A stretch of DNA of 64,000 bases from Bacteroidaceae bacterium (lineage in GTDB: Bacteria > Bacteroidota > Bacteroidia > Bacteroidales > Bacteroidaceae). The notes beneath the pieces were generated by a model, which was not told the DNA's origin, ran no database searches, and saw only the letters and a program-made list of their open reading frames with translations. Positions within the stretch are counted from its first letter, which is position 1. Each line of letters opens with the position of its first letter. The stretch is from positions 1 through 64,000 of the forward strand of contig JAFSRW010000065.1 of NCBI GenBank assembly GCA_017445925.1, in the 5' to 3' direction. This document shows, one piece after another, positions 1-64,000 of the stretch. The translations under genes were made by a program, and so were the position numbers.

Positions 1-62
1 GATTCAAGATTCAGGTTTCAGGTTCCAAGATTCAGGATTCAAGATTCAAGATTCAGGATTCA
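1..62. repeat. Heptamer tandem repeat inside ABC-F coding sequence
   Basis: Alternating ttcaaga and ttcagga units with a 7-bp period and minor slips. They run from the window start to base 62 and are read in frame in the partial ABC-F gene. The period does not match the codon length, so each 21 bp returns to frame. Confidence 0.85.
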
Positions 63-320
63 GGTGATGCTGAGGTGCAGAAGGCGAAGCCGAGGGTGGA
101 ACAGAAACGTAAACTTTCCTTTAAGGAGAAGCAGGAATTTGCACAGTTAGAGCAGGACATAGAACGCTTGGAGGCAGAAAAGGCTCAGATAGAATCAGCC
201 CTCAGCAGTGGCACCATCAGCGTTGAACAGATTACAGAGATGAGCAAACGTCTTCCCCGCCTTGTGGAAGAACTGGACGAGAAATCTATGCGCTGGCTGG
301 AACTCAGCGAACTGGCGTAA
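1..320 (+). CDS. ABC-F ATPase, C-terminal fragment
   Basis: The 3' end of a gene that begins before the window. The frame is open from base 3, giving about 105 visible residues. The charged helical tail (KEKQEFAQLEQDIERLEAEK, then a second helix) has the heptad pattern of the C-terminal coiled coil of Uup/ABC-F ATPases, soluble ATPases that act at the ribosome E site or in DNA transposition control. The ATPase domains are outside the window, so the call rests on this tail alone. Bases 1-62, just upstream, are a 7-bp tandem repeat (ttcaaga/ttcagga) translated in frame as part of the linker between the ATPase core and the coiled coil. A GTG at 75 could be taken for a start, but the open frame runs through it. 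Confidence 0.7.
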   Translation, partial: FKIQVSGSKIQDSRFKIQDSGDAEVQKAKPRVEQKRKLSFKEKQEFAQLEQDIERLEAEKAQIESALSSGTISVEQITEMSKRLPRLVEELDEKSMRWLELSELA

Positions 321-326
321 TGAGGC

Positions 327-1202
327 TTATTCCATAATCTTGCAGAAGAATCCCAGTTTGTATAACTTGAAGAGCAGAAGGGAGGGGTTGCTTCCTAACA
401 GATTCTTCTTTAACCGAGGACTGCTTATATTAAAGAGCCAAGTGGCAAAACCTTTTAGATGACATTTCTTTATGAACAGCGCAATGGCGGATATATTGAT
501 TCGCCGTTGTATTTTTTCATCCAACCTTGAGAGTGTGAACAAGGATGTTTTGATTTTGCGGAGATAAGCAGGCGTTGGCTCCAATCCTGTATGGATGAGT
601 TTGTTGTCGATGTGCAGGACGGGAATCTTACGGTCTTTAAGTGCTAAGCCGAACAGCGTATCTTCGTGTCCGTAGTCGCAGATCTCATTACAGAAACGAA
701 TCTGCATGAACAAATCCCGCAATATCATGAAATTAAAGGTGGAGAACTGTGCATAGGGTTTCCTTCTTCTTAGCTTGAGAGGTTTTTTCCGTTCGGCAAG
801 AACCTCGTACTTATAGCGGAGGGCTTTATCGGGGGAAGGGCACGTGTCAAAATTACCTGTTCCACCACAGATTACCTGCCTGCCATCAGTCTCCTTAAGG
901 TAAGAGGCTATGAAATCCTTGCTGCGCACCTGTGCATCACTATCAATGAAAAGAATCCATTCGCCCTTAGCCATCTCGGCCAACAGGTTGCGTATCTTGG
1001 CACGACCCAAATTCATTTTAGCCTGCCAGAAACGGCATTGGGGTAGTTTAGCTATTGTAGCATTGTTTTCACGGACAGATGCTGCTGTACTTCCGTCATC
1101 GGCCACAATAATTTCGGCATCCTGAGGAAGTTGTTCCAAGAGATCATGCACCAGTTGAGTACAGTCTTGGTTAAAGGTAGGAATTAAAATTGATAGTTTC
1201 AT
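327..1202 (-). CDS. Family 2 glycosyltransferase
   Basis: A 291-residue GT-A fold glycosyltransferase that transfers a sugar from a nucleotide donor, probably into a cell-surface glycan. The N-terminus has the family signature LSILIPTFNQ, followed by ADDGS and FIDSDAQ, the DxD-like metal and nucleotide-sugar site. No transmembrane anchor is evident, so it probably acts on the cytoplasmic face of the inner membrane. An upstream in-frame ATG (1229) was rejected because the promoter element TATCTTTG lies at 1207-1214 on this strand, only four bases before the ATG at 1202. The mRNA is therefore probably leaderless and starts at 1202. The gene is convergent with the ABC-F tail and divergent from rarA. 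The sugar and acceptor cannot be inferred. Confidence 0.85.
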   Translation of the reverse strand: MKLSILIPTFNQDCTQLVHDLLEQLPQDAEIIVADDGSTAASVRENNATIAKLPQCRFWQAKMNLGRAKIRNLLAEMAKGEWILFIDSDAQVRSKDFIASYLKETDGRQVICGGTGNFDTCPSPDKALRYKYEVLAERKKPLKLRRRKPYAQFSTFNFMILRDLFMQIRFCNEICDYGHEDTLFGLALKDRKIPVLHIDNKLIHTGLEPTPAYLRKIKTSLFTLSRLDEKIQRRINISAIALFIKKCHLKGFATWLFNISSPRLKKNLLGSNPSLLLFKLYKLGFFCKIME

Positions 1203-1206
1203 GTGG

Positions 1207-1214
1207 CAAAGATA
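1207..1214 (-). promoter_or_regulatory. -7 promoter element for the GT2 gene
   Basis: TATCTTTG on the minus strand, followed by four bases and the ATG at 1202. It matches the Bacteroidota -7 consensus TAnnTTTG and implies a leaderless transcript. Confidence 0.65.
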
Positions 1215-1220
1215 AGAAAG

Positions 1221-1241
1221 ATAATTCATAATTCATAATTC
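1221..1241. repeat. Three-copy heptamer (ataattc)
   Basis: Exactly three copies of ataattc in the divergent spacer between the GT2 gene and rarA. A short example of the 7-bp-period repeats seen throughout the window. Confidence 0.7.
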
Positions 1242-1281
1242 ATATTTTATACTTGAAAAGTGAAAAATGAAAAAAAAACTG

Positions 1282-1289
1282 TATCTTTG
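1282..1289 (+). promoter_or_regulatory. -7 promoter element for rarA
   Basis: TATCTTTG, eight bases before the rarA ATG. Leader of a few bases at most. Confidence 0.65.
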
Positions 1290-1297
1290 CAGTCGTT

Positions 1298-2572
1298 ATG
1301 CCACCATTAGCAGAAAGAATGCGTCCGCTTACGCTCGACGATTATGTTGGGCAGCAACATCTGGTTGGTCCGGGTGCTGTGCTTCGTCGTATGATTGAGG
1401 GTGGGCGATTGAGCAGTTTTATCTTGTGGGGCCCTCCTGGAGTAGGAAAGACTACGCTGGCTACCATCATAGCCCACCAGTTACAGACACCCTTCTACAC
1501 ACTCAGCGCTGTAACCAGCGGAGTGAAGGATGTGCGTGATGTAATTGATAAGGCTAAGGGAAACAGATTCTTCAATACGGCAACTCCCATCCTTTTCATT
1601 GATGAAATTCACAGGTTCAGCAAGTCGCAGCAAGACTCGTTGCTGGGAGCTGTGGAGCAGGGAGTGGTAACCCTGATAGGTGCCACTACGGAGAATCCGT
1701 CGTTCGAGGTAATCAGACCGCTTCTGAGCCGTTGTCAGGTTTATACCCTAAAGCCTTTGGAGCAGGATGATTTGATGGCTTTAGTCAAGCGGGTCACCGA
1801 ACAGGATGCCATCCTGAAGCAAAAACCTTTCGAGCTGCAGGAAACATCTGCCTTGATGCGATACAGCGGAGGAGATGCCCGTAAGTTGCTGAATATTCTG
1901 GAGCTTCTTTATGAAGGGGCAGAGAAGGAAGATAAGGTCTTGGTGACCGACCGGATTGTGGCAGAACGTCTGCAGCAGAATCCTTTGGCATACGACAAGG
2001 ATGGCGAGATGCACTACGATATCATTTCGGCCTTCATTAAGAGTATCAGGGGTAGCGACCCCGATGCCGCTATCTATTGGCTGGCCCGTATGATAGAGGG
2101 CGGGGAAGATCCTGCCTTCATAGCCCGCAGATTGGTGATTAGTGCCAGCGAAGATATCGGACTTGCCAATCCCAATGCCCTCCTTCTTGCCAATGCGGCC
2201 TTTGATGCCGTTATGAAGATTGGTTGGCCTGAGGGTCGGATTCCGTTGGCTGAGGCAACCATTTATCTGGCAACAAGCCCTAAGAGTAATTCGGCATATA
2301 TGGCCATCAACGATGCTATGCAGAAGGTAGAGCAGACGGGTAACCAGCCTGTTCCTTTGCATTTGCGTAATGCTCCGACCAAACTGATGCAACAGTTGGG
2401 CTATAGCGATGGCTATAAATATGCTCACGATTATGAGGGCCATTTTGTAGAACAGCAATTTTTGCCAGATGACTTACAAGACCTGCGTCTATGGCATGCC
2501 CAGCAGAATCCATCCGAAGATAAACTGTTACAGCGTATGATTCAGTGCTGGGGGGAGAGGTATAAGAGTTGA
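1298..2572 (+). CDS. rarA: Replication-associated recombination protein A (RarA/MgsA)
   Basis: A 424-residue AAA+ ATPase of the RarA/MgsA/WRNIP1 family, which acts on stalled replication forks and gaps. Visible motifs: Walker A GPPGVGKT at residues 45-52, Walker B LFIDEIH at about 99-105, and sensor 1 (IGATTENPSF) at about 128-137. The C-terminal half matches the tetramerisation and collar part of the family, and the length is normal. The promoter lies immediately upstream. The TGA stop falls within an AGTTGA that belongs to the composite repeat described at 2566-2733, so the repeat supplies the end of the gene. Confidence 0.95.
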   Translation: MPPLAERMRPLTLDDYVGQQHLVGPGAVLRRMIEGGRLSSFILWGPPGVGKTTLATIIAHQLQTPFYTLSAVTSGVKDVRDVIDKAKGNRFFNTATPILFIDEIHRFSKSQQDSLLGAVEQGVVTLIGATTENPSFEVIRPLLSRCQVYTLKPLEQDDLMALVKRVTEQDAILKQKPFELQETSALMRYSGGDARKLLNILELLYEGAEKEDKVLVTDRIVAERLQQNPLAYDKDGEMHYDIISAFIKSIRGSDPDAAIYWLARMIEGGEDPAFIARRLVISASEDIGLANPNALLLANAAFDAVMKIGWPEGRIPLAEATIYLATSPKSNSAYMAINDAMQKVEQTGNQPVPLHLRNAPTKLMQQLGYSDGYKYAHDYEGHFVEQQFLPDDLQDLRLWHAQQNPSEDKLLQRMIQCWGERYKS

Positions 2573-2733
2573 GAGTCAGCCTCACCCCTAACCCCTCCCC
2601 ATGAGGGTGGGGGACCAACAATTGATTAAATAAATGGGTAAATGGTAAATGGGTAAATGGTAAATGGGTAAATGGTAAATGGGTAAGTGGTAAATGGGTA
2701 AATGGTAAATGGGTAAATGATTAAATGGTAAAT
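2566..2733. repeat. Composite repeat: CCCCTAACCCC hairpin plus gggtaaat/ggtaaat run
   Basis: Ordered mosaic. It begins with an AGTTGA element containing the rarA stop. A C-rich/G-rich hairpin follows (CCTCACCCCTAACCCCTCCC paired with a G run near 2606-2613), then alternating gggtaaat and ggtaaat units from about 2632 to 2733. The same order recurs at 16425-16508. It fills the rarA-purT spacer. Confidence 0.8.
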
Positions 2734-2744
2734 AATATTATATT

Positions 2745-3911
2745 ATGGTAAAGAAAATTCTTCTATTGGGTTCCGGTGAATTGGGAAAGGAATTCGTGAT
2801 TGCCTGCAAGCGTAAGGGACAATACGTAGTGGCTTGTGACAAGTATGATAACGCACCTGCTATGCAAGTTGCAGATGAGCGTAGGGTGTTCAGTATGCTG
2901 GATGGTGATGCTCTCCAGAAAGTAGTGGAGGAAGTGAAACCGGACATTATTGTTCCGGAGATTGAGGCCATCCGTACAGAAAAACTCTATGAGTTTGAGA
3001 AAGCCGGCATTCATGTAGTTCCCAGCGCAAAAGCCGTGAACTATACAATGAACCGTAAAGCTATACGCGAGTTAGCTCATACCGAGTTGGGACTGAAGAC
3101 GGCGAATTATCTGTATGCCAGCACATTTGAAGAATTAAAGGAGGCAGCAAATAAGATCGGCTTCCCCTGTATCATTAAGCCCCTGATGAGTAGTAGCGGT
3201 CATGGGCAGAGCAAGGTTGATGATGCAAGCGAATTGGAAAAAGCATGGGAGAATGCCTGCGGTGGCAGTCGTGGCGATATTATGGAGGTGATAGTGGAGC
3301 AGTTTATCCCTTTCGACTATGAGATTACCCTTCTGACAGTAACCCAGAAGAATGGTCCTACACTATTCTGTGCTCCTGTTGGTCATGTACAGAAAGGCGG
3401 TGATTATCGCGAGAGCTTCCAGCCTCGTGCTATGAAGCCGGAACATTTAAAGGCTGCACAGCAGATGGCTGGTAAGGTGACAGCTGCTTTGACGGGAGCC
3501 GGCATCTGGGGTGTGGAGTTCTTTGTAAGCGAGAAAGAAGGTGTTATCTTTAGCGAACTGAGTCCTCGTCCACACGATACAGGAATGGTTACTTTGGCAG
3601 GAACACAGAACCTGAGCGAGTTCGAGTTGCATTGTCGCGCTGTCCTGGGATTGCCCATACCGGAGATTACACAGGAACGTCAGGGTGCATCGGCTGTTAT
3701 TCTCTCCTCCGTAGAGACAAAGGCTCCTCAGTACGACGGAATGGAAGATGTTTGTGCGGCTCAGCGTACTTATCTGCGTATCTTCGGTAAGCCGGAGGCA
3801 CATGTAGGACGAAGAATGGGCGTAGTAGTATGCTGGGATAGTTTATCCGCTTCTCAGGATGCCTTGCGCGATAAGTGCAAAGCGTTGGCAGCAAAGGTAA
3901 CCGTAAGCTAA
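2745..3911 (+). CDS. purT: Formate-dependent phosphoribosylglycinamide formyltransferase (PurT)
   Basis: A 388-residue ATP-grasp enzyme that makes formyl-GAR from GAR, formate and ATP in purine synthesis in the cytoplasm. The N-terminal Rossmann-like domain has [10 protein letters not shown] at residues 7-16 and PEIEAI at 71-76, a family signature. The ATP-grasp domain includes [12 protein letters not shown] at 145-156 and the ligand-binding [11 protein letters not shown]. Length is typical. The start at 2745 follows directly after the composite repeat, and no promoter element was seen in that repetitive spacer. The stop overlaps the stop of the small convergent gene at 3908 by four bases. 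Confidence 0.95.
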
Positions 3912-4117
3912 AGTCTGGAACTGAACAACTTAACAATATCCTGCAGTTCCTCATCCGAAAGGGTGGGGAACTTTTCTTTCATTAATTCCTTTAATACAGT
4001 TACAGCTTTAGCTTTCATTTGTTGCTTACCCATCTTTATACCGCTTGCTATTGGCGTAGAGGGGAGCAGGGCTCTGTTGAAATTTCCGTCGCTCATAGAT
4101 TCTGCTATAATTTCCAT
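3908..4117 (-). CDS. Small conserved-looking protein of unknown function
   Basis: About 69 residues, charged and probably helical ([19 protein letters not shown]), with no signal peptide and no recognised domain. The longer frame back to 4201 was rejected because TATCTTTG lies at 4120-4127 on this strand, only two bases before the ATG at 4117. Given usual spacing, transcription may even begin inside that ATG, so the in-frame ATG at 4096 ([11 protein letters not shown]) is an equally good start, giving 62 residues. It is convergent with purT and overlaps its stop by four bases. I do not recognise a family, and it could be the surviving end of a larger decayed gene. Confidence 0.5.
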
Positions 4118-4334
4118 TGCAAAGATACTACATATTCTTTGAAAAGTCCAAATTAATTTTTCCTTTCCTTTACTTATCGTAATATAACGTGAGTTCGACA
4201 AATATAATTGTCTATATTTTAGGCTGAAAGCCGAGGTTTTTTCTTCTGGTTAGGTTGAAATCTCGAAAGAGATTGATGGGGTGTCTGGGTGCTTTTATCT
4301 GGATGCTAGCATACAAGGAAAAACAGAGAATAAA

Positions 4335-4380
4335 GTTTACTGTTTACTGTTTACTGTTTACTGTTTACTGTTTACAGTTT
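4335..4380. repeat. Heptamer tandem repeat (tttactg)
   Basis: About six consecutive copies of tttactg with a strict 7-bp period, in intergenic DNA. Confidence 0.85.
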
Positions 4381-4485
4381 CAGGTTTTGATGCTACGCAT
4401 CGAGCCTGCTACGCCATGGCAAAGCCCAAACAAGCTTGGTCTCTGCGCATGGCTTAAACGCAGCCTTCAGGTTATGTGGTTCTCT

Positions 4486-4514
4486 CTTACATCATACATC
4501 TTACATCATACATC
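4486..4514. repeat. Heptamer tandem repeat (tacatca/tacatct)
   Basis: Four alternating heptamers with a 7-bp period, intergenic. Confidence 0.75.
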
Positions 4515-4602
4515 TTTAGTGTTTTTGGGGTTTTTGTAAAAAATCTGTGAGATCTGTGAGATTTCTTGCAGCTTGCCGCATAGGAGATTTATACAAATAA
4601 TT

Positions 4603-4625
4603 GCACTTTTTAATAGGAAAAGTGC
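4603..4625. promoter_or_regulatory. Inverted repeat upstream of the lipoprotein-island promoter
   Basis: GCACTTTT and AAAAGTGC separated by seven bases, ending about 20 bp before the -7 element at 4646, i.e. over the expected -33 region. It could be an operator; no T tract follows it as a terminator would need. Confidence 0.4.
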
Positions 4626-4645
4626 TTCGAATGCGAAAAAATGTT

Positions 4646-4653
4646 TATCTTTG
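4646..4653 (+). promoter_or_regulatory. -7 promoter element for the lipoprotein island
   Basis: TATCTTTG about 77 bp before the ATG at 4730. This leaves a leader of about 70 nt, longer than for most promoters in the window. Confidence 0.6.
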
Positions 4654-4729
4654 CACTCGAGATATGAGGCTGGTTGTACACCCGACTCTTAAAGCGGGCT
4701 CAGTACTTTTACCATAAAAAACTACTATT

Positions 4730-5539
4730 ATGAAAATACTTTTTCAATGGTCGATGACCGCAGCCTTGATTTGCGGCGCAAGTGTATTCACGGCATGTTC
4801 GAGCAATGACGACAACCCCATCAAACCTGACGAACCTGCTGCTGAGGCGGTGCACCTCACTCAGCAATATAGCGTCAGCACCCTCGCCAACGGCGATACC
4901 ATGGCGATCTCCATCATGGACTATATCTGGGAGGACGGCCTGCTGCGCACTACTCACAGCTACCTTAACATGCCCACCTATCACAGCGTCTCTGAAAGTG
5001 ACTATTTCTACGTCTATGACGACGACGGCAACTGCATCGAGGAGCACTACGTCTCCGACAACCGACACCATGACTATTACCTCACCTACGAGGGCGGCCT
5101 CATGACCAGTGGCATCGAGATGTCCAACGACGAAATCATCGGGAAGGTCACCATCACTGGCCACACCGCTGACGGACAAATCCAGGCCATCACCTCGGAG
5201 AGATTGCTAACTGGCACCATCAGCAATTACGAGATTACCTGGGAGAACGGCGACATGACCGCTTACACAGTGTACGTCAACAGGCCCGGAGAGGAAGAGG
5301 AGATCCAGAACGTCACCATCGGATACGACGACTATCCCAACATCAGTACCGGCATGCCCTTGGCCAGTGACGTCTTCGACCCGCAGATGATTGCCAGCAC
5401 AGCCTCGGTACACAACTGGGACATCGGCGAGGAGAGATTCTACGCCAACGGCCGCGTGGTTAAGGCTATTAAAAAGAACACCGCCCTGACCGGTGTCATC
5501 TATTACACCTACAGCGACGGCACCACCGGAAAGGAATAG
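4730..5539 (+). CDS. Secreted lipoprotein with YD-type beta repeats
   Basis: 269 residues. The leader (LFQWSMTAALICGASVFTAC) ends in a lipobox with Cys23, and the acidic SSNDDNP that follows resembles a Bacteroidota lipoprotein surface-export signal. The mature part is rich in Tyr, Asp and Thr, with repeated short strands (YFYVYDDDGN, DYYLTYEGG, YEITWENGD). This is the look of the YD-like, DUF4595-type beta repeats also seen in the genes at 8952 and 10483; I assign the family only tentatively. It is first in the lipoprotein island and is probably transcribed from the promoter at 4646. No catalytic motif is visible, so binding or a structural role at the cell surface is likely. Confidence 0.75.
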   Translation: MKILFQWSMTAALICGASVFTACSSNDDNPIKPDEPAAEAVHLTQQYSVSTLANGDTMAISIMDYIWEDGLLRTTHSYLNMPTYHSVSESDYFYVYDDDGNCIEEHYVSDNRHHDYYLTYEGGLMTSGIEMSNDEIIGKVTITGHTADGQIQAITSERLLTGTISNYEITWENGDMTAYTVYVNRPGEEEEIQNVTIGYDDYPNISTGMPLASDVFDPQMIASTASVHNWDIGEERFYANGRVVKAIKKNTALTGVIYYTYSDGTTGKE

Positions 5540-5675
5540 CTGGAAAAATGCTGAAGACGGAATAACGATCTAAAATTATAAACAACAGGACTAAAAAAAT
5601 CCCTGTAACTAACTATATTTCAATGATGGCAAAGAACGATTAGCGATTATTAGTGGACAGCAATGATAAGATAAC

Positions 5676-7868
5676 ATGAACAGGTTCTTTCAATGGATGA
5701 TGGCCGCCATCCTGATCTGCGGCTCAATGGTATTTACGGCGTGTTCAATGGAAGACAATCCCGCAGGCGGGACTGGCGCATCGGGTATTGCCATGATTGT
5801 GAAGAACGGACAGATTGACTATTGGCGCCAGATAGAGACGGCGTTCCGCGATGCCTGTCAGGAGAAAGGCCTCGAGGCCTACTACTACGCCACGTCGGCA
5901 GAGACCGCCTACGAGGAGCAGCTGGCTGCCGTGGAAGAGCTGCGCAAGCTCGACTACAAACAACTGAAGGGCATCATCTTTGCGCCCAGCTACGGACTGA
6001 ACGGCGAGAGTGCCGAGGCCGAGGTGGCCGCTCTGGCCCAGGAGCGCGGCATACCCGTCATCATCCTCGACTCGCCCGTCGGTGCCACGAGTCCGCTGGC
6101 CTCATGCCCCTACTTCGGCACCGACAACACCGCTGCCGGTCAGGCGATGGCTGAGAAGGTGACAGCCGACAAGGTGGCTGTCTTCGCCACGACCAACAGT
6201 CCCGGCGTAGAACGTGCCGAGGCTTTCAAGGCCATGAAGCCCAATGCCGTCATCTATCAGGTAGGCGACAAGTGCAACGACGAGGTGCAGGCCGTGCTGG
6301 ATGAGTACGACACCTTTGTCTTCTGCAACGGCAACAGCCTCGTCGATGCCATCCCCATGCTCAAGGATGCCAGCAAGCAGGTCTATACGTTCGACATCTA
6401 CGGTGAATTCCTTGACGAGCTGATTGATTACAGCCCCATGCTCAAAGGCATCATGGCACAGAACACGTTCGAGATGGCCCGCAAGGCCGTGGAAGCCGTC
6501 GTCACCAATGCCAAGCAGGGTGAGATGATACCCACTTTCTACATGACGCGGAGTAATCTGTACGCCCCCATCGTGCAGCCCTTCCTCAAGTTCTACTACC
6601 AGGAGAGTTTCGAATTCTGCGACGGTCTTTACTATCTGTTGGACTATAGTGACAATACGGCGGCAGTTTTTGAGCCCGTAAACTATGGTAGATATACGGG
6701 CGACATCGTCGTGCCTGACACCGTGGAGATGGACGGTATCAAGTTTGCCGTGACCACCATCAACGATGGGGCATTCTCGCGTGCAAGGCTCACCTCGCTG
6801 AAACTCCCGAAGACGCTGAAGAAGATAGGCGACTGGGCCTTCCAACAAACCAGTGGGCTGAAGACCTTCAACATCCCGGAGACCGTGACCTCCATCGGTG
6901 AGAGTGCCTTCAGGGAATTACCCGACCTGACACGCATTCACATTCCTGCCAGCGTCGAAGTGATGGAAGATCACGCCATTGGTGGGTGCCCACTACTGGA
7001 AAGCATCACCATAGACGAGGGCAACACGCACTACGGCATCTATGACGGCGTGCTGATGGACAAGGCCCAGACACGTCTCATCGTGTATCCCGCCAAGTTG
7101 CCCGGCACCACATACACCGTACCGGCCACTGTGAAAACCCTCGACAAACTGGCCTTCCGAGAAGTCACAAACCTGAAGTCGGTGACGATTCCAGCCGCTG
7201 TGTCTAATCTCGAGTATGATATGTTTGAATATTCCTACTCACTGGAAGAAATCAACATCGACCCCGCAAATTCCAACTATTGCTCGGAGGACGGCGTGGT
7301 CTATAGCACTAAGAAGGACAGCCTCATCGTCTATCCCGACGGCAAGCCCGACAAGAGTTACACCCCGAACGCAGCAACCAAAGTAATCGAAGAATACGCA
7401 TTCGCCAATGCATCCCAGTTAGAGAAAGTGACCGTCCCCGAGGGTGTCACCACGATCAGCAATGCTGCATTTTTCCAATGCTACTCGCTGAAAGAAGTCA
7501 GTTTTCCTGAATCCGTCACATTGGTGGGACCTTCTCTTTTCGCCTATTGCGAGAAACTGGAGTCGGTAATCCTACCCCCGCATATCACTAAGATTCAGAT
7601 GGCTACGTTCTTCGACTGCAAGGCACTCCGCAGCATTACCATTCCTGCAGAGGTCACTTTCATCGACTTAGCGGCCTTCTACCTGTGTGACAGCTTGAAG
7701 GAAGTCACCTGTTTAGGCACGACACCGCCGACGGCAGACCCCTCTGTTTTCGTTACGTTACAGACTAATCAGATGACCCTCTACGTACCCGACGAGTCCG
7801 TAGATCTGTACAAGGCAACCCCCGTCTGGAAGGACTTCAACGTACAGCCAATCTCCGCGAAGCAATGA
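5676..7868 (+). CDS. Lipoprotein: periplasmic sugar-binding-like domain fused to BspA-type LRRs
   Basis: 730 residues. The leader ends at FTAC with Cys23, followed by SMEDNP. Residues about 38-315 resemble type 1 periplasmic sugar-binding domains (IVKNGQIDYWRQIETAFRDA, IPVIILDSPV, FGTDNTAAGQAMA, TFDIYGEFLDELI). They are clearly homologous to the same region of the gene at 14758. Residues about 345-720 are BspA/LRR_5 repeats (for example ITTINDGAF, KKIGDWAFQQTSGLKTFNIP, VTSIGESAF), a fold used by Bacteroidales and trichomonads for adhesion. The combination suggests a surface ligand-binding adhesin. No ABC or TonB partner lies next to it. A 136-bp spacer precedes it; its own promoter was not identified. 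Confidence 0.85.
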   Translation: MNRFFQWMMAAILICGSMVFTACSMEDNPAGGTGASGIAMIVKNGQIDYWRQIETAFRDACQEKGLEAYYYATSAETAYEEQLAAVEELRKLDYKQLKGIIFAPSYGLNGESAEAEVAALAQERGIPVIILDSPVGATSPLASCPYFGTDNTAAGQAMAEKVTADKVAVFATTNSPGVERAEAFKAMKPNAVIYQVGDKCNDEVQAVLDEYDTFVFCNGNSLVDAIPMLKDASKQVYTFDIYGEFLDELIDYSPMLKGIMAQNTFEMARKAVEAVVTNAKQGEMIPTFYMTRSNLYAPIVQPFLKFYYQESFEFCDGLYYLLDYSDNTAAVFEPVNYGRYTGDIVVPDTVEMDGIKFAVTTINDGAFSRARLTSLKLPKTLKKIGDWAFQQTSGLKTFNIPETVTSIGESAFRELPDLTRIHIPASVEVMEDHAIGGCPLLESITIDEGNTHYGIYDGVLMDKAQTRLIVYPAKLPGTTYTVPATVKTLDKLAFREVTNLKSVTIPAAVSNLEYDMFEYSYSLEEINIDPANSNYCSEDGVVYSTKKDSLIVYPDGKPDKSYTPNAATKVIEEYAFANASQLEKVTVPEGVTTISNAAFFQCYSLKEVSFPESVTLVGPSLFAYCEKLESVILPPHITKIQMATFFDCKALRSITIPAEVTFIDLAAFYLCDSLKEVTCLGTTPPTADPSVFVTLQTNQMTLYVPDESVDLYKATPVWKDFNVQPISAKQ

Positions 7869-7923
7869 ACCTTGCCCATCCCCGGTCTAAAGGGCGAGAG
7901 GAAATTTTAAAAGATTAAATAAG

Positions 7924-8910
7924 ATGAAAAAGATGATGACTTGGGTGATAGCCCTGGCCCTTATTGGTGGAGTAACATCGTGCACATCATGTACGTGGAA
8001 TAAGGATAATGTTCCATCGGTTGAGGTGTCGGAGTATATCCCCAAGGCACCAGACTATAACGACACGACCATGTGGGTGACTGCCGATGGCGATACTGAC
8101 GGTACGGGCGCAGATGTGTTCTATGTGGTATCAACGTGGGAGGACGACTGGACAACTGAGGACGGACGTATTTGCCACTATGCCGACGTGTGGAACCCGA
8201 AGCACCGTGCCCGCATGGCTGAGTTGGAACTGAACAAGATTGCTGCCTATATGTCGCCGGGCAACCGCTTCTTTGCGCCTTTCTATCGTCATACGACTAT
8301 ACAGACGTTTATGACGAACAGCGAAGACACCGTGTATCAGCGCACCCGTCTGTCGATAGGGGATGTGTGCAAGGCATTCGACCACTTTCAGGCCCAACGT
8401 GACCAAAGCCGTCCGCTCATCATTGCCGGCTTCAGCCAGGGCGGTCTGTCGGTAGTGGAACTGTTGAAGCATATCAGCGACACGACCTATAGTCAACTGG
8501 CAGCTGCTTACGTCTTAGGTTACAAGGTGACAAAGGACGACATAGAGGCGTGCAGCCACATTCGACCTGCTGAGGGTGAAACCGACACAGGCGTGACCAT
8601 CTGTTACAATACGGTGAAAGATGTGAAGTATGTGCTGCCCATCATTGCTGCCTCTGCTATCTGCATCAATCCCGTGAACTGGCGCACCGACGATACGCCA
8701 GCCACTCTTAAAGACACCATTACCATCACTGTCTCACCTGAACACCACGTGCTGGTGGCTACTAACTATTGCGCCTCAGAGTATCCGCCATTCCGTGGAT
8801 TCCTGAACGTGGGCGACATCCATAGTTGTGAGCCGTGGCTCTACAGCGAGTGCCTGCAAAAGAATATCGGGGTACGTGCCAAAGAGTGGCGTAAAAAGAG
8901 TGCATATTAG
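7924..8910 (+). CDS. Secreted DUF3089-type alpha/beta hydrolase
   Basis: 328 residues with a lipoprotein-like leader; Cys20 or Cys23 could be the lipidated residue (VTSCTSC). The nucleophile elbow GFSQGG places the catalytic Ser at residue 171. The flanking sequence (VFYVVSTWEDDW, a long helix before the elbow, AAYVLGYKVTKDD after it, and an Asp/His region towards LNVGDIHSCEPW) matches DUF3089 alpha/beta hydrolases, extracytoplasmic esterase or lipase-like enzymes of unknown substrate. The leader differs from its neighbours and lacks the AAILICG core, although it keeps the short MTWVIALALIGG hydrophobic block. The gene lies in line with the other island lipoproteins, 55 bp after the previous one. 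Confidence 0.8.
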   Translation: MKKMMTWVIALALIGGVTSCTSCTWNKDNVPSVEVSEYIPKAPDYNDTTMWVTADGDTDGTGADVFYVVSTWEDDWTTEDGRICHYADVWNPKHRARMAELELNKIAAYMSPGNRFFAPFYRHTTIQTFMTNSEDTVYQRTRLSIGDVCKAFDHFQAQRDQSRPLIIAGFSQGGLSVVELLKHISDTTYSQLAAAYVLGYKVTKDDIEACSHIRPAEGETDTGVTICYNTVKDVKYVLPIIAASAICINPVNWRTDDTPATLKDTITITVSPEHHVLVATNYCASEYPPFRGFLNVGDIHSCEPWLYSECLQKNIGVRAKEWRKKSAY

Positions 8911-8951
8911 TATCTTCGCAGCATAATAAAAAAAACTAAAACAAATGACTT

Positions 8952-10460
8952 ATGAAAAATAAATTATTACAATGGATGCTCGCCGCCATCCTGTTCTGCG
9001 GCGCAATGGTGTTCACATCGTGTACGAACGAGGATAATCCCGCCGACCCTGCGGCTAATCTCTCTGAGAAGATTATCGGGAAGTGGGTGACGGCGGACAT
9101 CGACGGGCAGACGGTGCTGACCAACAGCAAGAAGGCCATCACCTTCGTCTCTGCCACCAAAGCCTACATCAGCGCTGCGTTCAACGCCAATCCGGAAATT
9201 GGGGCGCACTGGCTTAACAAAATGGAAGTCGCCGTGGCCATCGACGGCAACAAGGTGACTGTCACCAGCCATCCCGACGAGCATACGACCACAGTGGAGG
9301 AACTCACCGTCACCACCATTAGCGGCAGCGAGTTCAGTGCCAACCGCAAGCTGACCGCCACCGTTGACGGCAATATTGTGGATACAAAAAATGAAATTAT
9401 CCGCTACGTGAAGCAGACCGCCGACTACAGCGAGGCCATCCTCGGCCTGTGGGAGTGCCAGGGCATCACCGGCGGCGAGACCAACAACGACGACAACGCC
9501 CGCCTGGAGTTCCTGGCCGACGGCACGTACAACTTCTACCGCCGCAGCGACGCCGGCGTGTGGAGCCTCGTGCCCCGCGAGCGCAACGAGTACTTCGTGG
9601 ACGGCAACCTGCTCTGCACCCGCTGGCAGGCCGAGGGCGAGGAGATGAGCTACGAGTGGTGGGAAATCACCTCCGCCGCCGACGGCCGCATGCAGTGGAC
9701 CGCCCTCCGCCAGCAGGCCGACGGCACAACCTTCCAGCAGGGTGTCACGTGGACAGCCGCCGAGGCCCGCACCGTGCTGGCCAGCATGGACTTCAAGGGC
9801 CATCCCTTCTACGGCGACCTGACGTATAGCTACGCCTACGACGATGACTGCCGGCTGGTCAAGATGAAGAAAGAGCAGGTGGGCACCGGTCTGGTCATCA
9901 CCGAGTTCGACTACACCTACACCCCCGGCCACATCACGAAACAGGGCCGGGAGGAAGCCTACACCGTCACCGAAGAATGCAGCCTGGACGACCACGGGCG
10001 CATCGTAGAACTGGTACGCAACAGCATCAATAGCGAAACGCAGAAGGAACATCATTACAAATACACCTACACCTACGACGAGGACGGCCGTCTGGCCACC
10101 GTGTCACAGTGGGTGGAAGGCGAAACGAATGCCCTCCTCACCACCTTCGCCTGGCAGGACGGCGAGCTGCGGTCCAAGACTACCGATCAGGCGTCCGTCC
10201 TCATGGTGAATGACTACGAGCCCGGCGACGCACCGGCGCAGGCACTCTTCGGTCATATCGGCTACTCGGAAGCCGACGAGCTCTGCCCCCAGGGCTGCTT
10301 CGGCACGCTGCCCCTCCACCTGCCCTCGAAGCAGACAGTCATCCTGACCTACAATGGTGTAGAGATGTCCAAACGCACCACTGAATACTCCTACACCGTC
10401 ACCGACGGCCGCCTCGCCGCCGCCAACGACAACTACTTCCTGCACTGGGAGATGAGATAA
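8952..10460 (+). CDS. Lipoprotein: paired lipocalin-like domains plus YD-type beta repeats
   Basis: 502 residues. The leader ends in FTSC (Cys24), then TNEDNP. Two lipocalin-like beta-barrel domains follow: the first near residues 36-155 (EKIIGKWVTADIDGQ), the second near 158-275 (AILGLWECQGITGG to MQWTALRQQADG). The same pair occurs in the genes at 13782 and 14758. The C-terminal ~210 residues are YD-like repeats (YSYAYDDDCRLVKMKKEQ, YTYTPGHITKQGR) closely matching the whole mature part of the next gene, 10483. The protein is therefore a chimera of two neighbouring families. Base composition between about 9.4 and 10.4 kb is visibly richer in G and C than in the paralogues further right. Function is probably ligand binding at the cell surface. 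Confidence 0.8.
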   Translation: MKNKLLQWMLAAILFCGAMVFTSCTNEDNPADPAANLSEKIIGKWVTADIDGQTVLTNSKKAITFVSATKAYISAAFNANPEIGAHWLNKMEVAVAIDGNKVTVTSHPDEHTTTVEELTVTTISGSEFSANRKLTATVDGNIVDTKNEIIRYVKQTADYSEAILGLWECQGITGGETNNDDNARLEFLADGTYNFYRRSDAGVWSLVPRERNEYFVDGNLLCTRWQAEGEEMSYEWWEITSAADGRMQWTALRQQADGTTFQQGVTWTAAEARTVLASMDFKGHPFYGDLTYSYAYDDDCRLVKMKKEQVGTGLVITEFDYTYTPGHITKQGREEAYTVTEECSLDDHGRIVELVRNSINSETQKEHHYKYTYTYDEDGRLATVSQWVEGETNALLTTFAWQDGELRSKTTDQASVLMVNDYEPGDAPAQALFGHIGYSEADELCPQGCFGTLPLHLPSKQTVILTYNGVEMSKRTTEYSYTVTDGRLAAANDNYFLHWEMR

Positions 10461-10482
10461 TAACAATTAAAACAACGTGAAT

Positions 10483-11265
10483 ATGAGAAAGATTCTTTGC
10501 ATTATTTCCGTCGCCCTGCTCGCGCTCACGGCCTGCACGAGCAGCGACGACAATCCCGTCAAGCCCCAGCCTGAACCCAGGACGGTGCTGGTGGGCCTGG
10601 AGTTTAGAAACAAGTACCCCGCCGGCCCCTCAATGGAAGTCTATACCTACGACGCCGACTACCGGCTGGTCAATATGAAGGAAATAGAGGTGGGCACCGG
10701 CGATGTCCTCGCCGACCTGGACTACATCTACACCCCCGGGCACATCACCAAGAAGGGCAGGGACCTCTTCTACGACATCACCGACGAGTGTACCTTGGAC
10801 GACCAGGGGCGCATCGTCGAATATCATCACAAAAACGTCAAGATTGAAACGGGACAGTTGTTGTCGGATTACCTCTACACCTACACCTACGACGAAAACG
10901 GCCACATGGCCACCACGCACTCGGGAGACTATGTAGAAACATATATCTGGGAGGGCGACGAGCTGCGCACCAGGACCATGGCTGAGGGCAACGCCTACAC
11001 CACGTATGACTTCGAGCCCAGCGATGCACCGGCACAGGCTCTCTTCAACAGGTTTGGCTACGATCTGCCCGAACTCTGCCTGCAGGGACGCTTCGGCGTG
11101 CTGCCCGCCCACATGCCTGCGAAGGTAACCTCTGCCGCGTACATCGACGGCACAATGTTATTCACAAGTGTCACCGAATTCACCACCACCACCGACGACG
11201 ACGGCCATCTGGGCACTGTCTCTACAGGCAACACCACTTTCGTCCTGCACTGGGGACAGCAATGA
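10483..11265 (+). CDS. Lipoprotein with YD-type beta repeats
   Basis: 260 residues. Leader MRKILCIISVALLALTAC with Cys18, then TSSDDNP. The mature part repeats the C-terminal module of the upstream gene almost motif for motif (YTYDADYRLVNMKEIEVGTG, YIYTPGHITKKGRD, TLDDQGRIVE, YTYTYDENGHMAT), so it arose by duplication or by splitting of that gene. An in-frame GTG at 10477 is possible, but the ATG at 10483 fits a lipoprotein leader better. The bases around the start (AAAACAACGTGAnTATG followed by a conserved leader start) are nearly identical to those at 12594, so the leader was duplicated together with its translation-initiation region. It follows the previous gene by 22 bp, probably in one transcript. 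Confidence 0.8.
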   Translation: MRKILCIISVALLALTACTSSDDNPVKPQPEPRTVLVGLEFRNKYPAGPSMEVYTYDADYRLVNMKEIEVGTGDVLADLDYIYTPGHITKKGRDLFYDITDECTLDDQGRIVEYHHKNVKIETGQLLSDYLYTYTYDENGHMATTHSGDYVETYIWEGDELRTRTMAEGNAYTTYDFEPSDAPAQALFNRFGYDLPELCLQGRFGVLPAHMPAKVTSAAYIDGTMLFTSVTEFTTTTDDDGHLGTVSTGNTTFVLHWGQQ

Positions 11266-11349
11266 AGCAAGTTTTCACTTTGCGTTCTTGCGTCCCTGCG
11301 GTTCTTTGACATACTGAGACAAACGGATAAAATCTGTAGGATTTGAAAG

Positions 11350-11480
11350 ATTTCTCGCCACGAGGCGACGAATCTCAGAAAAAATGTGTAACTTTGCGGC
11401 GTACGCCGCGAGTCTGCTCACGCTCGGCAATTGGAACTTGTTCCATTGCTCTCGGCTTGCACGAGCCTTGCGGCGAAAAA
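11350..11480 (+). promoter_or_regulatory. Structured leader and promoter of the DUF3791/DUF3990 module
   Basis: A -7 element TAACTTTG lies at 11389-11396. Just before it is a hairpin-forming stretch (about 11350-11376). Immediately after it come a perfect 14-bp palindrome GCGGCGTACGCCGC (11396-11409) and an inverted repeat CAATtGGAAC/GTTCCATTG (11428-11448). The ~95-nt untranslated leader therefore can fold strongly and could control translation of the first gene. Confidence 0.5.
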
Positions 11481-11493
11481 TTATAATAAGGTT

Positions 11494-11718
11494 ATGGCAC
11501 GCGAAGAAAGAAACATTATCGGCTATACGGTGGGACTCATCAGCGAGTTTGCCAAGCACTACGGCATCCATACCCGCCAGGCCTACGCCTACTTGAAGCG
11601 CTTCAAGGGCTTGGAGCACTTTCATGAGCATTACGGTGTGCTGCACACCCAGTCGTTTGCCGACACGGTGGACGTGCTCACACAGGTTTGCCTAAACAAC
11701 GGAGGACAGCTGCGATGA
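11494..11718 (+). CDS. DUF3791-family small protein, probable antitoxin
   Basis: 74 residues. The C-terminal half, with YGVLHTQSFADTVDVLTQVC, matches the DUF3791 pattern in which an LHTQG-like motif follows a helical N-terminus. DUF3791 genes are commonly found beside DUF3990 genes. The start at 11494 (MAREERNIIG) is preferred to the longer frame from 11431, because the extra codons are the structured leader. Its stop overlaps the next start as ATGA, so the two are translationally coupled, as in toxin-antitoxin operons. No DNA-binding motif is obvious, so if it is an antitoxin it probably acts by direct binding. Confidence 0.7.
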   Translation: MAREERNIIGYTVGLISEFAKHYGIHTRQAYAYLKRFKGLEHFHEHYGVLHTQSFADTVDVLTQVCLNNGGQLR

Positions 11719-12200
11719 TACGACTCTACCACGGCTCGAACATGAAAATCGAGGTGCCCGACCTCGTCCACTCCAAGCCCTTCAAGGACTTCGGCAGCGG
11801 CTTCTATCTCTCGCCCGACAAGCAACAGGCATGGGACATGGCGTTCCAGAAAGTCAATCAGACCAGAGAGGGCAAGGCCGAGGTCACGGAGTTCCTGTTC
11901 GATGAAACGCTGATGCAGTCGGAGCAACTGAAGGTGCTCAACTATCCCGACTATTGCGAGGAGTGGGCACTCTTCGTGCTGGCCAACCGCGACAAGAAGG
12001 CGACGCATCCCATTCACGACTACGACATCGTCTATGGCCCGATAGCCGACGACGGCGTTACCTACCAGTTGCGCCGCTACGAGGGCGGAGTCATCTCCCT
12101 GGCCCGTCTGGTCGAGGAGTTGAAATATGCCAAGGGCATCACCTTCCAGTATTTCTTTGGTTCCGAACAAGCCTTGCAACAATTAAAGCGACTACGATGA
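11715..12200 (+). CDS. DUF3990 protein, probable ADP-ribosyltransferase-fold toxin
   Basis: 161 residues, cytoplasmic. The N-terminus RLYHGSN and DFGSGFYLSPDKQQAW (residues 25-40) fit the His and Tyr positions of the H-Y-E class of ADP-ribosyltransferase folds, to which DUF3990 is related. Acidic candidates for the third position occur in CEEWALFVLANR and near VEELKYAKG. It is sandwiched between two small DUF3791-type genes with ATGA overlaps at both ends, the layout of a toxin with one or two cognate antitoxins. The assignment to the fold is from known family relationships. Toxicity, NAD use and target are inferred, not shown. Confidence 0.7.
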   Translation: MIRLYHGSNMKIEVPDLVHSKPFKDFGSGFYLSPDKQQAWDMAFQKVNQTREGKAEVTEFLFDETLMQSEQLKVLNYPDYCEEWALFVLANRDKKATHPIHDYDIVYGPIADDGVTYQLRRYEGGVISLARLVEELKYAKGITFQYFFGSEQALQQLKRLR

Positions 12201-12430
12201 AAAGACTGACAGCAGAACAGATTCAACTCTTGAAGGACGACCTGTGCGTGGAGCTGGCCGGATACCTGGTCGACGACTACCACTATAGTCCCGAGGAAGC
12301 CATTGAGGTGCTTTATACCTCCGAGACCTTTGATCGCCTGCAGGAAGACGAGACGGGACTCTACTACCAGAGTCCGGGTTACGTCTACTCATTTCTGCAG
12401 AATGAATTGAAGACAGCAAGAGTGGCTTAG
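12197..12430 (+). CDS. Second small DUF3791-like protein
   Basis: 77 residues, acidic (MKRLTAEQIQLLKDDLCVEL, then YSPEEAIEVLYTSETFDRL and LYYQSPGYVYSFLQNEL). The layout of helical N-terminus followed by an aromatic-Tyr-Gln motif mirrors the gene at 11494, but the two are only distantly alike. The start overlaps the toxin stop (ATGA). It may be the true antitoxin, a second one, or a partner that modifies the toxin. Nothing gene-like follows until 12594. Confidence 0.65.
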   Translation: MKRLTAEQIQLLKDDLCVELAGYLVDDYHYSPEEAIEVLYTSETFDRLQEDETGLYYQSPGYVYSFLQNELKTARVA

Positions 12431-12593
12431 CCACTACATCTAATCCCCCCTACAGATTTTCCGTTTTGGGGCTTTGCCTCGAAGAAAGTCACGCCCGGCA
12501 GAATGAGCGAAGAAGCTCTTTTGCCCTCGCTTAATCCGTTCTTTGTCTCAGCAATTATATAATAAAATGTATAATAATAAAAACAACGTGATT

Positions 12594-13724
12594 ATGCGAA
12601 AGATTCTAAACTACCTCCTAACGGCCGCGACGGTTTGCGGCATCAGCTTCGCCGCCGCTTCGTGCACGAGCAGCGACGACAACCCCGTCAGTCCTGATGC
12701 CGGCGAGACGTTCTCTATAGTGACACTCAATGTTGACGGACTGCCGGCATATATTGATGCCACCCTTATTGGCATGGGTGTAATGCCTCTCAATGTGGAA
12801 GGTCCGGGTGAAAAATACACATCAGTCATAAGCCAGTATCTGGTCGAAAAGGACTTTGACTTTATCGCAGTCCAGGAAGATTTCGATTTTAACGCCCAAC
12901 TTGACTCAAAACTGAAGGGAGGCTATAATCTAAGTGATACTTGGGGTGGTCCGCTCTCGTTAGAAGCATATCTTGCAGGGGTTGAGCAACCTGTGTCATT
13001 AGAAACGGTACTGGCTGCTCTGGAAAAAGGAACATTTTGCATACATTCAGATGGTTGCAGGCTGTATTGGAAAAATGATATTAGCGGCACCCGCGTTGAC
13101 AGTGTAAGCTGGAAAACCCGATTTGGCGATGCTATCAGACCCACACATATAAATCATGCCAATGATGAAATGATGTCCAAAGGCTTCCGGCGCTATGAGA
13201 TGAAGTTGAAAGGTGGTACGGAGTTGGTGGTGTATAATATGCACTTGGAAGCCAGTGATGATGAGACAGAGGCAACGGGTGAGGATGCTGTCGATCGCAG
13301 GTCACGGATGGCTCATTATCGCGATTTGCGCGACCATATCATGAAGCATCTCGATAAACGTCCTATTGTTGTCGTCGGCGATATGAATAGCTATTATGAG
13401 CGCGACAGTGTGGAAATACAGTTCATCAATGAAATCAACAAATCAGGACGAGCTACAATCGGAGACGTATGGATAGAGTTAGAGCGCGGAGGCAAGTACC
13501 CAGCTCTGGAAAAAGGGGTTGTGATGCAGGATTTGGGTAGTAGAGGATGGTCTCGTAAGGGGCAGACCCTTGACAAGATATTCTACGTGAATCCTGTTGA
13601 CGCTGTGAGGAGATTGAAGCCTATGAGCGTAACAGTTGATTCTGTGGGATTTGTTCGAGAGGACGGCTGGACTCCACTTGGCGACCATTCACCTCTTAGT
13701 GCTGTTTTCTGCTTCGAAAGGTAA
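12594..13724 (+). CDS. Lipoprotein of the endonuclease/exonuclease/phosphatase family
   Basis: 376 residues. Leader MRKILNYLLTAATVCGISFAAASC with Cys24, then TSSDDNP. The mature domain shows the EEP pattern in order: TLNVDGLPA at the N-terminus, the metal-binding Glu in DFIAVQEDFD, a substrate-side MHLEASDD, VVVGDMNSY (catalytic Asp and Asn) and a C-terminal GDHSPLSAVF (the Asp-His pair). All key residues are present, so it is probably active, as a phosphodiesterase (nuclease, sphingomyelinase-like or inositol-phosphatase-like) at the cell surface. The start was chosen at 12594 rather than a TTG at 12543, because it gives a clean leader. The initiation region is nearly identical to that of 10483. 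Confidence 0.85.
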   Translation: MRKILNYLLTAATVCGISFAAASCTSSDDNPVSPDAGETFSIVTLNVDGLPAYIDATLIGMGVMPLNVEGPGEKYTSVISQYLVEKDFDFIAVQEDFDFNAQLDSKLKGGYNLSDTWGGPLSLEAYLAGVEQPVSLETVLAALEKGTFCIHSDGCRLYWKNDISGTRVDSVSWKTRFGDAIRPTHINHANDEMMSKGFRRYEMKLKGGTELVVYNMHLEASDDETEATGEDAVDRRSRMAHYRDLRDHIMKHLDKRPIVVVGDMNSYYERDSVEIQFINEINKSGRATIGDVWIELERGGKYPALEKGVVMQDLGSRGWSRKGQTLDKIFYVNPVDAVRRLKPMSVTVDSVGFVREDGWTPLGDHSPLSAVFCFER

Positions 13725-13781
13725 TGTAAAGGCACCGCCTTCGACTATTTAAATTAGACTCATTATTTAAAATAAGATAAT

Positions 13782-14666
13782 ATGAAAATTTTGGTTAAGA
13801 GAGAGCAAAGCCAAACGGGTTTGAACTTTGACGAGCGTGAGAAAATTGGACTGAAGGTCAAAAGGTTATTCCAATGGGTGATGGCCGCCATACTGATTTG
13901 CGGCGCAACACTGTTCGCATCGTGCTCAAACGAAGATAATTCCTCTGCCCCTGCAACTAATATCTCTGAGAAGATTCTAGGGAAGTGGATGTATGCCGAC
14001 ACAGACGGACAGCCCACTCTGACCAACAAGAAGGCCATCTATACCTTTGTTTCTGACACCAAGGCTTTGATGAGTGCATCGCTTAACTCACATCCGGAAG
14101 CGGGTACTCAATGGATTGACCAATTAGAAGCCGATGTTGTCATCAGCGGAAACAAGATGACGCTGGTTAACCATCCCGATAAGCAGACCACTATGGTAGA
14201 GGAATTTATCATCACTGACATCAACGACAGCGAGTTCAACGCTAATCGCAAGATAACTATCACGGCTGATGGTGCTGTGGTGATTTCTGTAGAGCAAGTC
14301 GTTCGCTTCACCAAAGTCATCTCCGACTACCGTGCTGACATCATTGGCACATGGGAAGGCCGCTGCACAAGCGAAAACTCAGTCTTTGACGACGGGCAGG
14401 AGCATCGCTGGCAGTACAATGCAGATGGAACGTATGTTTATTATGTAAAGGACGGCGACAACTGGGTTCCTTACGAGGGCAATACGCTGAACGAATACTT
14501 CGTGGATGGCAACCTGCTATGCACCCGCTGGATTGACTTGGGTCAGGAGAACCGCGAGTGGTGGGAAATCACCATCTCTGGCGACAAGATGAACTGGACC
14601 GCCCTGCGCCAGAAAGAGGACGGCTCCACCTTTACCGCCACCTTTGAGATGAAGAAAGTGGAGTGA
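13782..14666 (+). CDS. Lipoprotein: paired lipocalin-like domains, with extended leader
   Basis: 294 residues. Lipobox FASC with Cys48, followed by SNEDNS. The mature part contains only the two-domain lipocalin-like module (EKILGKWMYADTDGQ, then ADIIGTWEGRC to MNWTALRQKEDGS) found in 8952 and 14758. Oddly, about 26 extra residues (from MKILVKREQS to KIGLK) precede the usual VKRLFQWVMAAILICG leader. The only nearby ATG in frame is at 13782, and no start codon sits at the usual place, where paralogues have Met-Lys-Lys. Either the original start was lost and an upstream one captured, or a CTG is used. Function is presumably ligand binding. Confidence 0.75.
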   Translation: MKILVKREQSQTGLNFDEREKIGLKVKRLFQWVMAAILICGATLFASCSNEDNSSAPATNISEKILGKWMYADTDGQPTLTNKKAIYTFVSDTKALMSASLNSHPEAGTQWIDQLEADVVISGNKMTLVNHPDKQTTMVEEFIITDINDSEFNANRKITITADGAVVISVEQVVRFTKVISDYRADIIGTWEGRCTSENSVFDDGQEHRWQYNADGTYVYYVKDGDNWVPYEGNTLNEYFVDGNLLCTRWIDLGQENREWWEITISGDKMNWTALRQKEDGSTFTATFEMKKVE

Positions 14667-14757
14667 GTGAATACTTCTTTAACTTCATTAACTCCTTTAA
14701 CTACCGACTACTTAACTACTTCAGAAAGTTGAAATATTAATTTTAAATTAAAATGTC

Positions 14758-16431
14758 ATGAAAAAGGTTTTATTATGGATGATGGCCGCCATCCTTATCT
14801 GCGGCACAACAGTGTTTACGGCATGCACGAACGATGATAATCCTGCTGTCGATAGTAGCAGCACTCTTGCCCTAATCGTCAAAAACGGAGACATTGAGTA
14901 CTTTCAACAGATAGAAAGTGCTTTCCGTAATGCTTGTAAGGAGAATAACCTTGTGGCAGCTTACTTTGCTACTACCGATGAGAATGCCTGGCAGGAGCAG
15001 GTGGATGCCGTAAATAAACTGAGAAGCCTAAGCGGCACCAAGCTTAAAGGTTTCATCTATGCTCCCTGCAAGGGTCCTAACGGCGAGTGTGCCGACGCTG
15101 CAGTGGCTGATTTGGCAAAAGATCTGGGCATCCCCGTTGTCATCCTCGACTCGAAGGTCAATGAAGGCAGCCCCTTGGTTAACTGTCCCTTCTTTGGTAT
15201 TGACAACACCGCCGCTGGCAGTGCGCTGGCTCAGCAAGTTACAGCCGATAAAATCGCCAGCTTCGGCATCATCACCAGTCCTGGCGCTGAGCGTGCCAAC
15301 GGCTTTATGAAACTGAAGCCCAACACTACCTTTACTGAGATACCCGAGAACTCCAGCGAACAGGTACAGGCCGCCATGGACGAGTACCAGACCTTCGTCT
15401 TCATGAATGGCTCGGCTCTTTATCCCTCTTTTTCCTTCCTGAAGGATTCAGGCAAAGAGGTCTATACCTTCGACATCTATGACTCTTTCCTCGATGAACT
15501 CATCGCTGGCAGCTCCTGGCTGAAGGGAATTATGGTTCAGAACACGTTCGAGATGACCCGCAAGGCAGTTGATGCAGTACTCACGAATGCCCAGGAGGGT
15601 GAGATGGTTCCGACCTTCTTCATGACTCAGGACAACCTTAACGATTCTAACGTGAAGCCTTTCCTGGAATTCTATAACAAGACAGTCCCAGCCCCTATCG
15701 AAAACCTCGCTGAGAAACTCATCGGCAAGTGGATGGATAGCGAAGCAGACGGGCAGCCTGCATTGACTAACGAAAAGTCGGTTGTCACCTTCATTTCGCC
15801 CACCAAGGCTATCTACAGCACGTCAAAGACCGACTATACAGAGAGTCAGCCCAAATGGTCTGTTCATCGCTTATACGATGTTAATATTTCCGGCAACATG
15901 GTTACCCTGACCGGTCATCCCGAAGGTAATCCGAAAATTACGTTGCAGGAGGAGTACTTCATCACTGCCATTACTGCTACCGAGATAGTTTGCAAGTATA
16001 AGCATACAACCTTCCATAACGGACAGTTGGAAGGCACCGTCACCGAAAAGAAGGATATCCGACTGAAGAAAATCGACGTAGATTATCGCGCTGACGTCCT
16101 TGGCATTTGGGAATGTAAGGCTATCACAGGTGGGGATACCTTCAACGATGACAATGCCCGCCTTGAGTTCAAGGCCGATGGCACATACAATTTCTACCGT
16201 AAGACCGACGGCGGGCAGTGGCAGGCTGTTACCACCCGCGAGTTCCAGGATTACTTCGTGGACGGCATGCTGTTAGATACGCGCTGGAAGAATCAGAGCG
16301 AAGCCGAAATGCGCGAGTGGTGGGAAATTAAATCCTTTAACGGTGACAAGATGGTATGGACCGCCCTGCGCCAGAACGGCGACGGCTCTACCTTTGAGCA
16401 AACCGTGGAGTGGGAGAGAGTTGAAAGTTGA
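14758..16431 (+). CDS. Lipoprotein: periplasmic sugar-binding-like domain fused to paired lipocalin-like domains
   Basis: 557 residues. Leader ending FTAC (Cys23), then TNDDNP. Residues about 37-312 are the same sugar-binding-like domain as in 5676 (LIVKNGDIEYFQQIESAFRN, IPVVILDSKV, FGIDNTAAGSALA, TFDIYDSFLDELI). Residues about 320-555 are the two-domain lipocalin-like module (EKLIGKWMDSEADGQ; ADVLGIWECKAITGG). It is thus a domain-swap partner of 5676 (same N-terminus, different C-terminus) and of 13782 (same C-terminus). The terminal residues ERVES and the TGA lie inside the start of the composite repeat at 16425. Role: probably binds a small ligand; no transporter genes adjoin. Confidence 0.85.
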   Translation: MKKVLLWMMAAILICGTTVFTACTNDDNPAVDSSSTLALIVKNGDIEYFQQIESAFRNACKENNLVAAYFATTDENAWQEQVDAVNKLRSLSGTKLKGFIYAPCKGPNGECADAAVADLAKDLGIPVVILDSKVNEGSPLVNCPFFGIDNTAAGSALAQQVTADKIASFGIITSPGAERANGFMKLKPNTTFTEIPENSSEQVQAAMDEYQTFVFMNGSALYPSFSFLKDSGKEVYTFDIYDSFLDELIAGSSWLKGIMVQNTFEMTRKAVDAVLTNAQEGEMVPTFFMTQDNLNDSNVKPFLEFYNKTVPAPIENLAEKLIGKWMDSEADGQPALTNEKSVVTFISPTKAIYSTSKTDYTESQPKWSVHRLYDVNISGNMVTLTGHPEGNPKITLQEEYFITAITATEIVCKYKHTTFHNGQLEGTVTEKKDIRLKKIDVDYRADVLGIWECKAITGGDTFNDDNARLEFKADGTYNFYRKTDGGQWQAVTTREFQDYFVDGMLLDTRWKNQSEAEMREWWEIKSFNGDKMVWTALRQNGDGSTFEQTVEWERVES

Positions 16432-16508
16432 AAATCAGCCTCACCCCTAACCCCTCTCCCGTGGGCGAGGGGAACTAACAAATGGGTAAATGGCTAAATG
16501 GTAAATGC
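16425..16508. repeat. Composite repeat, second copy of the rarA-type mosaic
   Basis: Same order as 2566-2733: AGTTGA element carrying the stop of the upstream gene, then TCAGCCTCACCCCTAACCCC with a G-rich complement, then an aaatgggtaaatgg run. Confidence 0.8.
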
Positions 16509-16509
16509 C

Positions 16510-17646
16510 TTAATGGTTAGGGGTTGTATGATGCGCTAAAACTTGTTCCATAAGAACCCGTTCCACATCTTCCTTCTTATCTGTCAGACACAGGATAAGG
16601 TTCTTGTAAACACCTCTTTCCGTTAGGTCCATCATCAATGGCCATATAGGCACTTCTCTTGTCCAGAAGTCGGTTCCAAGAAAAATCATTGGACTGGCAT
16701 AACCGAAGGTCAGATAGTGATTCTGTACGGCCTCTTGGAATATCTCCTGTAATGTTCCGGCGCTGCCGGGTGTATAGATGATGCCGCCTGTGGCTATGGT
16801 TAGGATGCCGTCTTCACGAATACTGTTGTCGAAGTATTTGGCAATATGTGTGGCTAATGGCGTGGAGGGTTCGTGTCCGTATAGCCAGGTGGGAACACCC
16901 AGGCTATGATAATCCTTTTGTGGGAATCGGTCATGAACCCTCCATGCTGTTTCCAGCCATCCTTCATCGGTAAACTTGGGGGCTGTTGACAAGATGTGCA
17001 GAGCATCTTGCAACTCCAATTCATTCCGTCCTGCCATCCAAGCCCCTAAATGTGTAGCCTCCATAGCGCCCGGTCCTCCACCCGTTATCATAAGGAAGCC
17101 CTTTTCCGTCAGTAGTTTGCTAAGATATGCAACCTGTCTGTAGGCGACATCACTGCGTGAAAGGCTGTGTCCGCCCATAATACCGATAAGACGATGCTCG
17201 TCGAAGTTTGAAAGAAAGCCGTGCAGGCAATCCGAGATACTATGGTCATGTAAAGATCGTGCCAGCGTCTCTTTGAAATCCGAAGAGTATTTGCCTTTTT
17301 TCAGGAAATGGCGGTACACACGTCCGTCGAAGCACGTCTCGTATGAGTTCTTTCTGGCTGGGGAATATCCCTCGTAGAGTTCTTCAGGTGAATACAGATG
17401 GTTGCGGTAACGGAATGTTTCGCCCATGTCGGGGAGGAACAGACAGTCTTTGCTTTTCTTCTTTAACCCCATGGGCAGTTGGCAACCTATAAAGATGCAG
17501 TCCCTATAGGTGTGTGAAAGCGCCAAACCGGTTTCTGCCGTCAGGTTAACGCTTTGGAAAGCGTAACGCCTTATTTCTTCACACTCCTGGTGCAAAGTCT
17601 GGGCAACTTGCCAATCGTCCTTTATTTGCTTGTAAGATTCTCTCAT
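16510..17646 (-). CDS. LOG-family protein (Rossmann-fold, cytokinin-riboside-hydrolase-like)
   Basis: 378 residues, longer than typical LOG proteins (about 180-250) owing to an N-terminal extension of roughly 160 residues. The core has GIMGGHSLSR, FLMITGGGPGAMEA and, in place of the usual PGGxGT, YTPGSAGTLQEIFQEA. LOG enzymes release the base from nucleoside 5'-monophosphates; the substituted loop makes the exact activity uncertain. It is cytoplasmic, with no signal peptide. It is convergent with the lipoprotein gene across the composite repeat and stands alone transcriptionally. Confidence 0.8.
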   Translation of the reverse strand: MRESYKQIKDDWQVAQTLHQECEEIRRYAFQSVNLTAETGLALSHTYRDCIFIGCQLPMGLKKKSKDCLFLPDMGETFRYRNHLYSPEELYEGYSPARKNSYETCFDGRVYRHFLKKGKYSSDFKETLARSLHDHSISDCLHGFLSNFDEHRLIGIMGGHSLSRSDVAYRQVAYLSKLLTEKGFLMITGGGPGAMEATHLGAWMAGRNELELQDALHILSTAPKFTDEGWLETAWRVHDRFPQKDYHSLGVPTWLYGHEPSTPLATHIAKYFDNSIREDGILTIATGGIIYTPGSAGTLQEIFQEAVQNHYLTFGYASPMIFLGTDFWTREVPIWPLMMDLTERGVYKNLILCLTDKKEDVERVLMEQVLAHHTTPNH

Positions 17647-17804
17647 ATACCCTTGTTTTGGGGGATTTCCTACCTTATTATATTAATAATCTTTACAAAA
17701 ATACAATTTTTGATGATAACTTGCCATGTTTTAAATGAAAAATTGTAATTTTACACGGATAAAAGTCCAAAAACAATAAAATACAAACATAACTTACAGC
17801 TGAT

Positions 17805-18668
17805 ATGAAGAAAATATTATTATTTGCGCTAACACTGCTTTTTCCTTTGTTCATAAATGCGAAGAGCCAAGTTGAGCCTTTGTTAAAGATTCGTTGGGCC
17901 ACTTTTAATATCCGTTGCATCAGTAGCGATGATTATAAGATTGGCTGCGGATGGGATCAGCGAAAGGAACGCGTAGCTCAGTATCTGACAGACAACAATA
18001 TAGACATCTGTGGAATGCAGGAAGTTACCAATACCCAAATGGAATATCTGTGCAAGAATCTGAAAGGCTACAGCCATGTGGGTGTGGGCAGAACCGATGG
18101 GAAGAAGAAGGGTGAGGCTACTCCCATTTTCTTCCGTAAAGACAGGTTCAAGGCTTTGGACATGGGTAACTTCTGGTTGTCAGAAACCCCCGATGTGGTA
18201 GGCTCCAAGGGGTGGGATGCCGCTTTAGAGCGTGTGGCCAGTTGGGTCAAGCTGAAGGATAAAAAGACGGGGAAGGTCTTTATGGCAGTAAATACTCATT
18301 TCGACCATGTGGGCAAAGTGGCTCGTAGAGAGAGTGCCAAGCTTATCATGCGTAAGATTCAGGAGATAGTAGGTGATAAGCCCGCTGTGGTTACTGGCGA
18401 CTTTAATGTTTCAGAGCGAGATGAGGCTTACCAGACTATGGTGACAAGCGACTTTAAGATGAACGATGCCTATCACATGACGGATAATAGAACAGGTACT
18501 ACTGGCACGTGGCATTCGTTCTGCCAGATTCCTCCAGAAAAGATGGAAAAGATAGATTTTATCTTTATCACCCCCAGTATCAAGGTTACGCATACCCATA
18601 TCGAAAAGGAGAATAAGGATTGTCAGCTTTCAGACCACAATCCCCATTATGCCGACCTTGAGTTGTAA
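17805..18668 (+). CDS. Secreted endonuclease/exonuclease/phosphatase family hydrolase
   Basis: 287 residues with a classical signal peptide (MKKILLFALTLLFPLFINA) and no lipobox. EEP motifs in order: RWATFNIRCIS, ICGMQEVTN (metal-binding Glu), AVNTHFDHVG, VVTGDFNVS (Asp and Asn) and QLSDHNPHYADL (Asp-His). This is the usual short periplasmic EEP hydrolase of Bacteroidales, phosphodiesterase-like with unknown substrate. It is distinct from the lipoprotein EEP at 12594, which has a longer insert. Its own promoter is not clear. Confidence 0.9.
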   Translation: MKKILLFALTLLFPLFINAKSQVEPLLKIRWATFNIRCISSDDYKIGCGWDQRKERVAQYLTDNNIDICGMQEVTNTQMEYLCKNLKGYSHVGVGRTDGKKKGEATPIFFRKDRFKALDMGNFWLSETPDVVGSKGWDAALERVASWVKLKDKKTGKVFMAVNTHFDHVGKVARRESAKLIMRKIQEIVGDKPAVVTGDFNVSERDEAYQTMVTSDFKMNDAYHMTDNRTGTTGTWHSFCQIPPEKMEKIDFIFITPSIKVTHTHIEKENKDCQLSDHNPHYADLEL

Positions 18669-18683
18669 ACCTCAAAAATTGAA

Positions 18684-18718
18684 TTCATTTTTCACATTTC
18701 ATTTTTCACATTGCACAT
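18684..18718. repeat. Heptamer tandem repeat (ttcattt/ttcacat)
   Basis: Five consecutive heptamers in exact 7-bp register, ending eight bases before the -7 element at 18726, so the repeat occupies the -33 region of that promoter. Confidence 0.8.
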
Positions 18719-18725
18719 TTATTTG

Positions 18726-18733
18726 TATCTTTG
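18726..18733 (+). promoter_or_regulatory. -7 promoter element
   Basis: TATCTTTG, 29 bp before the ATG at 18763. Confidence 0.65.
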
Positions 18734-18762
18734 CGGCGAAAAATCAATTAAAGAATAATGAT

Positions 18763-19557
18763 ATGAAAGAGGAAAAAAAGTCAAATTTCTCTGTTGAGTC
18801 TGTACAGGATTTGAACTCTTCAAACATTTGGTCTATGACTGCCGAACAGATAGGCACAATGTGGGAAAAGGAGCGTGTGGAGGAGGATTTTTCTATCGTG
18901 GAGGATAAGTTGCTCAATACTATCCGTCTGGCTTTTGAAGTAGTTCACTTTAATGAGGATGATGAACGCGAGGCTCGTAAATACAGTAATCTCAACTGGG
19001 TGAAGTTCCACCATTGTAAACATGGTAAGGGCTGCGTGGCTATACGCAGAAAGGCCATTACCCGTATTACCGACCTCAGTTATGAGAATGTAAAGCACAT
19101 CTCAGCTCCCGTCTTGCTCGACCTGATAGACAAGAACTTCGGCGGTGGATGGGATTCCATTTCATTGGCACTGAAGGATATCATCGAAAGTGGCTTTGAT
19201 ATTAGTACCACACAGTTACCTGCCAGCCGTATTCATGCTCCAGGCGGAACACTGGAGAAAAAAGTGGCTCAGGGTTACGATGTGTTGGAGATTACTAAGG
19301 GTACATGGATAGAAGCTATCTTTGCCAAGAAGAAAGATCCGGTAGAAAAACTCAAGCTTGAGCCTATTCATAAGGAATATGATGATGATGGTAATCCCAT
19401 TTATGACGATGATGACGACAATGAGGATAATGAGGACGGCATGGATGGAGATGATGCAGAGGATGATGAATCAGATGATACCTTCTACAGCAGCTACTCA
19501 GAAGAGGCTGAGGTGAAGGAAGAAGACGAAGAAGGCTTCCCGCTGGAGGAGGAATAA
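18763..19557 (+). CDS. Unknown cytoplasmic protein with acidic tail
   Basis: 264 residues, no signal peptide or membrane segment. Residues about 20-200 form a mixed globular region (LNTIRLAFEVVHFNEDDER, LPASRIHAPGG, DVLEITKGTWIEAIFAKKKD). The last ~60 residues are almost entirely Asp and Glu (starting EYDDDGNPIYDDDDD). Such tails are typical of proteins that bind basic partners or stay soluble. The start at 18763 is preferred over the longer frame from 18649, because it sits 29 bp after a clear promoter. I do not recognise the family. A good terminator follows at 19640. Confidence 0.75.
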   Translation: MKEEKKSNFSVESVQDLNSSNIWSMTAEQIGTMWEKERVEEDFSIVEDKLLNTIRLAFEVVHFNEDDEREARKYSNLNWVKFHHCKHGKGCVAIRRKAITRITDLSYENVKHISAPVLLDLIDKNFGGGWDSISLALKDIIESGFDISTTQLPASRIHAPGGTLEKKVAQGYDVLEITKGTWIEAIFAKKKDPVEKLKLEPIHKEYDDDGNPIYDDDDDNEDNEDGMDGDDAEDDESDDTFYSSYSEEAEVKEEDEEGFPLEEE

Positions 19558-19639
19558 AGTAAGGACATTTACAGTAAAAAACGCGATATTTTTATACCAA
19601 GTTATCCTTATTAAAAATCTATACTAAAAGTGGAAAAGT

Positions 19640-19673
19640 TCGGCTGTCCGTGAGGATAGCCGATTTTTTTTTT
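19640..19673 (+). terminator. Intrinsic terminator
   Basis: TCGGCTGTCC, a gtga loop and GGATAGCCGA, followed by nine or more T. It ends the transcript of the acidic-tail protein. Confidence 0.85.
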
Positions 19674-19687
19674 CTTCAGTATAGAAC

Positions 19688-20581
19688 TTACTTTCCTTGC
19701 TGGCGTAAAAATTCCTGCAGTTGCTCCTTACGGACTGCTTCGCGGACTTCGGGGTTAGAATGCATGTTTTGGTAGATGTCGAAATGCTGCCCGAAGATAC
19801 GTTTGGCGCTGGCTTCGTTTCCTGCACCATCAACGGTCTGCTCAAAGGCTATCACTACGGGGTGCCCATCTTTCTGCTGTATGGTCATGCAGCCCGAATG
19901 GTTGCCGCCTGAAACGGTCTTCAGCGTATCGCCCGATTCGTCATACCAAAAGACCCAACAGTCACACCAAACACGGGTTTCTATCGAATCCGTATCTTCT
20001 GCCACAATCATAAGGGTTGGGATGCAGAGCTGTCCCTGCAAATACTGTGTGCCGAAGTTAGTGACCAGATAGTCGCTCATCGCCTTGCGGATTGCTTGTT
20101 CCTGACGGTTGATAGCGATATGGTGGATGCAGTCTTGTTTATGTTCGTCAAAGTCAGACATCAACCACTGTTTGCCCACTTTTTCCATGTAGAGCTTGTG
20201 CTCCTCTACGTCGTTATTCTCGTCAAACGAGCCGTCTTCCCATTTTTGTCTTACCATAATGGTGGCTACGGCGTGCATCTCATCAGTCTGTTCAACTCCA
20301 GTCACCTCGTAGTCGGCAATCGTTCCGCCGTTTCCTGTTACAAAGTAGTAAAGCCATTCATGATCCATCGCCTCATGTTCAGGCAGGTGGTTGAACATCG
20401 TATCCAAGACAGCATAGAAATCCTCAGTCATATAATCTCTCGACCGTTCCAGCAACATATGGTCAGGAATATATTGGCACAGTTCGAAAGCTCGTTCACG
20501 CAATTGTTCCTCCTTGTTGGTGCATCCAGCCAGGCCTAGCAATGCTATACATGTAAATAAAAGTCGATTATTCTGTTTCAT
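19688..20581 (-). CDS. Lipoprotein of unknown function
   Basis: 297 residues. Leader MKQNNRLLFTCIALLGLAGC with the lipobox LAGC at Cys20, then TNKEEQ. The mature part is mixed alpha/beta with paired cysteines (VWCDCWVFWYDESGD). It has a fold reminiscent of small NTF2-like domains (ITD-style stretch YMEKVGKQWLMSDFDEH), but I cannot assign a family. It does not use the DDNP leader of the island. It is convergent with the gene at 18763 and ends at the shared terminator. Confidence 0.75.
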   Translation of the reverse strand: MKQNNRLLFTCIALLGLAGCTNKEEQLRERAFELCQYIPDHMLLERSRDYMTEDFYAVLDTMFNHLPEHEAMDHEWLYYFVTGNGGTIADYEVTGVEQTDEMHAVATIMVRQKWEDGSFDENNDVEEHKLYMEKVGKQWLMSDFDEHKQDCIHHIAINRQEQAIRKAMSDYLVTNFGTQYLQGQLCIPTLMIVAEDTDSIETRVWCDCWVFWYDESGDTLKTVSGGNHSGCMTIQQKDGHPVVIAFEQTVDGAGNEASAKRIFGQHFDIYQNMHSNPEVREAVRKEQLQEFLRQQGK

Positions 20582-20661
20582 AATATAGTAGAATACAAGT
20601 TTAATAATTGAAGCTATTGATAATTATTACTTTATGATAGTTGCTCGTTAGGTGATAATCG

Positions 20662-20700
20662 AAAAAAAAGAGCTTCATATCGTTACTGATACAAGCTCTT
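20662..20700 (-). terminator. Terminator downstream of the tRNA-Ser/tRNA-Glu pair
   Basis: On the minus strand AAGAGCTT pairs with AAGCTCTT across a loop, followed by eight T. Confidence 0.8.
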
Positions 20701-20729
20701 GATTTTCCCAAATTCATCCCAAAAAGATG

Positions 20730-20801
20730 TAGCGCCTACGGGAATCGAACCCGTGTTCCATGCGTGAGAGGCATGTGTCCTAGCCGCTAGACGAAAGCGC
20801 C
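20730..20801 (-). tRNA. tRNA-Glu (CTC)
   Basis: Folds as a cloverleaf: acceptor starting GGCGCTT, anticodon stem CATGC/GCATG with loop CTCTCAC, T arm with TTCGATT. The 3' CCA is not encoded. Confidence 0.9.
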
Positions 20802-20826
20802 ATTTGCATTTTGAGAGGTTCTCTGG

Positions 20827-20913
20827 CGGAAGCTGGGGGATTCGAACCCCCGGTACGGTAACCCGCACGTCAGTTTAGCAAACTGGTGGTTTCAGCCACT
20901 CACCCAAACTTCC
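20827..20913 (-). tRNA. tRNA-Ser (GCT)
   Basis: 87 nt with the long variable arm of class II tRNAs. Acceptor GGAAGTT/AGCTTCC, discriminator G, anticodon loop TTGCTAA giving GCT. Transcribed just ahead of tRNA-Glu, probably as one unit. Confidence 0.9.
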
Positions 20914-21017
20914 TTCCGGCATCCCGTTTTAGAACTGTTAGCCAGCTCTTTTTCTCAAATGCGGTGCAAAGGTAAAGGTTTTTTCTGAATCTCGCAAGTA
21001 CTTTCCAAAATTTTTTA

Positions 21018-21025
21018 TAACTTTG
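21018..21025 (+). promoter_or_regulatory. -7 promoter element for the ketoisomerase gene
   Basis: TAACTTTG, 18 bp before the ATG at 21044. This excludes the longer frame that would begin at 21023. Confidence 0.65.
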
Positions 21026-21043
21026 CATAAAATATATGGTTGT

Positions 21044-21472
21044 ATGGGAATAAATTCACAGTTTAAGATGCCTAAAGGGTGCCGGTTGATAGAACTGCCC
21101 CTGATTGCTGACGAACGCGGTGCGCTGGCTTTTGGGGAGTGTGAGAGGCACATCCCGTTCAAAATAGAGCGTGTGTTCTGGACGTATAACATCACAGATG
21201 GACTGACCAGAGGTGATCACGCACACAGAACCTGCTCTATGGTAATATTTCCGTTGGGCGGTAGCTTTAAGATGGAGGTGGACGATGGGGAAGAGCAGAT
21301 TGTGCTGGAGATGAACGACCCTCATGTGGGAATACTGATTCCACCCTTGGTATGGTGCAAGCTTTACGATTTTACACCTAATGCTGCCTGTGTGAGCCTG
21401 GCATCTGAGCTATACAGCGCTGAGGATTACATTCATGATTATAAAGAATTCCTAATGCTTGTTAAAGATTAA
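21044..21472 (+). CDS. dTDP-4-oxo-6-deoxyhexose 3,4-ketoisomerase (FdtA/WxcM-C-like)
   Basis: 142 residues, a single cupin barrel. Family motifs: ADERGALAFGE, IERVFWTYNI, TRGDHAHR (active-site histidines) and FPLGGSFKMEVDDGEE. These enzymes move the keto group from C4 to C3 of a dTDP-6-deoxyhexulose so that an aminotransferase can then act at C3. The following gene at 21581 carries that aminotransferase, so the pair forms a short pathway to a 3-acylamino-3,6-dideoxyhexose for surface glycans. It is cytoplasmic. The spacer between the two genes is a heptamer repeat about 100 bp long. Confidence 0.88.
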   Translation: MGINSQFKMPKGCRLIELPLIADERGALAFGECERHIPFKIERVFWTYNITDGLTRGDHAHRTCSMVIFPLGGSFKMEVDDGEEQIVLEMNDPHVGILIPPLVWCKLYDFTPNAACVSLASELYSAEDYIHDYKEFLMLVKD

Positions 21473-21571
21473 TGTTCAGTGCTCAATGTTCAATGCTCAA
21501 TGTTCAATGCTCAATGTTCAATGTTCAATGCTCAATGTTCAATGTTCAACGTTCAATGTTCAATGTTCAAC
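21473..21571. repeat. Heptamer tandem repeat (aatgttc/aatgctc)
   Basis: About 14 copies, 7-bp period with few changes. It fills almost the whole spacer between the ketoisomerase and the fused aminotransferase. Confidence 0.9.
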
Positions 21572-21580
21572 GATTAAAGA

Positions 21581-23743
21581 ATGACTATAATACCTTATTC
21601 TATAAATAGGAAAGAAACATGGGATGCGTTTATTGAGAGCTCCAAGAACGGGACCTTTTTGCTACAACGCAACTTTATGGACTATCATAGCGACAGGTTC
21701 TTTGATTGTTCTCTGCTGATATACGACGGCGTTTCGCCCGACGATGAATACAAGGAGAGCCGAATGACTACCAAGGACCTTGTGGCCGTGTTCCCTGCCA
21801 ACTATGATGAGCGTAAGAAGTGCGTTTACTCCCATCAAGGACTTACCTACGGCGGACTGATTGTCCTGCCTGAGGTAACACAGATGGAGGTGTTGGCCAT
21901 TATGCAAGAGGTATTGTGTTATTATCGCGACTATATGCAGGCCATTAAGGTTTACTACAAGCCTATACCTTATATTTATAGTGCTTTCCCCAGCGATGAG
22001 GACTTGTATGCGCTCTTCCGTGCTGGAGCTCAGTTGACAAGACGACTGGTGAGCACAGCCATCAATCAGCGTAACACACTTAAGATGCGTACCTTACGTA
22101 TGCGTCAGGCAAAGAAAGCTGTTGACCACGGATGCTACTTGGACCGTGTTTTTGAGACTGACGAAACAGGATTACAGGAGTTCTGGACGCTACTGGAGGA
22201 TGTACTGATGACTCATCACCACAGCAAGCCTGTACATACCTATCAGGAGATTCTACTGCTGATGCGTCTCTTCCCCAAGAACATTAAACTGTATGTAGTA
22301 AAGCGTGAGGACCATATAGTTGCTGGCACGGTAATATTTGAAAGCAGACAGGTGGCTCATGTGCAATATATTGCCTCGGGCGACGAGGGTAGGGAGTACG
22401 GTGCCATAGATCTGCTGTTCAAGCATCTGATAAACGAACGCTATAAGCAGATGGAGTATGTGGACATGGGAACCAGCAACGAGAACGATGGCAAGTTCCT
22501 GAACGAAGGACTGATATTCCAGAAGGAAGGCTTTGGCGGAAGAGCGGTCTGCTATGATACTTACGAGGTGGATTTGCGTAACTCCCTGATTGATACTATG
22601 ACGGGTAATATACGCAGTACGCAGACTCAGACGGTTAAATACCTGGACTTGAAGGTGATAAACGAGAAGTTTGAACCTGAGTTGAGCAGCGAGATTACCC
22701 GTGTTGTCAGAAGCGGATGGTATCTGCTGGGAAAAGAGAACGAGCGCTTTGCCCGCCATTTCTCTGAATACTGTGGCAGTAAATACTGTGTGCCCGTTGG
22801 CAATGGTCTGGAGGCTTTAACGCTGATATTGCTGGCTTACAAGGAGATGCTGGGTTGGCAGGATGGTGACGAGGTGATAGTTCCCTCGAACACTTATATC
22901 GCAACCATTCTGGCTGTTACATACGCAGGCATGAAACCTGTTCTCTGCGAGCCTCGTTTACAGGATTATCTGATTGACCCCTCGCTCATTGAATCCTTGA
23001 TTACCGAGAAGACGCGTGCCATTCTGCCTGTTCATCTGTACGGAAGGGTTTGCGATATGGATGCCATAAACGCCGTTGCCCAGAGGCACGGACTGAAGGT
23101 GATAGAAGATGTGGCACAGGCTCACGGGGTTCGTTACAAGGGTAAGGTGGCAGGCAATCTGTGCGATGCAGCTGGCGTAAGCTTCTATCCTGGCAAGAAC
23201 TTAGGTGCGCTGGGCGATGCTGGATGTGTTACCACTAACGATGAGGAGTTGGCACGTATTGTACGCACAATGGCCAACTATGGAAGCGAAAAGAAATATG
23301 TGAACGAATATAAGGGCCATAACAGCCGAATGGACGAAATACAGGCCGCTGTGCTTTGTGTGAAGTTAGCTCAGTTGGATAGCGACAATGAACGTAGGCG
23401 TGAGATAGCCCGTATGTACGACGATGGTATCGAGAATCCCTTGATTACCAAACCCTTGGTAGCTAAGCATCCTGAGGAGAATGTGTACCATATTTATCCG
23501 GTTCGTTGTCCTAAGCGCGATGAATTGGCAGCTTATCTGAAACAGATGGATATCCAGACGATGATACATTATCCCATTCCCCCTCATAAGCAGAAGGCTT
23601 ACAAGGAGTGGAACAAAGAGAAGTATCGCATATCAGAGCGTATTCACACAGAAATTCTATCGCTTCCCATCTCGCCTGTGATGACAAACGAACAGGTACA
23701 ACGTGTGATAGATGCGGTGAATACTTTTACTGCCGAGGTCTAG
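21581..23743 (+). CDS. Fused GNAT-like acyltransferase and sugar aminotransferase (DegT/DnrJ/EryC1, FdtB-like)
   Basis: 720 residues, a two-enzyme fusion. Residues 1 to about 345 resemble FemAB/GNAT-type acyltransferases ([54 protein letters not shown]). Residues about 352-720 form a complete PLP-dependent sugar aminotransferase: [45 protein letters not shown], and [15 protein letters not shown] with the PLP lysine at 539. The two activities would install and then acylate the 3-amino group made after the ketoisomerase at 21044. The stop overlaps the mutS2 stop by four bases in convergent orientation. Confidence 0.88.
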
Positions 23744-26277
23744 GAGAGTTCAACTACCGTAATACCGGCTCCACCAAACTGCACATGCTCATCGTGTGCA
23801 GAGGATACGTTGGGAACGGTCTGAAGATATTGTCGGATAAGCTGTCGCAGAATTCCGTTACCTGTTCCGTGCAGAATGCGTACCTGGCTGGCACCAACCA
23901 GCGTAGCATCATCTATAAAATGGGTAACAGCCTGTAGGGCTTCGTCGCCTCGCATACCTCTGACATCTATTTCCTGATGGAAGTGCAGGTGCTTCTCACG
24001 TACCTGATTTTGCGTTTCTTTGCTTACGAAGGAAACAATCTGAACGCCGCGGTCTTTCTTTTCCTTGGGTGCGGCGTGTTGCAGACGTGACAGTTCCACC
24101 CTTGTGCGTACCATACCAAAGGCTACGGATGCTTTCTGTCCGTTTATCTCTTCTATCACACCTACTGTTGTCTGACCTTTCAGGCGGACGGTGTCCTTAA
24201 CATTGAAAGTTGAGAGGCCCCCTCCATCTCCCCCTTTGGGGGAGTGTTGAGTTGACAGTTTGTTTTTGTTATCGTTCCCGTTCCCGTTATCGTTCCCGTT
24301 TTTTTTCTTCCTTTCTTCCTTTCGTTTACGGCGTTCCTGAATCTGTCGCATCTTGCGCTCTATCATCTCGTCGTGCTCGTGCTGCAGTTGTTCCTCAAGG
24401 CGGGCGCGGAAATCGTCTATCTCCTGACGGGCTTTGCGGGTGCGGTCCTTCTCGGCCTGTGCTTCCTTAATCTCGCGGATGGTCTTCTCTACAACGGCAT
24501 TACTATCCTGCAGAATCTGTTCGGCTTGTTTCTTGGCCTCGCGGATAATCTCTTTACGTTTCTCTTTCAGTTCGGCCATCTCCTTCTCATACCGCTCAAT
24601 GGTGCTCTCCATCTGCTTTTCCTGTGAGTGGATGGTCTGACGCTTGCCTTCCCAATAACGTTTGTCGCGCGTGATATCCAGCAGGTATTTGTCGGCATTC
24701 ACATAATCCTTGCCCACAATTTCCGTCGCATCGCTGATAACCTCTTCAGGGATACCTATCTTACGCGCTATCTCAACGGCAAAGCTACTGCCTGGGTTCC
24801 CAATCTGTAGTTGGAACAGGGCTTCCATGCGGTGGCGGTCGTAAAGCATAGCTCCGTTCACCACTCCTGGGGTATCTTCTGCAAAGTGTTTCAGGTTCTG
24901 ATAGTGGGTGGTGATTACGCCATAGGCACCATCTTTCACAAAGCGTTTTAGTACGGCCTCGGCAATGGCTCCACCGATGGTAGGCTCTGTGCCGCCACCA
25001 AATTCATCTATGAGCAAAAGGCTGTGTGGGTTACAGCCGCGCATCATATTCTTCATATTCAGCAGATGGCTGCTATAGGTACTCAGGTCGTCCTCTATGC
25101 TCTGTTCATCGCCAATATCTATAAAGATGTCCTTGAAGATACCGCACTTGGAGTTCTCGCCCATGGGTACAGCCAGTCCGCATTGTAACATATACTGCAG
25201 CAGACCAACCGTCTTCAGGCACACACTCTTACCTCCTGCGTTAGGACCGCTGATAACCAGTATGCGCTGTTTCTTGTTCAGTTCTATCTCCAGCGGTACC
25301 ACCTTCTTGTCCTGTTTCTTTAGGGCGAGTGCCAACAAGGGATGCTGTGCAAGGGTCCAGTCGATAAGCGGATTCTTCTCTATCTGAGGCGACACACCGC
25401 CTATCTGGTCGGCCAGATGTGCTTTGGCACGAACAAACTCTACGTCAGCCAGAAACTCATAACCGCGAGCCAGTTCGGGGATGTTGGGTCGGAGCAGTTC
25501 GGTAAAGTCCTTCAGGATGCGTATCACCTCGCGCTTCTCCTCGGCCTCCAATTCACGAATGTGATTGTTTACCTCCACCACCTCAGCCGGTTCTATAAAG
25601 ACGGTTTTACCCGTTGAGCTTTCATCGTGTATGATACCCTTTAGCTTGCGCTTCATGGCAGGTGCAGCTGGGATAACCAGTCGTCCGTCGCGTAGCGTAG
25701 GAACCACATCCTTATCCACCCATCCTTCGGCCTGTGCTGCTTTCAGAATCTTGTTGAGGGTGCGGCTTACGCTGCCTTCGTGCTTGCGCAGTTCTTGTCT
25801 GATGTTTGCCAGTTCAGGCGTTGCATTGTCGCTGATGCGTCCGTAGCGGTCCAGAATCTGTTCGGCACGTTTGGTGATGGAATGGAAGGTGAAAACACCC
25901 TCTGTCAGTTTATGTAGGGCGGGATATAAAGCCCCCTCACCTTCTTCTCTCAAGATATCTACCCATGAATGAAGGGTGCGGAGCGATAGATACAGGCTCT
26001 GTAGTTCCTTTTCATCCAGATGTACACCCTCTATGCGTATGCGTTGGATGGTAGGACGGAGGTCGAAGAAGTTCTGCTCGGGCAACTCGGTTACCTCTGC
26101 CATAATACGGCGGAACTCCTGAATCTGCTGATGTAGCAGACGTATTTCCTCGGGCTTTGTAAGGAATGTCATCTGCTCCACACGGCTGCGCCCCAAGCTG
26201 CTCAGGCAATGGTTGCTCAGCAACTGGCGTATCTCAGTAAAGCCTATCTTCTGCTCAAAATGTTGTGGGTATATCAT
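23740..26277 (-). CDS. mutS2: MutS2 family endonuclease/ribosome-rescue ATPase
   Basis: 845 residues. The core shows MutS2 order: an N-terminal MutS III/clamp region, Walker A GPNAGGKS at about residue 340, [18 protein letters not shown] and [12 protein letters not shown] (Walker B), a long coiled coil, and a C-terminal Smr domain ([26 protein letters not shown]). MutS2 proteins suppress homologous recombination and, in Bacillus, split collided ribosomes. The linker between coiled coil and Smr has a low-complexity insert ([16 protein letters not shown], then [16 protein letters not shown]). It is encoded by a 6-bp repeat and by the heptamer/G-C hairpin composite at 24208-24300, making the linker longer than usual. 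Confidence 0.93.
24208..24300. repeat. Composite repeat inside mutS2
   Basis: ttgaaagttgag, a C/G hairpin (ccatctccccctttggggga), then gttgagttgacag heptamers, next to a 6-bp cgttcc/cgttat run. All are read in frame as the linker before the Smr domain. Confidence 0.8.
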
Positions 26278-26286
26278 GCGGGGCTG

Positions 26287-28797
26287 TTACTTCAGGTTCT
26301 TCTCGGGATACATGGTATTCCACCATGTGGGGTCGTCTTGCAACCAGCGGGCAAACCACGCCATGATGCTGTCGTGCCAACGGATACGCTTGTTGTAGTC
26401 CAGGATATGGTGGTTTTCGCCCTCAACGGTTATGAAGGCTGTTTCCTTACCCAGAATCTTCAGGGCTGTAAACATCTGAATACTCTCGTTGATGGGCACA
26501 TTGGTATCTGCTCCTCCATGCATGAACAGGATAGGCGTTTTAACCTTGTCGGCATTAAAGAGGGGAGCGTGACCGCTGTATAACTCCATATTGTTCCAGG
26601 GGTAGGAGTGAGCGGCAGAAGTTGTGCTGTACGAGTAGCCCCAGTAGCCAAAGCCCCAGTAGCTGGCAGGATTGCTGATGCCTGCATGACTCATGGCAGC
26701 CGCAAAGATATCGGTCTGTGTTTGCAGGTACATCGTCATAAATCCACCGTAGCTGGCACCCATACAACCAATCTTCTTCTCGTTCACAAAGGGGTGCTCC
26801 TTGCAGAACTGTTTGGTACCCTGAATGATATCATCGGCTGTATAGTCGCCGTAGGCATTCACGTGGCGTGAGGCAAATTCCTGACCGAATCCGCTACAGC
26901 CTGAAGGTTGGATTACATACACCACATAGCCCATTGCAGCCCATTCCTGATAGTTGTAGTAGCTGTCCAGTACACGACCCACAGGCGAGCAACCTCCGTA
27001 GTAATATACCAGCATGGGGTATTGTTTCGTCTCATCAAAGAAGGGAGGCAGATAGTAGCAACCATAGATGCTGTCGCCGCGTTCCGCCTTAAAGTTCCAG
27101 TCTTGGCACTTACCCAGTTGGATATCCTTCAGTCGGGTAGGGTTCAGGTCGCACAGCACCCGCTCCTTTCCCGTCTTTAGGTCGCGCAGCCAACAGCGGT
27201 CTGTACTCATGCTGCTCTCACCAATGTAAGCCAGGAAGGGTTTCTCCTTTGCCAGACTATAGCTGCCATATATATAAGGTTCAGAGAGAGGCAAAAGACC
27301 CTCTCCCCGCTCCCCCTTAATGGGGAGGGCCTTCCCTCCCTCGAGGGAAGGATCTATGCGATAAAGGCTCTTCGTATCACGGTTCTCGCAGAGGGCATAA
27401 ATCATTCCGTCCTGTTCCGACCATTGGTAAGAAGTTACCGATGGGTCGAAGTCGCGTGTCAGGCAACGTGCCTCCTTCGTCTGAATGTCTATCAGGAACA
27501 GTTCATATTCGTAGCTGCTGGGTGTGACGCCCTTGGGCAACGTATTGCCGATGCCGCCTAAAGCCTCAGGGCTACCCGTCAGGGCAATATATTTCTCATC
27601 CGGAGAGAAGGTGTACGAGCCTATGAAGCCATCATGACGCACCAGCGTATCAGCCTTCCCCGTTGCAGCATCCAGCAGAATCAGGTCGGTGAAGTTAAAG
27701 GGGCGTTCCGTCAAGTCGTCAGTGTGGATGGATATAAGGTATTTGCTTGCATCCTTGTTAGGTGTAACATATACATTCTTGGCCCCTTTGGTGATGGGTG
27801 TGGTAACGCCCGTCTCTATGTCGTAGAGCGAATAGTTTCTGCGGTTTCGCCAACCAGGTTGACGATCGTCAGGCTCCAGAATCTGGTGCACATCCTTATT
27901 CTTTTCCTCAGGCACCTTCTCCTCGTAGGATACCAGGAACTTCTTCAGGTCGCGTGTCAGGTAAGCGTGTCCCTTGCCTGTGTATTTGCCTATGGGTGTC
28001 TTCTCGCCCGTCTTGGGGTCAACGGTCTCGTAGCACCAGGTGCCTTCCTTCTCGCGATAGCAACGCACATATTGGTCGCCCTTTGGAAGCCAGTACTGGA
28101 AGCCGTCCAGAGTGAACTCCTTCCCAGTCGTCAAGTCGATGAATATTTCTTTGCTACCTGTTTCGCCACCCTTGTAAGTGATGCTCTTGCGAATGCGGGC
28201 ATATTTGGCACTGCTGGAGAGTTCCACGCCGCTGATACGTTCGCCGTGCATCATATCGGCATTTGTCCAGTAGCGCTTTCCCTCAGGGTTGACGGTGATG
28301 TGTTGCTCGGTTTCTACGCTCACACGGAGTGTATCGGAACCCCTCTCCGTCTCTCCCGAGGGCGAGGGCTTAACGAGCAGTTTTATGTTCACCTCATGTC
28401 GGCCAGGAACCAATTCAAAGTCAGGTCCCTGCTCATTCCCGTCTATAAAGAGCTTATGCTTGCTCTTACACTTCACATTCACCTTCCCCTTGGCAAATCC
28501 GGTATTCTGAAAGGTGAAGGAGGCCAGATATAAAGTCCCCTCATTTTCTCCCTTTGGGGGAGTGCTCATTACGAAAGGCAAAGGGCAATTTAGGCTCTCC
28601 TCCAAAGGGGGAGCGGGGAGGGGGCCATCCATATACACCTCATCCAAATCAACTTTCTTTCCCTCCGCATCCAGAGTATCCGTCATAAAAGGTTTCACGG
28701 TAGGGTAGGGCCCAGCCATACGCAGGTTAGTAACATCAATGTTTTCAGCTGCCATCAATGCCGGCAGAAAGAGCAAGGAAATAAGTAACTTTCTCAT
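26287..28797 (-). CDS. Secreted S9-family prolyl oligopeptidase/dipeptidyl peptidase
   Basis: 836 residues with a signal peptide (MRKLLISLLFLPALMAA). An N-terminal beta-propeller (for example YTFSPDEKYIALTGSP) is followed by the alpha/beta hydrolase domain: GCMGASYGGFMT with the nucleophile Ser near residue 682, HGGADTNVP for Asp and GENHHILD for His. These periplasmic enzymes trim peptides, often after Pro or Ala. The start at 28797 is preferred to the longer frame from 28872, which crosses repeated DNA. Three G/C-hairpin repeats are translated within it (near 28541-28630, 28338-28376 and 27297-27352), in surface-loop positions of the propeller region. A possible -7 element TACCTTCG is about 27 bp upstream. 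Confidence 0.92.
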   Translation of the reverse strand: MRKLLISLLFLPALMAAENIDVTNLRMAGPYPTVKPFMTDTLDAEGKKVDLDEVYMDGPLPAPPLEESLNCPLPFVMSTPPKGENEGTLYLASFTFQNTGFAKGKVNVKCKSKHKLFIDGNEQGPDFELVPGRHEVNIKLLVKPSPSGETERGSDTLRVSVETEQHITVNPEGKRYWTNADMMHGERISGVELSSSAKYARIRKSITYKGGETGSKEIFIDLTTGKEFTLDGFQYWLPKGDQYVRCYREKEGTWCYETVDPKTGEKTPIGKYTGKGHAYLTRDLKKFLVSYEEKVPEEKNKDVHQILEPDDRQPGWRNRRNYSLYDIETGVTTPITKGAKNVYVTPNKDASKYLISIHTDDLTERPFNFTDLILLDAATGKADTLVRHDGFIGSYTFSPDEKYIALTGSPEALGGIGNTLPKGVTPSSYEYELFLIDIQTKEARCLTRDFDPSVTSYQWSEQDGMIYALCENRDTKSLYRIDPSLEGGKALPIKGERGEGLLPLSEPYIYGSYSLAKEKPFLAYIGESSMSTDRCWLRDLKTGKERVLCDLNPTRLKDIQLGKCQDWNFKAERGDSIYGCYYLPPFFDETKQYPMLVYYYGGCSPVGRVLDSYYNYQEWAAMGYVVYVIQPSGCSGFGQEFASRHVNAYGDYTADDIIQGTKQFCKEHPFVNEKKIGCMGASYGGFMTMYLQTQTDIFAAAMSHAGISNPASYWGFGYWGYSYSTTSAAHSYPWNNMELYSGHAPLFNADKVKTPILFMHGGADTNVPINESIQMFTALKILGKETAFITVEGENHHILDYNKRIRWHDSIMAWFARWLQDDPTWWNTMYPEKNLK
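27297..27352. repeat. C/G-rich hairpin repeat in S9 peptidase
   Basis: Nested inverted repeats (ctccccgctcccccttaatg then ggggaggg; ccttccctccctcgagggaa) translated in frame near SLEGGKALPIKGERGEGLLP. Confidence 0.75.
28338..28376. repeat. C/G-rich hairpin repeat in S9 peptidase
   Basis: cccctctccgtctctcccga followed by gggcgaggg; same style as the 16425 composite, and read in frame. Confidence 0.65.
28541..28630. repeat. Pair of C/G-rich hairpin repeats in S9 peptidase
   Basis: Two ctcc-ccaaag-ggggag type elements about 50 bp apart, read in frame around PFVMSTPPKGENEG. Confidence 0.75.
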
Positions 28798-28805
28798 ATT
28801 CAAAT

Positions 28806-29406
28806 TTATTTTTGAGTGCGAAGGTACGGATAAATGAGAGAAAAACCAAATATAAAACAAAAAAACTGCCACCTTATTATATGTAAGATAGCAGTTTTTG
28901 GGTTAGAGGTTAGAGGTAGAGAGACTTTGGCTATTGGCTGTTGGCCTAAGTTCTTGAACTCTTGAACTCTTGAACGGTTAGCGTTTTCACTCCCCTCGCG
29001 CACGGGAGCGACTGGGGTCTTTAGAGGAGCCAATGAATGTGGCTCTGGCCCCACAAAGGGGAGCGAATCCCCATTCGCGACGGTGTTCGGGTCGGGGGTG
29101 AGGCTATTCTCATTGTCCTCGATGGTGCCGCTGTCGGCGGAATTGACTTGCTTCAGGACGGTGCCATCCTCGTCAAGGCAGGTGATTTGGATGCTGATGC
29201 CCTGCACCTCCTCCTTGACATCTACACTGGGAGTGAACACGATGCGACGAGTGGTGATAAGGCTGGTCTTCACGTCGTCCAGCTCTTCTACTTTAATCAC
29301 TTTCTTCTGAATGGGAGTGTACAGTTTAGGACGCATCACAAATTTCTTCACTCCAGGGTTCTTGCCGATTTTACACTCGGCGTTGTGCAATTACTTTGAT
29401 TGCCAT
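28806..29406 (-). pseudogene. Decayed HU-like DNA-binding protein gene
   Basis: The ATG at 29406 opens MAIKVIAQRRV and then a stop at 29371. A +1 shift restores a second frame with GKNPGVKKFVMRPKLYTP and, after VEEL near 29280, VKTSLITTRRIVFTPSVDVK and ISIQITCLDEDG. These pieces match my recollection of the N- and C-terminal parts of the HU-related proteins common in Prevotella and Bacteroides; the ~50 central residues that carry the DNA-binding arm seem missing. A frameshift and an internal deletion would make it non-functional. Past about 29100 the frame reads into C/G hairpin and gttcaaga repeats and then copy A, with no normal stop. A small novel protein from the second frame cannot be ruled out. 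Confidence 0.5.
28816..28914. repeat. Dispersed ~100-bp segment, copy A
   Basis: Begins gtgcgaaggtacggataaat and includes a terminator-like hairpin (actgccacctta / taagatagcagt). It is nearly identical, in inverted orientation, to copy C at 38803-38902: 65 bp without a mismatch, then a few changes. The hairpin part is also matched by copy B at 38425. It lies just upstream of the S9 peptidase and includes its putative promoter. Confidence 0.85.
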
Positions 29407-29763
29407 AGTTTTCTAATTTTGGACCCTTCCCCAACCCCTTCCCTCTAAGGACGGGGCTCTTAGATTCCGGACTCTATTTGTCCCTCCCCTAAGGGGAGGC
29501 TAGGTAGGGCCTGTTAAGTTTTAGTTTGTAAATAATTTTTTCTTTGTCTCAGATGGGGTGCTAATTTTGGGCTTTAGAGGGCGAATAGCACTCCTTTTCA
29601 AAGGCTGTTTAAAGTGTGTTTCCCCTCTCTAACGGTCCGTGAGGATCATGAGGAATGTCATAAGTAATATATAATATGTGTTAATAAATTTTCATTCGGT
29701 TAATTTGAATGGTTGGTATTGACCAATCAACCTCCGCCGTCTGCGACAGATAGCGGATTTACT

Positions 29764-29796
29764 TCTAGAGTCTAAGGTCTAAGGTCTAAAGTCTAT
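29764..29796. repeat. Heptamer tandem repeat (tctaagg type)
   Basis: Five heptamers (tctagag, tctaagg, tctaagg, tctaaag, tctattt) in 7-bp register, intergenic. Confidence 0.8.
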
Positions 29797-29878
29797 TTTT
29801 CGACTTGAGGAAAGAGGAATCTTTCCCATTTTTGAAAAAATAAAACCGTTTTGTTCCCCTGTTTATAGAAAAGTTTTG

Positions 29879-29886
29879 TATATTTG
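29879..29886 (+). promoter_or_regulatory. -7 promoter element for the five-gene protease cluster
   Basis: TATATTTG, 73 bp before the ATG at 29960. It is the only clear promoter found ahead of the five closely spaced genes to 38332. Confidence 0.6.
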
Positions 29887-29959
29887 CACGGTAATTTTAC
29901 AAAACAGCAACACACCAAGTATGTATTCTGAGCTCGAAATAAACTTTAAGGTCGTATTA

Positions 29960-31369
29960 ATGAAAACGAAAAGATTGTATCAATGGGCGAAGGTAGTCGT
30001 GATCGTGATGTGCCTGCCGATGTGTAACGCATCGTGTACCAACAACAATGACAACCCGACAATCCCAACCAATGGTCGTGCCATCGTCAGCGTCAACACC
30101 GCTACACTCTACGACAAGCTGGGCATTACCGATTTCATGATCGAGAGACTGGCCCAAGGTGGCATCGCAGTAACCGACTCCGTACTCGTGTACGACCAAC
30201 AGGGGCTGCTCGTAGCCAGGCTGGGGAGTGAATCCACCAGTCTGCAAAACGTAAACATCAGCCTTAGCGACCTTCCTTATGGAACATATACCATCGTGGT
30301 ATGGCAGACGGCCAGCAGTGGGGAAGATCCATTCTGGCTGCTGAAGGATGCCGATCAGATTGCTACAGTCCATATTGTACAACTCTATCCGTCTCCCATC
30401 AACTGCAATCAGGCCATCGGGCTCTACACCACGTCTGTCACCATCGGAAGCGGAACTGGCACTGTCAATGCTGAGATGGAGCCTATGGGAAGTGTTGTCG
30501 ACATCCGTATTGACAGTTTCACGCCTGATTGTGACTATGAATATGCAAGAGTGGTCGTGGGTGGCGAGGATCCTGCTGTCGATGGCTTCTATCTCAATCC
30601 CGCCCACAGTGTGGAAGACCGATGGCTATTCTCCGACAATAGAATGGAAAGCGATCGCCCCATTGGCGAAGTATTTCTCTCATCGCCTAATAACAAAGTC
30701 TTCACCCTCAGTCACGGCGAGAACAAAACCTTTGAGTTGTACGGTATCAATAAGACTACCAATGAGTTAGAAAAACTTATTGATGCCATGTTCACCTTAG
30801 AACCCGTCACCGTTGCCACCTTCTACTTCGACCTCAGCAAGGCTGGTTACCAGCCGCCATATTTCGGATGGACGGCAGATTTTGCTGCATGGAAGGCCCA
30901 ACGTGACGCAGGTGTTCTTGTTACCGACCCTTGTCTCCAGTGGGGAGCCAACCTCCAGACGGTTCATAACCACGTTGCTAGCCATCATCTGTGGTGGAAA
31001 ACTTTGAACGAGGAACTTGCTCCGGAAGAAGGGCATGGTTGGGTACGATGGTATAACATCGCAAGAGACTTCTATGAGGTGTACAATTTCGAGACCGAGA
31101 GCGGAAACAACCTGACATGTGCCATCTGCGTTTGTATCGACTCCACCGTGCCAGTCAGTTTGGCCAATGCCAGCCTGGTCCTGCAGGGCTACGAATATGC
31201 AGGACAGATAATCTATCCTGATCAACCAGATGTGATTTACGACATCTTTTTCTCTGCTGACGGCAGTGTGGAAGTTCAGGTCAACACATACGACGATGGT
31301 GGCTGGCAGATTTTCTATCAGCCTACCGACCCTAACGACCTGGCAAAGCTGGGGATTAAAGTTTTATGA
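29960..31369 (+). CDS. Lipoprotein of unknown function, fimbrillin-accessory-like N-terminal half
   Basis: 469 residues. Leader MKTKRLYQWAKVVVIVMCLP with the lipobox NASC at Cys26, then TNNNDNP. The N-terminal half has beta-sandwich features (LSDLPYGTYTIVVWQTA, a stretch rich in Val and Thr) like the FimB/Mfa2 group of fimbrial anchors, but I cannot confirm this. The C-terminal half (WWKTLNEELAPEEGHGWVRW, YDIFFSADGSVEVQVNTYDD) is unrecognised. The start was set at 29960 rather than upstream frames, because it begins the leader directly. It is the first of five closely spaced genes; 21 bp separate it from the next. Confidence 0.7.
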   Translation: MKTKRLYQWAKVVVIVMCLPMCNASCTNNNDNPTIPTNGRAIVSVNTATLYDKLGITDFMIERLAQGGIAVTDSVLVYDQQGLLVARLGSESTSLQNVNISLSDLPYGTYTIVVWQTASSGEDPFWLLKDADQIATVHIVQLYPSPINCNQAIGLYTTSVTIGSGTGTVNAEMEPMGSVVDIRIDSFTPDCDYEYARVVVGGEDPAVDGFYLNPAHSVEDRWLFSDNRMESDRPIGEVFLSSPNNKVFTLSHGENKTFELYGINKTTNELEKLIDAMFTLEPVTVATFYFDLSKAGYQPPYFGWTADFAAWKAQRDAGVLVTDPCLQWGANLQTVHNHVASHHLWWKTLNEELAPEEGHGWVRWYNIARDFYEVYNFETESGNNLTCAICVCIDSTVPVSLANASLVLQGYEYAGQIIYPDQPDVIYDIFFSADGSVEVQVNTYDDGGWQIFYQPTDPNDLAKLGIKVL

Positions 31370-31390
31370 TTAGAAATTAAAAAATATACA

Positions 31391-33250
31391 ATGAAAAAGG
31401 TTATGAATTGGGTGATGGCCGCCACCCTGATCTGCGGTGCCATAAACGCATACGACGTGTCAGCCTGCACGAATATTATTGTAGGCCGCAAGGCATCGAC
31501 CGACGGTTCTGTGTTCCTTAGCTATTGTGCTGATGCCAGCGGATGGTTCGATCCGTTGTTCTACTCCCCTGCAAAGACCCATCAGCCAGGCGAGATGCAC
31601 AAAATCTACGACTGGGACTGCTACATATACCATGGTGAAATCCCCGAGGTCTATCAGACGTGGAATGTGGTGGGCAACACCAATGAGTGGCAGCTCACCA
31701 TCGGCGAATCATCGTGCTTCGGAAGAGATGAGATGGTGGATGAGACTGGTATCATTGACTACGGCTCACTTATCTATATCACTTTGCAGCGTTGCAAGAC
31801 AGCCCGCGAGGCCATTAAGACGATGGTATCTCTGGTGGAACAATACGGCTACTACTCTTATGGCGAGACGTTCTCCATCTGTGACCCTAACGAGGCATGG
31901 ATGCTCTATATGAACGGTTGCGGACAAGACCGCATCACATCCCCCGAACGAACCGTATGGGTGGCCTTGCGAGTACCCGACAATGCTGTAGCTGCTCATG
32001 CCAACTACTGCCGCCTGACGAAGTTCCTGGATGGCCGATACACACGGATAACACTCGACGAGTTGGATACTAAATACCCTGCCGACGGTGAAGACGTGCC
32101 CCAGCTGATGGTCTGCTCAAATAATGTGGTCAACTACGCTCGGAAGATGGGATGGTATGAGGGCACGGATGCCGACTTCTCCTATAATGACGTCTATGAT
32201 TCCAAATCATTCTTGTATTTACGTTGTTGCGAAGGGCGCGTGTGGAGCATCTATAACCGTTTCGCCAACGACATGGACCAGTACCTTCCCTATGCCAGCG
32301 GTGCTGATTTTGATGCGGAACCTATGCCACTGTGGATTGTACCGAAGCAGAAGGTTGGACTAAAGGACCTGCGTGCCGCCATGCGTGACCATTATGAGGA
32401 CACACCATTTGCTAACACCGGCATCAACGGCGGATGGTTCGACACGCCTTACTCCATTTTACCCATAGATTATGAGGAGGGCGGCGATGAGTATTTCACT
32501 GAGCGCACCATTTCCACCATGGAATCGGCCTGGTGTTTTATCTCGCAGATGCGTTCGTGGATGCCTCGCGAGACTGGGTGCCTGTGGTTTGGCAATGACG
32601 AAGGCAATATGGTGGCCTATACGCCCCTGTACAACTGTCTGACGCGTGCGCCCAAATGTTTCTCCGGTGAAGGCGCCTCAGAGACAGAATTCTCCATGGA
32701 TAATGCCTACTGGGTGTGCAACTGGGTGTCGAACATGATCTATCCGCGTTACTCTATGATGTTCCCATCGCTGCAGGCCGTGCGCGACTCGCTGGACAAT
32801 TCCTACGAGCAACTGCAGCCCAGCATTGAAGAGCAGGCTTTGGCACTCGATGCCGATTCCCGTGTAAAACTGCTCAGCGACTACAGCTGCCAGAAGAGTG
32901 ACGAGATGATAGAACGCTGGCGCAAACTGGCATTCCACTTGATAGTGAAATATAATGATATGGTTGTGCGAGGAACCAACGCTGACGGCTCTTTCATCGT
33001 CAATGAGTTTGGACGGGCAGCTGACATTCAGTATCCATCTATTTCTGATACGTTCATCCGCACCCATGTACAGGTGGCCGGCGACCGCTATCGCATACCT
33101 GAGAGCGACGCCGAGCCGACACGTATTGCTCCCGTTAAGCGTCCACTACGCCGCTTCGGTTATGGAACCTATAACCCCTCAGGCGTGCAAGCCAACCCAC
33201 GTGTTAAGGGTGTATATATTTCTAATGGGAAGAAGCAAGTGGTTAAGTAA
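31391..33250 (+). CDS. C69-family dipeptidase (Ntn hydrolase)
   Basis: 619 residues. The leader (MKKVMNWVMAATLICGA) resembles that of the island lipoproteins. Here, however, Cys26 of SACTN is the catalytic nucleophile of a peptidase C69/U34 Ntn hydrolase, exposed once the signal peptide is removed. Supporting motifs: NIIVGRKASTDGSVFLS, VVGNTNEWQLTIGESSC, DYGSLIYITLQRCKTARE and SICDPNEAWMLYMNGCG. It is paralogous to 56458-58125. Such enzymes hydrolyse dipeptides in the periplasm or outside the cell. It lies between a lipoprotein and a coiled-coil membrane protein in a tightly packed set of genes. An open question is whether its leader is read by SPI or SPII. Confidence 0.88.
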   Translation: MKKVMNWVMAATLICGAINAYDVSACTNIIVGRKASTDGSVFLSYCADASGWFDPLFYSPAKTHQPGEMHKIYDWDCYIYHGEIPEVYQTWNVVGNTNEWQLTIGESSCFGRDEMVDETGIIDYGSLIYITLQRCKTAREAIKTMVSLVEQYGYYSYGETFSICDPNEAWMLYMNGCGQDRITSPERTVWVALRVPDNAVAAHANYCRLTKFLDGRYTRITLDELDTKYPADGEDVPQLMVCSNNVVNYARKMGWYEGTDADFSYNDVYDSKSFLYLRCCEGRVWSIYNRFANDMDQYLPYASGADFDAEPMPLWIVPKQKVGLKDLRAAMRDHYEDTPFANTGINGGWFDTPYSILPIDYEEGGDEYFTERTISTMESAWCFISQMRSWMPRETGCLWFGNDEGNMVAYTPLYNCLTRAPKCFSGEGASETEFSMDNAYWVCNWVSNMIYPRYSMMFPSLQAVRDSLDNSYEQLQPSIEEQALALDADSRVKLLSDYSCQKSDEMIERWRKLAFHLIVKYNDMVVRGTNADGSFIVNEFGRAADIQYPSISDTFIRTHVQVAGDRYRIPESDAEPTRIAPVKRPLRRFGYGTYNPSGVQANPRVKGVYISNGKKQVVK

Positions 33251-33301
33251 AGTAATAAAACATCAACTCTATCATATTTTTAACTTTAAGACACAATTAT
33301 T

Positions 33302-34159
33302 ATGAAAAAGAACAAGAAAAGTATTGTCATCCTGTTGGCAGTGGCAGTGATTGTAGTTGTTGGAATTGTTTCGTCTATGGTTGTTGATTGGCCGGTGGAT
33401 ATGAGTAAAACCAGCGGCAACATCGGCAAGTCGGTACGTTTCTCAAGTAAGGCCTCCACCGAGGAACAGACTAATATGGAAGAACTGCTCATTACTGATA
33501 CGGCTTATCAGAAGGACATTGTCAGCGCCTACGCGGTGATGAAGAACCGCGCCCAGCAGTTTAATGCGCTGGTGGAGTCGTCGAATGAGGAGGCGGGGGA
33601 GATTGAGGAGTTCGCCGACCTGCTGAAGGAGATGAACAAGATGCAAGACCTTGTCAACAACGCTTGCGCCCAGCTGGATCTGGCGGGCGAGGATCTGGAC
33701 GCTGTGCTCTCGGGCGAGGAACGTCCCGACCTGGAGCAGAATACCAGTAACGCATGGGTGGCATACACCACGCTGCAGAAGCAGAACTACTTGGCCGACC
33801 GCTTTATTGAGACCACAGATAAGTATCTTAAGAGTAATAATTTAAACATGGAGGAGTTGATGCTGGTTCGCGACTCGTGGATGAGCTACCAGCAAGAGAC
33901 TGCTGCTCTGGAGAACGACACCAAAGCCACCAAACGCCTTGAGGAACAGGGCTATCTGTTGAGCAACAAGCAGACGCTGGAGTTGTTGCGCAGCAGAGGT
34001 CCCAGGAATAGCGAGTTGTTGGGCAGCAGAGGTCCCAGGAATAGCGAGTTGTTGGGCAGCAGAGGTCCCAGGAATAGCGAGTTGTTGGGCTCTAGAGGTA
34101 CCAAGTTCAGCGAGTTGTTGGGCTGCAGAGGTCCCAGGAATAGCGTCATTAGTCAGTGA
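33302..34159 (+). CDS. Membrane-anchored coiled-coil protein with C-terminal 11-residue repeats
   Basis: 285 residues. A single N-terminal membrane segment (SIVILLAVAVIVVVGIVSSM) is followed by a long helical, charged region, probably coiled coil, from about residue 50 to 220. Then come five copies of an 11-residue unit, ELLGSRGPRNS, encoded by 33-bp direct repeats at 33980-34144. The repeats are basic and probably unstructured. I do not recognise a family; the layout suggests an extracytoplasmic protein with an adaptable tail. It sits 51 bp after the C69 peptidase and 34 bp before the metalloprotease. Confidence 0.75.
   Translation: MKKNKKSIVILLAVAVIVVVGIVSSMVVDWPVDMSKTSGNIGKSVRFSSKASTEEQTNMEELLITDTAYQKDIVSAYAVMKNRAQQFNALVESSNEEAGEIEEFADLLKEMNKMQDLVNNACAQLDLAGEDLDAVLSGEERPDLEQNTSNAWVAYTTLQKQNYLADRFIETTDKYLKSNNLNMEELMLVRDSWMSYQQETAALENDTKATKRLEEQGYLLSNKQTLELLRSRGPRNSELLGSRGPRNSELLGSRGPRNSELLGSRGTKFSELLGCRGPRNSVISQ
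33980..34144 (+). repeat. 33-bp in-frame minisatellite (five units)
   Basis: Units start at 33980, 34013, 34046, 34079 and 34112. Units 2 and 3 look identical. Unit 1 differs in one base. Unit 4 diverges most (ctctagaggtaccaagttca), and unit 5 differs mainly in the middle. They encode ELL-x-xRGxxxS. Confidence 0.9.
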
Positions 34160-34193
34160 CCAGCGACCGGTGATAGGGTAGTGCTTATTTTTC

Positions 34194-37100
34194 ATGCGTA
34201 GCAGAAATGTAATCGTACTGTTACTGTTGGTTCCTGCATTGTTGTGGGCACAAGGAACCTATTACCAGTATCAGGCTGATGATGTGCGACTGGTTTTCTT
34301 CGACAAGAACCTCTCGCGCTTCATCCCCCACATGATACGCATGTATCAAAACGGCACAGCACTGCACGGACAGATATGGACCACCGACTCGGTGTATCGT
34401 CCTGAGGCGCCGCTGCTGATGGTGACCGACTGGGAAGACGAGGGTAACGGTGGTGCTTCGCCACTGCCGCACTCTAACATCTTCATTGGTATGTCGCCCC
34501 TCTCAGGTGCCTACCACATTGCCCCCGCTGTAGAACGCTACCGTCATCTTTTCACCCACGAGTACACTCACTCCGTGATGACCGATAAGTACAATCGGCG
34601 CGACCTCGGCTGGCGGAAGTTCTTAGGGGCTAAGGTGACGGTTGACAATGCCCACCCGCTATCGGCGATGTGGAGTTACATGACGGTACCCAGGTGGTAC
34701 GCGCCGCGCTGGTACCACGAGGGCATCGCCTGCTTTATGGAGACCTGGCTGAACGGCGGCGTGGGTCGCGCCCTGGGAGGCTACGACGAGATGAATTTCC
34801 GCAGCATCATATCTCGTTCGCAAACTGATTCTTCACACTTCTCTCCTCATTCTTCACTTTATTCGGTAGTCGGCCTTGAAACAGAAGGTTCCACCATGGA
34901 CTTCCAGGTGGGTGCCAATGCCTACCTCTACGGCACGCGCTTCGTGAATTTCTTGGTGAAGGAATACGGTTACGATAAACTCATCCGCTTCTACAACCGC
35001 ACAGCCGATAGCCGCACCTTTTGGGGACGACAGTTCAGGGAGGTCTATGGCAAGAGTCTGCGCAAGATATGGGACGAGTGGAAGGAGGACGAACGACAGC
35101 ATCAGGTGGAAAATCTGGACTCAGTACGCCAGTATCCGCTGACCGTCACCACACCTGTCACCGAAGAGTCGCTGGGTTCCGTGTCGCCGTTAGTGTACGA
35201 CCCTGCCACAGGTAAGGCTTACGCTGCTATGAACGCCCCTGGCGACTTCGCCCACATCACGGAGATAGACCTTGTTACTGGCCGTAGGCATAAGTTGGTC
35301 AAACTTAACGGGGCGCAACTATATAATCCTGCCTTCGTAACCCTCGACCGCAAGGGGCAGCGCCTTATCTTCACATCCAATAACGCTAAGATGCGCGGCC
35401 TCGAGATATACGACCTGCAGAAAAGGAAGGTGGTAAAGCACAAGAAGTTCCAACGCAAGGGCGACCTGGTTTACGACAACACTCACGACTGCCTCTACGC
35501 CATCTATACCAACGGAGGCACCCAGAGTGTCGTCCGTCTCGACCGTGAGCTGGAGAATCCCGAGGTCATCTATGCCTTCCCCTTCGGCGTCAGCGTCTTT
35601 GATATGGATGTGAGCCACGACGGTCGTTACATCTCACTGACGCGTAGCGGTGCTAACGGCGAGCACACCCTATTGCTCCTCAATCTCGAGGAACTGGAGC
35701 AGGCAGTCTTCAAACCAGTAGAGCTGCTCACGTGGGACGATGCCAATCTGGGGCAGTTCCGCTTCTCGCTCGATGACCGCTACCTTATAGGCAGCAGCTA
35801 CTATACGGGCGTTTCTAACCTCTGGCAGATTAATCTCGAGACTCGTGAGACGGAATTGCTCTCCAACACCGACATCGGCCTTTTTGCCCCATTGGAGATT
35901 TCACCTGATGAATTGCTGGCATTACAGTTCGAGCGCGACGGTATGCGGCCCGTGAAGTTGCAACGGCAGGTGTTGCATGATGCAAACGCAATCACGCTTT
36001 ACGGCCAAAAAGCCTACGAGAATAACCGCAAAGCGCTGGAATCCGTGGGGCAGCATAAAGTACTTTTACCAAAGGAGGACTTCGGTGACGTCTATAATGC
36101 CATAAAGCCCTACAAGCCTCTGAAAGAGATGCGTTTAGAGGGAACTTATCCCACGCTGACGGGCTTCACCGACAAAGAGAGTTGGAATAATATGACACTC
36201 GTCTTGGGTTACCGCTTCTTTGTTACCGACCCCGTGGGGTTGAGCACCATAAAGTTAGGGGTAGGCCTTTCACCTTGGAGCCACAATTCGTGGAAGAACC
36301 GCTTTCACGCCGATTTGGAGTGGAAGTACTATTTCTGGACACTGAAGGCTTCCTGGAACCATAATTGCTTCTATGACCTGGTAGGCCCGAGGCGCGAGAG
36401 CCGAAAAGGCTACATGGTGGGTCTCTCCTACGACTACTCTAACACAGAGGTTTATCCATACAAGCGTAGTTGGGGATTCTCCTTAGCCACCTACGGCGAT
36501 ATGGATGCCCTGCCTCTGTATCAGGAGATTACCGTGGACAACATTAAATCTATGCAGACGGCTTCGCTCTATGGTCGTCTCTCCAAACTGCGTACCTCAT
36601 TGGGCGGCGTGATGCCCGAACAAGGCTATAACGTAGGCTTGGAGGGCTACTGCTATCTGGCTGATGGTAGTTTTTATCCATCATTGGAAGCCTCAGCCGA
36701 TATAGGTATGTTGCTGCCCTTCGACCGCAACCACTCTCTCTGGCTCCGTACAGCTGGTGGACATAACTTCGGTGATTCGAAGACGGCTTTCGGAAACACC
36801 TACTTCGGCGGTTTCCGGAATAATTACCTGGATTATCGGGATGCTTACCAATACCGCACCCCGCTGGCTATGCCAGGTTCACCTATCGATGCTATTCCGG
36901 CGCACTCATTCGCAAAAGCCACTGCGGAGTATAATTTCCGTCCTATCCGGTACAACAACTTCGGCTTTTTGGCCTGCTACCCTACATGGACGCAGTGCTC
37001 CCTCTTCGGAACCGCCCTTGCCACCTGGAATAGCCCCTCTCAACCCTCATCTCTCAACTCTAAACTGTACTATAGCGCGGGCATTCAGTTGACCACCGAG

Positions 37101-37223
37101 ATAGTATTTTTTAGCTATATGAAAACCACTCTTTCGCTGGGTTACGGACACCTCTTTGCACCGAAAGGCTTCCCCGAAGGTCGGCATGGGAACGAGTTTA
37201 TGGTATCACTGAAACTGTTTTAA
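34194..37223 (+). CDS. Secreted zinc metalloprotease with beta-propeller and C-terminal beta-barrel
   Basis: 1009 residues with a signal peptide (VIVLLLLVPALLWAQ). The zinc motif HEYTH is at residues 122-126, with a downstream HEG at 175-177 offering the third ligand (Glu176), as in gluzincin and peptidase MA-like families. Residues about 290-620 are a TolB-like propeller (FAHITEIDLVTGRRHKLVKL, VSHDGRYISLTRSG, FSLDDRYLIGSSYY). The rest has alternating aromatic strands and ends in Phe (MVSLKLF), the pattern of an outer-membrane barrel. It is therefore probably anchored in the outer membrane with the protease facing the periplasm or the outside. Two repeat-derived inserts are seen (near 34827-34860 and 37036-37068). 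Confidence 0.82.
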   Translation: MRSRNVIVLLLLVPALLWAQGTYYQYQADDVRLVFFDKNLSRFIPHMIRMYQNGTALHGQIWTTDSVYRPEAPLLMVTDWEDEGNGGASPLPHSNIFIGMSPLSGAYHIAPAVERYRHLFTHEYTHSVMTDKYNRRDLGWRKFLGAKVTVDNAHPLSAMWSYMTVPRWYAPRWYHEGIACFMETWLNGGVGRALGGYDEMNFRSIISRSQTDSSHFSPHSSLYSVVGLETEGSTMDFQVGANAYLYGTRFVNFLVKEYGYDKLIRFYNRTADSRTFWGRQFREVYGKSLRKIWDEWKEDERQHQVENLDSVRQYPLTVTTPVTEESLGSVSPLVYDPATGKAYAAMNAPGDFAHITEIDLVTGRRHKLVKLNGAQLYNPAFVTLDRKGQRLIFTSNNAKMRGLEIYDLQKRKVVKHKKFQRKGDLVYDNTHDCLYAIYTNGGTQSVVRLDRELENPEVIYAFPFGVSVFDMDVSHDGRYISLTRSGANGEHTLLLLNLEELEQAVFKPVELLTWDDANLGQFRFSLDDRYLIGSSYYTGVSNLWQINLETRETELLSNTDIGLFAPLEISPDELLALQFERDGMRPVKLQRQVLHDANAITLYGQKAYENNRKALESVGQHKVLLPKEDFGDVYNAIKPYKPLKEMRLEGTYPTLTGFTDKESWNNMTLVLGYRFFVTDPVGLSTIKLGVGLSPWSHNSWKNRFHADLEWKYYFWTLKASWNHNCFYDLVGPRRESRKGYMVGLSYDYSNTEVYPYKRSWGFSLATYGDMDALPLYQEITVDNIKSMQTASLYGRLSKLRTSLGGVMPEQGYNVGLEGYCYLADGSFYPSLEASADIGMLLPFDRNHSLWLRTAGGHNFGDSKTAFGNTYFGGFRNNYLDYRDAYQYRTPLAMPGSPIDAIPAHSFAKATAEYNFRPIRYNNFGFLACYPTWTQCSLFGTALATWNSPSQPSSLNSKLYYSAGIQLTTEIVFFSYMKTTLSLGYGHLFAPKGFPEGRHGNEFMVSLKLF
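34827..34860. repeat. Heptamer-like repeat in the metalloprotease gene
   Basis: attcttc, cacactt, ctctcct, cattctt, cactt in 7-bp register, translated as TDSSHFSPHSSLYS, and similar to the attcttcactcttc run at 38586. Confidence 0.65.
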
Positions 37224-37228
37224 AGCGT

Positions 37229-38332
37229 ATGGAGTTTTGGCATCAGATCATTAATGCATGTGTCGCCATTCTGCCGGTGGTTATCTACATTGTGGTGGTG
37301 TACACCATCGATCGCTTCTCCCTAATCAGCCTGCGTCGGCTTATGCTGTTGGTGCTCTGCGGTGTGCTGGCAGCAGCTCTTTGCTTTGGTATCTTTCAAC
37401 TGTGGTCTGTCGACTCCCAACTCTCAACTTTCAATTTTCAACTTTCAACTTTTACAGATCCGATAGTCGAAGAACTGGTGAAAGCCATACCTCTTTTATT
37501 TCTTACGCGGCGCAAGAAGATAGTCTTCTTTATCGACAGCGTCATTTGTGGTGCTGCCGTGGGAGGTGGCTTCTGCATAGCGGAAAACATGCTCTATCTG
37601 TTGGGTGACCCTATGGGTATAGGAACCGCGGTGTTCCGTGGGTTGGAAGTGGCCCTGATTCACATGGGCTGTAGTGTCTTCGTTGCTGCCGGACTGATGT
37701 TCGCCGTTCGTCTGCAGGAGCGGCATCATAGCCGTCTGGAAATCAAACGTAAAGATATAGGGATGACCATCTTACTGCTGCTCTCTGCCCCGCTTCTTCA
37801 TATATTTCATAACGCATTATTAACTTTCAACTTTCAATTTTCAACTCTCAACCTGCCACTGGTACAGTTTGCTGTGGTGTTCGGCACTATGGGAGGGCTG
37901 CTAGTATGGATATGGCAGTACGACACCAATATGATTCACAGCTGGATCGACCGTGGGCTCGACAATCAGTTGGAACTTATCCTCGCCATCCGTGAGGGAC
38001 ATCTCCCCCAGACACCCACAGGCCAGTTCCTGATGACGGTGAAAGATGCCTTCCCGCCGGAGGTCTTCTTCGACCTTATCTGCTACGTGCAGTTACACAT
38101 CGAGCTCTCCGTTGCCGCCAAGAGCCTCTTCATGACCCGCGAGGCGGGAATGGAATGTTTGTTCGACGAGGAGCGCCGCAGCACGCTGTTGTCGCAACAC
38201 CAGGAATACCGTCAGCTGGAGCGCAGCCTTGGTTCCACGGCCCGAATGTCCATAGCCCCCCTGCTCAAAATTAACCCTGCCGACCGCAAGGCACTTGAAG
38301 ATTTAATAAAAGAATGCAAAACCCTATTGTAA
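37229..38332 (+). CDS. PrsW-family intramembrane metalloprotease
   Basis: 367 residues with about eight membrane segments. The family motifs PIVEELVKAIP (Glu81-Glu82), FIDSVICGAAVGGGFCIAEN (Glu119) and the His-bearing VALIHMGCS are present. PrsW proteins cleave anti-sigma factors or process lantibiotics within the membrane. Two heptamer repeats (37414-37455 and 37824-37858) are translated in frame as SQLSTFNFQLSTF, just before the first EE motif, and FNFQFSTLNL in a later loop. The gene starts 5 bp after the metalloprotease, so it is cotranscribed with it. Its likely partner, an anti-sigma factor, is not next to it. Confidence 0.85.
   Translation: MEFWHQIINACVAILPVVIYIVVVYTIDRFSLISLRRLMLLVLCGVLAAALCFGIFQLWSVDSQLSTFNFQLSTFTDPIVEELVKAIPLLFLTRRKKIVFFIDSVICGAAVGGGFCIAENMLYLLGDPMGIGTAVFRGLEVALIHMGCSVFVAAGLMFAVRLQERHHSRLEIKRKDIGMTILLLLSAPLLHIFHNALLTFNFQFSTLNLPLVQFAVVFGTMGGLLVWIWQYDTNMIHSWIDRGLDNQLELILAIREGHLPQTPTGQFLMTVKDAFPPEVFFDLICYVQLHIELSVAAKSLFMTREAGMECLFDEERRSTLLSQHQEYRQLERSLGSTARMSIAPLLKINPADRKALEDLIKECKTLL
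37414..37455. repeat. Heptamer tandem repeat in prsW-like gene (ctttcaa type)
   Basis: Six heptamers (ctcccaa, ctctcaa, ctttcaa, ttttcaa, ctttcaa, cttttac) in exact register, in frame within the coding sequence. Confidence 0.9.
37824..37858. repeat. Second heptamer tandem repeat in prsW-like gene
   Basis: ctttcaa, ctttcaa, ttttcaa, ctctcaa, cctgcca in register; same sequence family as 37414-37455. Confidence 0.85.
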
Positions 38333-38424
38333 CCTGTGGGATAATCTATAGCACATCTTGTGTACTTTATTTCTTGATGCAGAATACGCCCTTGTGCCCC
38401 GCATTGTTTTCTATCTGACGGATT

Positions 38425-38476
38425 AAAAAACTGCCACCTTATTATCTGTAAGATAGCAGTTTTTGGTTAGAGGTTA
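38425..38476 (+). terminator. Terminator-like hairpin, dispersed copy B
   Basis: actgccacctta pairs with taagatagcagt, followed by five T. It would end the prsW transcript. It is the same element as copies A and C. Confidence 0.7.
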
Positions 38477-38507
38477 TGGGGTTAGAGGTTAGTGGTTAGA
38501 GGATTAT

Positions 38508-38581
38508 TCATTGAACATTGAACATTGAGCATTGAACATTTAACATTGAGCATTGAGCATTGAACATTGAGCATTGAACAT
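38508..38581. repeat. Heptamer tandem repeat (attgaac/attgagc)
   Basis: About ten consecutive units in 7-bp register, intergenic. Confidence 0.85.
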
Positions 38582-38802
38582 TATCTCATTCTTCACTCTT
38601 CATTCTTCACTTGAAAACGATTCTTCCCTCTTCCTTCTTCCCTCATCATGGTTAAGTTTAGCGTTATCGTTGATTAATTCCTCCATCTTACCTCAATTTT
38701 CAACTTTCAACTTTGCCACTTCGTTGACTTTCCCCTTCGGGCCGTCGAGCTAAACCTTCTCGCTTTAGCTCGCGACCCCTTCGGCGTTCAAGATTCAGGT
38801 TC

Positions 38803-38902
38803 ACTAACCTCTAACCTAAAAAACTGCCATCTTACACATAATAAGGTGGCAGTTTTTTTGTTTTATATTTGGTTTTTCTCTCATTTATCCGTACCTTCGC
38901 AC
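38803..38902. repeat. Dispersed ~100-bp segment, copy C (inverted), with relA terminator
   Basis: Reverse complement of copy A at 28816-28914. The hairpin (38817-38860) has T runs on both strands, so it can terminate relA (minus) and transcripts from the left. Confidence 0.85.
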
Positions 38903-41119
38903 TTAGCTTCGCGATACATTTTTTATGCCTTTTACGGTCTTGATTTTCTTGAGAAGTTGCTGCAGGCGACTGGTATCATCAAGCATAACGGTAAGGGTGC
39001 CGGAGAAAAGACCGTCGTGACTGTCGATGCTAATGCTGCGCATCAGAATACCTTCCTTACTGATAATGCTGGTGATGTTGTTGACAATGCCCAGATCATC
39101 GTTACCCACTATGCGCAGGGTGATGGGGTACTGGCTGCCGCGCTTGCCGGCCCAGCGTGCCTTAACAATGCGGTATCCGAAGCGTGCCCGAAGCTGGGGT
39201 GCGTTGGGACAGTCCTCACGATGAATCTTTATGCCGCCGCCGCTGGTGACAAAGCCAAACACATTATCGCCATACACGGGCTGACAGCAGCGGGCCATCT
39301 GAAAGTCGAGTCCCTTAAGGTCCTGGTCGATAACTACTACGTCGGCCCCTCCATCCCCCTTATGTGAAAGTGCATTGTCCTGCATCACAAACTCCTGTGC
39401 ACTGGTGGCGGGAGTAGTCCTTTCGGACTCACCATGATCATGACGCTGCTGTTGGGCGTAGGTTTCGAGCACGGCATTCATGTCAAGTTTCCCGTCTGCC
39501 AAAGCTGCGTAGAAGTCGGTAACTACGCGATAGCCCAGCTTGGTCATGGTATGCATCAGGACGGGTTCCTCGTAGTCGAGCTTCTTGTTTTTCATCTTCC
39601 GCTCCAGCTCTTCCTTTGCGAGCAGAGCTTGCTTGCTCTCCATCTCCTTAAGGCTCTGACGTATCTTGTTTCGTGCCTTGCTGGTCTGTACGATGTTCAG
39701 CCAGTCTTGCTTGGGAGTCTGGTTTACGTTGGTGAGTATCTCCACCTGGTCGCCGCTCTGCAACTTCTGCCGAATGGTAACATTCTTATTACCGATTTTG
39801 GCTCCTACGCAGGAGTTGCCCACCTTGGTGTGAATGCTATAGGCAAAGTCCAGCACGGTAGCTCCGGCAGGCAGTTTGAAGAGGTCGCCCTTGGGGGTGA
39901 AGACAAACACCTCATCCTCTATCAAATCCATCCGGAACTGGTCCATGAGCTGCATATCATCGTTGGTCTCCAAGGCGCCGCGCACATTAGCCAGCCATTC
40001 CTCAATGCCGCTCTGTCCGCTCTTGATGCCCTTATAGCGCCAGTGAGCTGCCAGTCCGTGTTCGGCAATGTCATCCATGCGCTCGGTACGTATCTGCACC
40101 TCCACCCACTTCTTGTCGGGCCCCAAAACGGTTATGTGCAGACTCTCGTAGCCGTTGCTCTTGGGAACGGAGAGCCAGTCGCGCATACGCTTGGGATTGC
40201 TCTGGTACATATCGGTAATGATACTGAAGACCTGCCAGCAGTCCTGCTTCTCCTTCTCGGGCTTGGAATCCAGGATGATACGGATGGCAAAGAGGTCGAA
40301 GACGCCCTCGATGTCCACCTGCTGCTTCTTCATCTTCTGCCAGATGGAGTGAATGCTCTTGGTACGCCCCTTCATGTGAAATTTCAGGCCGGCTGCGCGT
40401 AGTTTCTCGTCGATAGGCTTAATGAAACGCTCGATGTATGCATCACGGCTGCGCTTGGTCTCGTTCAGCTTTTCCTTTATATGATAGTAGGCATCGTGTT
40501 CGAGGTATTTAAGGCTGAGGTCCTCCAGCTCGCTCTTGAGCTTGTAAAGTCCCAGCTTGTGGGCGAGTGGAGCGTAGAGATAGGCTGCCTCCATAGAAAC
40601 CCTCCGCTGTGCCTCGACGTAAGGGGTATCCTTAATCTTACGCATGATAAGTACGCGGTTGGCTATCATGATGAGGATAACGCGAAGGTCTTCGGCAAAG
40701 GTAACCAGCAGGCTGCGGAAGTTCTCGCTCTCGACGGTTGCGCTCTTGGCATAGAGGTCGCGGATGCGCAGCATTCCGTGCAGGATGTTGGCAACGTCCT
40801 CGCCAAAATCGGCTTTTATCTCCTCCACAGAAGCCGCACCGCTTAACACCACTCCGCTGAGCATAACACCCAGGATGGAAGGGCGGTTCATTCCAATCTC
40901 CTCTGCCACAATCAGGGCAGTCTCGCAATCGTTGATGATGGGGTTGAGGTTAAAGGCATCACGTTGCAGTAATCCCTTCTCAATAGCCTCTCGTATGTAG
41001 AAACGGACCTTCTGGTCATCGTTGGGCAGAAGTACATCTTTTGATACCGAATAGAGCTGTTTGTACAAATCGGTAATTTGCGTTTTCTCCTCGGCAGTAA
41101 AGAATTTGTCCTGTGTCAT
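38903..41119 (-). CDS. RelA/SpoT homologue, (p)ppGpp synthetase with degenerate hydrolase domain
   Basis: 738 residues in long-RSH layout. It has an N-terminal HD-type domain, a synthetase domain (GRTKSIHSIWQKMKKQQVDI, YESLHITVLGPDKKWVEVQ), TGS (FVFTPKGDLFKLPAGATVLD) and a C-terminal ACT domain. In the hydrolase domain the usual HD and ED residues are replaced: MLSGVVLSGA stands where active enzymes have LLHDVVEDT. It is probably synthetase-only, i.e. RelA-like. It acts at the ribosome in amino-acid starvation. The start at 41119 (MTQDKFF) replaces a TTG at 41149, which lies inside the promoter element. A terminator follows at copy C. Confidence 0.92.
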   Translation of the reverse strand: MTQDKFFTAEEKTQITDLYKQLYSVSKDVLLPNDDQKVRFYIREAIEKGLLQRDAFNLNPIINDCETALIVAEEIGMNRPSILGVMLSGVVLSGAASVEEIKADFGEDVANILHGMLRIRDLYAKSATVESENFRSLLVTFAEDLRVILIMIANRVLIMRKIKDTPYVEAQRRVSMEAAYLYAPLAHKLGLYKLKSELEDLSLKYLEHDAYYHIKEKLNETKRSRDAYIERFIKPIDEKLRAAGLKFHMKGRTKSIHSIWQKMKKQQVDIEGVFDLFAIRIILDSKPEKEKQDCWQVFSIITDMYQSNPKRMRDWLSVPKSNGYESLHITVLGPDKKWVEVQIRTERMDDIAEHGLAAHWRYKGIKSGQSGIEEWLANVRGALETNDDMQLMDQFRMDLIEDEVFVFTPKGDLFKLPAGATVLDFAYSIHTKVGNSCVGAKIGNKNVTIRQKLQSGDQVEILTNVNQTPKQDWLNIVQTSKARNKIRQSLKEMESKQALLAKEELERKMKNKKLDYEEPVLMHTMTKLGYRVVTDFYAALADGKLDMNAVLETYAQQQRHDHGESERTTPATSAQEFVMQDNALSHKGDGGADVVVIDQDLKGLDFQMARCCQPVYGDNVFGFVTSGGGIKIHREDCPNAPQLRARFGYRIVKARWAGKRGSQYPITLRIVGNDDLGIVNNITSIISKEGILMRSISIDSHDGLFSGTLTVMLDDTSRLQQLLKKIKTVKGIKNVSRS

Positions 41120-41146
41120 ATATATGCGTTCTTTGTTTATTTTGTA

Positions 41147-41154
41147 CAAAGGTA
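41147..41154 (-). promoter_or_regulatory. -7 promoter element for the relA homologue
   Basis: TACCTTTG on the minus strand, 27 bp before the ATG at 41119. Confidence 0.65.
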
Positions 41155-41197
41155 TGAATTTTTCTGCGTTTCGTTACGATAATTGGTATTTTTTGTT

Positions 41198-41205
41198 TAC
41201 TTTTG
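41198..41205 (+). promoter_or_regulatory. -7 promoter element for the DUF4301 gene
   Basis: TACTTTTG, 35 bp before the ATG at 41241, divergent from the relA promoter. Confidence 0.6.
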
Positions 41206-41240
41206 TGCCCTAAAATTAAAACATTTATACACAATTAGAT

Positions 41241-42764
41241 ATGTTGTTTACGAATGAAGACAAGGAACTTCTCCAGAAGAAGGGTATAAGTGAGAGCAAA
41301 ATTGAGGCACAGTTGAAGGACTTTGCACAGGGATTTCCTTTCCTGAAACTTAGGGCTGCCGCCTCAGTTGGTAACGGTATTATTGCACCCTCGAAAGAGG
41401 AGGCCGATAAATATATAAAGGTATGGAACGACTATAAGAAAGCGGGCCACAGCATAACCAAATTTGTACCTGCCAGCGGAGCAGCCAGCAGAATGTTCAA
41501 GAATATGTTTGAGTTCCTGAATGCTGACTATGACGTTCCTACAACCGACTTTGAGAAGACCTTCTTTGCCGAGATTCACAAGTTTGCCTTCTATGATGCG
41601 CTGAACGATGCCTGCTTCCTGAACGAGGGAGAAGGGGTTGATGCCTTGATTGAGGAAGGTAAATATAAGTCGGTGGTAGCCAATATGTTAAACGAGGAAG
41701 GCTTGAACTACGGGCAGTTGCCCAAGGGCTTGCTGCAATTCCATAGTTATGAGGACTGCGCACGCACTCCGGTAGAGGAACACTTGGTAGAAGCTGCATT
41801 GTATGCCAGCAGCCAAGGCGAGGCCGACGTACACTTTACGGTCAGCACTGAGCATAGGGAACTCTTTCAGGAACTGATAGACCGTGTACTGCCTGAAGCC
41901 AGCAATAAGTACAAGATTAATTATAAGGTAAGTATGAGCGAGCAGAAGCCCAGCACGGATACCGTAGCAGCCAATATGGATAATACACCTTTCCGTACCG
42001 AAGATGGCAAGTTGCTGTTCCGTCCGGGTGGTCATGGGGCACTCATAGAGAATCTGAACGACTTGCAGAGCGACGTGGTATTCATTAAGAACATTGATAA
42101 TGTAGTGCCCGACCGCCTGAAGGAAGATACCGTCTTCTGGAAGCAGGTGATTGCCGGAGTGCTGGTGGAAGTGCAGAAGCAGACCTTTAGCTACCTGAAT
42201 CTTTTGGACAGCGGGAAGTTCTCCCACGACGATCTGGAAGATATGATACGCTTTGTCCGTCATACCCTGAATACCGATGTTCCTGGATTGAAGGACCTGA
42301 ATGATGCTGAGCTGCATGATTTCCTGAAGAAGAAACTGAACCGCCCCATCCGTGTGTGCGGTGTAGTAAAGAATGTAGGTGAGCCCGGTGGTGGTCCATT
42401 CTTAGCTTTCAACCCCGACGGGAGTGTTTCCTTGCAGATTCTGGAAAGCAGTCAGATAGACCAGAACAACCCTGAGTACATGAAGATGTTTACACAGGGT
42501 ACACACTTCAACCCCGTGGATTTGGTTTGTGCTGTCCGTAACTACAAAGGCGAAAAATTCAATTTGCCCGAATATGTAGACCCCGCTACAGGTTTTATAT
42601 CTTACAAGAGCAAAGGCGGCAAGGAACTGAAGGCATTGGAATTGCCCGGCCTATGGAATGGTGCCATGAGTAACTGGAGCACGCTGATGGTTGAGGTTCC
42701 CCTGAGTACCTTTAACCCTGTGAAGACGGTAAATGACTTGCTGCGTCCTCAGCATCAAGGATGA
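41241..42764 (+). CDS. DUF4301 family protein
   Basis: 507 residues, cytoplasmic. The motif TKFVPASGAASRMFKNMF (near residues 72-89) resembles the nucleotide-binding loop of sugar nucleotidyltransferases. FRPGGHGALIENLNDLQSDV and GEPGGGPFLAFNPDGS are also characteristic of DUF4301, a Bacteroidota family without an established role. The loop suggests it binds or makes a nucleotide-sugar-like product; that is inference. Standalone gene, divergent from relA. Confidence 0.85.
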   Translation: MLFTNEDKELLQKKGISESKIEAQLKDFAQGFPFLKLRAAASVGNGIIAPSKEEADKYIKVWNDYKKAGHSITKFVPASGAASRMFKNMFEFLNADYDVPTTDFEKTFFAEIHKFAFYDALNDACFLNEGEGVDALIEEGKYKSVVANMLNEEGLNYGQLPKGLLQFHSYEDCARTPVEEHLVEAALYASSQGEADVHFTVSTEHRELFQELIDRVLPEASNKYKINYKVSMSEQKPSTDTVAANMDNTPFRTEDGKLLFRPGGHGALIENLNDLQSDVVFIKNIDNVVPDRLKEDTVFWKQVIAGVLVEVQKQTFSYLNLLDSGKFSHDDLEDMIRFVRHTLNTDVPGLKDLNDAELHDFLKKKLNRPIRVCGVVKNVGEPGGGPFLAFNPDGSVSLQILESSQIDQNNPEYMKMFTQGTHFNPVDLVCAVRNYKGEKFNLPEYVDPATGFISYKSKGGKELKALELPGLWNGAMSNWSTLMVEVPLSTFNPVKTVNDLLRPQHQG

Positions 42765-42770
42765 TTAAAG

Positions 42771-42826
42771 TTGACAATTGACAATTGACAATTGACAATT
42801 GACAGTTGAGAGGTTAGCGGTTAGAG
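42771..42826. repeat. Heptamer tandem repeat (ttgacaa to gttagag), eight exact units
   Basis: ttgacaa x4, ttgacag, ttgagag, gttagcg, gttagag: 56 bp in perfect 7-bp register, ending at the base before the ATG of the flippase gene. The heptamer drifts from one motif into another along the run. Confidence 0.9.
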
Positions 42827-44356
42827 ATGAGTGAATTAGAGCAACTCCATAACGAAGAAACCAACGATACATCGTACGACCACGTTATAAAGTACACTGG
42901 AGTTTTCGGAGGTGTACAGGGCTTAAAGATGCTTGTGTCCGTTGCCAGAAACTGGCTTACGGCAAAGTTCTTGGGCCCATTTGGCGTGGGCTTGATAGAT
43001 ATATACAATCGTATATCAGACTTCTTGGTTAGTGCCAGTAACTTAGGTGTTCCACTGAATGCAACACGGCGCTCAGGCGAATTGTTCGAAGAAGGAACGA
43101 ATGAGGAGGTAGAGCACTTTGTGATGGTGGTAAGAACCTGGGTGCTATGGACTGCTTTTCTGGCAACGCTGCTTTGTTTGGCTGCATCTCCCATTTTAAG
43201 CTATTTCCTTTTTGAACACAGGTGGGATCGTTTTTATGAGGTCCTGCTGATGGTGCCGGTGGCAGTATGTTTCCTGTTGGCAGAAGGCGAATGTGCTATT
43301 CTGAAAGGTCTGAGACAGGTAAGGAAAGTTGCTATTATAGAAGGTGCTGTAGCTGTGCTTACGTTACTTCTGACCGTTCCTTTTTATTACTTTATGGGAT
43401 TAAAAGGTGTGGCAATAGGACTTATCTGCTGCAGTTTTGCTTCCTTGGTGACACATGGTTTCTTCTCTTTCAGGTTGGTATCGTATAAGGTGTCGCCTTT
43501 CAGCCGTAAGGTCTTTTGTGAAGGCTTACCTATGGTTAAGATAGGTATTCCTTATGTGATTGCCAATATCTCAACTACTGCCTTGTGGATGGCAATACCT
43601 GCAATGATTCTTGATTCGAATACGTTAGGCGACGTAGGTTTCTATAATGCCGGAAGAACAATGATGGTGGGATATGCCTGCATTGTGTTCGTGGCTTTAG
43701 AGGCAGACTATTTCCCCCGTCTTTCGTCGGTCAATCATGATGTTGTTAGAATGAATCAGACCATTAACCAACAGATTGATGTATGTTTGCTGGTGCTCTC
43801 ACCATTATTGATATTGTTTTTGCTCTTTCTCCCTTGGTTAATACTACTGCAATATCCAGATGATTCTTTTCTGGTTGCTTTGGATATGTCGGTATGTGCC
43901 TGTTTTTACACATTCTTTAGGTCTATGTCGCTTCCTTTAGGATATAGTACCTTAGCCAAAGGGGATAGCATGGTATATTTGGCAATGGAGATAGCATCAA
44001 ATCTGGTTTTCGGTATACTTATCTGGTGCCTTTACAATGCATACGGACTGGTTGGTGTGGGCATAGCCTTTTCCGTAGGTGCTCTGTATGATGTTGTGGT
44101 TGCATTGTTAGTATGCGGATTCCGTTATAAGGTTAAGGTGTTCCGTGGTACATGGATGAGGTTCATATTCCAGTTTATATGTATGTCCGTTACATTTGTA
44201 TTATGTATATCAAATAATATCGAACTCAAATACTTCTTTGGTGGAATTGCTTTTGTAGTCTCGTTGTCGTTTAGTATCTTCCACTTGTCAAAGCGCAGCG
44301 ATTTTCTACGCAAAGCATTACACCATTTTACCCATTCCTCAAACGATTGTTGTTAA
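42827..44356 (+). CDS. Polysaccharide flippase (Wzx/O-antigen translocase-like)
   Basis: 509 residues with 12 or more predicted membrane helices. The MATE/MurJ-superfamily pattern of O-antigen translocases is visible (TGVFGGVQGLKMLVSVARNW, GPFGVGLIDIYNRISDF, VPLNATRRSG). It moves lipid-linked oligosaccharides across the inner membrane. No other glycan genes adjoin, so the substrate is unknown. The ATG follows directly after eight heptamer repeats, so no normal leader or Shine-Dalgarno can be recognised and its promoter is unclear. Confidence 0.88.
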   Translation: MSELEQLHNEETNDTSYDHVIKYTGVFGGVQGLKMLVSVARNWLTAKFLGPFGVGLIDIYNRISDFLVSASNLGVPLNATRRSGELFEEGTNEEVEHFVMVVRTWVLWTAFLATLLCLAASPILSYFLFEHRWDRFYEVLLMVPVAVCFLLAEGECAILKGLRQVRKVAIIEGAVAVLTLLLTVPFYYFMGLKGVAIGLICCSFASLVTHGFFSFRLVSYKVSPFSRKVFCEGLPMVKIGIPYVIANISTTALWMAIPAMILDSNTLGDVGFYNAGRTMMVGYACIVFVALEADYFPRLSSVNHDVVRMNQTINQQIDVCLLVLSPLLILFLLFLPWLILLQYPDDSFLVALDMSVCACFYTFFRSMSLPLGYSTLAKGDSMVYLAMEIASNLVFGILIWCLYNAYGLVGVGIAFSVGALYDVVVALLVCGFRYKVKVFRGTWMRFIFQFICMSVTFVLCISNNIELKYFFGGIAFVVSLSFSIFHLSKRSDFLRKALHHFTHSSNDCC

Positions 44357-44360
44357 GACA

Positions 44361-44395
44361 AAAAAAAGAACCCAAGAAATTTCTTGAGTTCTTAA
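44361..44395 (-). terminator. Terminator downstream of tRNA-Cys
   Basis: AAGAACTCAAGAAA pairs with TTTCTTGGGTTCTT, followed by T on the minus strand. Confidence 0.8.
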
Positions 44396-44396
44396 G

Positions 44397-44468
44397 AGGT
44401 GCCTGGCGGATTCGAACCGCCGTGCACGGTTTTGCAGACCGGTGACTAAGCCACTCATCCAAGGCACC
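44397..44468 (-). tRNA. tRNA-Cys (GCA)
   Basis: Acceptor GGTGCCT/AGGCACC, discriminator U, anticodon loop CTGCAAA. CCA not encoded. Confidence 0.9.
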
Positions 44469-44548
44469 AAACTTTGCGATGCAAAGGTACGATGTTTATT
44501 GCAATCTACCAAATGTTGCATCATCTTTTTTACTTTTCAGTAAAAATG

Positions 44549-44621
44549 TCGGGGTGACCCGACTCGAACGGGCGACCACCTGGTCCCAAACCAGGTGCGC
44601 TACCAACTGCGCTACACCCCG
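44549..44621 (-). tRNA. tRNA-Pro (TGG)
   Basis: Acceptor CGGGGTG/CACCCCG, anticodon stem CCTGG/CCAGG with loop TTTGGGA, T loop TTCGAGT. Located upstream of tRNA-Cys in the same orientation. Confidence 0.9.
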
Positions 44622-44763
44622 AATCTTTCCACGCTCTCGTGAAAAGCGATGCAAAGGTACATCTTTATTTTCAATTGTGCAAGAATCTTGGCCGTTTTTT
44701 GTATTTTTTGTGCTTCAAAATCATTTTCTCCAAAATATAATAATGTATATCGTATTTTCTGTG

Positions 44764-44771
44764 TATTTTTG
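44764..44771 (+). promoter_or_regulatory. -7 promoter element for the serC operon
   Basis: TATTTTTG, 60 bp before the serC ATG. Confidence 0.55.
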
Positions 44772-44831
44772 CATGTAAAATGATTGTAAAATTAACAAAG
44801 GAATAACATAAATCAACTTACAAATCACAAA

Positions 44832-45899
44832 ATGAAAAAGTACAATTTTAATGCAGGTCCGTCAATTCTTCCTCGCGAAGTGATGGAAGCAACCGCAGCT
44901 GCTTGTCTTGAGTTTGAAGGAAGCGGCTTATCTCTGATGGAAACAAGTCATCGTGCAAAGAATTTCCAGCCAGTTGTAGATGAGGCTGTAGCTCTTTTTA
45001 AGGAACTTCTGGATATCCCCGAAGGTTATAGCGTTATTTTCCTTGGTGGAGGTGCAAGCCTTGAGTTCTGTATGATTCCTTACAACTTCCTGGAGAAGAA
45101 AGCTGCATATCTGAATACTGGTGTTTGGGCGACCAAAGCCGAGAAGGAGGCTAAGCTGTTTGGTGAGGTTGTAGAAGTTGCTTCAAGCAAGGATAAGAAC
45201 TTTACCTATATCCCCAAGAATTTTGAGATTCCTACAGATGCAGATTATCTGCATATTACCAGCAACAATACAATATATGGTACTGAACTGCGTAAGGATC
45301 TGGATTCTCCTATTCCTGTTATTGCAGATATGAGTAGTGATATCTTCTCTCGCCCCGTAGATGTAAGCAAATACGGTATGATTTATGGTGGTGCACAGAA
45401 GAACCTTTCTATGGCAGGTGTTACCTTCGTTGTTGTAAAGGAGGACTTGTTGGGTAAGGTTAGTCGTCCTATTCCTACTATGTTGGACTATCGTACTCAT
45501 ATTAAGAAGGGCAGTATGTTCAATACACCTCCAACGGTGCCCATTTACTGTGCTCTTCAGAACCTGAAGTGGATTAAGAAGCAGGGTGGTGTAGAGGCTA
45601 TGGCTAAGTTGGCTCAGCAGCGTGCCGATATTGTTTATGGTGAGATTGACCGCAACAAGTTGTTCGTTGGAACAGCTGAGGAAGATAGCCGTTCTCTGAT
45701 GAACCTTACCTTCGTTTTGAAGCCTGAATATGAGGATTTGCAGGATGAGTTCATGGCCTTCGCTACAGAGAAGGGTATGGTTGGTGTTAAGGGCCATCGT
45801 GATGTTGGTGGTTTCCGTGCCAGCTGCTACAATGCAATGACTATTGAAGGTTGCCAGGCTCTGGTTGCTTGTATGAAGGAATTTGAGGCTAAACACTAA
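44832..45899 (+). CDS. serC: Phosphoserine aminotransferase (SerC)
   Basis: 355 residues, class V PLP aminotransferase that turns 3-phosphohydroxypyruvate into phosphoserine (also 3-hydroxy-4-phospho-oxobutanoate in vitamin B6 synthesis). Signatures: [43 protein letters not shown], and [12 protein letters not shown] with the PLP lysine. The C-terminal [10 protein letters not shown] binds phosphate. Typical length. First gene of serC-serA-DUF1015-YigZ; the next gene follows after a heptamer repeat. Confidence 0.96.
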
Positions 45900-45901
45900 T
45901 T

Positions 45902-45931
45902 CAGTTGACAGTTGACAGTTGACAGTTGAAA
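45902..45931. repeat. Heptamer tandem repeat (cagttga)
   Basis: Four units in the 44-bp serC-serA spacer. Confidence 0.85.
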
Positions 45932-45943
45932 ATTAAGAAAATT

Positions 45944-46861
45944 ATGAAAGTTCTTATTGCAACAGAGAAACCATTCAGCAAAGTTGCTGTAGATGGTATC
46001 AAGGCTGTAACAGATGCAGCCGGATATGAGTTGGTTTTATTAGAGAAATATACCGAGAAGAAGCAGTTCCTGGATGCTGTAGCTGATGTAGATGCATTGA
46101 TTATTCGTTCAGACAAGGTTGATGCAGAGGTGCTGGATGCTGCCAAGAATTTGAAAATCGTGGTTCGTGCAGGTGCCGGTTATGACAATATCGACCTTGC
46201 AGCTGCTACTGCTCACAATGTAGTAGCCATGAATACACCCGGCCAGAATGCTAACAGCGTAGCCGAACTGGTATTTGGTCTTCTGGTTTATGGCGTTCGT
46301 AACTTCTTTAACGGAACCAGTGGTACTGAGTTGCTGGGTAAGAAGTTGGGTATCTTGGCATTTGGCAATGTAGGCAGGAATGTGGCACGTGTAGCTAAAG
46401 GCTTCGGCATGGAGGTTGTTGCATACGATGCATTCTGCCCTGCAGAGGCTATTGAGGCTGCTGGTGTTAAGGCTGCCAAGAATCAGGAAGAACTCTTTGA
46501 AACTTGTGATATAGTTTCTCTTCACATTCCCGCAACCCCAGAGACCAAGCAGAGCATTAACTACGATTTGGTGGGTAAACTGAAGAAGGGTGGTATTCTT
46601 GTGAATACAGCCCGTAAGGAAGTTATTGATGAACCAGGTCTTATCAAGTTGATGGAGGAGCGTACCGACCTGAAGTATCTGACTGATATCAAACCCGATG
46701 CAGATGCTGAGTTTGCTGAGAAGTTTGCCGGCAGATACTTTGCAACTCCCAAGAAGATGGGTGCTCAGACAGCAGAGGCTAATGTCAATGCCGGTATTGC
46801 AGCAGCCAATCAGATTGTAGGTTTCCTGCGTGACGGTATCACTAAATTTAAAGTCAATTAA
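45944..46861 (+). CDS. serA: D-3-phosphoglycerate dehydrogenase-like protein
   Basis: 305 residues, the short form without ACT or regulatory domains. NAD-binding motif LGILAFGNVGRNVARVAKGF, substrate-side RAGAGYDNIDLAAA, and NTARKEVIDEPGL with the active-site Arg-Glu region. It oxidises 3-phosphoglycerate, the first step of serine synthesis, supplying SerC. The ATG at 45944 is preferred to an upstream in-frame start at 45926, which lies at the repeat edge. It follows serC by 44 bp and precedes the DUF1015 gene by two bases. Confidence 0.92.
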   Translation: MKVLIATEKPFSKVAVDGIKAVTDAAGYELVLLEKYTEKKQFLDAVADVDALIIRSDKVDAEVLDAAKNLKIVVRAGAGYDNIDLAAATAHNVVAMNTPGQNANSVAELVFGLLVYGVRNFFNGTSGTELLGKKLGILAFGNVGRNVARVAKGFGMEVVAYDAFCPAEAIEAAGVKAAKNQEELFETCDIVSLHIPATPETKQSINYDLVGKLKKGGILVNTARKEVIDEPGLIKLMEERTDLKYLTDIKPDADAEFAEKFAGRYFATPKKMGAQTAEANVNAGIAAANQIVGFLRDGITKFKVN

Positions 46862-46863
46862 TA

Positions 46864-48111
46864 ATGGCAATTATTAAACCATTTAAGGGATTACGTCCTC
46901 CAAAGAATCTTGTAGAGCAGGTAGAGAGTAGACCATACGATGTACTTGACTCTGAGGAAGCACGCCAAGAAGCGGGTGACAACGAGAAGTCGCTCTACCA
47001 CATCATAAAGCCGGAAATCGACTTCCCAGTCGGCACCAGTGAATATGATGAGCGTGTTTATGCCCGTGCTGCAGAAAACTTTGCCAAGTTCCAGAAGGAA
47101 GGTTGGCTTGTTCAGGACGATCAGGAGATGTACTACATCTATGCGCAAACCATGAATGGTAAGACGCAGTACGGATTGGTTGTTGCTGCTGCTGTAGAGG
47201 ATTATATGAACGGTGTTATCAAGAAGCATGAGTTGACACGTCGTGACAAAGAGGAAGACCGTATGCGTCACGTCCGTGTTAACGATGCTAACTTGGAGCC
47301 TGTCTTTTTTGCTTATCCTGATAATGCTACGCTTGATGCTCTGATTAAGCGTATTACAGAGGGTAAGGCAGAATATGACTTCATTGCTCCTATTGATGGC
47401 TTCCGCCACCAGTTCTGGTTGGTAAAGGATGCTGCTGACATCGAAACAATAACAGACGCTTTTGCTAAGATTCCTTACTTGTACATAGCAGACGGACATC
47501 ACAGAAGTGCTGCTGCAGCTCTTGTTGGAGCAGAGAAGGCAAAGAACAATCCCAATCATAAGGGCGATGAGGAGTACAATTACTTTATGGCCGTATGTTT
47601 CCAAGCCAGTCAGCTTACCATCCTTGACTACAACCGAGTTGTCAAGGATTTAAATGGGATGACCGAGGAGCAATTCCTTGCAGCATTGGCAGAGAACTTT
47701 ACTGTTACTTGTCAGGGTACAGAGCCATATCGTGCTAAACATCTGCATGAGTTCAGCCTATACCTTGGTGGCAAATGGTACAGTTTGGACTTGAAGGCTG
47801 GACTATGCGACGAGAGTGATCCCATTGGAAGTCTGGATGTAAGCATTAGCAGTAACTTGATTCTTGACAAACTGCTTGGAATTAAGGATTTGAGAAGTGA
47901 CAAGCGTATTGATTTCGTAGGAGGTCTGCGTGGTTTGGAAGAGTTGAAGCGACGTGTTGACTCAGGCGAGATGAAACTTGCCCTTGCACTCTTCCCTGTA
48001 TCTATGCAGCAAATCATGAACATTGCTGACAGCGGTAACATTATGCCCCCCAAGGCTACATGGTTTGAACCCAAGTTGCGCAGTGGATTGGTTGTTCACA
48101 AACTTTCATGA
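46864..48111 (+). CDS. DUF1015 family protein
   Basis: 415 residues. Characteristic motifs: IKPFKGLRPPKNL at the start, SRPYDVLDSEEAR, and LYIADGHHRSAAAALV. The conserved DGHHR suggests a phosphate- or nucleotide-handling site resembling serine kinases. Its position in the serine operon fits reports of this family being linked with SerA/SerC, possibly as a serine kinase-like enzyme, but the activity here is inferred. It starts two bases after serA and overlaps the next gene (ATGA). Confidence 0.85.
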   Translation: MAIIKPFKGLRPPKNLVEQVESRPYDVLDSEEARQEAGDNEKSLYHIIKPEIDFPVGTSEYDERVYARAAENFAKFQKEGWLVQDDQEMYYIYAQTMNGKTQYGLVVAAAVEDYMNGVIKKHELTRRDKEEDRMRHVRVNDANLEPVFFAYPDNATLDALIKRITEGKAEYDFIAPIDGFRHQFWLVKDAADIETITDAFAKIPYLYIADGHHRSAAAALVGAEKAKNNPNHKGDEEYNYFMAVCFQASQLTILDYNRVVKDLNGMTEEQFLAALAENFTVTCQGTEPYRAKHLHEFSLYLGGKWYSLDLKAGLCDESDPIGSLDVSISSNLILDKLLGIKDLRSDKRIDFVGGLRGLEELKRRVDSGEMKLALALFPVSMQQIMNIADSGNIMPPKATWFEPKLRSGLVVHKLS

Positions 48112-48695
48112 TTGACGAATTCAAGACCATAAAGGATAAAAGCGAAGGGACTTATTCCGAACTTAGGAGTAAGTTCCTCGCTTTTGCTCATCATGTTACT
48201 TCCGTTGATGATGCAATGGCCTTGGTGGAACAATACCAGAAGAAATACTATGATGCACGCCATGTTTGCTGGGCATATATGATAGGACCTGAACGGGAGA
48301 CGTTCAGAAGCAATGATAATGGAGAACCCAGTGGAACGGCAGGAAAGCCGATACTTGGTCAAATAAACAGTAACGGTCTTACGGACATCATTATCCTGGT
48401 GGTTCGCTATTTTGGAGGTGTAAAATTAGGAACCAGCGGTTTGATTGTAGCCTATAAAACGGCAGCTGCAGAAGCTATTGCTAATGCTGAGATTGAAACA
48501 CGTACGGTAGATGAGGAGTACACTTTCAGTTTTGAATATCCTCTTATGAATAGCATTATGAAGGTGGCTCGCGATATGGATGCTCGTATCATAAATCAGT
48601 CATACGACATGGATTGTCAGATGACACTTTCCATCAGAAGAGGCAAGATGCAGGAATTGCAGGAGAAAATCCAGAAGGCACTTTCTCCATTTTAA
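48108..48695 (+). CDS. YigZ/IMPACT family protein
   Basis: 195 residues. The UPF0029 motif region is clear: DARHVCWAYMIG, NDNGEPSGTAGKPI and VVRYFGGVKLGTSGLIVAY. The family has an N-terminal IMPACT domain and a C-terminal ferredoxin-like domain; relatives touch translation regulation. It is translationally coupled to the DUF1015 gene by an ATGA overlap and is the last gene of the serC operon. The molecular function is not established. Confidence 0.88.
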   Translation: MIDEFKTIKDKSEGTYSELRSKFLAFAHHVTSVDDAMALVEQYQKKYYDARHVCWAYMIGPERETFRSNDNGEPSGTAGKPILGQINSNGLTDIIILVVRYFGGVKLGTSGLIVAYKTAAAEAIANAEIETRTVDEEYTFSFEYPLMNSIMKVARDMDARIINQSYDMDCQMTLSIRRGKMQELQEKIQKALSPF

Positions 48696-48699
48696 AACT

Positions 48700-49506
48700 C
48701 TATAACTTTATAAACTTCTTCACAGCGGCCGCCACACCGTCTTCCTCGTTACTTAAAGTAATGTAGTCGGCAGCCTCTTTCACTACGTCCTGCGCATTAG
48801 ACATGGCTATACCAAGGCCAGCAAATTCTATCATACTTAGGTCGTTATATCCATCGCCGCAAACCATTAGTTCTTCTTTCTTTAGGCCTAAATAGTTCAG
48901 AAGGTATTCCAAACGGTTTGCTTTGTCTATACCTAAGGGTAATATTTCTAAGAAGAAAGGTTCGCTGCGGTAGATACTCATCTTCCCCTCATAATACCTG
49001 ACAAGTTCCTGTTCCAGAACTGCAAGTTTTTCCTCATTTCCAACAATAAGGCATTTGGGTTCAGGGAAGTTTATTTCATCAAGGAAACTGTTCAGTTTCT
49101 TGAGTTTCATCTTGTTTAATTGTGCCGCATAGCGTACATATTCGTTTTCGATATCTTCACACGCTATACAGTCGTCCAGATAACTGAGGATTTTAAAATC
49201 TTGAGTATTTCCTACCTCATACAGATGTTTGTAGACAGATGTGTCAAGTACCTTTTGGTAAATGGGTTCTCCTGTAGCACAATCTATGATAAGTCCTCCA
49301 TTAAAGGCAAAGACATATCCGCCATATTCTTTCAGATGCAACTGCTCTGCCAAAGGCATTACACCAGGAGTGGGGCGTCCGCTGGCAAGTACCAAGCGAA
49401 TCCCTTTCTGCTGTACTTTTATTAATACATCTAAAGTGTGGGGTGTAATCTCTTTCTTGCTGTTGGTAAGTGTTCCGTCTAAGTCGAGTGCAAGAATTTT
49501 ATACAT
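48700..49506 (-). CDS. HAD-superfamily Cof-type phosphatase
   Basis: 268 residues. Motif I ILALDLDGTLTNSKK, motif II LASGR, and motif III/IV MVCGDGYNDLSMIEFAG. The C2 cap domain between them is typical of Cof-type sugar-phosphate or cofactor phosphatases. Substrate unknown. It is last of a three-gene minus-strand group with 49530 and 50077 (spacers of 23 and 13 bp) and converges with the serC operon. Confidence 0.9.
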   Translation of the reverse strand: MYKILALDLDGTLTNSKKEITPHTLDVLIKVQQKGIRLVLASGRPTPGVMPLAEQLHLKEYGGYVFAFNGGLIIDCATGEPIYQKVLDTSVYKHLYEVGNTQDFKILSYLDDCIACEDIENEYVRYAAQLNKMKLKKLNSFLDEINFPEPKCLIVGNEEKLAVLEQELVRYYEGKMSIYRSEPFFLEILPLGIDKANRLEYLLNYLGLKKEELMVCGDGYNDLSMIEFAGLGIAMSNAQDVVKEAADYITLSNEEDGVAAAVKKFIKL

Positions 49507-49529
49507 TATTATTTGGGGGGATATGTTTG

Positions 49530-50063
49530 TTATTCTTCTTCCGTATTTGCTTTGCGTAGAATGAGAGTGGTGGCACCAATGGTAATAATAGACGCATCTT
49601 CAAGATAGATGCGATCCTGGTCGCGCAGAATCTCATTCATATAAAACGTTCCAGTATTACTGGGAGCATCACGCAGAATATACTGCAACTCACCTTTTTT
49701 GCTGCGTTGCACTCTAATGATACAATGTCTGGTATCTATGCTGGGATCTACAGTCTCAATAGGTTTGTTAATGGTAGAGCCTTTAATATATCTACCAAAC
49801 ACGTTGTCTCCCATTTCCAGCGGGATAACCTGCTTATAGTGGAAGACATTTTCCACCACAACTATGCTGCCAAGTTCCTGACTGTGTTCCTGTTCGTCAA
49901 GGTTCTCGTTCTTACGTGTTTCTTTAACCTTGCTGGTACCTATGCGAATACCAAACTGACGATTGCATTCGGGGCAAACAAATACCAATTGCTGTCCCTC
50001 TTCGTATTGTTTCTCGTCAAAGGTGATGTAATTGTCGCATTTGGGGCAACGTACTCTTTTCAT
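49530..50063 (-). CDS. Zinc-ribbon FHA-domain protein
   Basis: 177 residues. The N-terminal zinc ribbon has Cys6-x2-Cys9 and Cys30-x2-Cys33 (RCPKCD; VCPECN). An FHA domain follows (VFGRYIKGSTINKPIE, DTRHCIIRV, SNTGTFYMNEIL), a phosphothreonine-binding fold. It is cytoplasmic. Its partner kinase is not visible here; the next upstream gene is the SPOR protein. Confidence 0.85.
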   Translation of the reverse strand: MKRVRCPKCDNYITFDEKQYEEGQQLVFVCPECNRQFGIRIGTSKVKETRKNENLDEQEHSQELGSIVVVENVFHYKQVIPLEMGDNVFGRYIKGSTINKPIETVDPSIDTRHCIIRVQRSKKGELQYILRDAPSNTGTFYMNEILRDQDRIYLEDASIITIGATTLILRKANTEEE

Positions 50064-50076
50064 TCGTGAAGGATTG

Positions 50077-51057
50077 TTATTTTTTCTCCATTATCCATGC
50101 GTTGGAGAACTCTTTGCTAATGCTGCGCAATGAGCGTACTTCTGTTAAAGCATCTTCTTTTGAAGTGAACCCGGGAATCAATACCCTAAGGAATTTTCCT
50201 GAATTGTCTACAACGGCTTTAATTCCTCTTTCGTTTAGATTCTGGCAATAAGACTCTGCATTCTGAAGGGGAACACCGCAACATAAGACCACAGAATATG
50301 TGGGTTGTGGCTTTATTTCTTCTGCCTGTGGCTCCTCTGTAGCTGTTTCATCAGTGGCTGCATTTGTTTCCTCTACTTTTTCTTGTGTCTGAACAGGTTT
50401 TTCTTTAGGTTCAGAAATCAGTTTAGAGGGGATAAAGAGTTCCGAGTGATTACCCTGTTGTTGGGTATAGGCGTTCTCAGAAACTGGGGTGCTGAAAGCA
50501 AAGAATAAGACAATGGCTGCTGCAACAGAGGCTGCATAGTGAAGCAGGTGCTTGTTAATACTGATGGTAACGTGTTTGGCATCAGAATGGACGGTTCTTG
50601 TCTTTTTCTCCGGTTTGCAAGTGGGTAGAATTTCCTTTGTGGGGTGGGCATGAATGGCATCCAAGCCATAGAGCCATGGTGAAGCCACACCTGCTTGACA
50701 GGGTATGAACTGCATTTTACCCGTAGTCTCCTCTTGTATAAATTCACCTATGCTACCTAACTCATAGTTCCCATACTCTGCCAGTTCCTGTTGTATGTTT
50801 TCGGTAAACTCCAATGTCACTATGTATGCCTCTTCTGTAGAGATCTGATAGTTGGCAGATATTGTCTCAACAAAACTTGTGTCTGTTTCATCCACCTCGA
50901 GTGTGAATGTCAAAGCTCTATAGGGAGGGAGAAGTATTTCTTCTTCCTCAATCCATTTGCTGGGAACGTATGTAGCCTTGAACGTACCCAAATGTGGTAC
51001 CACAACCGTGTTGTGGTACAGCAATTGATATTCTATATGCCTTGATAAATTAATCAC
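50077..51057 (-). CDS. HU-CCDC81 and SPOR domain protein
   Basis: 326 residues. The N-terminal ~125 residues match the paired HU-CCDC81-like domains of Bacteroidota (ISRHIEYQLLYHN-like start, VVPHLGTFKATYVPSKW, GSIGEFIQEETTGKMQFIP). A single membrane segment follows (AASVAAAIVLFFAF). The C-terminal ~70 residues form a SPOR-like domain (YSVVLCCGVPLQNAESYCQN) that binds denuded peptidoglycan. It probably ties the cytoplasm or nucleoid to the septal wall. The start is GTG at 51057, four bases after the -7 element (51062-51069), a leaderless arrangement. Confidence 0.82.
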   Translation of the reverse strand: MINLSRHIEYQLLYHNTVVVPHLGTFKATYVPSKWIEEEEILLPPYRALTFTLEVDETDTSFVETISANYQISTEEAYIVTLEFTENIQQELAEYGNYELGSIGEFIQEETTGKMQFIPCQAGVASPWLYGLDAIHAHPTKEILPTCKPEKKTRTVHSDAKHVTISINKHLLHYAASVAAAIVLFFAFSTPVSENAYTQQQGNHSELFIPSKLISEPKEKPVQTQEKVEETNAATDETATEEPQAEEIKPQPTYSVVLCCGVPLQNAESYCQNLNERGIKAVVDNSGKFLRVLIPGFTSKEDALTEVRSLRSISKEFSNAWIMEKK

Positions 51058-51061
51058 GCTG

Positions 51062-51069
51062 CAAAAGTA
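51062..51069 (-). promoter_or_regulatory. -7 promoter element for the SPOR operon
   Basis: TACTTTTG on the minus strand, then four bases and the GTG start. Confidence 0.6.
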
Positions 51070-51135
51070 CGGCTTTTATTTCTCTTGCCCAAGAAAAAGA
51101 GAAAATACTTATTAACATAGTTGTTAATAACTTTT

Positions 51136-51762
51136 TTATTCGTTAGTCTCTTTCTCGGCCTTAATCTGCTCATCAACTTCTGCGCTGCGCTTGTAACGCT
51201 TGTTCAGTCCCTTTACAATGTCTTGTGTAATGTCATACTTGGGATTTGCAATCAGCAGATTGTCGCCAGCCTTTACCATTACATAGTCATATTTCTTGGT
51301 TTTGTTGTAACGCTTCAGGAAAGACTGTATGCTGTCTCTTGCTTCAGTATTGATGCGAGCCTGTTCTTCGTTGAATTCTGCGTTCAAGCGGTCAGCCAAC
51401 TGTGCCAGCTCCTGTTGTTCACGCTGAATTCCATTCTGAGCACGTTCCAGTTCGTCGCGGGTAGTAAAACCATTGCTTTCATACTTCTTCTGTACGGCAG
51501 CAGCGTGGCTTTCCAGTGAACGCTGTTTCTTGGCCAGTGTGTTCTGTATGTTGTTTCCTTTACGTGTAAGAACCTCACTGTAATCCTTGTACAACTGGTA
51601 TTGGTTCATCAGTGTATCTAACTCTACGTATGCAATTTTAACACCTGCAGACTGAGCACTTTCCTGCTCTGTAGCCTCCTCGTTTTCTTCGGCAGCCTTG
51701 TTACAACTTGTTAATGCCATTCCCATAGACATCGCAAAGATGCCAAGCAAATACTTTTTCAT
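51136..51762 (-). CDS. Skp/OmpH family periplasmic chaperone, lipoprotein form
   Basis: 208 residues. A leader ending in a lipobox (MALTSC, Cys20) is followed by an acidic linker and then the Skp pattern: a short N-terminal strand IAYVELDTLMNQY, a long coiled coil (LTRKGNNIQNTLAKKQRSLE to NAEFNEEQARINTEA), and a C-terminal strand. Skp proteins hold outer-membrane proteins in the periplasm; the lipid anchor is unusual compared with E. coli. It follows 51783 by 20 bp. Confidence 0.8.
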   Translation of the reverse strand: MKKYLLGIFAMSMGMALTSCNKAAEENEEATEQESAQSAGVKIAYVELDTLMNQYQLYKDYSEVLTRKGNNIQNTLAKKQRSLESHAAAVQKKYESNGFTTRDELERAQNGIQREQQELAQLADRLNAEFNEEQARINTEARDSIQSFLKRYNKTKKYDYVMVKAGDNLLIANPKYDITQDIVKGLNKRYKRSAEVDEQIKAEKETNE

Positions 51763-51782
51763 ATACCTTATTTATATATAGT

Positions 51783-51992
51783 TTATACTCTTTCTTTTAC
51801 TTTGTGCGGGTTCTCCCGTCTCATCATTTTGTCCATGCTTTGAACGCAGTGTATGCCGCGCTTCCGCATTTCCTTATTATCGCTAATATGCGAGTTTGTA
51901 AACTTCCCGTTAGGCAGTACAATCAATTTTATACACAAAAGTGCTATTGATATTGCAACAATTCCTGCGGTTAATAATGCTACTTTCAACAT
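51783..51992 (-). CDS. Small membrane protein, conserved-looking
   Basis: 69 residues: one membrane helix (VALLTAGIVAISIALLCIKL), then PNGKFTNSHISDNKEMRKRG with a Cys in GIHCVQS and a basic tail. The GKF-H/S-D/GNKE-RKRGI-C pattern is, from memory, typical of a small Bacteroidales membrane protein of unknown role. It lies upstream of the Skp-like gene and is probably cotranscribed from the promoter at 52014. Confidence 0.7.
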   Translation of the reverse strand: MLKVALLTAGIVAISIALLCIKLIVLPNGKFTNSHISDNKEMRKRGIHCVQSMDKMMRRENPHKVKERV

Positions 51993-51999
51993 ATTTTGC

Positions 52000-52021
52000 T
52001 ATATTTGCAACTGCAAAGGTA
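52000..52021. promoter_or_regulatory. Two face-to-face overlapping -7 elements
   Basis: TATATTTG (plus, 52000-52007) drives pepD; TACCTTTG (minus, 52014-52021) drives the small membrane protein. Six bases separate them, so the two transcription starts would overlap and the two polymerases would compete. Confidence 0.65.
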
Positions 52022-52049
52022 CAGAAAATGATAAAATAAACCAAATATT

Positions 52050-53510
52050 ATGACTGAAATTGAGTTAAAACCTAAGTGTGTGTTTGATTGTTTTGCAAAA
52101 GTGAATGCAGTTCCCCGTCCATCAAAAAAAGAGGAACAGATGATTTCTTTCCTTGTAGAATTCGGCAAGCAGCTTGGTTTAGAGACAGAATGTGATAAGG
52201 TGGGTAATGTTATTATACGCAAACCCGCTACTCCAGGAATGGAGAATCGTAAGATGTTGATTCTTCAGAGCCACATGGACATGGTGTGTGAGAAGAATAA
52301 TGATGTAGAGTTCGACTTCGCTAAGGATGCCATTCAGACTTACATTGACGGTGAATGGCTGAAGGCAAAGGGAACAACCCTTGGTGCCGATGACGGTATT
52401 GGCGTTGCTATGCAGATGGCGCTTCTTGAAAGTAAAGACATAGAGCATGGTCCATTGGAGTGTGTTTTCACCCGTGACGAGGAAACTGGTCTTACCGGCG
52501 CTTTTGGTATGGACGGCAACTTTATGAAGGGTCGTATGATGGTGAATCTCGACAGTGAGGATGAGGGGCAGATTTTTGTCTCTTGTGCCGGTGGGTGTCG
52601 CACCTTTGTGCAAATGCCATACCAACTTGAAGCTATACCTCAGAATTTTTTCACTTTCTCGCTCTGTATTAAAGGGTTAACGGGAGGACATAGTGGAGAT
52701 GATATTATCAAAAGTCGTGCCAATGCTAATAAACTTTTGAGTCGTTTCCTTTATCTCAGTCAGAAGAAATATGACCTTCGTTTAGTAGATATTCAAGCAG
52801 GTGGTTTACATAATGCCATTCCACGTGAAGCTACATGTGTCTGCGCTATACCAATGAAGGACAAAGAGCAGATTCGTGTAGATTGGAACCTCTTTGCTGC
52901 CGATGTGGAAGAAGAGTACAGCGTAACGGAAAAGACGATGGAATTCCTGCTTTCTTCAGAAGATGCAGCTACAGAGGTTGTAGATAAAGCTACAAGCACC
53001 AAGCTTATTTGTGCTTTACAGGCTGTAGACAACGGAGTATTTGCTATGTGTCAGGACATAGACCTGGTAGAGACTAGCAGCAATCTTGCAAGTATCCACA
53101 TGCGTCCTGAAAACAAAGTTATTGAGGTGAACAGTTCTCAGCGCAGCAGCATATACAGTGCACGTGTTAACATGGCCAATACCTTTGCTGCTGTATTTGA
53201 ACTGGCAGGCGCTAAGGTAGAAATAGGCGAGGGCTATCCTGGTTGGAAGATGAATCCCAACAGTGTTATTTTGCAAATAGCCGTAGAGCAGTACCGCAAG
53301 CTTATGAAAAAGGATCCTGTTGTACTGGGTATACATGCAGGCTTGGAATGTGGACTCTTCAGCGAGAAATATCCTGGGATGGATATGATTAGTGTTGGTC
53401 CTACCATGCGTGGTGTTCATAGTCCTGATGAGAAGCTTCTTATTCCTACCGTTCAGATTGTATGGGATTGGTTGCTGGAAATTCTTAAGAACATTCCCGA
53501 AGAGAAATAA
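52050..53510 (+). CDS. pepD: Aminoacyl-histidine dipeptidase (PepD)
   Basis: 486 residues, M20C family cytosolic zinc dipeptidase that cleaves Xaa-His (carnosine-like) dipeptides. Motifs: LQSHMDMVCEKN, TTLGADDGIGVAM, VFTRDEETGLTGAFG and the dimerisation-domain stretch LTGGHSGDDIIKSRANANKL. Typical length. The start codon of the following beta-helix gene overlaps its stop (TAATG). Confidence 0.93.
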   Translation: MTEIELKPKCVFDCFAKVNAVPRPSKKEEQMISFLVEFGKQLGLETECDKVGNVIIRKPATPGMENRKMLILQSHMDMVCEKNNDVEFDFAKDAIQTYIDGEWLKAKGTTLGADDGIGVAMQMALLESKDIEHGPLECVFTRDEETGLTGAFGMDGNFMKGRMMVNLDSEDEGQIFVSCAGGCRTFVQMPYQLEAIPQNFFTFSLCIKGLTGGHSGDDIIKSRANANKLLSRFLYLSQKKYDLRLVDIQAGGLHNAIPREATCVCAIPMKDKEQIRVDWNLFAADVEEEYSVTEKTMEFLLSSEDAATEVVDKATSTKLICALQAVDNGVFAMCQDIDLVETSSNLASIHMRPENKVIEVNSSQRSSIYSARVNMANTFAAVFELAGAKVEIGEGYPGWKMNPNSVILQIAVEQYRKLMKKDPVVLGIHAGLECGLFSEKYPGMDMISVGPTMRGVHSPDEKLLIPTVQIVWDWLLEILKNIPEEK

Positions 53511-54967
53511 TGAAAAGTAAACTATTATACATTCTTTTGTTGGTGTCATCTGGTTTGTTCTTTGCTTGTTCAAATTACGATTCTTTCTCCAACAATCCCT
53601 CATTCCGGTTGTCTTTCTCGGAGGACACGATAAGGTTTGATACCCTGGTATCTACTATCTCAAGTCCCACAAAGACACTCTATGTATTCAATAACAATTC
53701 AGACGGACTGCGTGTTTCCAACATTCGTTTGCAGAAGGGGGAAGAGAGCTTGTTCCGTGTGAATGTTGATGGTGAATACTTGGCATACAGTTCTGGCAAT
53801 GATTATTTGATACGTAAGAACGACAGTATTATTGTCCGTATAGAGGTTACTATGCCGGAGAGTGGAAACGCAGATACCGTCACTTATTCCGACGAGTTAC
53901 TTTTCAGTCTTGAGAATGGAGCCCAGCAACGCGTATTACTTACTGCAGGTGCTTTTGATGCCTATATCATTCACGGTATGTTTATTGAGTCGGATTCCAC
54001 CCTTGAAACCGATAAGCCATACCTAATATATGATTCGCTGGTGATAGCTAAGGGAGCAACTCTTGACTTGCTTCCAGGTACTAAACTGTTAATGCATGAT
54101 AGCACAGCGGTTGATATTTACGGTCGTATCAATGCACAGGGAACTATAGAGAAGCCTATTGTTTTCCGTGGGGCACGTACCGACCGAATGTTTGATTATC
54201 TATTCTATGATAATACGCCCAGCCGTTGGAAAGGTGTTACCATTCATCAGGGTAGTTTCAACAATACATTTGTAAACACCGATCTTCACAGCGGTCGTTG
54301 GGGCATCCAGGTAGATAGTACATCGCTTGATGATGTTGCCCTTACTATGCAGAATTGTATAATCCATAATGTAGGTGGTGACGGTTTGAATCTAAATAAC
54401 TGCAGTGCAGAGATTCTGAATACACAAATCAGCAATACGCTGGGTGATTGTGTGAGTGTTTATGGTGGGGCTTATATCTTCCGCCATTGCACCATAGCTC
54501 AGTATTACCCGTTGAGTTACGATAGGGGAGATGCCCTTTATGTAGCTAACGTTGATTTTAACGGATTTCATCATGAACTCAGATATATTCATGTGCTGAA
54601 TAGTGTCATAATGGGATATGCAGATGACGTTATCATGGGTAATATGTCTCCGGAATATGAGGATTCAGAGAACTATTACTTCCGAAATTGCTTCCTGCGT
54701 ACTGTGGGTGAGAACGACGATAAACATTTCTTCAGTTGTAAGTTCGACAATGAAAAGATGGAGCTTCAGGGTGAGAAGAACTTCATGGTTTTTGATACGC
54801 ATAACTTCGTCTATGATTTCACACCCGATTCTCTGAGTGAGATTCGCAATATGGCAGACCCTCTTCTCATGAATGGCCTGACTACAGACCGCCTGGGACG
54901 TAGTCGTACTGCAGATGAAGCTCCCGATGCGGGTTGTTACGAATATATAATGCCTGCTAAAGAATGA
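53510..54967 (+). CDS. Lipoprotein with right-handed parallel beta-helix
   Basis: 485 residues. The lipobox FFAC gives Cys20 with SNYDSFSN following. Two parts can be seen: an N-terminal beta-sandwich-like region (SFSEDTIRFDTLVSTIS, YVFNNNSDGLRVSNIRLQKG) and a beta-helix from about residue 160 (IVIAKGATLDLLPGTKLLM-like, GRINAQGTIEKPIVFRGA, GDGLNLNNCSAEILNTQI). Such proteins are often surface or periplasmic carbohydrate-binding or lyase-like. Catalytic residues are not evident. It overlaps rlmH by four bases (ATGA), so it is translated as part of pepD-lipoprotein-rlmH. Confidence 0.85.
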   Translation: MKSKLLYILLLVSSGLFFACSNYDSFSNNPSFRLSFSEDTIRFDTLVSTISSPTKTLYVFNNNSDGLRVSNIRLQKGEESLFRVNVDGEYLAYSSGNDYLIRKNDSIIVRIEVTMPESGNADTVTYSDELLFSLENGAQQRVLLTAGAFDAYIIHGMFIESDSTLETDKPYLIYDSLVIAKGATLDLLPGTKLLMHDSTAVDIYGRINAQGTIEKPIVFRGARTDRMFDYLFYDNTPSRWKGVTIHQGSFNNTFVNTDLHSGRWGIQVDSTSLDDVALTMQNCIIHNVGGDGLNLNNCSAEILNTQISNTLGDCVSVYGGAYIFRHCTIAQYYPLSYDRGDALYVANVDFNGFHHELRYIHVLNSVIMGYADDVIMGNMSPEYEDSENYYFRNCFLRTVGENDDKHFFSCKFDNEKMELQGEKNFMVFDTHNFVYDFTPDSLSEIRNMADPLLMNGLTTDRLGRSRTADEAPDAGCYEYIMPAKE

Positions 54968-55437
54968 AGATAGTACTCACCGTTGTTGGTAAGACCTCTG
55001 ATAAGCATTTTATTGCCTCAATCGACGAATATATTATGCGTATCTGTCATTATGTGCCATTCTCTTTTGAGGTTATTCCGGAACTCAAAGCTACCAAGAA
55101 TCTTAGCGAGAAGGAACAGAAGGATAGGGAGGGAGATTTGATTCTTAAATCGTTTCAACCAGGTGATTACATAGTGCTACTTGATGAACACGGATGTGAA
55201 CGTCGCAGCATAGAGTTTGCTCAATGGCTACAAAAGAAGATGGCAGCCGGCCCCAAACGTTTGGTCTTTGTTGTGGGTGGTCCATACGGATTCTCAGAGG
55301 CTGTATATGCAGCAGCCCATGAGAAGGTGTCGCTCTCACAGATGACGCTCAGCCATCAGATGATTCGTCTTCTCTTCGTAGAACAGATTTATCGTGCTAT
55401 GACTATTCTTAACGGAGAACCCTATCATCATGAATAG
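54964..55437 (+). CDS. rlmH: 23S rRNA (pseudouridine1915-N3)-methyltransferase RlmH
   Basis: 157 residues, full length SPOUT methyltransferase. The knot region with VVGGPYGFSEAVYAAAHEK and LSQMTLSHQMIRLLFVEQIYRA is characteristic. It methylates N3 of pseudouridine 1915 in helix 69 of 23S rRNA, using AdoMet. Coupled to the upstream gene by ATGA. Confidence 0.95.
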   Translation: MKIVLTVVGKTSDKHFIASIDEYIMRICHYVPFSFEVIPELKATKNLSEKEQKDREGDLILKSFQPGDYIVLLDEHGCERRSIEFAQWLQKKMAAGPKRLVFVVGGPYGFSEAVYAAAHEKVSLSQMTLSHQMIRLLFVEQIYRAMTILNGEPYHHE

Positions 55438-55517
55438 ACCCTCTCTAACTCCCCCTTTTATGGGGAGAACTAAGATAAAAGATAATTATCAATAATCGCT
55501 AACCGCTAACCGATAAA
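55438..55517. repeat. Composite repeat with hairpin and heptamers
   Basis: ctaactccccctttta with ggggagaac, then aagataaaagataa, then cgctaac x2 and cgataaa. Same hairpin-then-heptamer order as elsewhere; it fills the rlmH-nadC spacer. Confidence 0.75.
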
Positions 55518-55533
55518 CGTAAAATTATATAAT

Positions 55534-56406
55534 ATGTTAAGTGTAGAAGAATTAAACGACAGGCTCATCGACCTCTCTTTTGCAGAGGATATAGGCGATG
55601 GCGACCATACCACCCTGTGCTGTATCCCTGATACAGAGATGGGTGAGAGTAAACTTCTTATTAAGGAAGAGGGTATTTTTGCAGGTGTTGAGATAGCCAA
55701 GCAAGTGTTTCACCGTTTCGATCCCACTATGCAGGTCGAGGTTTTTATACAGGATGGAGCTCATGTTAAGCCTGGCGATATTGTTATGAGCGTAAAGGGC
55801 AAGGTGCAGAGTCTCCTACAGACCGAGCGTCTTATGCTGAACATCTTACAACGTATGAGCGGCATTGCCACCATGACGCACAAGTATCAGCAGGCACTCA
55901 TAGATGCAGGTACTAAGACGCGTGTGCTGGATACACGCAAGACCACACCAGGTATGCGTATGCTGGAGAAGGAAGCCGTTAAGATTGGTGGTGGCATGAA
56001 TCATCGCATTGGTTTGTTTGATATGATTCTGCTCAAAGATAATCACATTGACTTTTGTGGAGGTGTTCACAATGCCATCTCACGTGCCAAGCAGTATTGT
56101 AAAGAGAAGGGTAAAAACCTGAAGATAGAGTGCGAGGTGCGTAACTGGAAAGAGCTGGATGAGGCTCTGGCAGAAGGGTGCGATCGCATTATGTTCGACA
56201 ACTTCACGCCTGAGGACACCTGTAAGGCGGTAGAGATCGTAGCGGGAAGGTGCGAGACAGAGTCCAGTGGCGGTATCACCTTTGATAATATGATTCCTTA
56301 TGCTAAAGCTGGCGTAGACTTCATTTCCTTCGGTGCCCTTACACACAGTGTTAAGGGCTTGGATATGAGTTTTAAGGCTGCTGGTTCGGATAAACTGAAA
56401 ATATAG
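55534..56406 (+). CDS. nadC: Nicotinate-nucleotide pyrophosphorylase (NadC)
   Basis: 290 residues, quinolinate phosphoribosyltransferase of NAD synthesis. Signatures: EDIGDGDHTT, RLMLNILQRMSGIATMTHKY, TRKTTPGMRMLEKEAVKIGG, HRIGLFDMILLKDNHI, and ESSGGITFDNMIPYAKAGVD near the C-terminus. Length and order are normal. The spacer before it is composite repeat, so its promoter is not clear. Confidence 0.95.
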   Translation: MLSVEELNDRLIDLSFAEDIGDGDHTTLCCIPDTEMGESKLLIKEEGIFAGVEIAKQVFHRFDPTMQVEVFIQDGAHVKPGDIVMSVKGKVQSLLQTERLMLNILQRMSGIATMTHKYQQALIDAGTKTRVLDTRKTTPGMRMLEKEAVKIGGGMNHRIGLFDMILLKDNHIDFCGGVHNAISRAKQYCKEKGKNLKIECEVRNWKELDEALAEGCDRIMFDNFTPEDTCKAVEIVAGRCETESSGGITFDNMIPYAKAGVDFISFGALTHSVKGLDMSFKAAGSDKLKI

Positions 56407-56432
56407 ATTAGAGATTAGGGATTAGGGATTAG
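56405..56432. repeat. Heptamer tandem repeat (agattag/ggattag)
   Basis: Four exact heptamers beginning at the nadC stop. Confidence 0.85.
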
Positions 56433-56457
56433 AAATTATGGTTTAGAGAAAATTTTT

Positions 56458-58125
56458 ATGAAGAGGTTATATATAGTACTTGTGGCGTTGTTCGCTAATG
56501 TTCAATTTTCAATTTTCAATTATCAATTTTCAATTGGCGAAGCCAAAGCTTGCACCAATCTCATCGTAGGAAAGAAAGCCAGCAAGGACGGTAGCGTAAT
56601 TATCTCATACAGTTGTGATGATTACGGAGCATACGGTTTTATGAACTTCCTTCCCGGCGGCAAGCATAAGAAGGGCGAAATGCGTGCGCTGTATCATTAT
56701 GAGACCAACAACTACTTGGGTGAAATCCCTGAGGCAGAAGAGACTTTTACCGTTGTAGGTTTGATGAATGAGTACCAACTCAGCATTCACGAAACTACCT
56801 ATGGAGGTCGTGAGGAACTCTGCGATACACTTACCGGTATGTTCGATTATGGTAGCCTGATGTACGTCACCTTGCAACGTGCCAAGACAGCCCGTGAGGC
56901 CATTTCCATTATGACCAAACTGGTAGAAGACTATGGTTATGGCAGCGAAGGCGAAAGTTTCTCCATTGCCGATCCCAACGAAGTTTGGATTATGGATATG
57001 ATAGGCAAGGGACCAGGTCGTAAAGGTGCTGTATGGGTAGCTGTTCGCATCCCCGACGATTGTATCAGCGGTCATGCTAATCAGAGTCGTATCCGTCAGT
57101 TCCCCCTCAGGGATAAGCAGAACTGCCTCTATAGCAAGGATGTTATTTCCTTTGCTCGAGAGAAAGGATTTTTTAGCGGTAAGGATGCTGATTTTTCATT
57201 TGCAGATGCATATGCTCCTTCTGATTTTGGAGCCTTGCGTTTCTGCGAGGCCCGTATCTGGAGCTTTTTCAACCGTTGGGCTGCAGATGACATGAAGCCT
57301 TACCTCCCTTATGCCATGGGTGATTCCAAAGCTACCGCCATGCCTCTCTATGTTAAGCCCAAAGCACCCCTTAGTGTGCAGGATGTGAAGGATATGATGC
57401 GCGACCATTACGAGGGAACTCCTATGGCCATTCAGAACGACCTTGGTATGGGACCATGGGAAATGCCTTATCGTCCCACACCGTTACGCTTTAAGGTTGA
57501 TGGAAAAGACTATTTCAACGAACGTCCCATAAGCACCCAGCAGACTGCCAATGTATATGTTTCACAGATGCGTTCTTGGTTGCCCAATTATATTGGAGGT
57601 GTAGTTTGGTGGGGTAACGATGATGCCAATATGGTGCCTTTCACACCTGTATATTGTGGTGTAGAGACTGTGCCTGAGTGCTATTCAGGTCATACGGCAG
57701 ATACTTTCCACTTCTCCACACGTTCCGCTTACTGGGTACAGAACTGGGTCAGCAACATGACGTATCTCCGTTATGCTGTAATTTTCCCTGAGGTACAGGC
57801 TGTTCGTGATCGTTTGGAGGCTGATTACAACTCCCTGCAGGAAGAGACAGAGAAGAAAGCAGCTGCAATGTCAGAGGCTGAGGCCCGAAAGTTTCTTACT
57901 GCCTATTCTCATCGCACGGCTCAGGCAATGATGGATGAGTGGAACCAATTGGCCCAAACCATCATTGTCAAGTATAACGACATGGCCATAAAACAGCAAG
58001 ATGCCAATGGTCAGTACTTGAAGACTCCTGGTGGCAACCAGCGCCCTGTTAAGCGTCCAGGCTATCCTGAACTTTATAAGAAAAAAATTATTCAGGAAAC
58101 TGGCGACCGATATTTGGTGAAGTAA
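56458..58125 (+). CDS. C69-family dipeptidase (Ntn hydrolase), second paralogue
   Basis: 555 residues. Cys32 of KACTN is the N-terminal nucleophile after signal removal. The same motif set is present as in the paralogue at 31391 (NLIVGKKASKDGS, TVVGLMNEYQLSIHETTYGG, YGSLMYVTLQRAKTAREA, FSIADPNEVWIMDMIG, and the C-terminal ALTA-like helices). The signal peptide is interrupted by a heptamer run (56499-56533) translated as NVQFSIFNYQFSI, which lengthens the hydrophobic region. Probably a secreted dipeptidase. A terminator follows at 58166. Confidence 0.9.
   Translation: MKRLYIVLVALFANVQFSIFNYQFSIGEAKACTNLIVGKKASKDGSVIISYSCDDYGAYGFMNFLPGGKHKKGEMRALYHYETNNYLGEIPEAEETFTVVGLMNEYQLSIHETTYGGREELCDTLTGMFDYGSLMYVTLQRAKTAREAISIMTKLVEDYGYGSEGESFSIADPNEVWIMDMIGKGPGRKGAVWVAVRIPDDCISGHANQSRIRQFPLRDKQNCLYSKDVISFAREKGFFSGKDADFSFADAYAPSDFGALRFCEARIWSFFNRWAADDMKPYLPYAMGDSKATAMPLYVKPKAPLSVQDVKDMMRDHYEGTPMAIQNDLGMGPWEMPYRPTPLRFKVDGKDYFNERPISTQQTANVYVSQMRSWLPNYIGGVVWWGNDDANMVPFTPVYCGVETVPECYSGHTADTFHFSTRSAYWVQNWVSNMTYLRYAVIFPEVQAVRDRLEADYNSLQEETEKKAAAMSEAEARKFLTAYSHRTAQAMMDEWNQLAQTIIVKYNDMAIKQQDANGQYLKTPGGNQRPVKRPGYPELYKKKIIQETGDRYLVK
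56499..56533. repeat. Heptamer tandem repeat inside the signal peptide of the C69 gene (ttttcaa type)
   Basis: tgttcaa, ttttcaa, ttttcaa, ttatcaa, ttttcaa in exact 7-bp register, in frame. Confidence 0.9.
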
Positions 58126-58165
58126 AAAAAGATAATCACTTTATGTCTGGTTTTAATATAGAAGT

Positions 58166-58195
58166 GGGGTAACCTTTTGGTTACCTCATTTTTTT
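58166..58195 (+). terminator. Intrinsic terminator after the C69 gene
   Basis: GGGGTAACC with loop tttt and GGTTACCTC, then a T run. Confidence 0.85.
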
Positions 58196-58199
58196 ATAT

Positions 58200-58207
58200 T
58201 AATTTTG
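58200..58207 (+). promoter_or_regulatory. -7 promoter element for miaA
   Basis: TAATTTTG, then four bases and the miaA ATG at 58212; leaderless. Confidence 0.6.
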
Positions 58208-58211
58208 CAGC

Positions 58212-59162
58212 ATGCAAGCTGATATAATTACCATATTGGGTCCTACGGCATCAGGAAAGACAACTTTGGCTGCACATTTGGCAGCTAAGTTAGGGAATGC
58301 AGAGATTATAAGTGCTGACAGTAGGCAGGTTTACAAGGGGATGGATATTGGTACGGGAAAAGACCTAGCAGATTATACGGTTTCCCCACAGTCAACAGTC
58401 AACAGTCAACAGTCAACTATCAAAGTTCCTTACCATCTGATAGATATTGCAGAAGCTGGAGAAAAATATAACCTTTTCCAATACCAGCAGGACTTCTGGC
58501 ATACATATTATAATATAATAGGTAGGGGTAAGTTGCCCATTCTTTGTGGCGGTACAGGTTTGTACATCGAATCGGTGTTGAAGAGTTATAAGATGGTTCC
58601 TGTTCCTGAAAATGCATCTTTAAGAAAGCAATTGGAAGATTATAGTCTTGAACAACTGACAGAAATACTGAGGCAGTATAAAACGCTTCACAATACCACA
58701 GATGTGGACACCCCCAAACGTGCCATCCGAGCCATAGAAATTCAGGAGTATTACAGACAAAATAACATTCAGGAACGAGAATTCCCCCAGGTGAAAAGCC
58801 TGACAATTGGTGTGAACATAGATCGAGAACTGCGTAGAAAGAAAATAACAGACCGCCTTCACAAACGTTTGGAGGAGGAAAATATGGTTCATGAGGTACA
58901 GAATCTACTGGAGAAGGTTGCCCCAGAAGACCTCATCTATTATGGTCTGGAGTATAAATATCTGACGCTGTATTGCATAGGACAATTATCTTACGAAGAG
59001 ATGGTGAGTCAGTTGGAGATTGCCATTCATCAGTTTGCCAAAAGACAAATGACATGGTTTAGGGGGATGGAACGAAGGGGCATACAGATACATTGGATAG
59101 ATGCATTGCTCCCCATGGAGGAAAAAGTAAATAGAATTCTGGAATTAATGAACGAAAATTAG
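58212..59162 (+). CDS. miaA: tRNA dimethylallyltransferase (MiaA)
   Basis: 316 residues. It transfers a dimethylallyl group to A37 of tRNAs that read codons starting with U. P-loop LGPTASGKTTLA at residues 9-20, ISADSRQVYKGMDIGTGK, CGGTGLYIESVL, and the DMAPP and tRNA-binding region. A heptamer run (58389-58423) adds about 11 residues (PQSTVNSQQSTIK) before the conserved VPYHLIDI, in a place where other MiaA proteins have only a short loop. Leaderless start. The stop overlaps that of the convergent Crp-like gene. Confidence 0.94.
   Translation: MQADIITILGPTASGKTTLAAHLAAKLGNAEIISADSRQVYKGMDIGTGKDLADYTVSPQSTVNSQQSTIKVPYHLIDIAEAGEKYNLFQYQQDFWHTYYNIIGRGKLPILCGGTGLYIESVLKSYKMVPVPENASLRKQLEDYSLEQLTEILRQYKTLHNTTDVDTPKRAIRAIEIQEYYRQNNIQEREFPQVKSLTIGVNIDRELRRKKITDRLHKRLEEENMVHEVQNLLEKVAPEDLIYYGLEYKYLTLYCIGQLSYEEMVSQLEIAIHQFAKRQMTWFRGMERRGIQIHWIDALLPMEEKVNRILELMNEN
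58389..58423. repeat. Heptamer tandem repeat inside miaA (cagtcaa)
   Basis: cagtcaa x4 and ctatcaa in exact register, in frame. Confidence 0.9.
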
Positions 59163-59848
59163 CCAATCTCTGATGTTTTGCGGAGGGCTTCTTCGTCGAT
59201 AATCTTAATCTTACGACCGTCAATGGCAATCATCTTTTCCTGAGCAAAAAGGCTTAGGGTTCGGATGGCGTTGCTTGTAGTCATATTACTAAGGTTAGCC
59301 ATATCTTCGCGACTGAGATAAATGCTTAGTGTACATCCGTCAGCTTCCAGACCGTAGTTTTCTTTCAGGAATAATATACTTTCTGCTAATCGGCCTCTGA
59401 TGTGTTTCTGGGTTAGATTAACGGTTCGCTCATCGCTTTTACCCAAAGCTTTTGCCAGTTTGCGGATAAAGAAGTTGCATAAATGAGCGTTTCTTTCAGC
59501 GATAGAGAAGATTAGACGCATGGGAATAATGGCAATAGTTGAAGCCTCGAATGCAGCAGCACCGGTTACATAGTTTTCCTCAGAAAAAGCAGCACGGTAG
59601 CCAAAATATTCTACAGGACTTACCACACGTACAATCTGGTTTCTGCCTCCAACTCCTTCTTTGTAAATCTTAACTTTGCCATCAAGAAGACATAACAAAT
59701 TACGTGGCTCGTCTCCTTCGCTGTAGATTGTCTCGTTTTTCTCAAACGTACGAACAACCATGTGCATAGCCACTTGCCTTCTTTCTTCCACAGTAAGTGT
59801 TACTGCAAGTTCAGACAGATTATCTAAAACTTCCTCGTTGTCAAACAT
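59159..59848 (-). CDS. Crp/Fnr-family transcriptional regulator
   Basis: 229 residues. The N-terminal cyclic-nucleotide-binding-type barrel (TIYSEGDEPRNLLCLLDGKV, VSPVEYFGYRAAF) is followed by a C-terminal winged HTH with LSREDMANLSNMTTSNAIRT. There are no FNR-type N-terminal cysteines, so an oxygen-sensing iron-sulfur cluster is unlikely. The ligand is unknown. The upstream region has two overlapping ACCAAA/TTTGGT palindromes around the -7 element, suggesting autoregulation. Confidence 0.88.
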   Translation of the reverse strand: MFDNEEVLDNLSELAVTLTVEERRQVAMHMVVRTFEKNETIYSEGDEPRNLLCLLDGKVKIYKEGVGGRNQIVRVVSPVEYFGYRAAFSEENYVTGAAAFEASTIAIIPMRLIFSIAERNAHLCNFFIRKLAKALGKSDERTVNLTQKHIRGRLAESILFLKENYGLEADGCTLSIYLSREDMANLSNMTTSNAIRTLSLFAQEKMIAIDGRKIKIIDEEALRKTSEIG

Positions 59849-59856
59849 TAACTAAT

Positions 59857-59893
59857 ACCAAATTCGGCGTTTATTTGGTGCAAAGGTACCAAA
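59857..59893 (-). promoter_or_regulatory. Promoter and interleaved palindromes of the Crp-like gene
   Basis: -7 element TACCTTTG on the minus strand (59881-59888). ACCAAAT (59857-59863) pairs with ATTTGGT (59873-59879) over nine bases, and TTTGGT (59874-59879) with ACCAAA (59888-59893) over eight. Candidate operators. Confidence 0.5.
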
Positions 59894-60005
59894 AAAACAC
59901 GCTTTTACAAATATTCTTTGCTAAAAATTGATACGATTTGTAGGTAAATTGACTTTTCGACATAAAAAAATACCATTCTTCATTGTTCATTTGGAAAAAA
60001 AATTA

Positions 60006-60013
60006 TAATTTTG
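60006..60013 (+). promoter_or_regulatory. -7 promoter element for the glycogen operon
   Basis: TAATTTTG, with a TTG at 59983-59985 about 20 bases upstream as a possible -33 element; 70-nt leader to the ATG at 60083. Confidence 0.6.
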
Positions 60014-60082
60014 AGGTCATAGATATATCAAATTAAACAAAAACTAACATTTTTAACCAAGCTTCTACTATAACAACAATTT

Positions 60083-62026
60083 ATGAGCTATTTACGATTC
60101 GATAAGACTTTGATGACAAATTTGGCATACTCATTGCCAAAGGAGGTTCTTAGGTCAAACCGTTCGGGTGCCTATTCATGCACGACTATCGTAGACTGCA
60201 ACACACGCAAATATCATGGTTTGCTGGTGGTGCCTGTGCCCGAGTTGGACGATGAGAACCACGTCCTGTTGTCCTCTCTGGATGCTACCGTTATTCAGCA
60301 TGGAGCAGAATTTAATTTGGGCCTACATAAGTACAGAGGCGAAAATTTCAGCCCCAGAGGACATAAGTATATACGCGAGTTCGATTCCTTGCAAGTGCCA
60401 ACTACAATTTACAGGGTAGGAGGTGTTATCCTGAAGCGTGAGCAAATGTTCCAGCATTTTGAAAACCGAATTATAATAAGGTATACATTGCTGGATGCTC
60501 ACAGTCAGACTACTCTCAGGCTTCAGCCATTTCTTGCTTTCCGTAGTGTACGTGAATTCACCCACGAAAACGACAAGGTAAACCGAAACTATCATCTGGT
60601 AAAGAATGGAATAAAAACTTGTATGTATGAGGGTTACCCTGATTTATACATGCAGTTGAATAAGGAAAATGAATTTGTTTTCCGTCCAGACTGGTACAGA
60701 GGACTGGAATACCCCAAGGAGCAGGAACGAGGCTATGCAAGCGATGAAGATTTGTATGTGCCCGGCTACTTTGAGTTTACCATCGGGAAAGGGGAAAGTG
60801 TAGTCTTTGCTGCAGGTCTTGAAGAGGTTGATACAGATAAACTGGCAGAGTTGGCAGATTACGAATTGAATGTCCGCACCCCCAGAGACAATTTCTATAA
60901 TACCTTGGTAAACAGTGCACATCAGTTCTTTGTTCATCGTGAGCACGAAGACTATCTTTTAGCCGGATATCCTTGGTTTAAGTGTAGAGCCAGAGATATG
61001 TTTATCTCTTTACCTGGTCTTACACTTACTAATAACGAGGTAAAGAAATTTGAGGATGTGATGGTTACTGCTGAAAAGGCTATCCGTGAATTCATGGCAG
61101 GCGAACCATTGACGGTAGGTGTTACTGAGATGGAACACCCGGATGTGCTTTTGTGGGCAATATGGTGTATCCAACAGTATAGTAATATCGTCTCGATGGA
61201 GAAGTGCGAAGAGAAGTATGGCCATCTTCTTTGGGATATTATGGAATGGCTGCGTGCAGGAAATCATCCTAATCTGCAAGTCAAGGATAATGGACTTGTT
61301 TATAGCGAAGGTAGAGAGAAGGCGGTTACTTGGATGAATAGTACAGCCAACGGAAGACCCATTGTACCACGTACAGGTTATATAGTTGAATTCAATGCAC
61401 TCTGGTATAATGCTTTGAGATTCTGTGCTGAGTTGTGCAAGCACGTAAAGAATGAGCACTTTACGACCATTCTGGAAAATGCTGCCAACCAATGTGCAGG
61501 TAGCTTTGCACCAATGTTCTATAACGAGTATGGGTATTTGTGTGACTATTGTGTAGATGGCTACAGGAACTATGACGTGCGTCCGAATATGGTTTTTGCC
61601 GTAGCTTTGGATTATTCTCCCCTCGACAAGAAACAGCAGAAATCAGTTCTTGACTATTGTACCAAGGAGTTGAGTACTCCCAAGGGGTTACGTTCGTTGT
61701 CTCCTAAAAGCCGTGGTTATAATCCCATGTATGTTGGACCTCAGGTTCAACGCGATTATGCCTACCATCAGGGTACAGCATGGCCTTGGTTGGCTGGCTT
61801 CTACATGGAGGCATGCTTGAAGGTTTATAACACCAGGCGCCTTAGTTATGTAGACCGCCTTTTGGTTGGATATGAAGAAGAACTTTTCTATCACTGCATA
61901 GGTACTATTCCTGAGTTGTTTGACGGTAATCCACCATTCCATGGGCGTGGAGCTATTAGTTTTGCCATGAATGTTTCAGGAATTATGCGTATAGTTAAAC
62001 TGTTGGATAAGTATAACGAAATATAA
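60083..62026 (+). CDS. Glycogen debranching enzyme (amylo-alpha-1,6-glucosidase type)
   Basis: 647 residues. The N-terminal half is the substrate-binding GDE_N domain (SYLRFDKTLMTNL, AYSCTTIVDCNTRKYHGLL). The C-terminal half is an (alpha/alpha)6 barrel (AGYPWFKCRARDMFISLPGL, AVTWMNSTANGRPIVPRTGY, AYHQGTAWPWLAGFY, IPELFDGNPPFHGRGAISFA), as in bacterial archaeal-type debranching enzymes. It removes alpha-1,6 branches from glycogen. The signal is cytoplasmic. It heads the operon with the GT4 synthase and GH57 genes. Confidence 0.9.
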   Translation: MSYLRFDKTLMTNLAYSLPKEVLRSNRSGAYSCTTIVDCNTRKYHGLLVVPVPELDDENHVLLSSLDATVIQHGAEFNLGLHKYRGENFSPRGHKYIREFDSLQVPTTIYRVGGVILKREQMFQHFENRIIIRYTLLDAHSQTTLRLQPFLAFRSVREFTHENDKVNRNYHLVKNGIKTCMYEGYPDLYMQLNKENEFVFRPDWYRGLEYPKEQERGYASDEDLYVPGYFEFTIGKGESVVFAAGLEEVDTDKLAELADYELNVRTPRDNFYNTLVNSAHQFFVHREHEDYLLAGYPWFKCRARDMFISLPGLTLTNNEVKKFEDVMVTAEKAIREFMAGEPLTVGVTEMEHPDVLLWAIWCIQQYSNIVSMEKCEEKYGHLLWDIMEWLRAGNHPNLQVKDNGLVYSEGREKAVTWMNSTANGRPIVPRTGYIVEFNALWYNALRFCAELCKHVKNEHFTTILENAANQCAGSFAPMFYNEYGYLCDYCVDGYRNYDVRPNMVFAVALDYSPLDKKQQKSVLDYCTKELSTPKGLRSLSPKSRGYNPMYVGPQVQRDYAYHQGTAWPWLAGFYMEACLKVYNTRRLSYVDRLLVGYEEELFYHCIGTIPELFDGNPPFHGRGAISFAMNVSGIMRIVKLLDKYNEI

Positions 62027-62030
62027 TATA

Positions 62031-62037
62031 AAGGAGG
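62031..62037 (+). promoter_or_regulatory. Strong Shine-Dalgarno before the glycogen synthase
   Basis: AAGGAGG, nine bases before the ATG at 62047; unusual here, where most genes lack one. Confidence 0.7.
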
Positions 62038-62046
62038 AACAATAAG

Positions 62047-63354
62047 ATGAAAGTATTAATGTTCGGATGGGAGTTTCCTCCTAAGATCTATGGAGGATTG
62101 GCAGTTGCTTCTTATGGCATTACCAAAGGACTCAGCCTGCAAGGGGATGTGGATACAACGTTCTGTATGCCCAAACCCACAGGAGAGGAGGAAAAATTCC
62201 TTAAGATTATTAACATGAGTCAGGTCCCCGTTGTATGGCGTGATGTCAATTACGATTGGATAAAAGACCGTTTTGTAGGACATACAGCGGAAGATTATTA
62301 TCGCTTCCGTGATCATCTGTATGCTGATTTTAATTACCTGCAAGGATTGGATGATTTAGGTTGTATCGGCTTTGCAGGAGGTTATCCAGGTAATTTGCAC
62401 GAGGAGATTAACAACTTTTCCATTATTGCCGGAGTACTGGCCCGTAGTGAGCAGTTCGATATGATTCATGCACATGACTGGCTTACCTATCCAGCTGGTG
62501 TTCATGCTAAGATGGTTAGCGGGAAGCCACTCTGTATACATGTTCATGCTACAGACTTCGACCGCTCTCGTGGCAAGGTTAATCCTACGGTTTACAGCAT
62601 CGAGAAGAATGGCATGGACCATGCAGACTGCATTATGTGTGTAAGCGAACTAACCCGGCAAACTGTAATTAACCAGTATCATCAAGATCCTCGCAAGTGT
62701 GTGGCTATGCACAATGCAGTATATCCGCTTTCCGACGAGATAAAGAATATAGAGCCCCATAAGAATCCCGATGAGAAGGTTGTTACATATCTGGGACGTA
62801 TAACCATGCAGAAGGGACCTGAATATTTTATTGAGGCTGCCAAGCGTGTTCTTGACCGTAGTCATAATATTCGATTCTGTTTTGCTGGAAGTGGTGATAT
62901 GATGCATGCCATGATTGATTTAGCTGCTGCTTATGGAATTGCTGACAGATGCCATTTCCCAGGTTTCCAACGTGGAAAACAGGTTTACGAATGCTATAAG
63001 AATTCAGATGTGTTTGTCATGCCCAGCGTAAGTGAACCTTTTGGTATTGCTCCGCTTGAGGCTATGCAGTGCGGTTGTCCCAGTATTATCTCTAAGCAGT
63101 CTGGCTGCGGCGAAATTCTGAAGAATGTAATTAAAGTGGATTACTGGGATATTGATGCAATGGCTAATGCAATCTACAGTATCTGTACAAACGATGCTTT
63201 GCATAACTATCTGGCAGAAGAAGGCTTGAAGGAAGTAGATCAGATTACTTGGGAGAAAGTTGGCTTGCGAATCAGAGAATGCTACAATCAGCTTACTTCC
63301 AGGGGCTGGTTTGATAATGGAGATTATCTGAATGCAGTCAAGGATATAAAATAG
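62047..63354 (+). CDS. GT4-type glycogen synthase-like glycosyltransferase
   Basis: 435 residues. N-terminal VLMFGWEFPPKIYGGLAVAS with the K-x-G-G-L motif of starch and glycogen synthases, IHAHDWLTYPAGVHAK, then the GT-B second domain (VTYLGRITMQKGPEYFIEAA, FVMPSVSEPFGIAPLEAMQC with the E-x7-E nucleotide-sugar motif). This short form is typical of Bacteroidota glycogen loci and probably uses UDP- or ADP-glucose to build the alpha-1,4 chain. Cytoplasmic. Spaced 20 bp after the debranching gene, with a clear Shine-Dalgarno. Confidence 0.88.
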   Translation: MKVLMFGWEFPPKIYGGLAVASYGITKGLSLQGDVDTTFCMPKPTGEEEKFLKIINMSQVPVVWRDVNYDWIKDRFVGHTAEDYYRFRDHLYADFNYLQGLDDLGCIGFAGGYPGNLHEEINNFSIIAGVLARSEQFDMIHAHDWLTYPAGVHAKMVSGKPLCIHVHATDFDRSRGKVNPTVYSIEKNGMDHADCIMCVSELTRQTVINQYHQDPRKCVAMHNAVYPLSDEIKNIEPHKNPDEKVVTYLGRITMQKGPEYFIEAAKRVLDRSHNIRFCFAGSGDMMHAMIDLAAAYGIADRCHFPGFQRGKQVYECYKNSDVFVMPSVSEPFGIAPLEAMQCGCPSIISKQSGCGEILKNVIKVDYWDIDAMANAIYSICTNDALHNYLAEEGLKEVDQITWEKVGLRIRECYNQLTSRGWFDNGDYLNAVKDIK

Positions 63355-63382
63355 AAGTCGTACTTAACTAATAATGTATAAT

Positions 63383-64000
63383 ATGAAAACAATTAGTTTA
63401 TATTTCGAGATACATCAACCTATTCATCTAAAACGTTATCGTTTCTTTGATATAGGAACAGATCATTATTATTATGATGATTACGAGAATGAACGTGTAA
63501 CACAGGAGACTGCTGAACGTAGTTACCTTCCGGCATTACGTACATTGCTTGAAATGACCTTGCAGTACGGAAAAGGCTTTAAGGTTGCTTTCAGTATTAG
63601 TGGTGTTTCTTTGGAGCAATTGGAGCAGTATGCACCAGAGGTACTTGATGTCTTGCAACAACTTAATGAGACTGGATGCGTAGAGTTCCTGGCAGAGCCC
63701 TATAGTCATGGTTTGTCTTCATTAGGCAACGTGGAGAATTTCCAGGCAGAACTGAAGCGTCAGGCTAAGAAGATTAAGCAATTGTTCGGTCAGAATCCAA
63801 AAGTGGTTCGCAACAGTTCTCTGATTTATAACGATGAGATTGGTTCCATTGTATCTGAGATGGGATTCAAGGGCATGATGGTGGAAGGTGCCAAGCATAT
63901 TCTGGGCTGGAAGAGCCCCCATTATGTTTATAGTTGCGCCCAAGATGCACGCCTTGCTCTTCTGTTACGTGATTATAAGTTGAGCGATGATATTAGCCTT
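63383..64000 (+). CDS. GH57 glycoside hydrolase, N-terminal part (cut by window end)
   Basis: 206 residues are visible without a stop. MKTISLYFEIHQPIHLKRYR and YYYDDYENERV match the start of GH57 amylases of Bacteroidota; AFSISGVSLEQL and EFLAEPYSHGLSSL carry the conserved GH57 segments. It is probably a glycogen or maltodextrin alpha-amylase and acts with the two genes upstream. An in-frame ATG at 63374 is an alternative start. The catalytic Glu and Asp are beyond the visible part. Confidence 0.88.
   Translation, partial: MKTISLYFEIHQPIHLKRYRFFDIGTDHYYYDDYENERVTQETAERSYLPALRTLLEMTLQYGKGFKVAFSISGVSLEQLEQYAPEVLDVLQQLNETGCVEFLAEPYSHGLSSLGNVENFQAELKRQAKKIKQLFGQNPKVVRNSSLIYNDEIGSIVSEMGFKGMMVEGAKHILGWKSPHYVYSCAQDARLALLLRDYKLSDDISL

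Follow-up and report, generated by a model that had tools for sequence, protein, structure and literature searches.

The window, a 64,000-nt stretch of DNA from a Prevotellaceae genome, contains a run of lipoprotein genes that begin with nearly the same leader and continue with dissimilar bodies, which raises the question of what the leader does and how such bodies came to stand behind it. An earlier note on this DNA read the run as a local island of modules exchanged behind the leader, with the leader DNA serving as a homology handle for recombination and the whole forming a surface-antigen system.

Read from the sequence, the leader is composed of approximately 30 codons encoding a signal peptide, a lipid-attachment Cys and an acidic patch that resembles known surface-export signals. 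Its pattern (MKK..QWMMAAILICG..VFTAC.xDDNP) is found at 4730, 5676, 8952 and 14758 and within the ORF 13782–14666, where the leader proper is at 13860–13946 and the opening ATG at 13782 lies inside a dispersed repeat. The 20-mer given in the earlier note has five matches in the window at up to three mismatches and none in shuffled sequence. A profile built from these five leaders and that of 31391 was searched against the own genome, where the five scored E 5e-19 to 5e-21; E-values of the six building sequences are so by construction, and the independent matches are those elsewhere. The search provided 24 matches at E ≤ 10, of which 12 are strong, seven of these inside the window. All window leaders are on the + strand with no inverted copy in the window, and the leader genes at 4730–16431 form a direct tandem array. 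A lipobox Cys is present at 4730, 5676, 7924, 8952, 13860 and 14758. In the wider set of 143 distinct leader genes selected by protein, 131 leaders have a lipobox-like Cys, and 99 of the 131 carry at least two acidic residues at +3 to +6 (acidic at +4 in 69, +5 in 91 and +6 in 79). The proteins behind the leader are probably exported, lipid-anchored and located on the cell surface, this location being a prediction. No NCBIfam family for the leader was identified among 10 window proteins, and no published description of it is among the matches listed, in a search that mostly covered literature outside subscription.

Table 1. Features of the window, with positions, strand and basis of the assignment
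Feature	Positions	Strand	Basis or remark
5' module, probable promoter and 5' UTR	4567..4729	+	common to G000:C7 and G035:C33
Leader lipoprotein, no Pfam family for the body (best E 0.04)	4730..5539	+	leader E 5e-19
Leader, Peripla_BP_4 and BspA-type LRR_5	5676..7868	+	Pfam, leader profile
Weaker leader and DUF3089	7924..8910	+	leader E 1e-6; DUF3089 E 8e-46
Four-gene block (8952, 10483, 12594, 13860)	8952..14666	+	one leader gene instead in G035
Leader, region common to 13860/14758, and DUF4595	8952..10460	+	Pfam, leader profile
Lipoprotein, different leader, DUF4595-like C-terminal region	10483..11265	+	outside leader matches
Exo_endo_phos-like lipoprotein (Pfam E 3e-4, below cut-off)	12594..13724	+	weak leader match, E 2e-4
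Leader and ~240-aa region common to 8952/14758 (putative "lipocalin pair")	13860..14666	+	leader profile
Leader, Peripla_BP_4 and the common ~240-aa region	14758..16431	+	Pfam, leader profile
Lipoprotein, unrelated leader, Mfa2 match over ~50 aa (E 1e-4)	29960..31369	+	outside leader matches
Leader DNA core and C69 dipeptidase (Pfam E 7.5e-64)	31391..33250	+	leader E 6e-11

The common leader proposed in the earlier note is borne out for 4730, 5676, 8952, 13860 and 14758. For 31391 only the DNA core stands (81–83% to 5676, 13860 and 14758 over 36 nt); no C-x-x-DNP follows it and the usual lipobox is missing, with only VSAC just before the C69 domain. Of the supposed variants, those at 10483 and 29960 are absent from the 24 own-genome matches and that at 12594 is a weak match; the 10483 leader has a 20-nt exact match to the 12594 leader. 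Gene 7924, a DUF3089 gene with a leader of E 1e-6, had been overlooked. The proposed module layout is largely right, with Peripla_BP_4 joined to LRR_5 in 5676 and to the region of 13860/8952 in 14758. The C-terminal region common to 8952 and 10483 is real (74% over 211 nt), but its reading as YD repeats is not upheld, as RHS/YD scores only E 0.07 and Pfam assigns DUF4595 (E 1e-8 in 8952; E 9e-5, below the cut-off, in 10483).

Comparison with genome G035 indicates where the array has changed. The orthologues of 4730 and 14758 are 99.3% and 98.9% identical in amino acids, the three genes 4730, 7924 and 14758 are all kept at 98–99%, and 5676 is at 92.9%. G035 is near-identical at the 5' flank of 8952 and the 3' flank of 13860, and between them it encodes a single leader gene in place of the four genes at 8952–14666. 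This single gene is approximately 70% identical to both 8952 and 13860, and a mosaic of the two was not found.

Among 139 genomes of the same genus, 70 have the leader at E ≤ 1e-5 and 47 at E ≤ 1e-8. In the family sample it occurs in at least 58 of 399 genomes and at least nine of 30 sampled genera; in the order sample it was found in the own genome alone (1/295, with 0/294 others among the candidates scored). Many genomes of these two samples were only partly scored among first-look candidates, and their counts are thus lower bounds. Most genomes compared are metagenome assemblies, but the isolate Xylanibacter brevis ATCC 19188 also has the leader. By these matches the leader is family-wide in Prevotellaceae, in rumen Prevotella-type bacteria, which does not support a local island system.

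Of the 143 leader genes, 141 have a body of at least 40 aa, and these bodies form 31 families defined by BLAST with single-linkage clustering. The Pfam kinds above cut-off include LRR_5, DUF3089, COesterase, Abhydrolase_3, GH3, M15, C11, C69, DHH, iPGM, PS decarboxylase, cupin, three phosphatase kinds and ABC transporter. By our own count 12 of 17 kinds are enzymes, some of them normally cytosolic. Behind AraC-like genes the body is DUF3089, the shared region with DUF3089, COesterase or Abhydrolase_3. One phytase-like body also matches Tc-R-P, which is named for polymorphic toxins.

The codons of the leader are shared across these bodies. With one leader per body family, Ala+3 and Ala+4 are encoded by GCC in 20/25 and 23/27 leaders (0.50 in bodies), Ala+10 by GCA in 10/13 (0.19), Ser+11 by AGT in 8/12 (0.13) and Val+12 by GTA in 8/11 (0.14). 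Between leaders of different families, 1656 of 2773 same-residue positions (0.60) use the same codon, compared to an expected 0.42. Ala+10 is GCA in 12/12 loci from 19 genomes of seven other genera, a set not thinned by body family. The table of codons was made from protein-selected loci before being reduced to one leader per family, and it replaced an earlier version since that one drew partly on loci picked by DNA pattern; a late-leader preference for Thr ACA was left uncounted because other signal peptides have it too. Judged by these codons, the leader DNA is of common ancestry across unrelated bodies.

Breakpoints at the leader border were looked for and are present in several chimeras. 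Gene g24 of G007 is identical at 173/175 positions, from −100 to +75, to G581 of another genus; beyond +75 it matches g39 of G035 at 238/250 positions, versus 181/250 for G581. It is composed of the 5' flank and leader of another genus and the body of the window's relatives, whereas the rarA gene of G007 is only 70.4% identical to G101 and 70.9% to G035. Since the two partners have homologous bodies, this chimera demonstrates a breakpoint but no switch to an unrelated body. The L310 gene combines the upstream region and leader of gene 1 of L236 (93.8%) with the body of gene 2 (96.8%), and the tandem leaders of these two L236 genes have a 33-nt identical tract. The L431 gene, which lies in a single-contig genome, is 98.6% identical to L322 through the leader, and its body is 95.2% identical to that of L308. 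The module at 4567–4729 is 83–92% identical to G000:C7 and G035:C33, and this identity extends into the leader; the three genes have the 5' UTR and leader in common and three different bodies. Further upstream, a flank match to G104 (93%) ends at 4680, where G104 has another gene. Whole genes also move, as g77/g78 are 95.8% identical including 600 nt upstream while rarA is at 81.3%. On these comparisons, bodies have moved between species, and the partner switch lies inside the leader or just past its Cys in several cases. Common upstream DNA and leader with a body not in register occurs in 15/57 leader pairs versus 0/26 controls (Fisher p 0.002), or in 12/54 (p 0.007) once a repeat-driven pair and two others in which a common DUF3089 is displaced are set aside; the pairs derive from about four independent loci, and the count per locus is not significant (4/46 versus 0/26, p 0.29). 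Exact identity between the leaders of leader-family genes inside the window reaches at most 21 nt (5676/14758; others ≤ 16), which makes a local homology handle marginal there.

Several candidate signs of exchange were rejected. Sharp borders at start or stop codons also occur in the core gene rarA, where the left homology border falls at −30 to +100 in 37/52 pairs and never inside the ORF; the start-codon-type borders of leader-gene pairs (9/17 versus 0/6 controls) prove little for this reason. Borders within the ORF were found in 6/20 leader pairs at ≥ 85%, but the ordinary secreted gene 17805 likewise matches four distant genomes from nt 80 onward only. The earlier note held the leader DNA to be more alike than the bodies, and this is modestly so in two homologous window pairs (leader 0.76; bodies 0.66 and 0.65, nucleotide level) but reversed in 61/65 pairs of relatives with unrelated upstream DNA; the set was classed by upstream DNA alone, with 79 pairs of which four with short upstream DNA were dropped, 10 were shared and 65 unrelated. 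The reversal was likewise rejected as evidence because an ordinary signal peptide behaves alike: between G000 and G035 the leader of 17805 is at 0.62 and its body at 0.91. Strong gene conversion of leaders within the genome was rejected on a weak signal (reached by 68/2000 shuffles), and a promoter swap upstream of 13860 and G035:C94 was rejected since the common DNA is a dispersed repeat.

An explanation by selection alone would hold the leader to be an export signal under strong constraint that each body carries by vertical descent, the DNA likeness reflecting codon or mRNA constraint. It accords with conservation that drops to background beyond the leader and with the correlation of leader and body distances within families (Mantel r 0.35–0.81; p ≤ 0.021 in 5/6 families), a comparison of distances that also does not support the notion of generally uncoupled leader and body histories and indicates that leaders are mostly co-inherited with bodies. 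Yet the conservation of leader codons exceeds that of body codons only slightly (135/157 versus 2286/2805 in nine hand-picked pairs, most with common upstream DNA), and as the bodies are unrelated, vertical descent from one gene cannot yield their codon sharing; with the G007, L310 and L431 chimeras also against it, this explanation is improbable. Joining of different genes at the repeated leader by metagenome assemblers is a further concern, as the genomes are mostly MAGs and several leader genes are close to contig ends. Small assembly k-mers are in the size range of about 33 nt, close to the L236/L310 tract, and L310 is itself a 3.7-kb contig. At the G007 switch, however, no more than 11 bases are identical, the single-gene arrangement of L310 is repeated in the separately named assemblies L300 and L317, the L431 chimera and the tandem leader genes of G507 are in single-contig genomes, and the leader is present in an isolate, which together leave such artefacts a very small share of the probability.

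Surface-antigen diversification, in which antigens are reshuffled by selection or by a program, fits the predicted surface location of the lipoproteins, the LRR, binding-protein and unnamed bodies of the window with the C69 peptidase 31391 as its only clear enzyme, and the single G035 gene at 8952–14666. It is at odds with the numerous enzymes among bodies across the family, the single orientation of all window leaders, a Pfam scan of 20 window proteins that gave no recombinase and the near-identity of 4730, 7924 and 14758 to G035, and is judged unlikely. Since the leader is joined to many unrelated bodies including enzymes, it seems to be an exchangeable export tag and not part of an antigen-switching machine.

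The leader is thus probably a promiscuous, family-wide lipoprotein leader behind which recombination joins unrelated bodies. Homologous recombination at the leader, ordinary or aided by short homology, would place a newly arrived body behind a promoter and leader already present, and in-frame joins would be kept by selection because any body behind the leader would be exported, lipid-anchored and probably placed on the surface. The leader run at 4730–16431 would be a site where bodies accumulate and are swapped, as suggested by 8952–14666 and its one-gene counterpart. As many bodies across the family are enzymes, the likely benefit would be turnover of the set of surface enzymes and binding proteins, which is the least certain step. 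Here the DNA itself reveals the joins and the partners that were likely involved, and in one case also a common tract where the switch lies. Should this be confirmed, a bacterial family would be re-tooling its surface by shifting bodies behind one export tag, and body phylogeny alone would be insufficient to predict surface proteomes.

Export motifs of the LES (lipoprotein export signal) type and recombining lipoprotein arrays are already known; on the sequences compared, what is distinct here is homologous leader DNA before unrelated bodies. The excerpted text of PMC5080379 describes LES of Bacteroidota (Capnocytophaga, Bacteroides) that, like the leader, have a Cys followed by polar and acidic residues, with a Capnocytophaga optimum of C-X-K-(D/E)2-X whose +4/+5 are included in the acidic peak of the leader at +4 to +6. 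The LES described there is a short amino-acid motif, whereas in the present case unrelated genes have homologous DNA over the entire ~90-nt leader. The csa1/lpl "gene accordions" of Staphylococcus aureus are likewise direct tandem lipoprotein arrays that recombine, but their genes are alike (46.1–81.9% identical in the portion of PMC7360770 used), and here homology is confined to the leader; accordions consist of full-length homologous copies, and the window bodies come from different families. SitA lipoprotein toxins of myxobacteria also combine a type II signal with varied C-terminal domains, which the available extract of PMC5562445 presents as toxin domains with adjacent immunity genes, unlike the ordinary enzymes and binding proteins that Pfam mainly identifies here. 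YSIRK/GXXS of Gram-positive surface proteins is also a recognisable signal peptide tied to a special export route, in another phylum and with other anchoring. The Vpma system of Mycoplasma agalactiae likewise has several surface lipoproteins whose genes recombine at the 5' end, but it works by inversions and a site-specific recombinase, neither an inverted leader nor a recombinase being found in the window and its 20 scanned proteins, respectively.

A bolder and more tentative possibility is that the leader acts as an "export exon", a mobile 5' module that would spread between genera and make surface enzymes out of cytosolic ones that have been duplicated or imported. To our knowledge exons are absent from bacteria, so how proteins newly gain working signal peptides is, as far as we know, an open question. 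The module, made up of the flank, the UTR and the signal peptide with its surface patch, spans approximately 190–320 nt in two cases. Genome G125 encodes both a phosphoglycerate mutase with the leader (548 aa) and a leaderless copy; the two are 72% identical, and the former contains what we take to be the motifs of its family.

The leader, a stretch of about 30 codons encoding the signal peptide, the lipid-attachment Cys and an acidic patch, recurs as common DNA in front of different protein bodies. When one leader per body family is taken (29 usable), the codons are position-specific and the direction of preference shifts along the leader, with GCC preferred at Ala+3/+4, GCA at Ala+10, AGT at Ser+11 and GTA at Val+12. 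In 29 further lipoprotein-like signal peptides taken from these loci, including those of window genes 10483 and 12594 (genes are named by start position), no such pooled preference for these residues was found; a preference for ACA at Thr is common to both sets. Leaders of different families carry the same codon at 60% of same-residue positions versus 42% expected, and their conservation begins just 5' of the ATG and falls to background past approximately codon 30. Beyond these, 19 genomes of seven other genera supplied 25 leaders with the same codons, several of them joined to the same body kind.

A leader profile built from six window leaders was used to search the assembly containing the window (3.3 Mb, 100 contigs, 84% complete; the window is contig 23). 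This identified 24 places at E<=10. Twelve of them reach E<=1e-5, and seven of the twelve lie in the window (4730, 5676, 7924, 8952, 13860, 14758 and 31391), six of these being the input of the profile itself; the rest are located on contigs 7, 95, 33, 50 and 98. Among the genes that the earlier note had read as leader variants, 10483 and 29960 drop out, being absent from all 24 matches, and 12594 is present yet weak (E 2e-4). The leader reported for 31391 was borne out as far as its core (83% to 5676 over 36 nt), which runs directly into a C69 peptidase. The bodies of the window leader genes comprise binding-protein, LRR, DUF3089, DUF4595, C69 and unnamed regions, C69 being the only clear enzyme.

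The leader is not confined to this island: 70 of 139 same-genus genomes carry it at E<=1e-5 and 47 of 139 at E<=1e-8, as do at least 58 of 399 genomes, in at least 9 of 30 genera, in the family sample. In the order sample (295 genomes) the match was in the own genome alone, and the 21 rows listed for it include just three other family genomes; the family and order counts are lower bounds because many genomes had candidates scored in part (e.g. 20 of 46). Among the matches listed, the named loci with the leader pattern (at least 120) are nearly all from MAGs, many of them rumen, labelled Prevotella, Prevotellaceae, Bacteroidaceae or Bacteroidales, and one isolate is represented, Xylanibacter brevis ATCC 19188. 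The pattern also occurs on a contig labelled Verrucomicrobia (UBA1263; locus L311), reflecting either mis-binning or transfer.

To catalogue the bodies, 80 stretches were taken (75 among the same-genus leader matches listed, three own-genome matches and two others), which with further loci gave 143 distinct leader genes selected by protein profile. Of these, 141 have a body of at least 40 aa, and single-linkage BLASTP clustering (1e-5) groups them into 31 families. Distant homologues may have been placed in separate families, and multidomain proteins chain together one family of 43; two of the 31, with a longest body below 100 aa, are probably cut genes. The Pfam scans took in representatives of 20 of the 31 families, 10 more genes (mostly from AraC-linked loci) and 10 window genes. 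By our count the body kinds above the curated cut-offs number 17, and 12 are enzyme families; for six of the 30 non-window proteins scanned, Pfam gave nothing at E 0.001. The bodies include phosphoglycerate mutase, DHH phosphoesterase and phosphatidylserine decarboxylase, which are normally cytosolic enzymes. A leaderless phosphoglycerate mutase was found in six of six genomes searched; in relative genome G125 it is 72.0% identical over 511 aa to the leader-bearing one, a second copy that this genome has in addition to the housekeeping one.

Exchange behind the leader is seen in chimeric genes. Leader gene g24 of genome G007 agrees with G581, which belongs to another genus, at 173 of 175 positions from -100 to +75; past +75 it matches g39 of G035 at 238 of 250 positions and G581 at 181 of 250, and the switch lies in an 11-base stretch directly 3' of the cysteine codon. 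The rarA core gene of G007 is 70–71% identical to those of G101 and G035, and the body similarity is therefore horizontal. Both partners' bodies are homologous, containing the approximately 240-aa region shared by 8952, 13860 and 14758, so this case demonstrates a breakpoint and not a jump to an unrelated body. Locus L236 is a tandem pair of leader genes, the first with 66% aa identity to g25 (DUF3089) and the second with 60–61% to g50 and g116 (COesterase). Locus L310 (the same DNA as G052:C86) joins the upstream region of the first gene (93.8%) to the body of the second (96.8%), and the 33 identical bases common to both L236 leaders (+18 to +50) are present in it. The COesterase gene also stands alone in L300, L317, g50 and g116, so L310 may have arisen by deletion or, in the other direction, L236 by insertion. 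In L431, found in a single-contig genome, a stretch of 1242 bases with its end in the leader matches L322 at 98.6%, and the body is 95.2% identical to L308; L322 has just a short stub past the leader, so loss in L322 is possible. The 5' UTR and leader (83–92%) are common to 4730, G000:C7 and G035:C33, which have three different bodies. Related upstream DNA and leader also unite loci in G029, G086, G101, G035, G034 and G040 that follow a gene we take to be AraC-like from its C-terminal sequence. Their bodies are DUF3089, the shared region with DUF3089, COesterase or Abhydrolase_3, the last two being distant relatives; G029 has two such loci, so the set as a whole may be partly paralogous.

Within the island, G035 retains 4730, 5676, 7924 and 14758 at 92.9–99.3% aa identity, and has a single leader gene in place of 8952, 10483, 12594 and 13860. 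The flanks of this gene are near-identical to the window, the gene itself is approximately 70% identical to 8952 and 13860, and similarity falls at the start codon. The segment with 29960 and 31391 is absent from G035, where the matches ending at 28809 and starting at 38903 adjoin. In G104, the flank 5' of 4730 is 93% identical as far as 4680, followed by a different gene. The longest leader tract common to leader-family genes in the window is 21 nt, which makes a local homology handle marginal there, and crossovers of recent date within the window may therefore depend on incoming DNA.

Systematic scans covered 57 leader pairs that share upstream DNA; in-register similarity was lost 16–120 nt into the ORF in 15 of them versus 0 of 26 control pairs, or in 12 of 54 (p 0.007) without one repeat-driven and two displaced-DUF3089 pairs; these pairs stem from about four independent loci, and the per-locus contrast is not significant. 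Across 307 distinct leader genes, some of them chosen by pattern, 16 rows, largely reciprocal, combine a shared 5' module with a body that differs or has diverged; some of these may be cut genes. For rarA the left border falls at the start codon in 37 of 52 pairs, and the leader of an ordinary secreted gene (17805) can show far less similarity than its body does. Leader and body are inherited together for the most part; the leader, which the earlier note read as more alike than the bodies, was the less alike part in 61 of 65 pairs whose upstream DNA is unrelated. One clear transfer (g77/g78) carried the upstream DNA along. The controls thus leave leader exchange as a real, though occasional, event.

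Most likely, homologous recombination, or recombination at short homology, now and then takes place at the leader and would join a body to the resident promoter. Any in-frame join is predicted to yield an exported, lipid-anchored protein, and we propose that it would thus be selectable immediately. Common leader DNA, horizontal body transfer and breakpoints within the leader are observed; we infer a recombination enzyme, a surface location and a benefit. The leader has the sequence features of the Bacteroidota surface-lipoprotein signal, by which surface location is predicted; in the way it works it is comparable to a promiscuous targeting module together with a tandem array that recombines. 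Gene-accordion arrays are homologous along their full length, unlike the window leader genes, and the inversion of inversion systems was not seen in the window.

Coordinates of the segment, repeats and individual loci in the window and in relatives
Location	Coordinates	Feature	Remarks
Window	28810-38902	10-kb segment
Window	2553-2743; 16412-16531	Related intergenic repeats (CCCTAACCCC motif, TAAATGGGTAAATGG tandem units)	Flank the leader-gene run
Window	13782-13860	Dispersed ~80-nt palindrome-like element	In frame at start of ORF 13782-14666
Window	21464-21568	Tandem 14-mer (AATGTTCAATGCTC)	5' of ORF 21581, a GNAT + DegT fusion
Window	33980-34144	33-nt tandem repeats	In frame, near 3' end of ORF 33302-34159
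L189 (G125:C73)	48-1691	Leader-bearing phosphoglycerate mutase
L430 (G507:C1, single contig)	1476-6306	Three consecutive leader genes	Bodies by sequence resemblance: peptidase like that of X. brevis ATCC 19188 (presumably M13-like), DHH-like, GH3-like
L089; L091	4215-5054; 889-1734	Orthologous DUF4595-like genes (Pfam below cut-off)	99% identical; neighbours 86-90%; sequence differs before ~codon 7

At E<=1e-5, 19 of 139 same-genus genomes contain the palindrome-like element, G054 with six copies. In G035:C94 (L114), and apparently in G122:C33 (L116) too, a copy again lies in frame, ahead of a signal peptide. In-frame palindromes exist in Rickettsia, and the element of the window resembles them.
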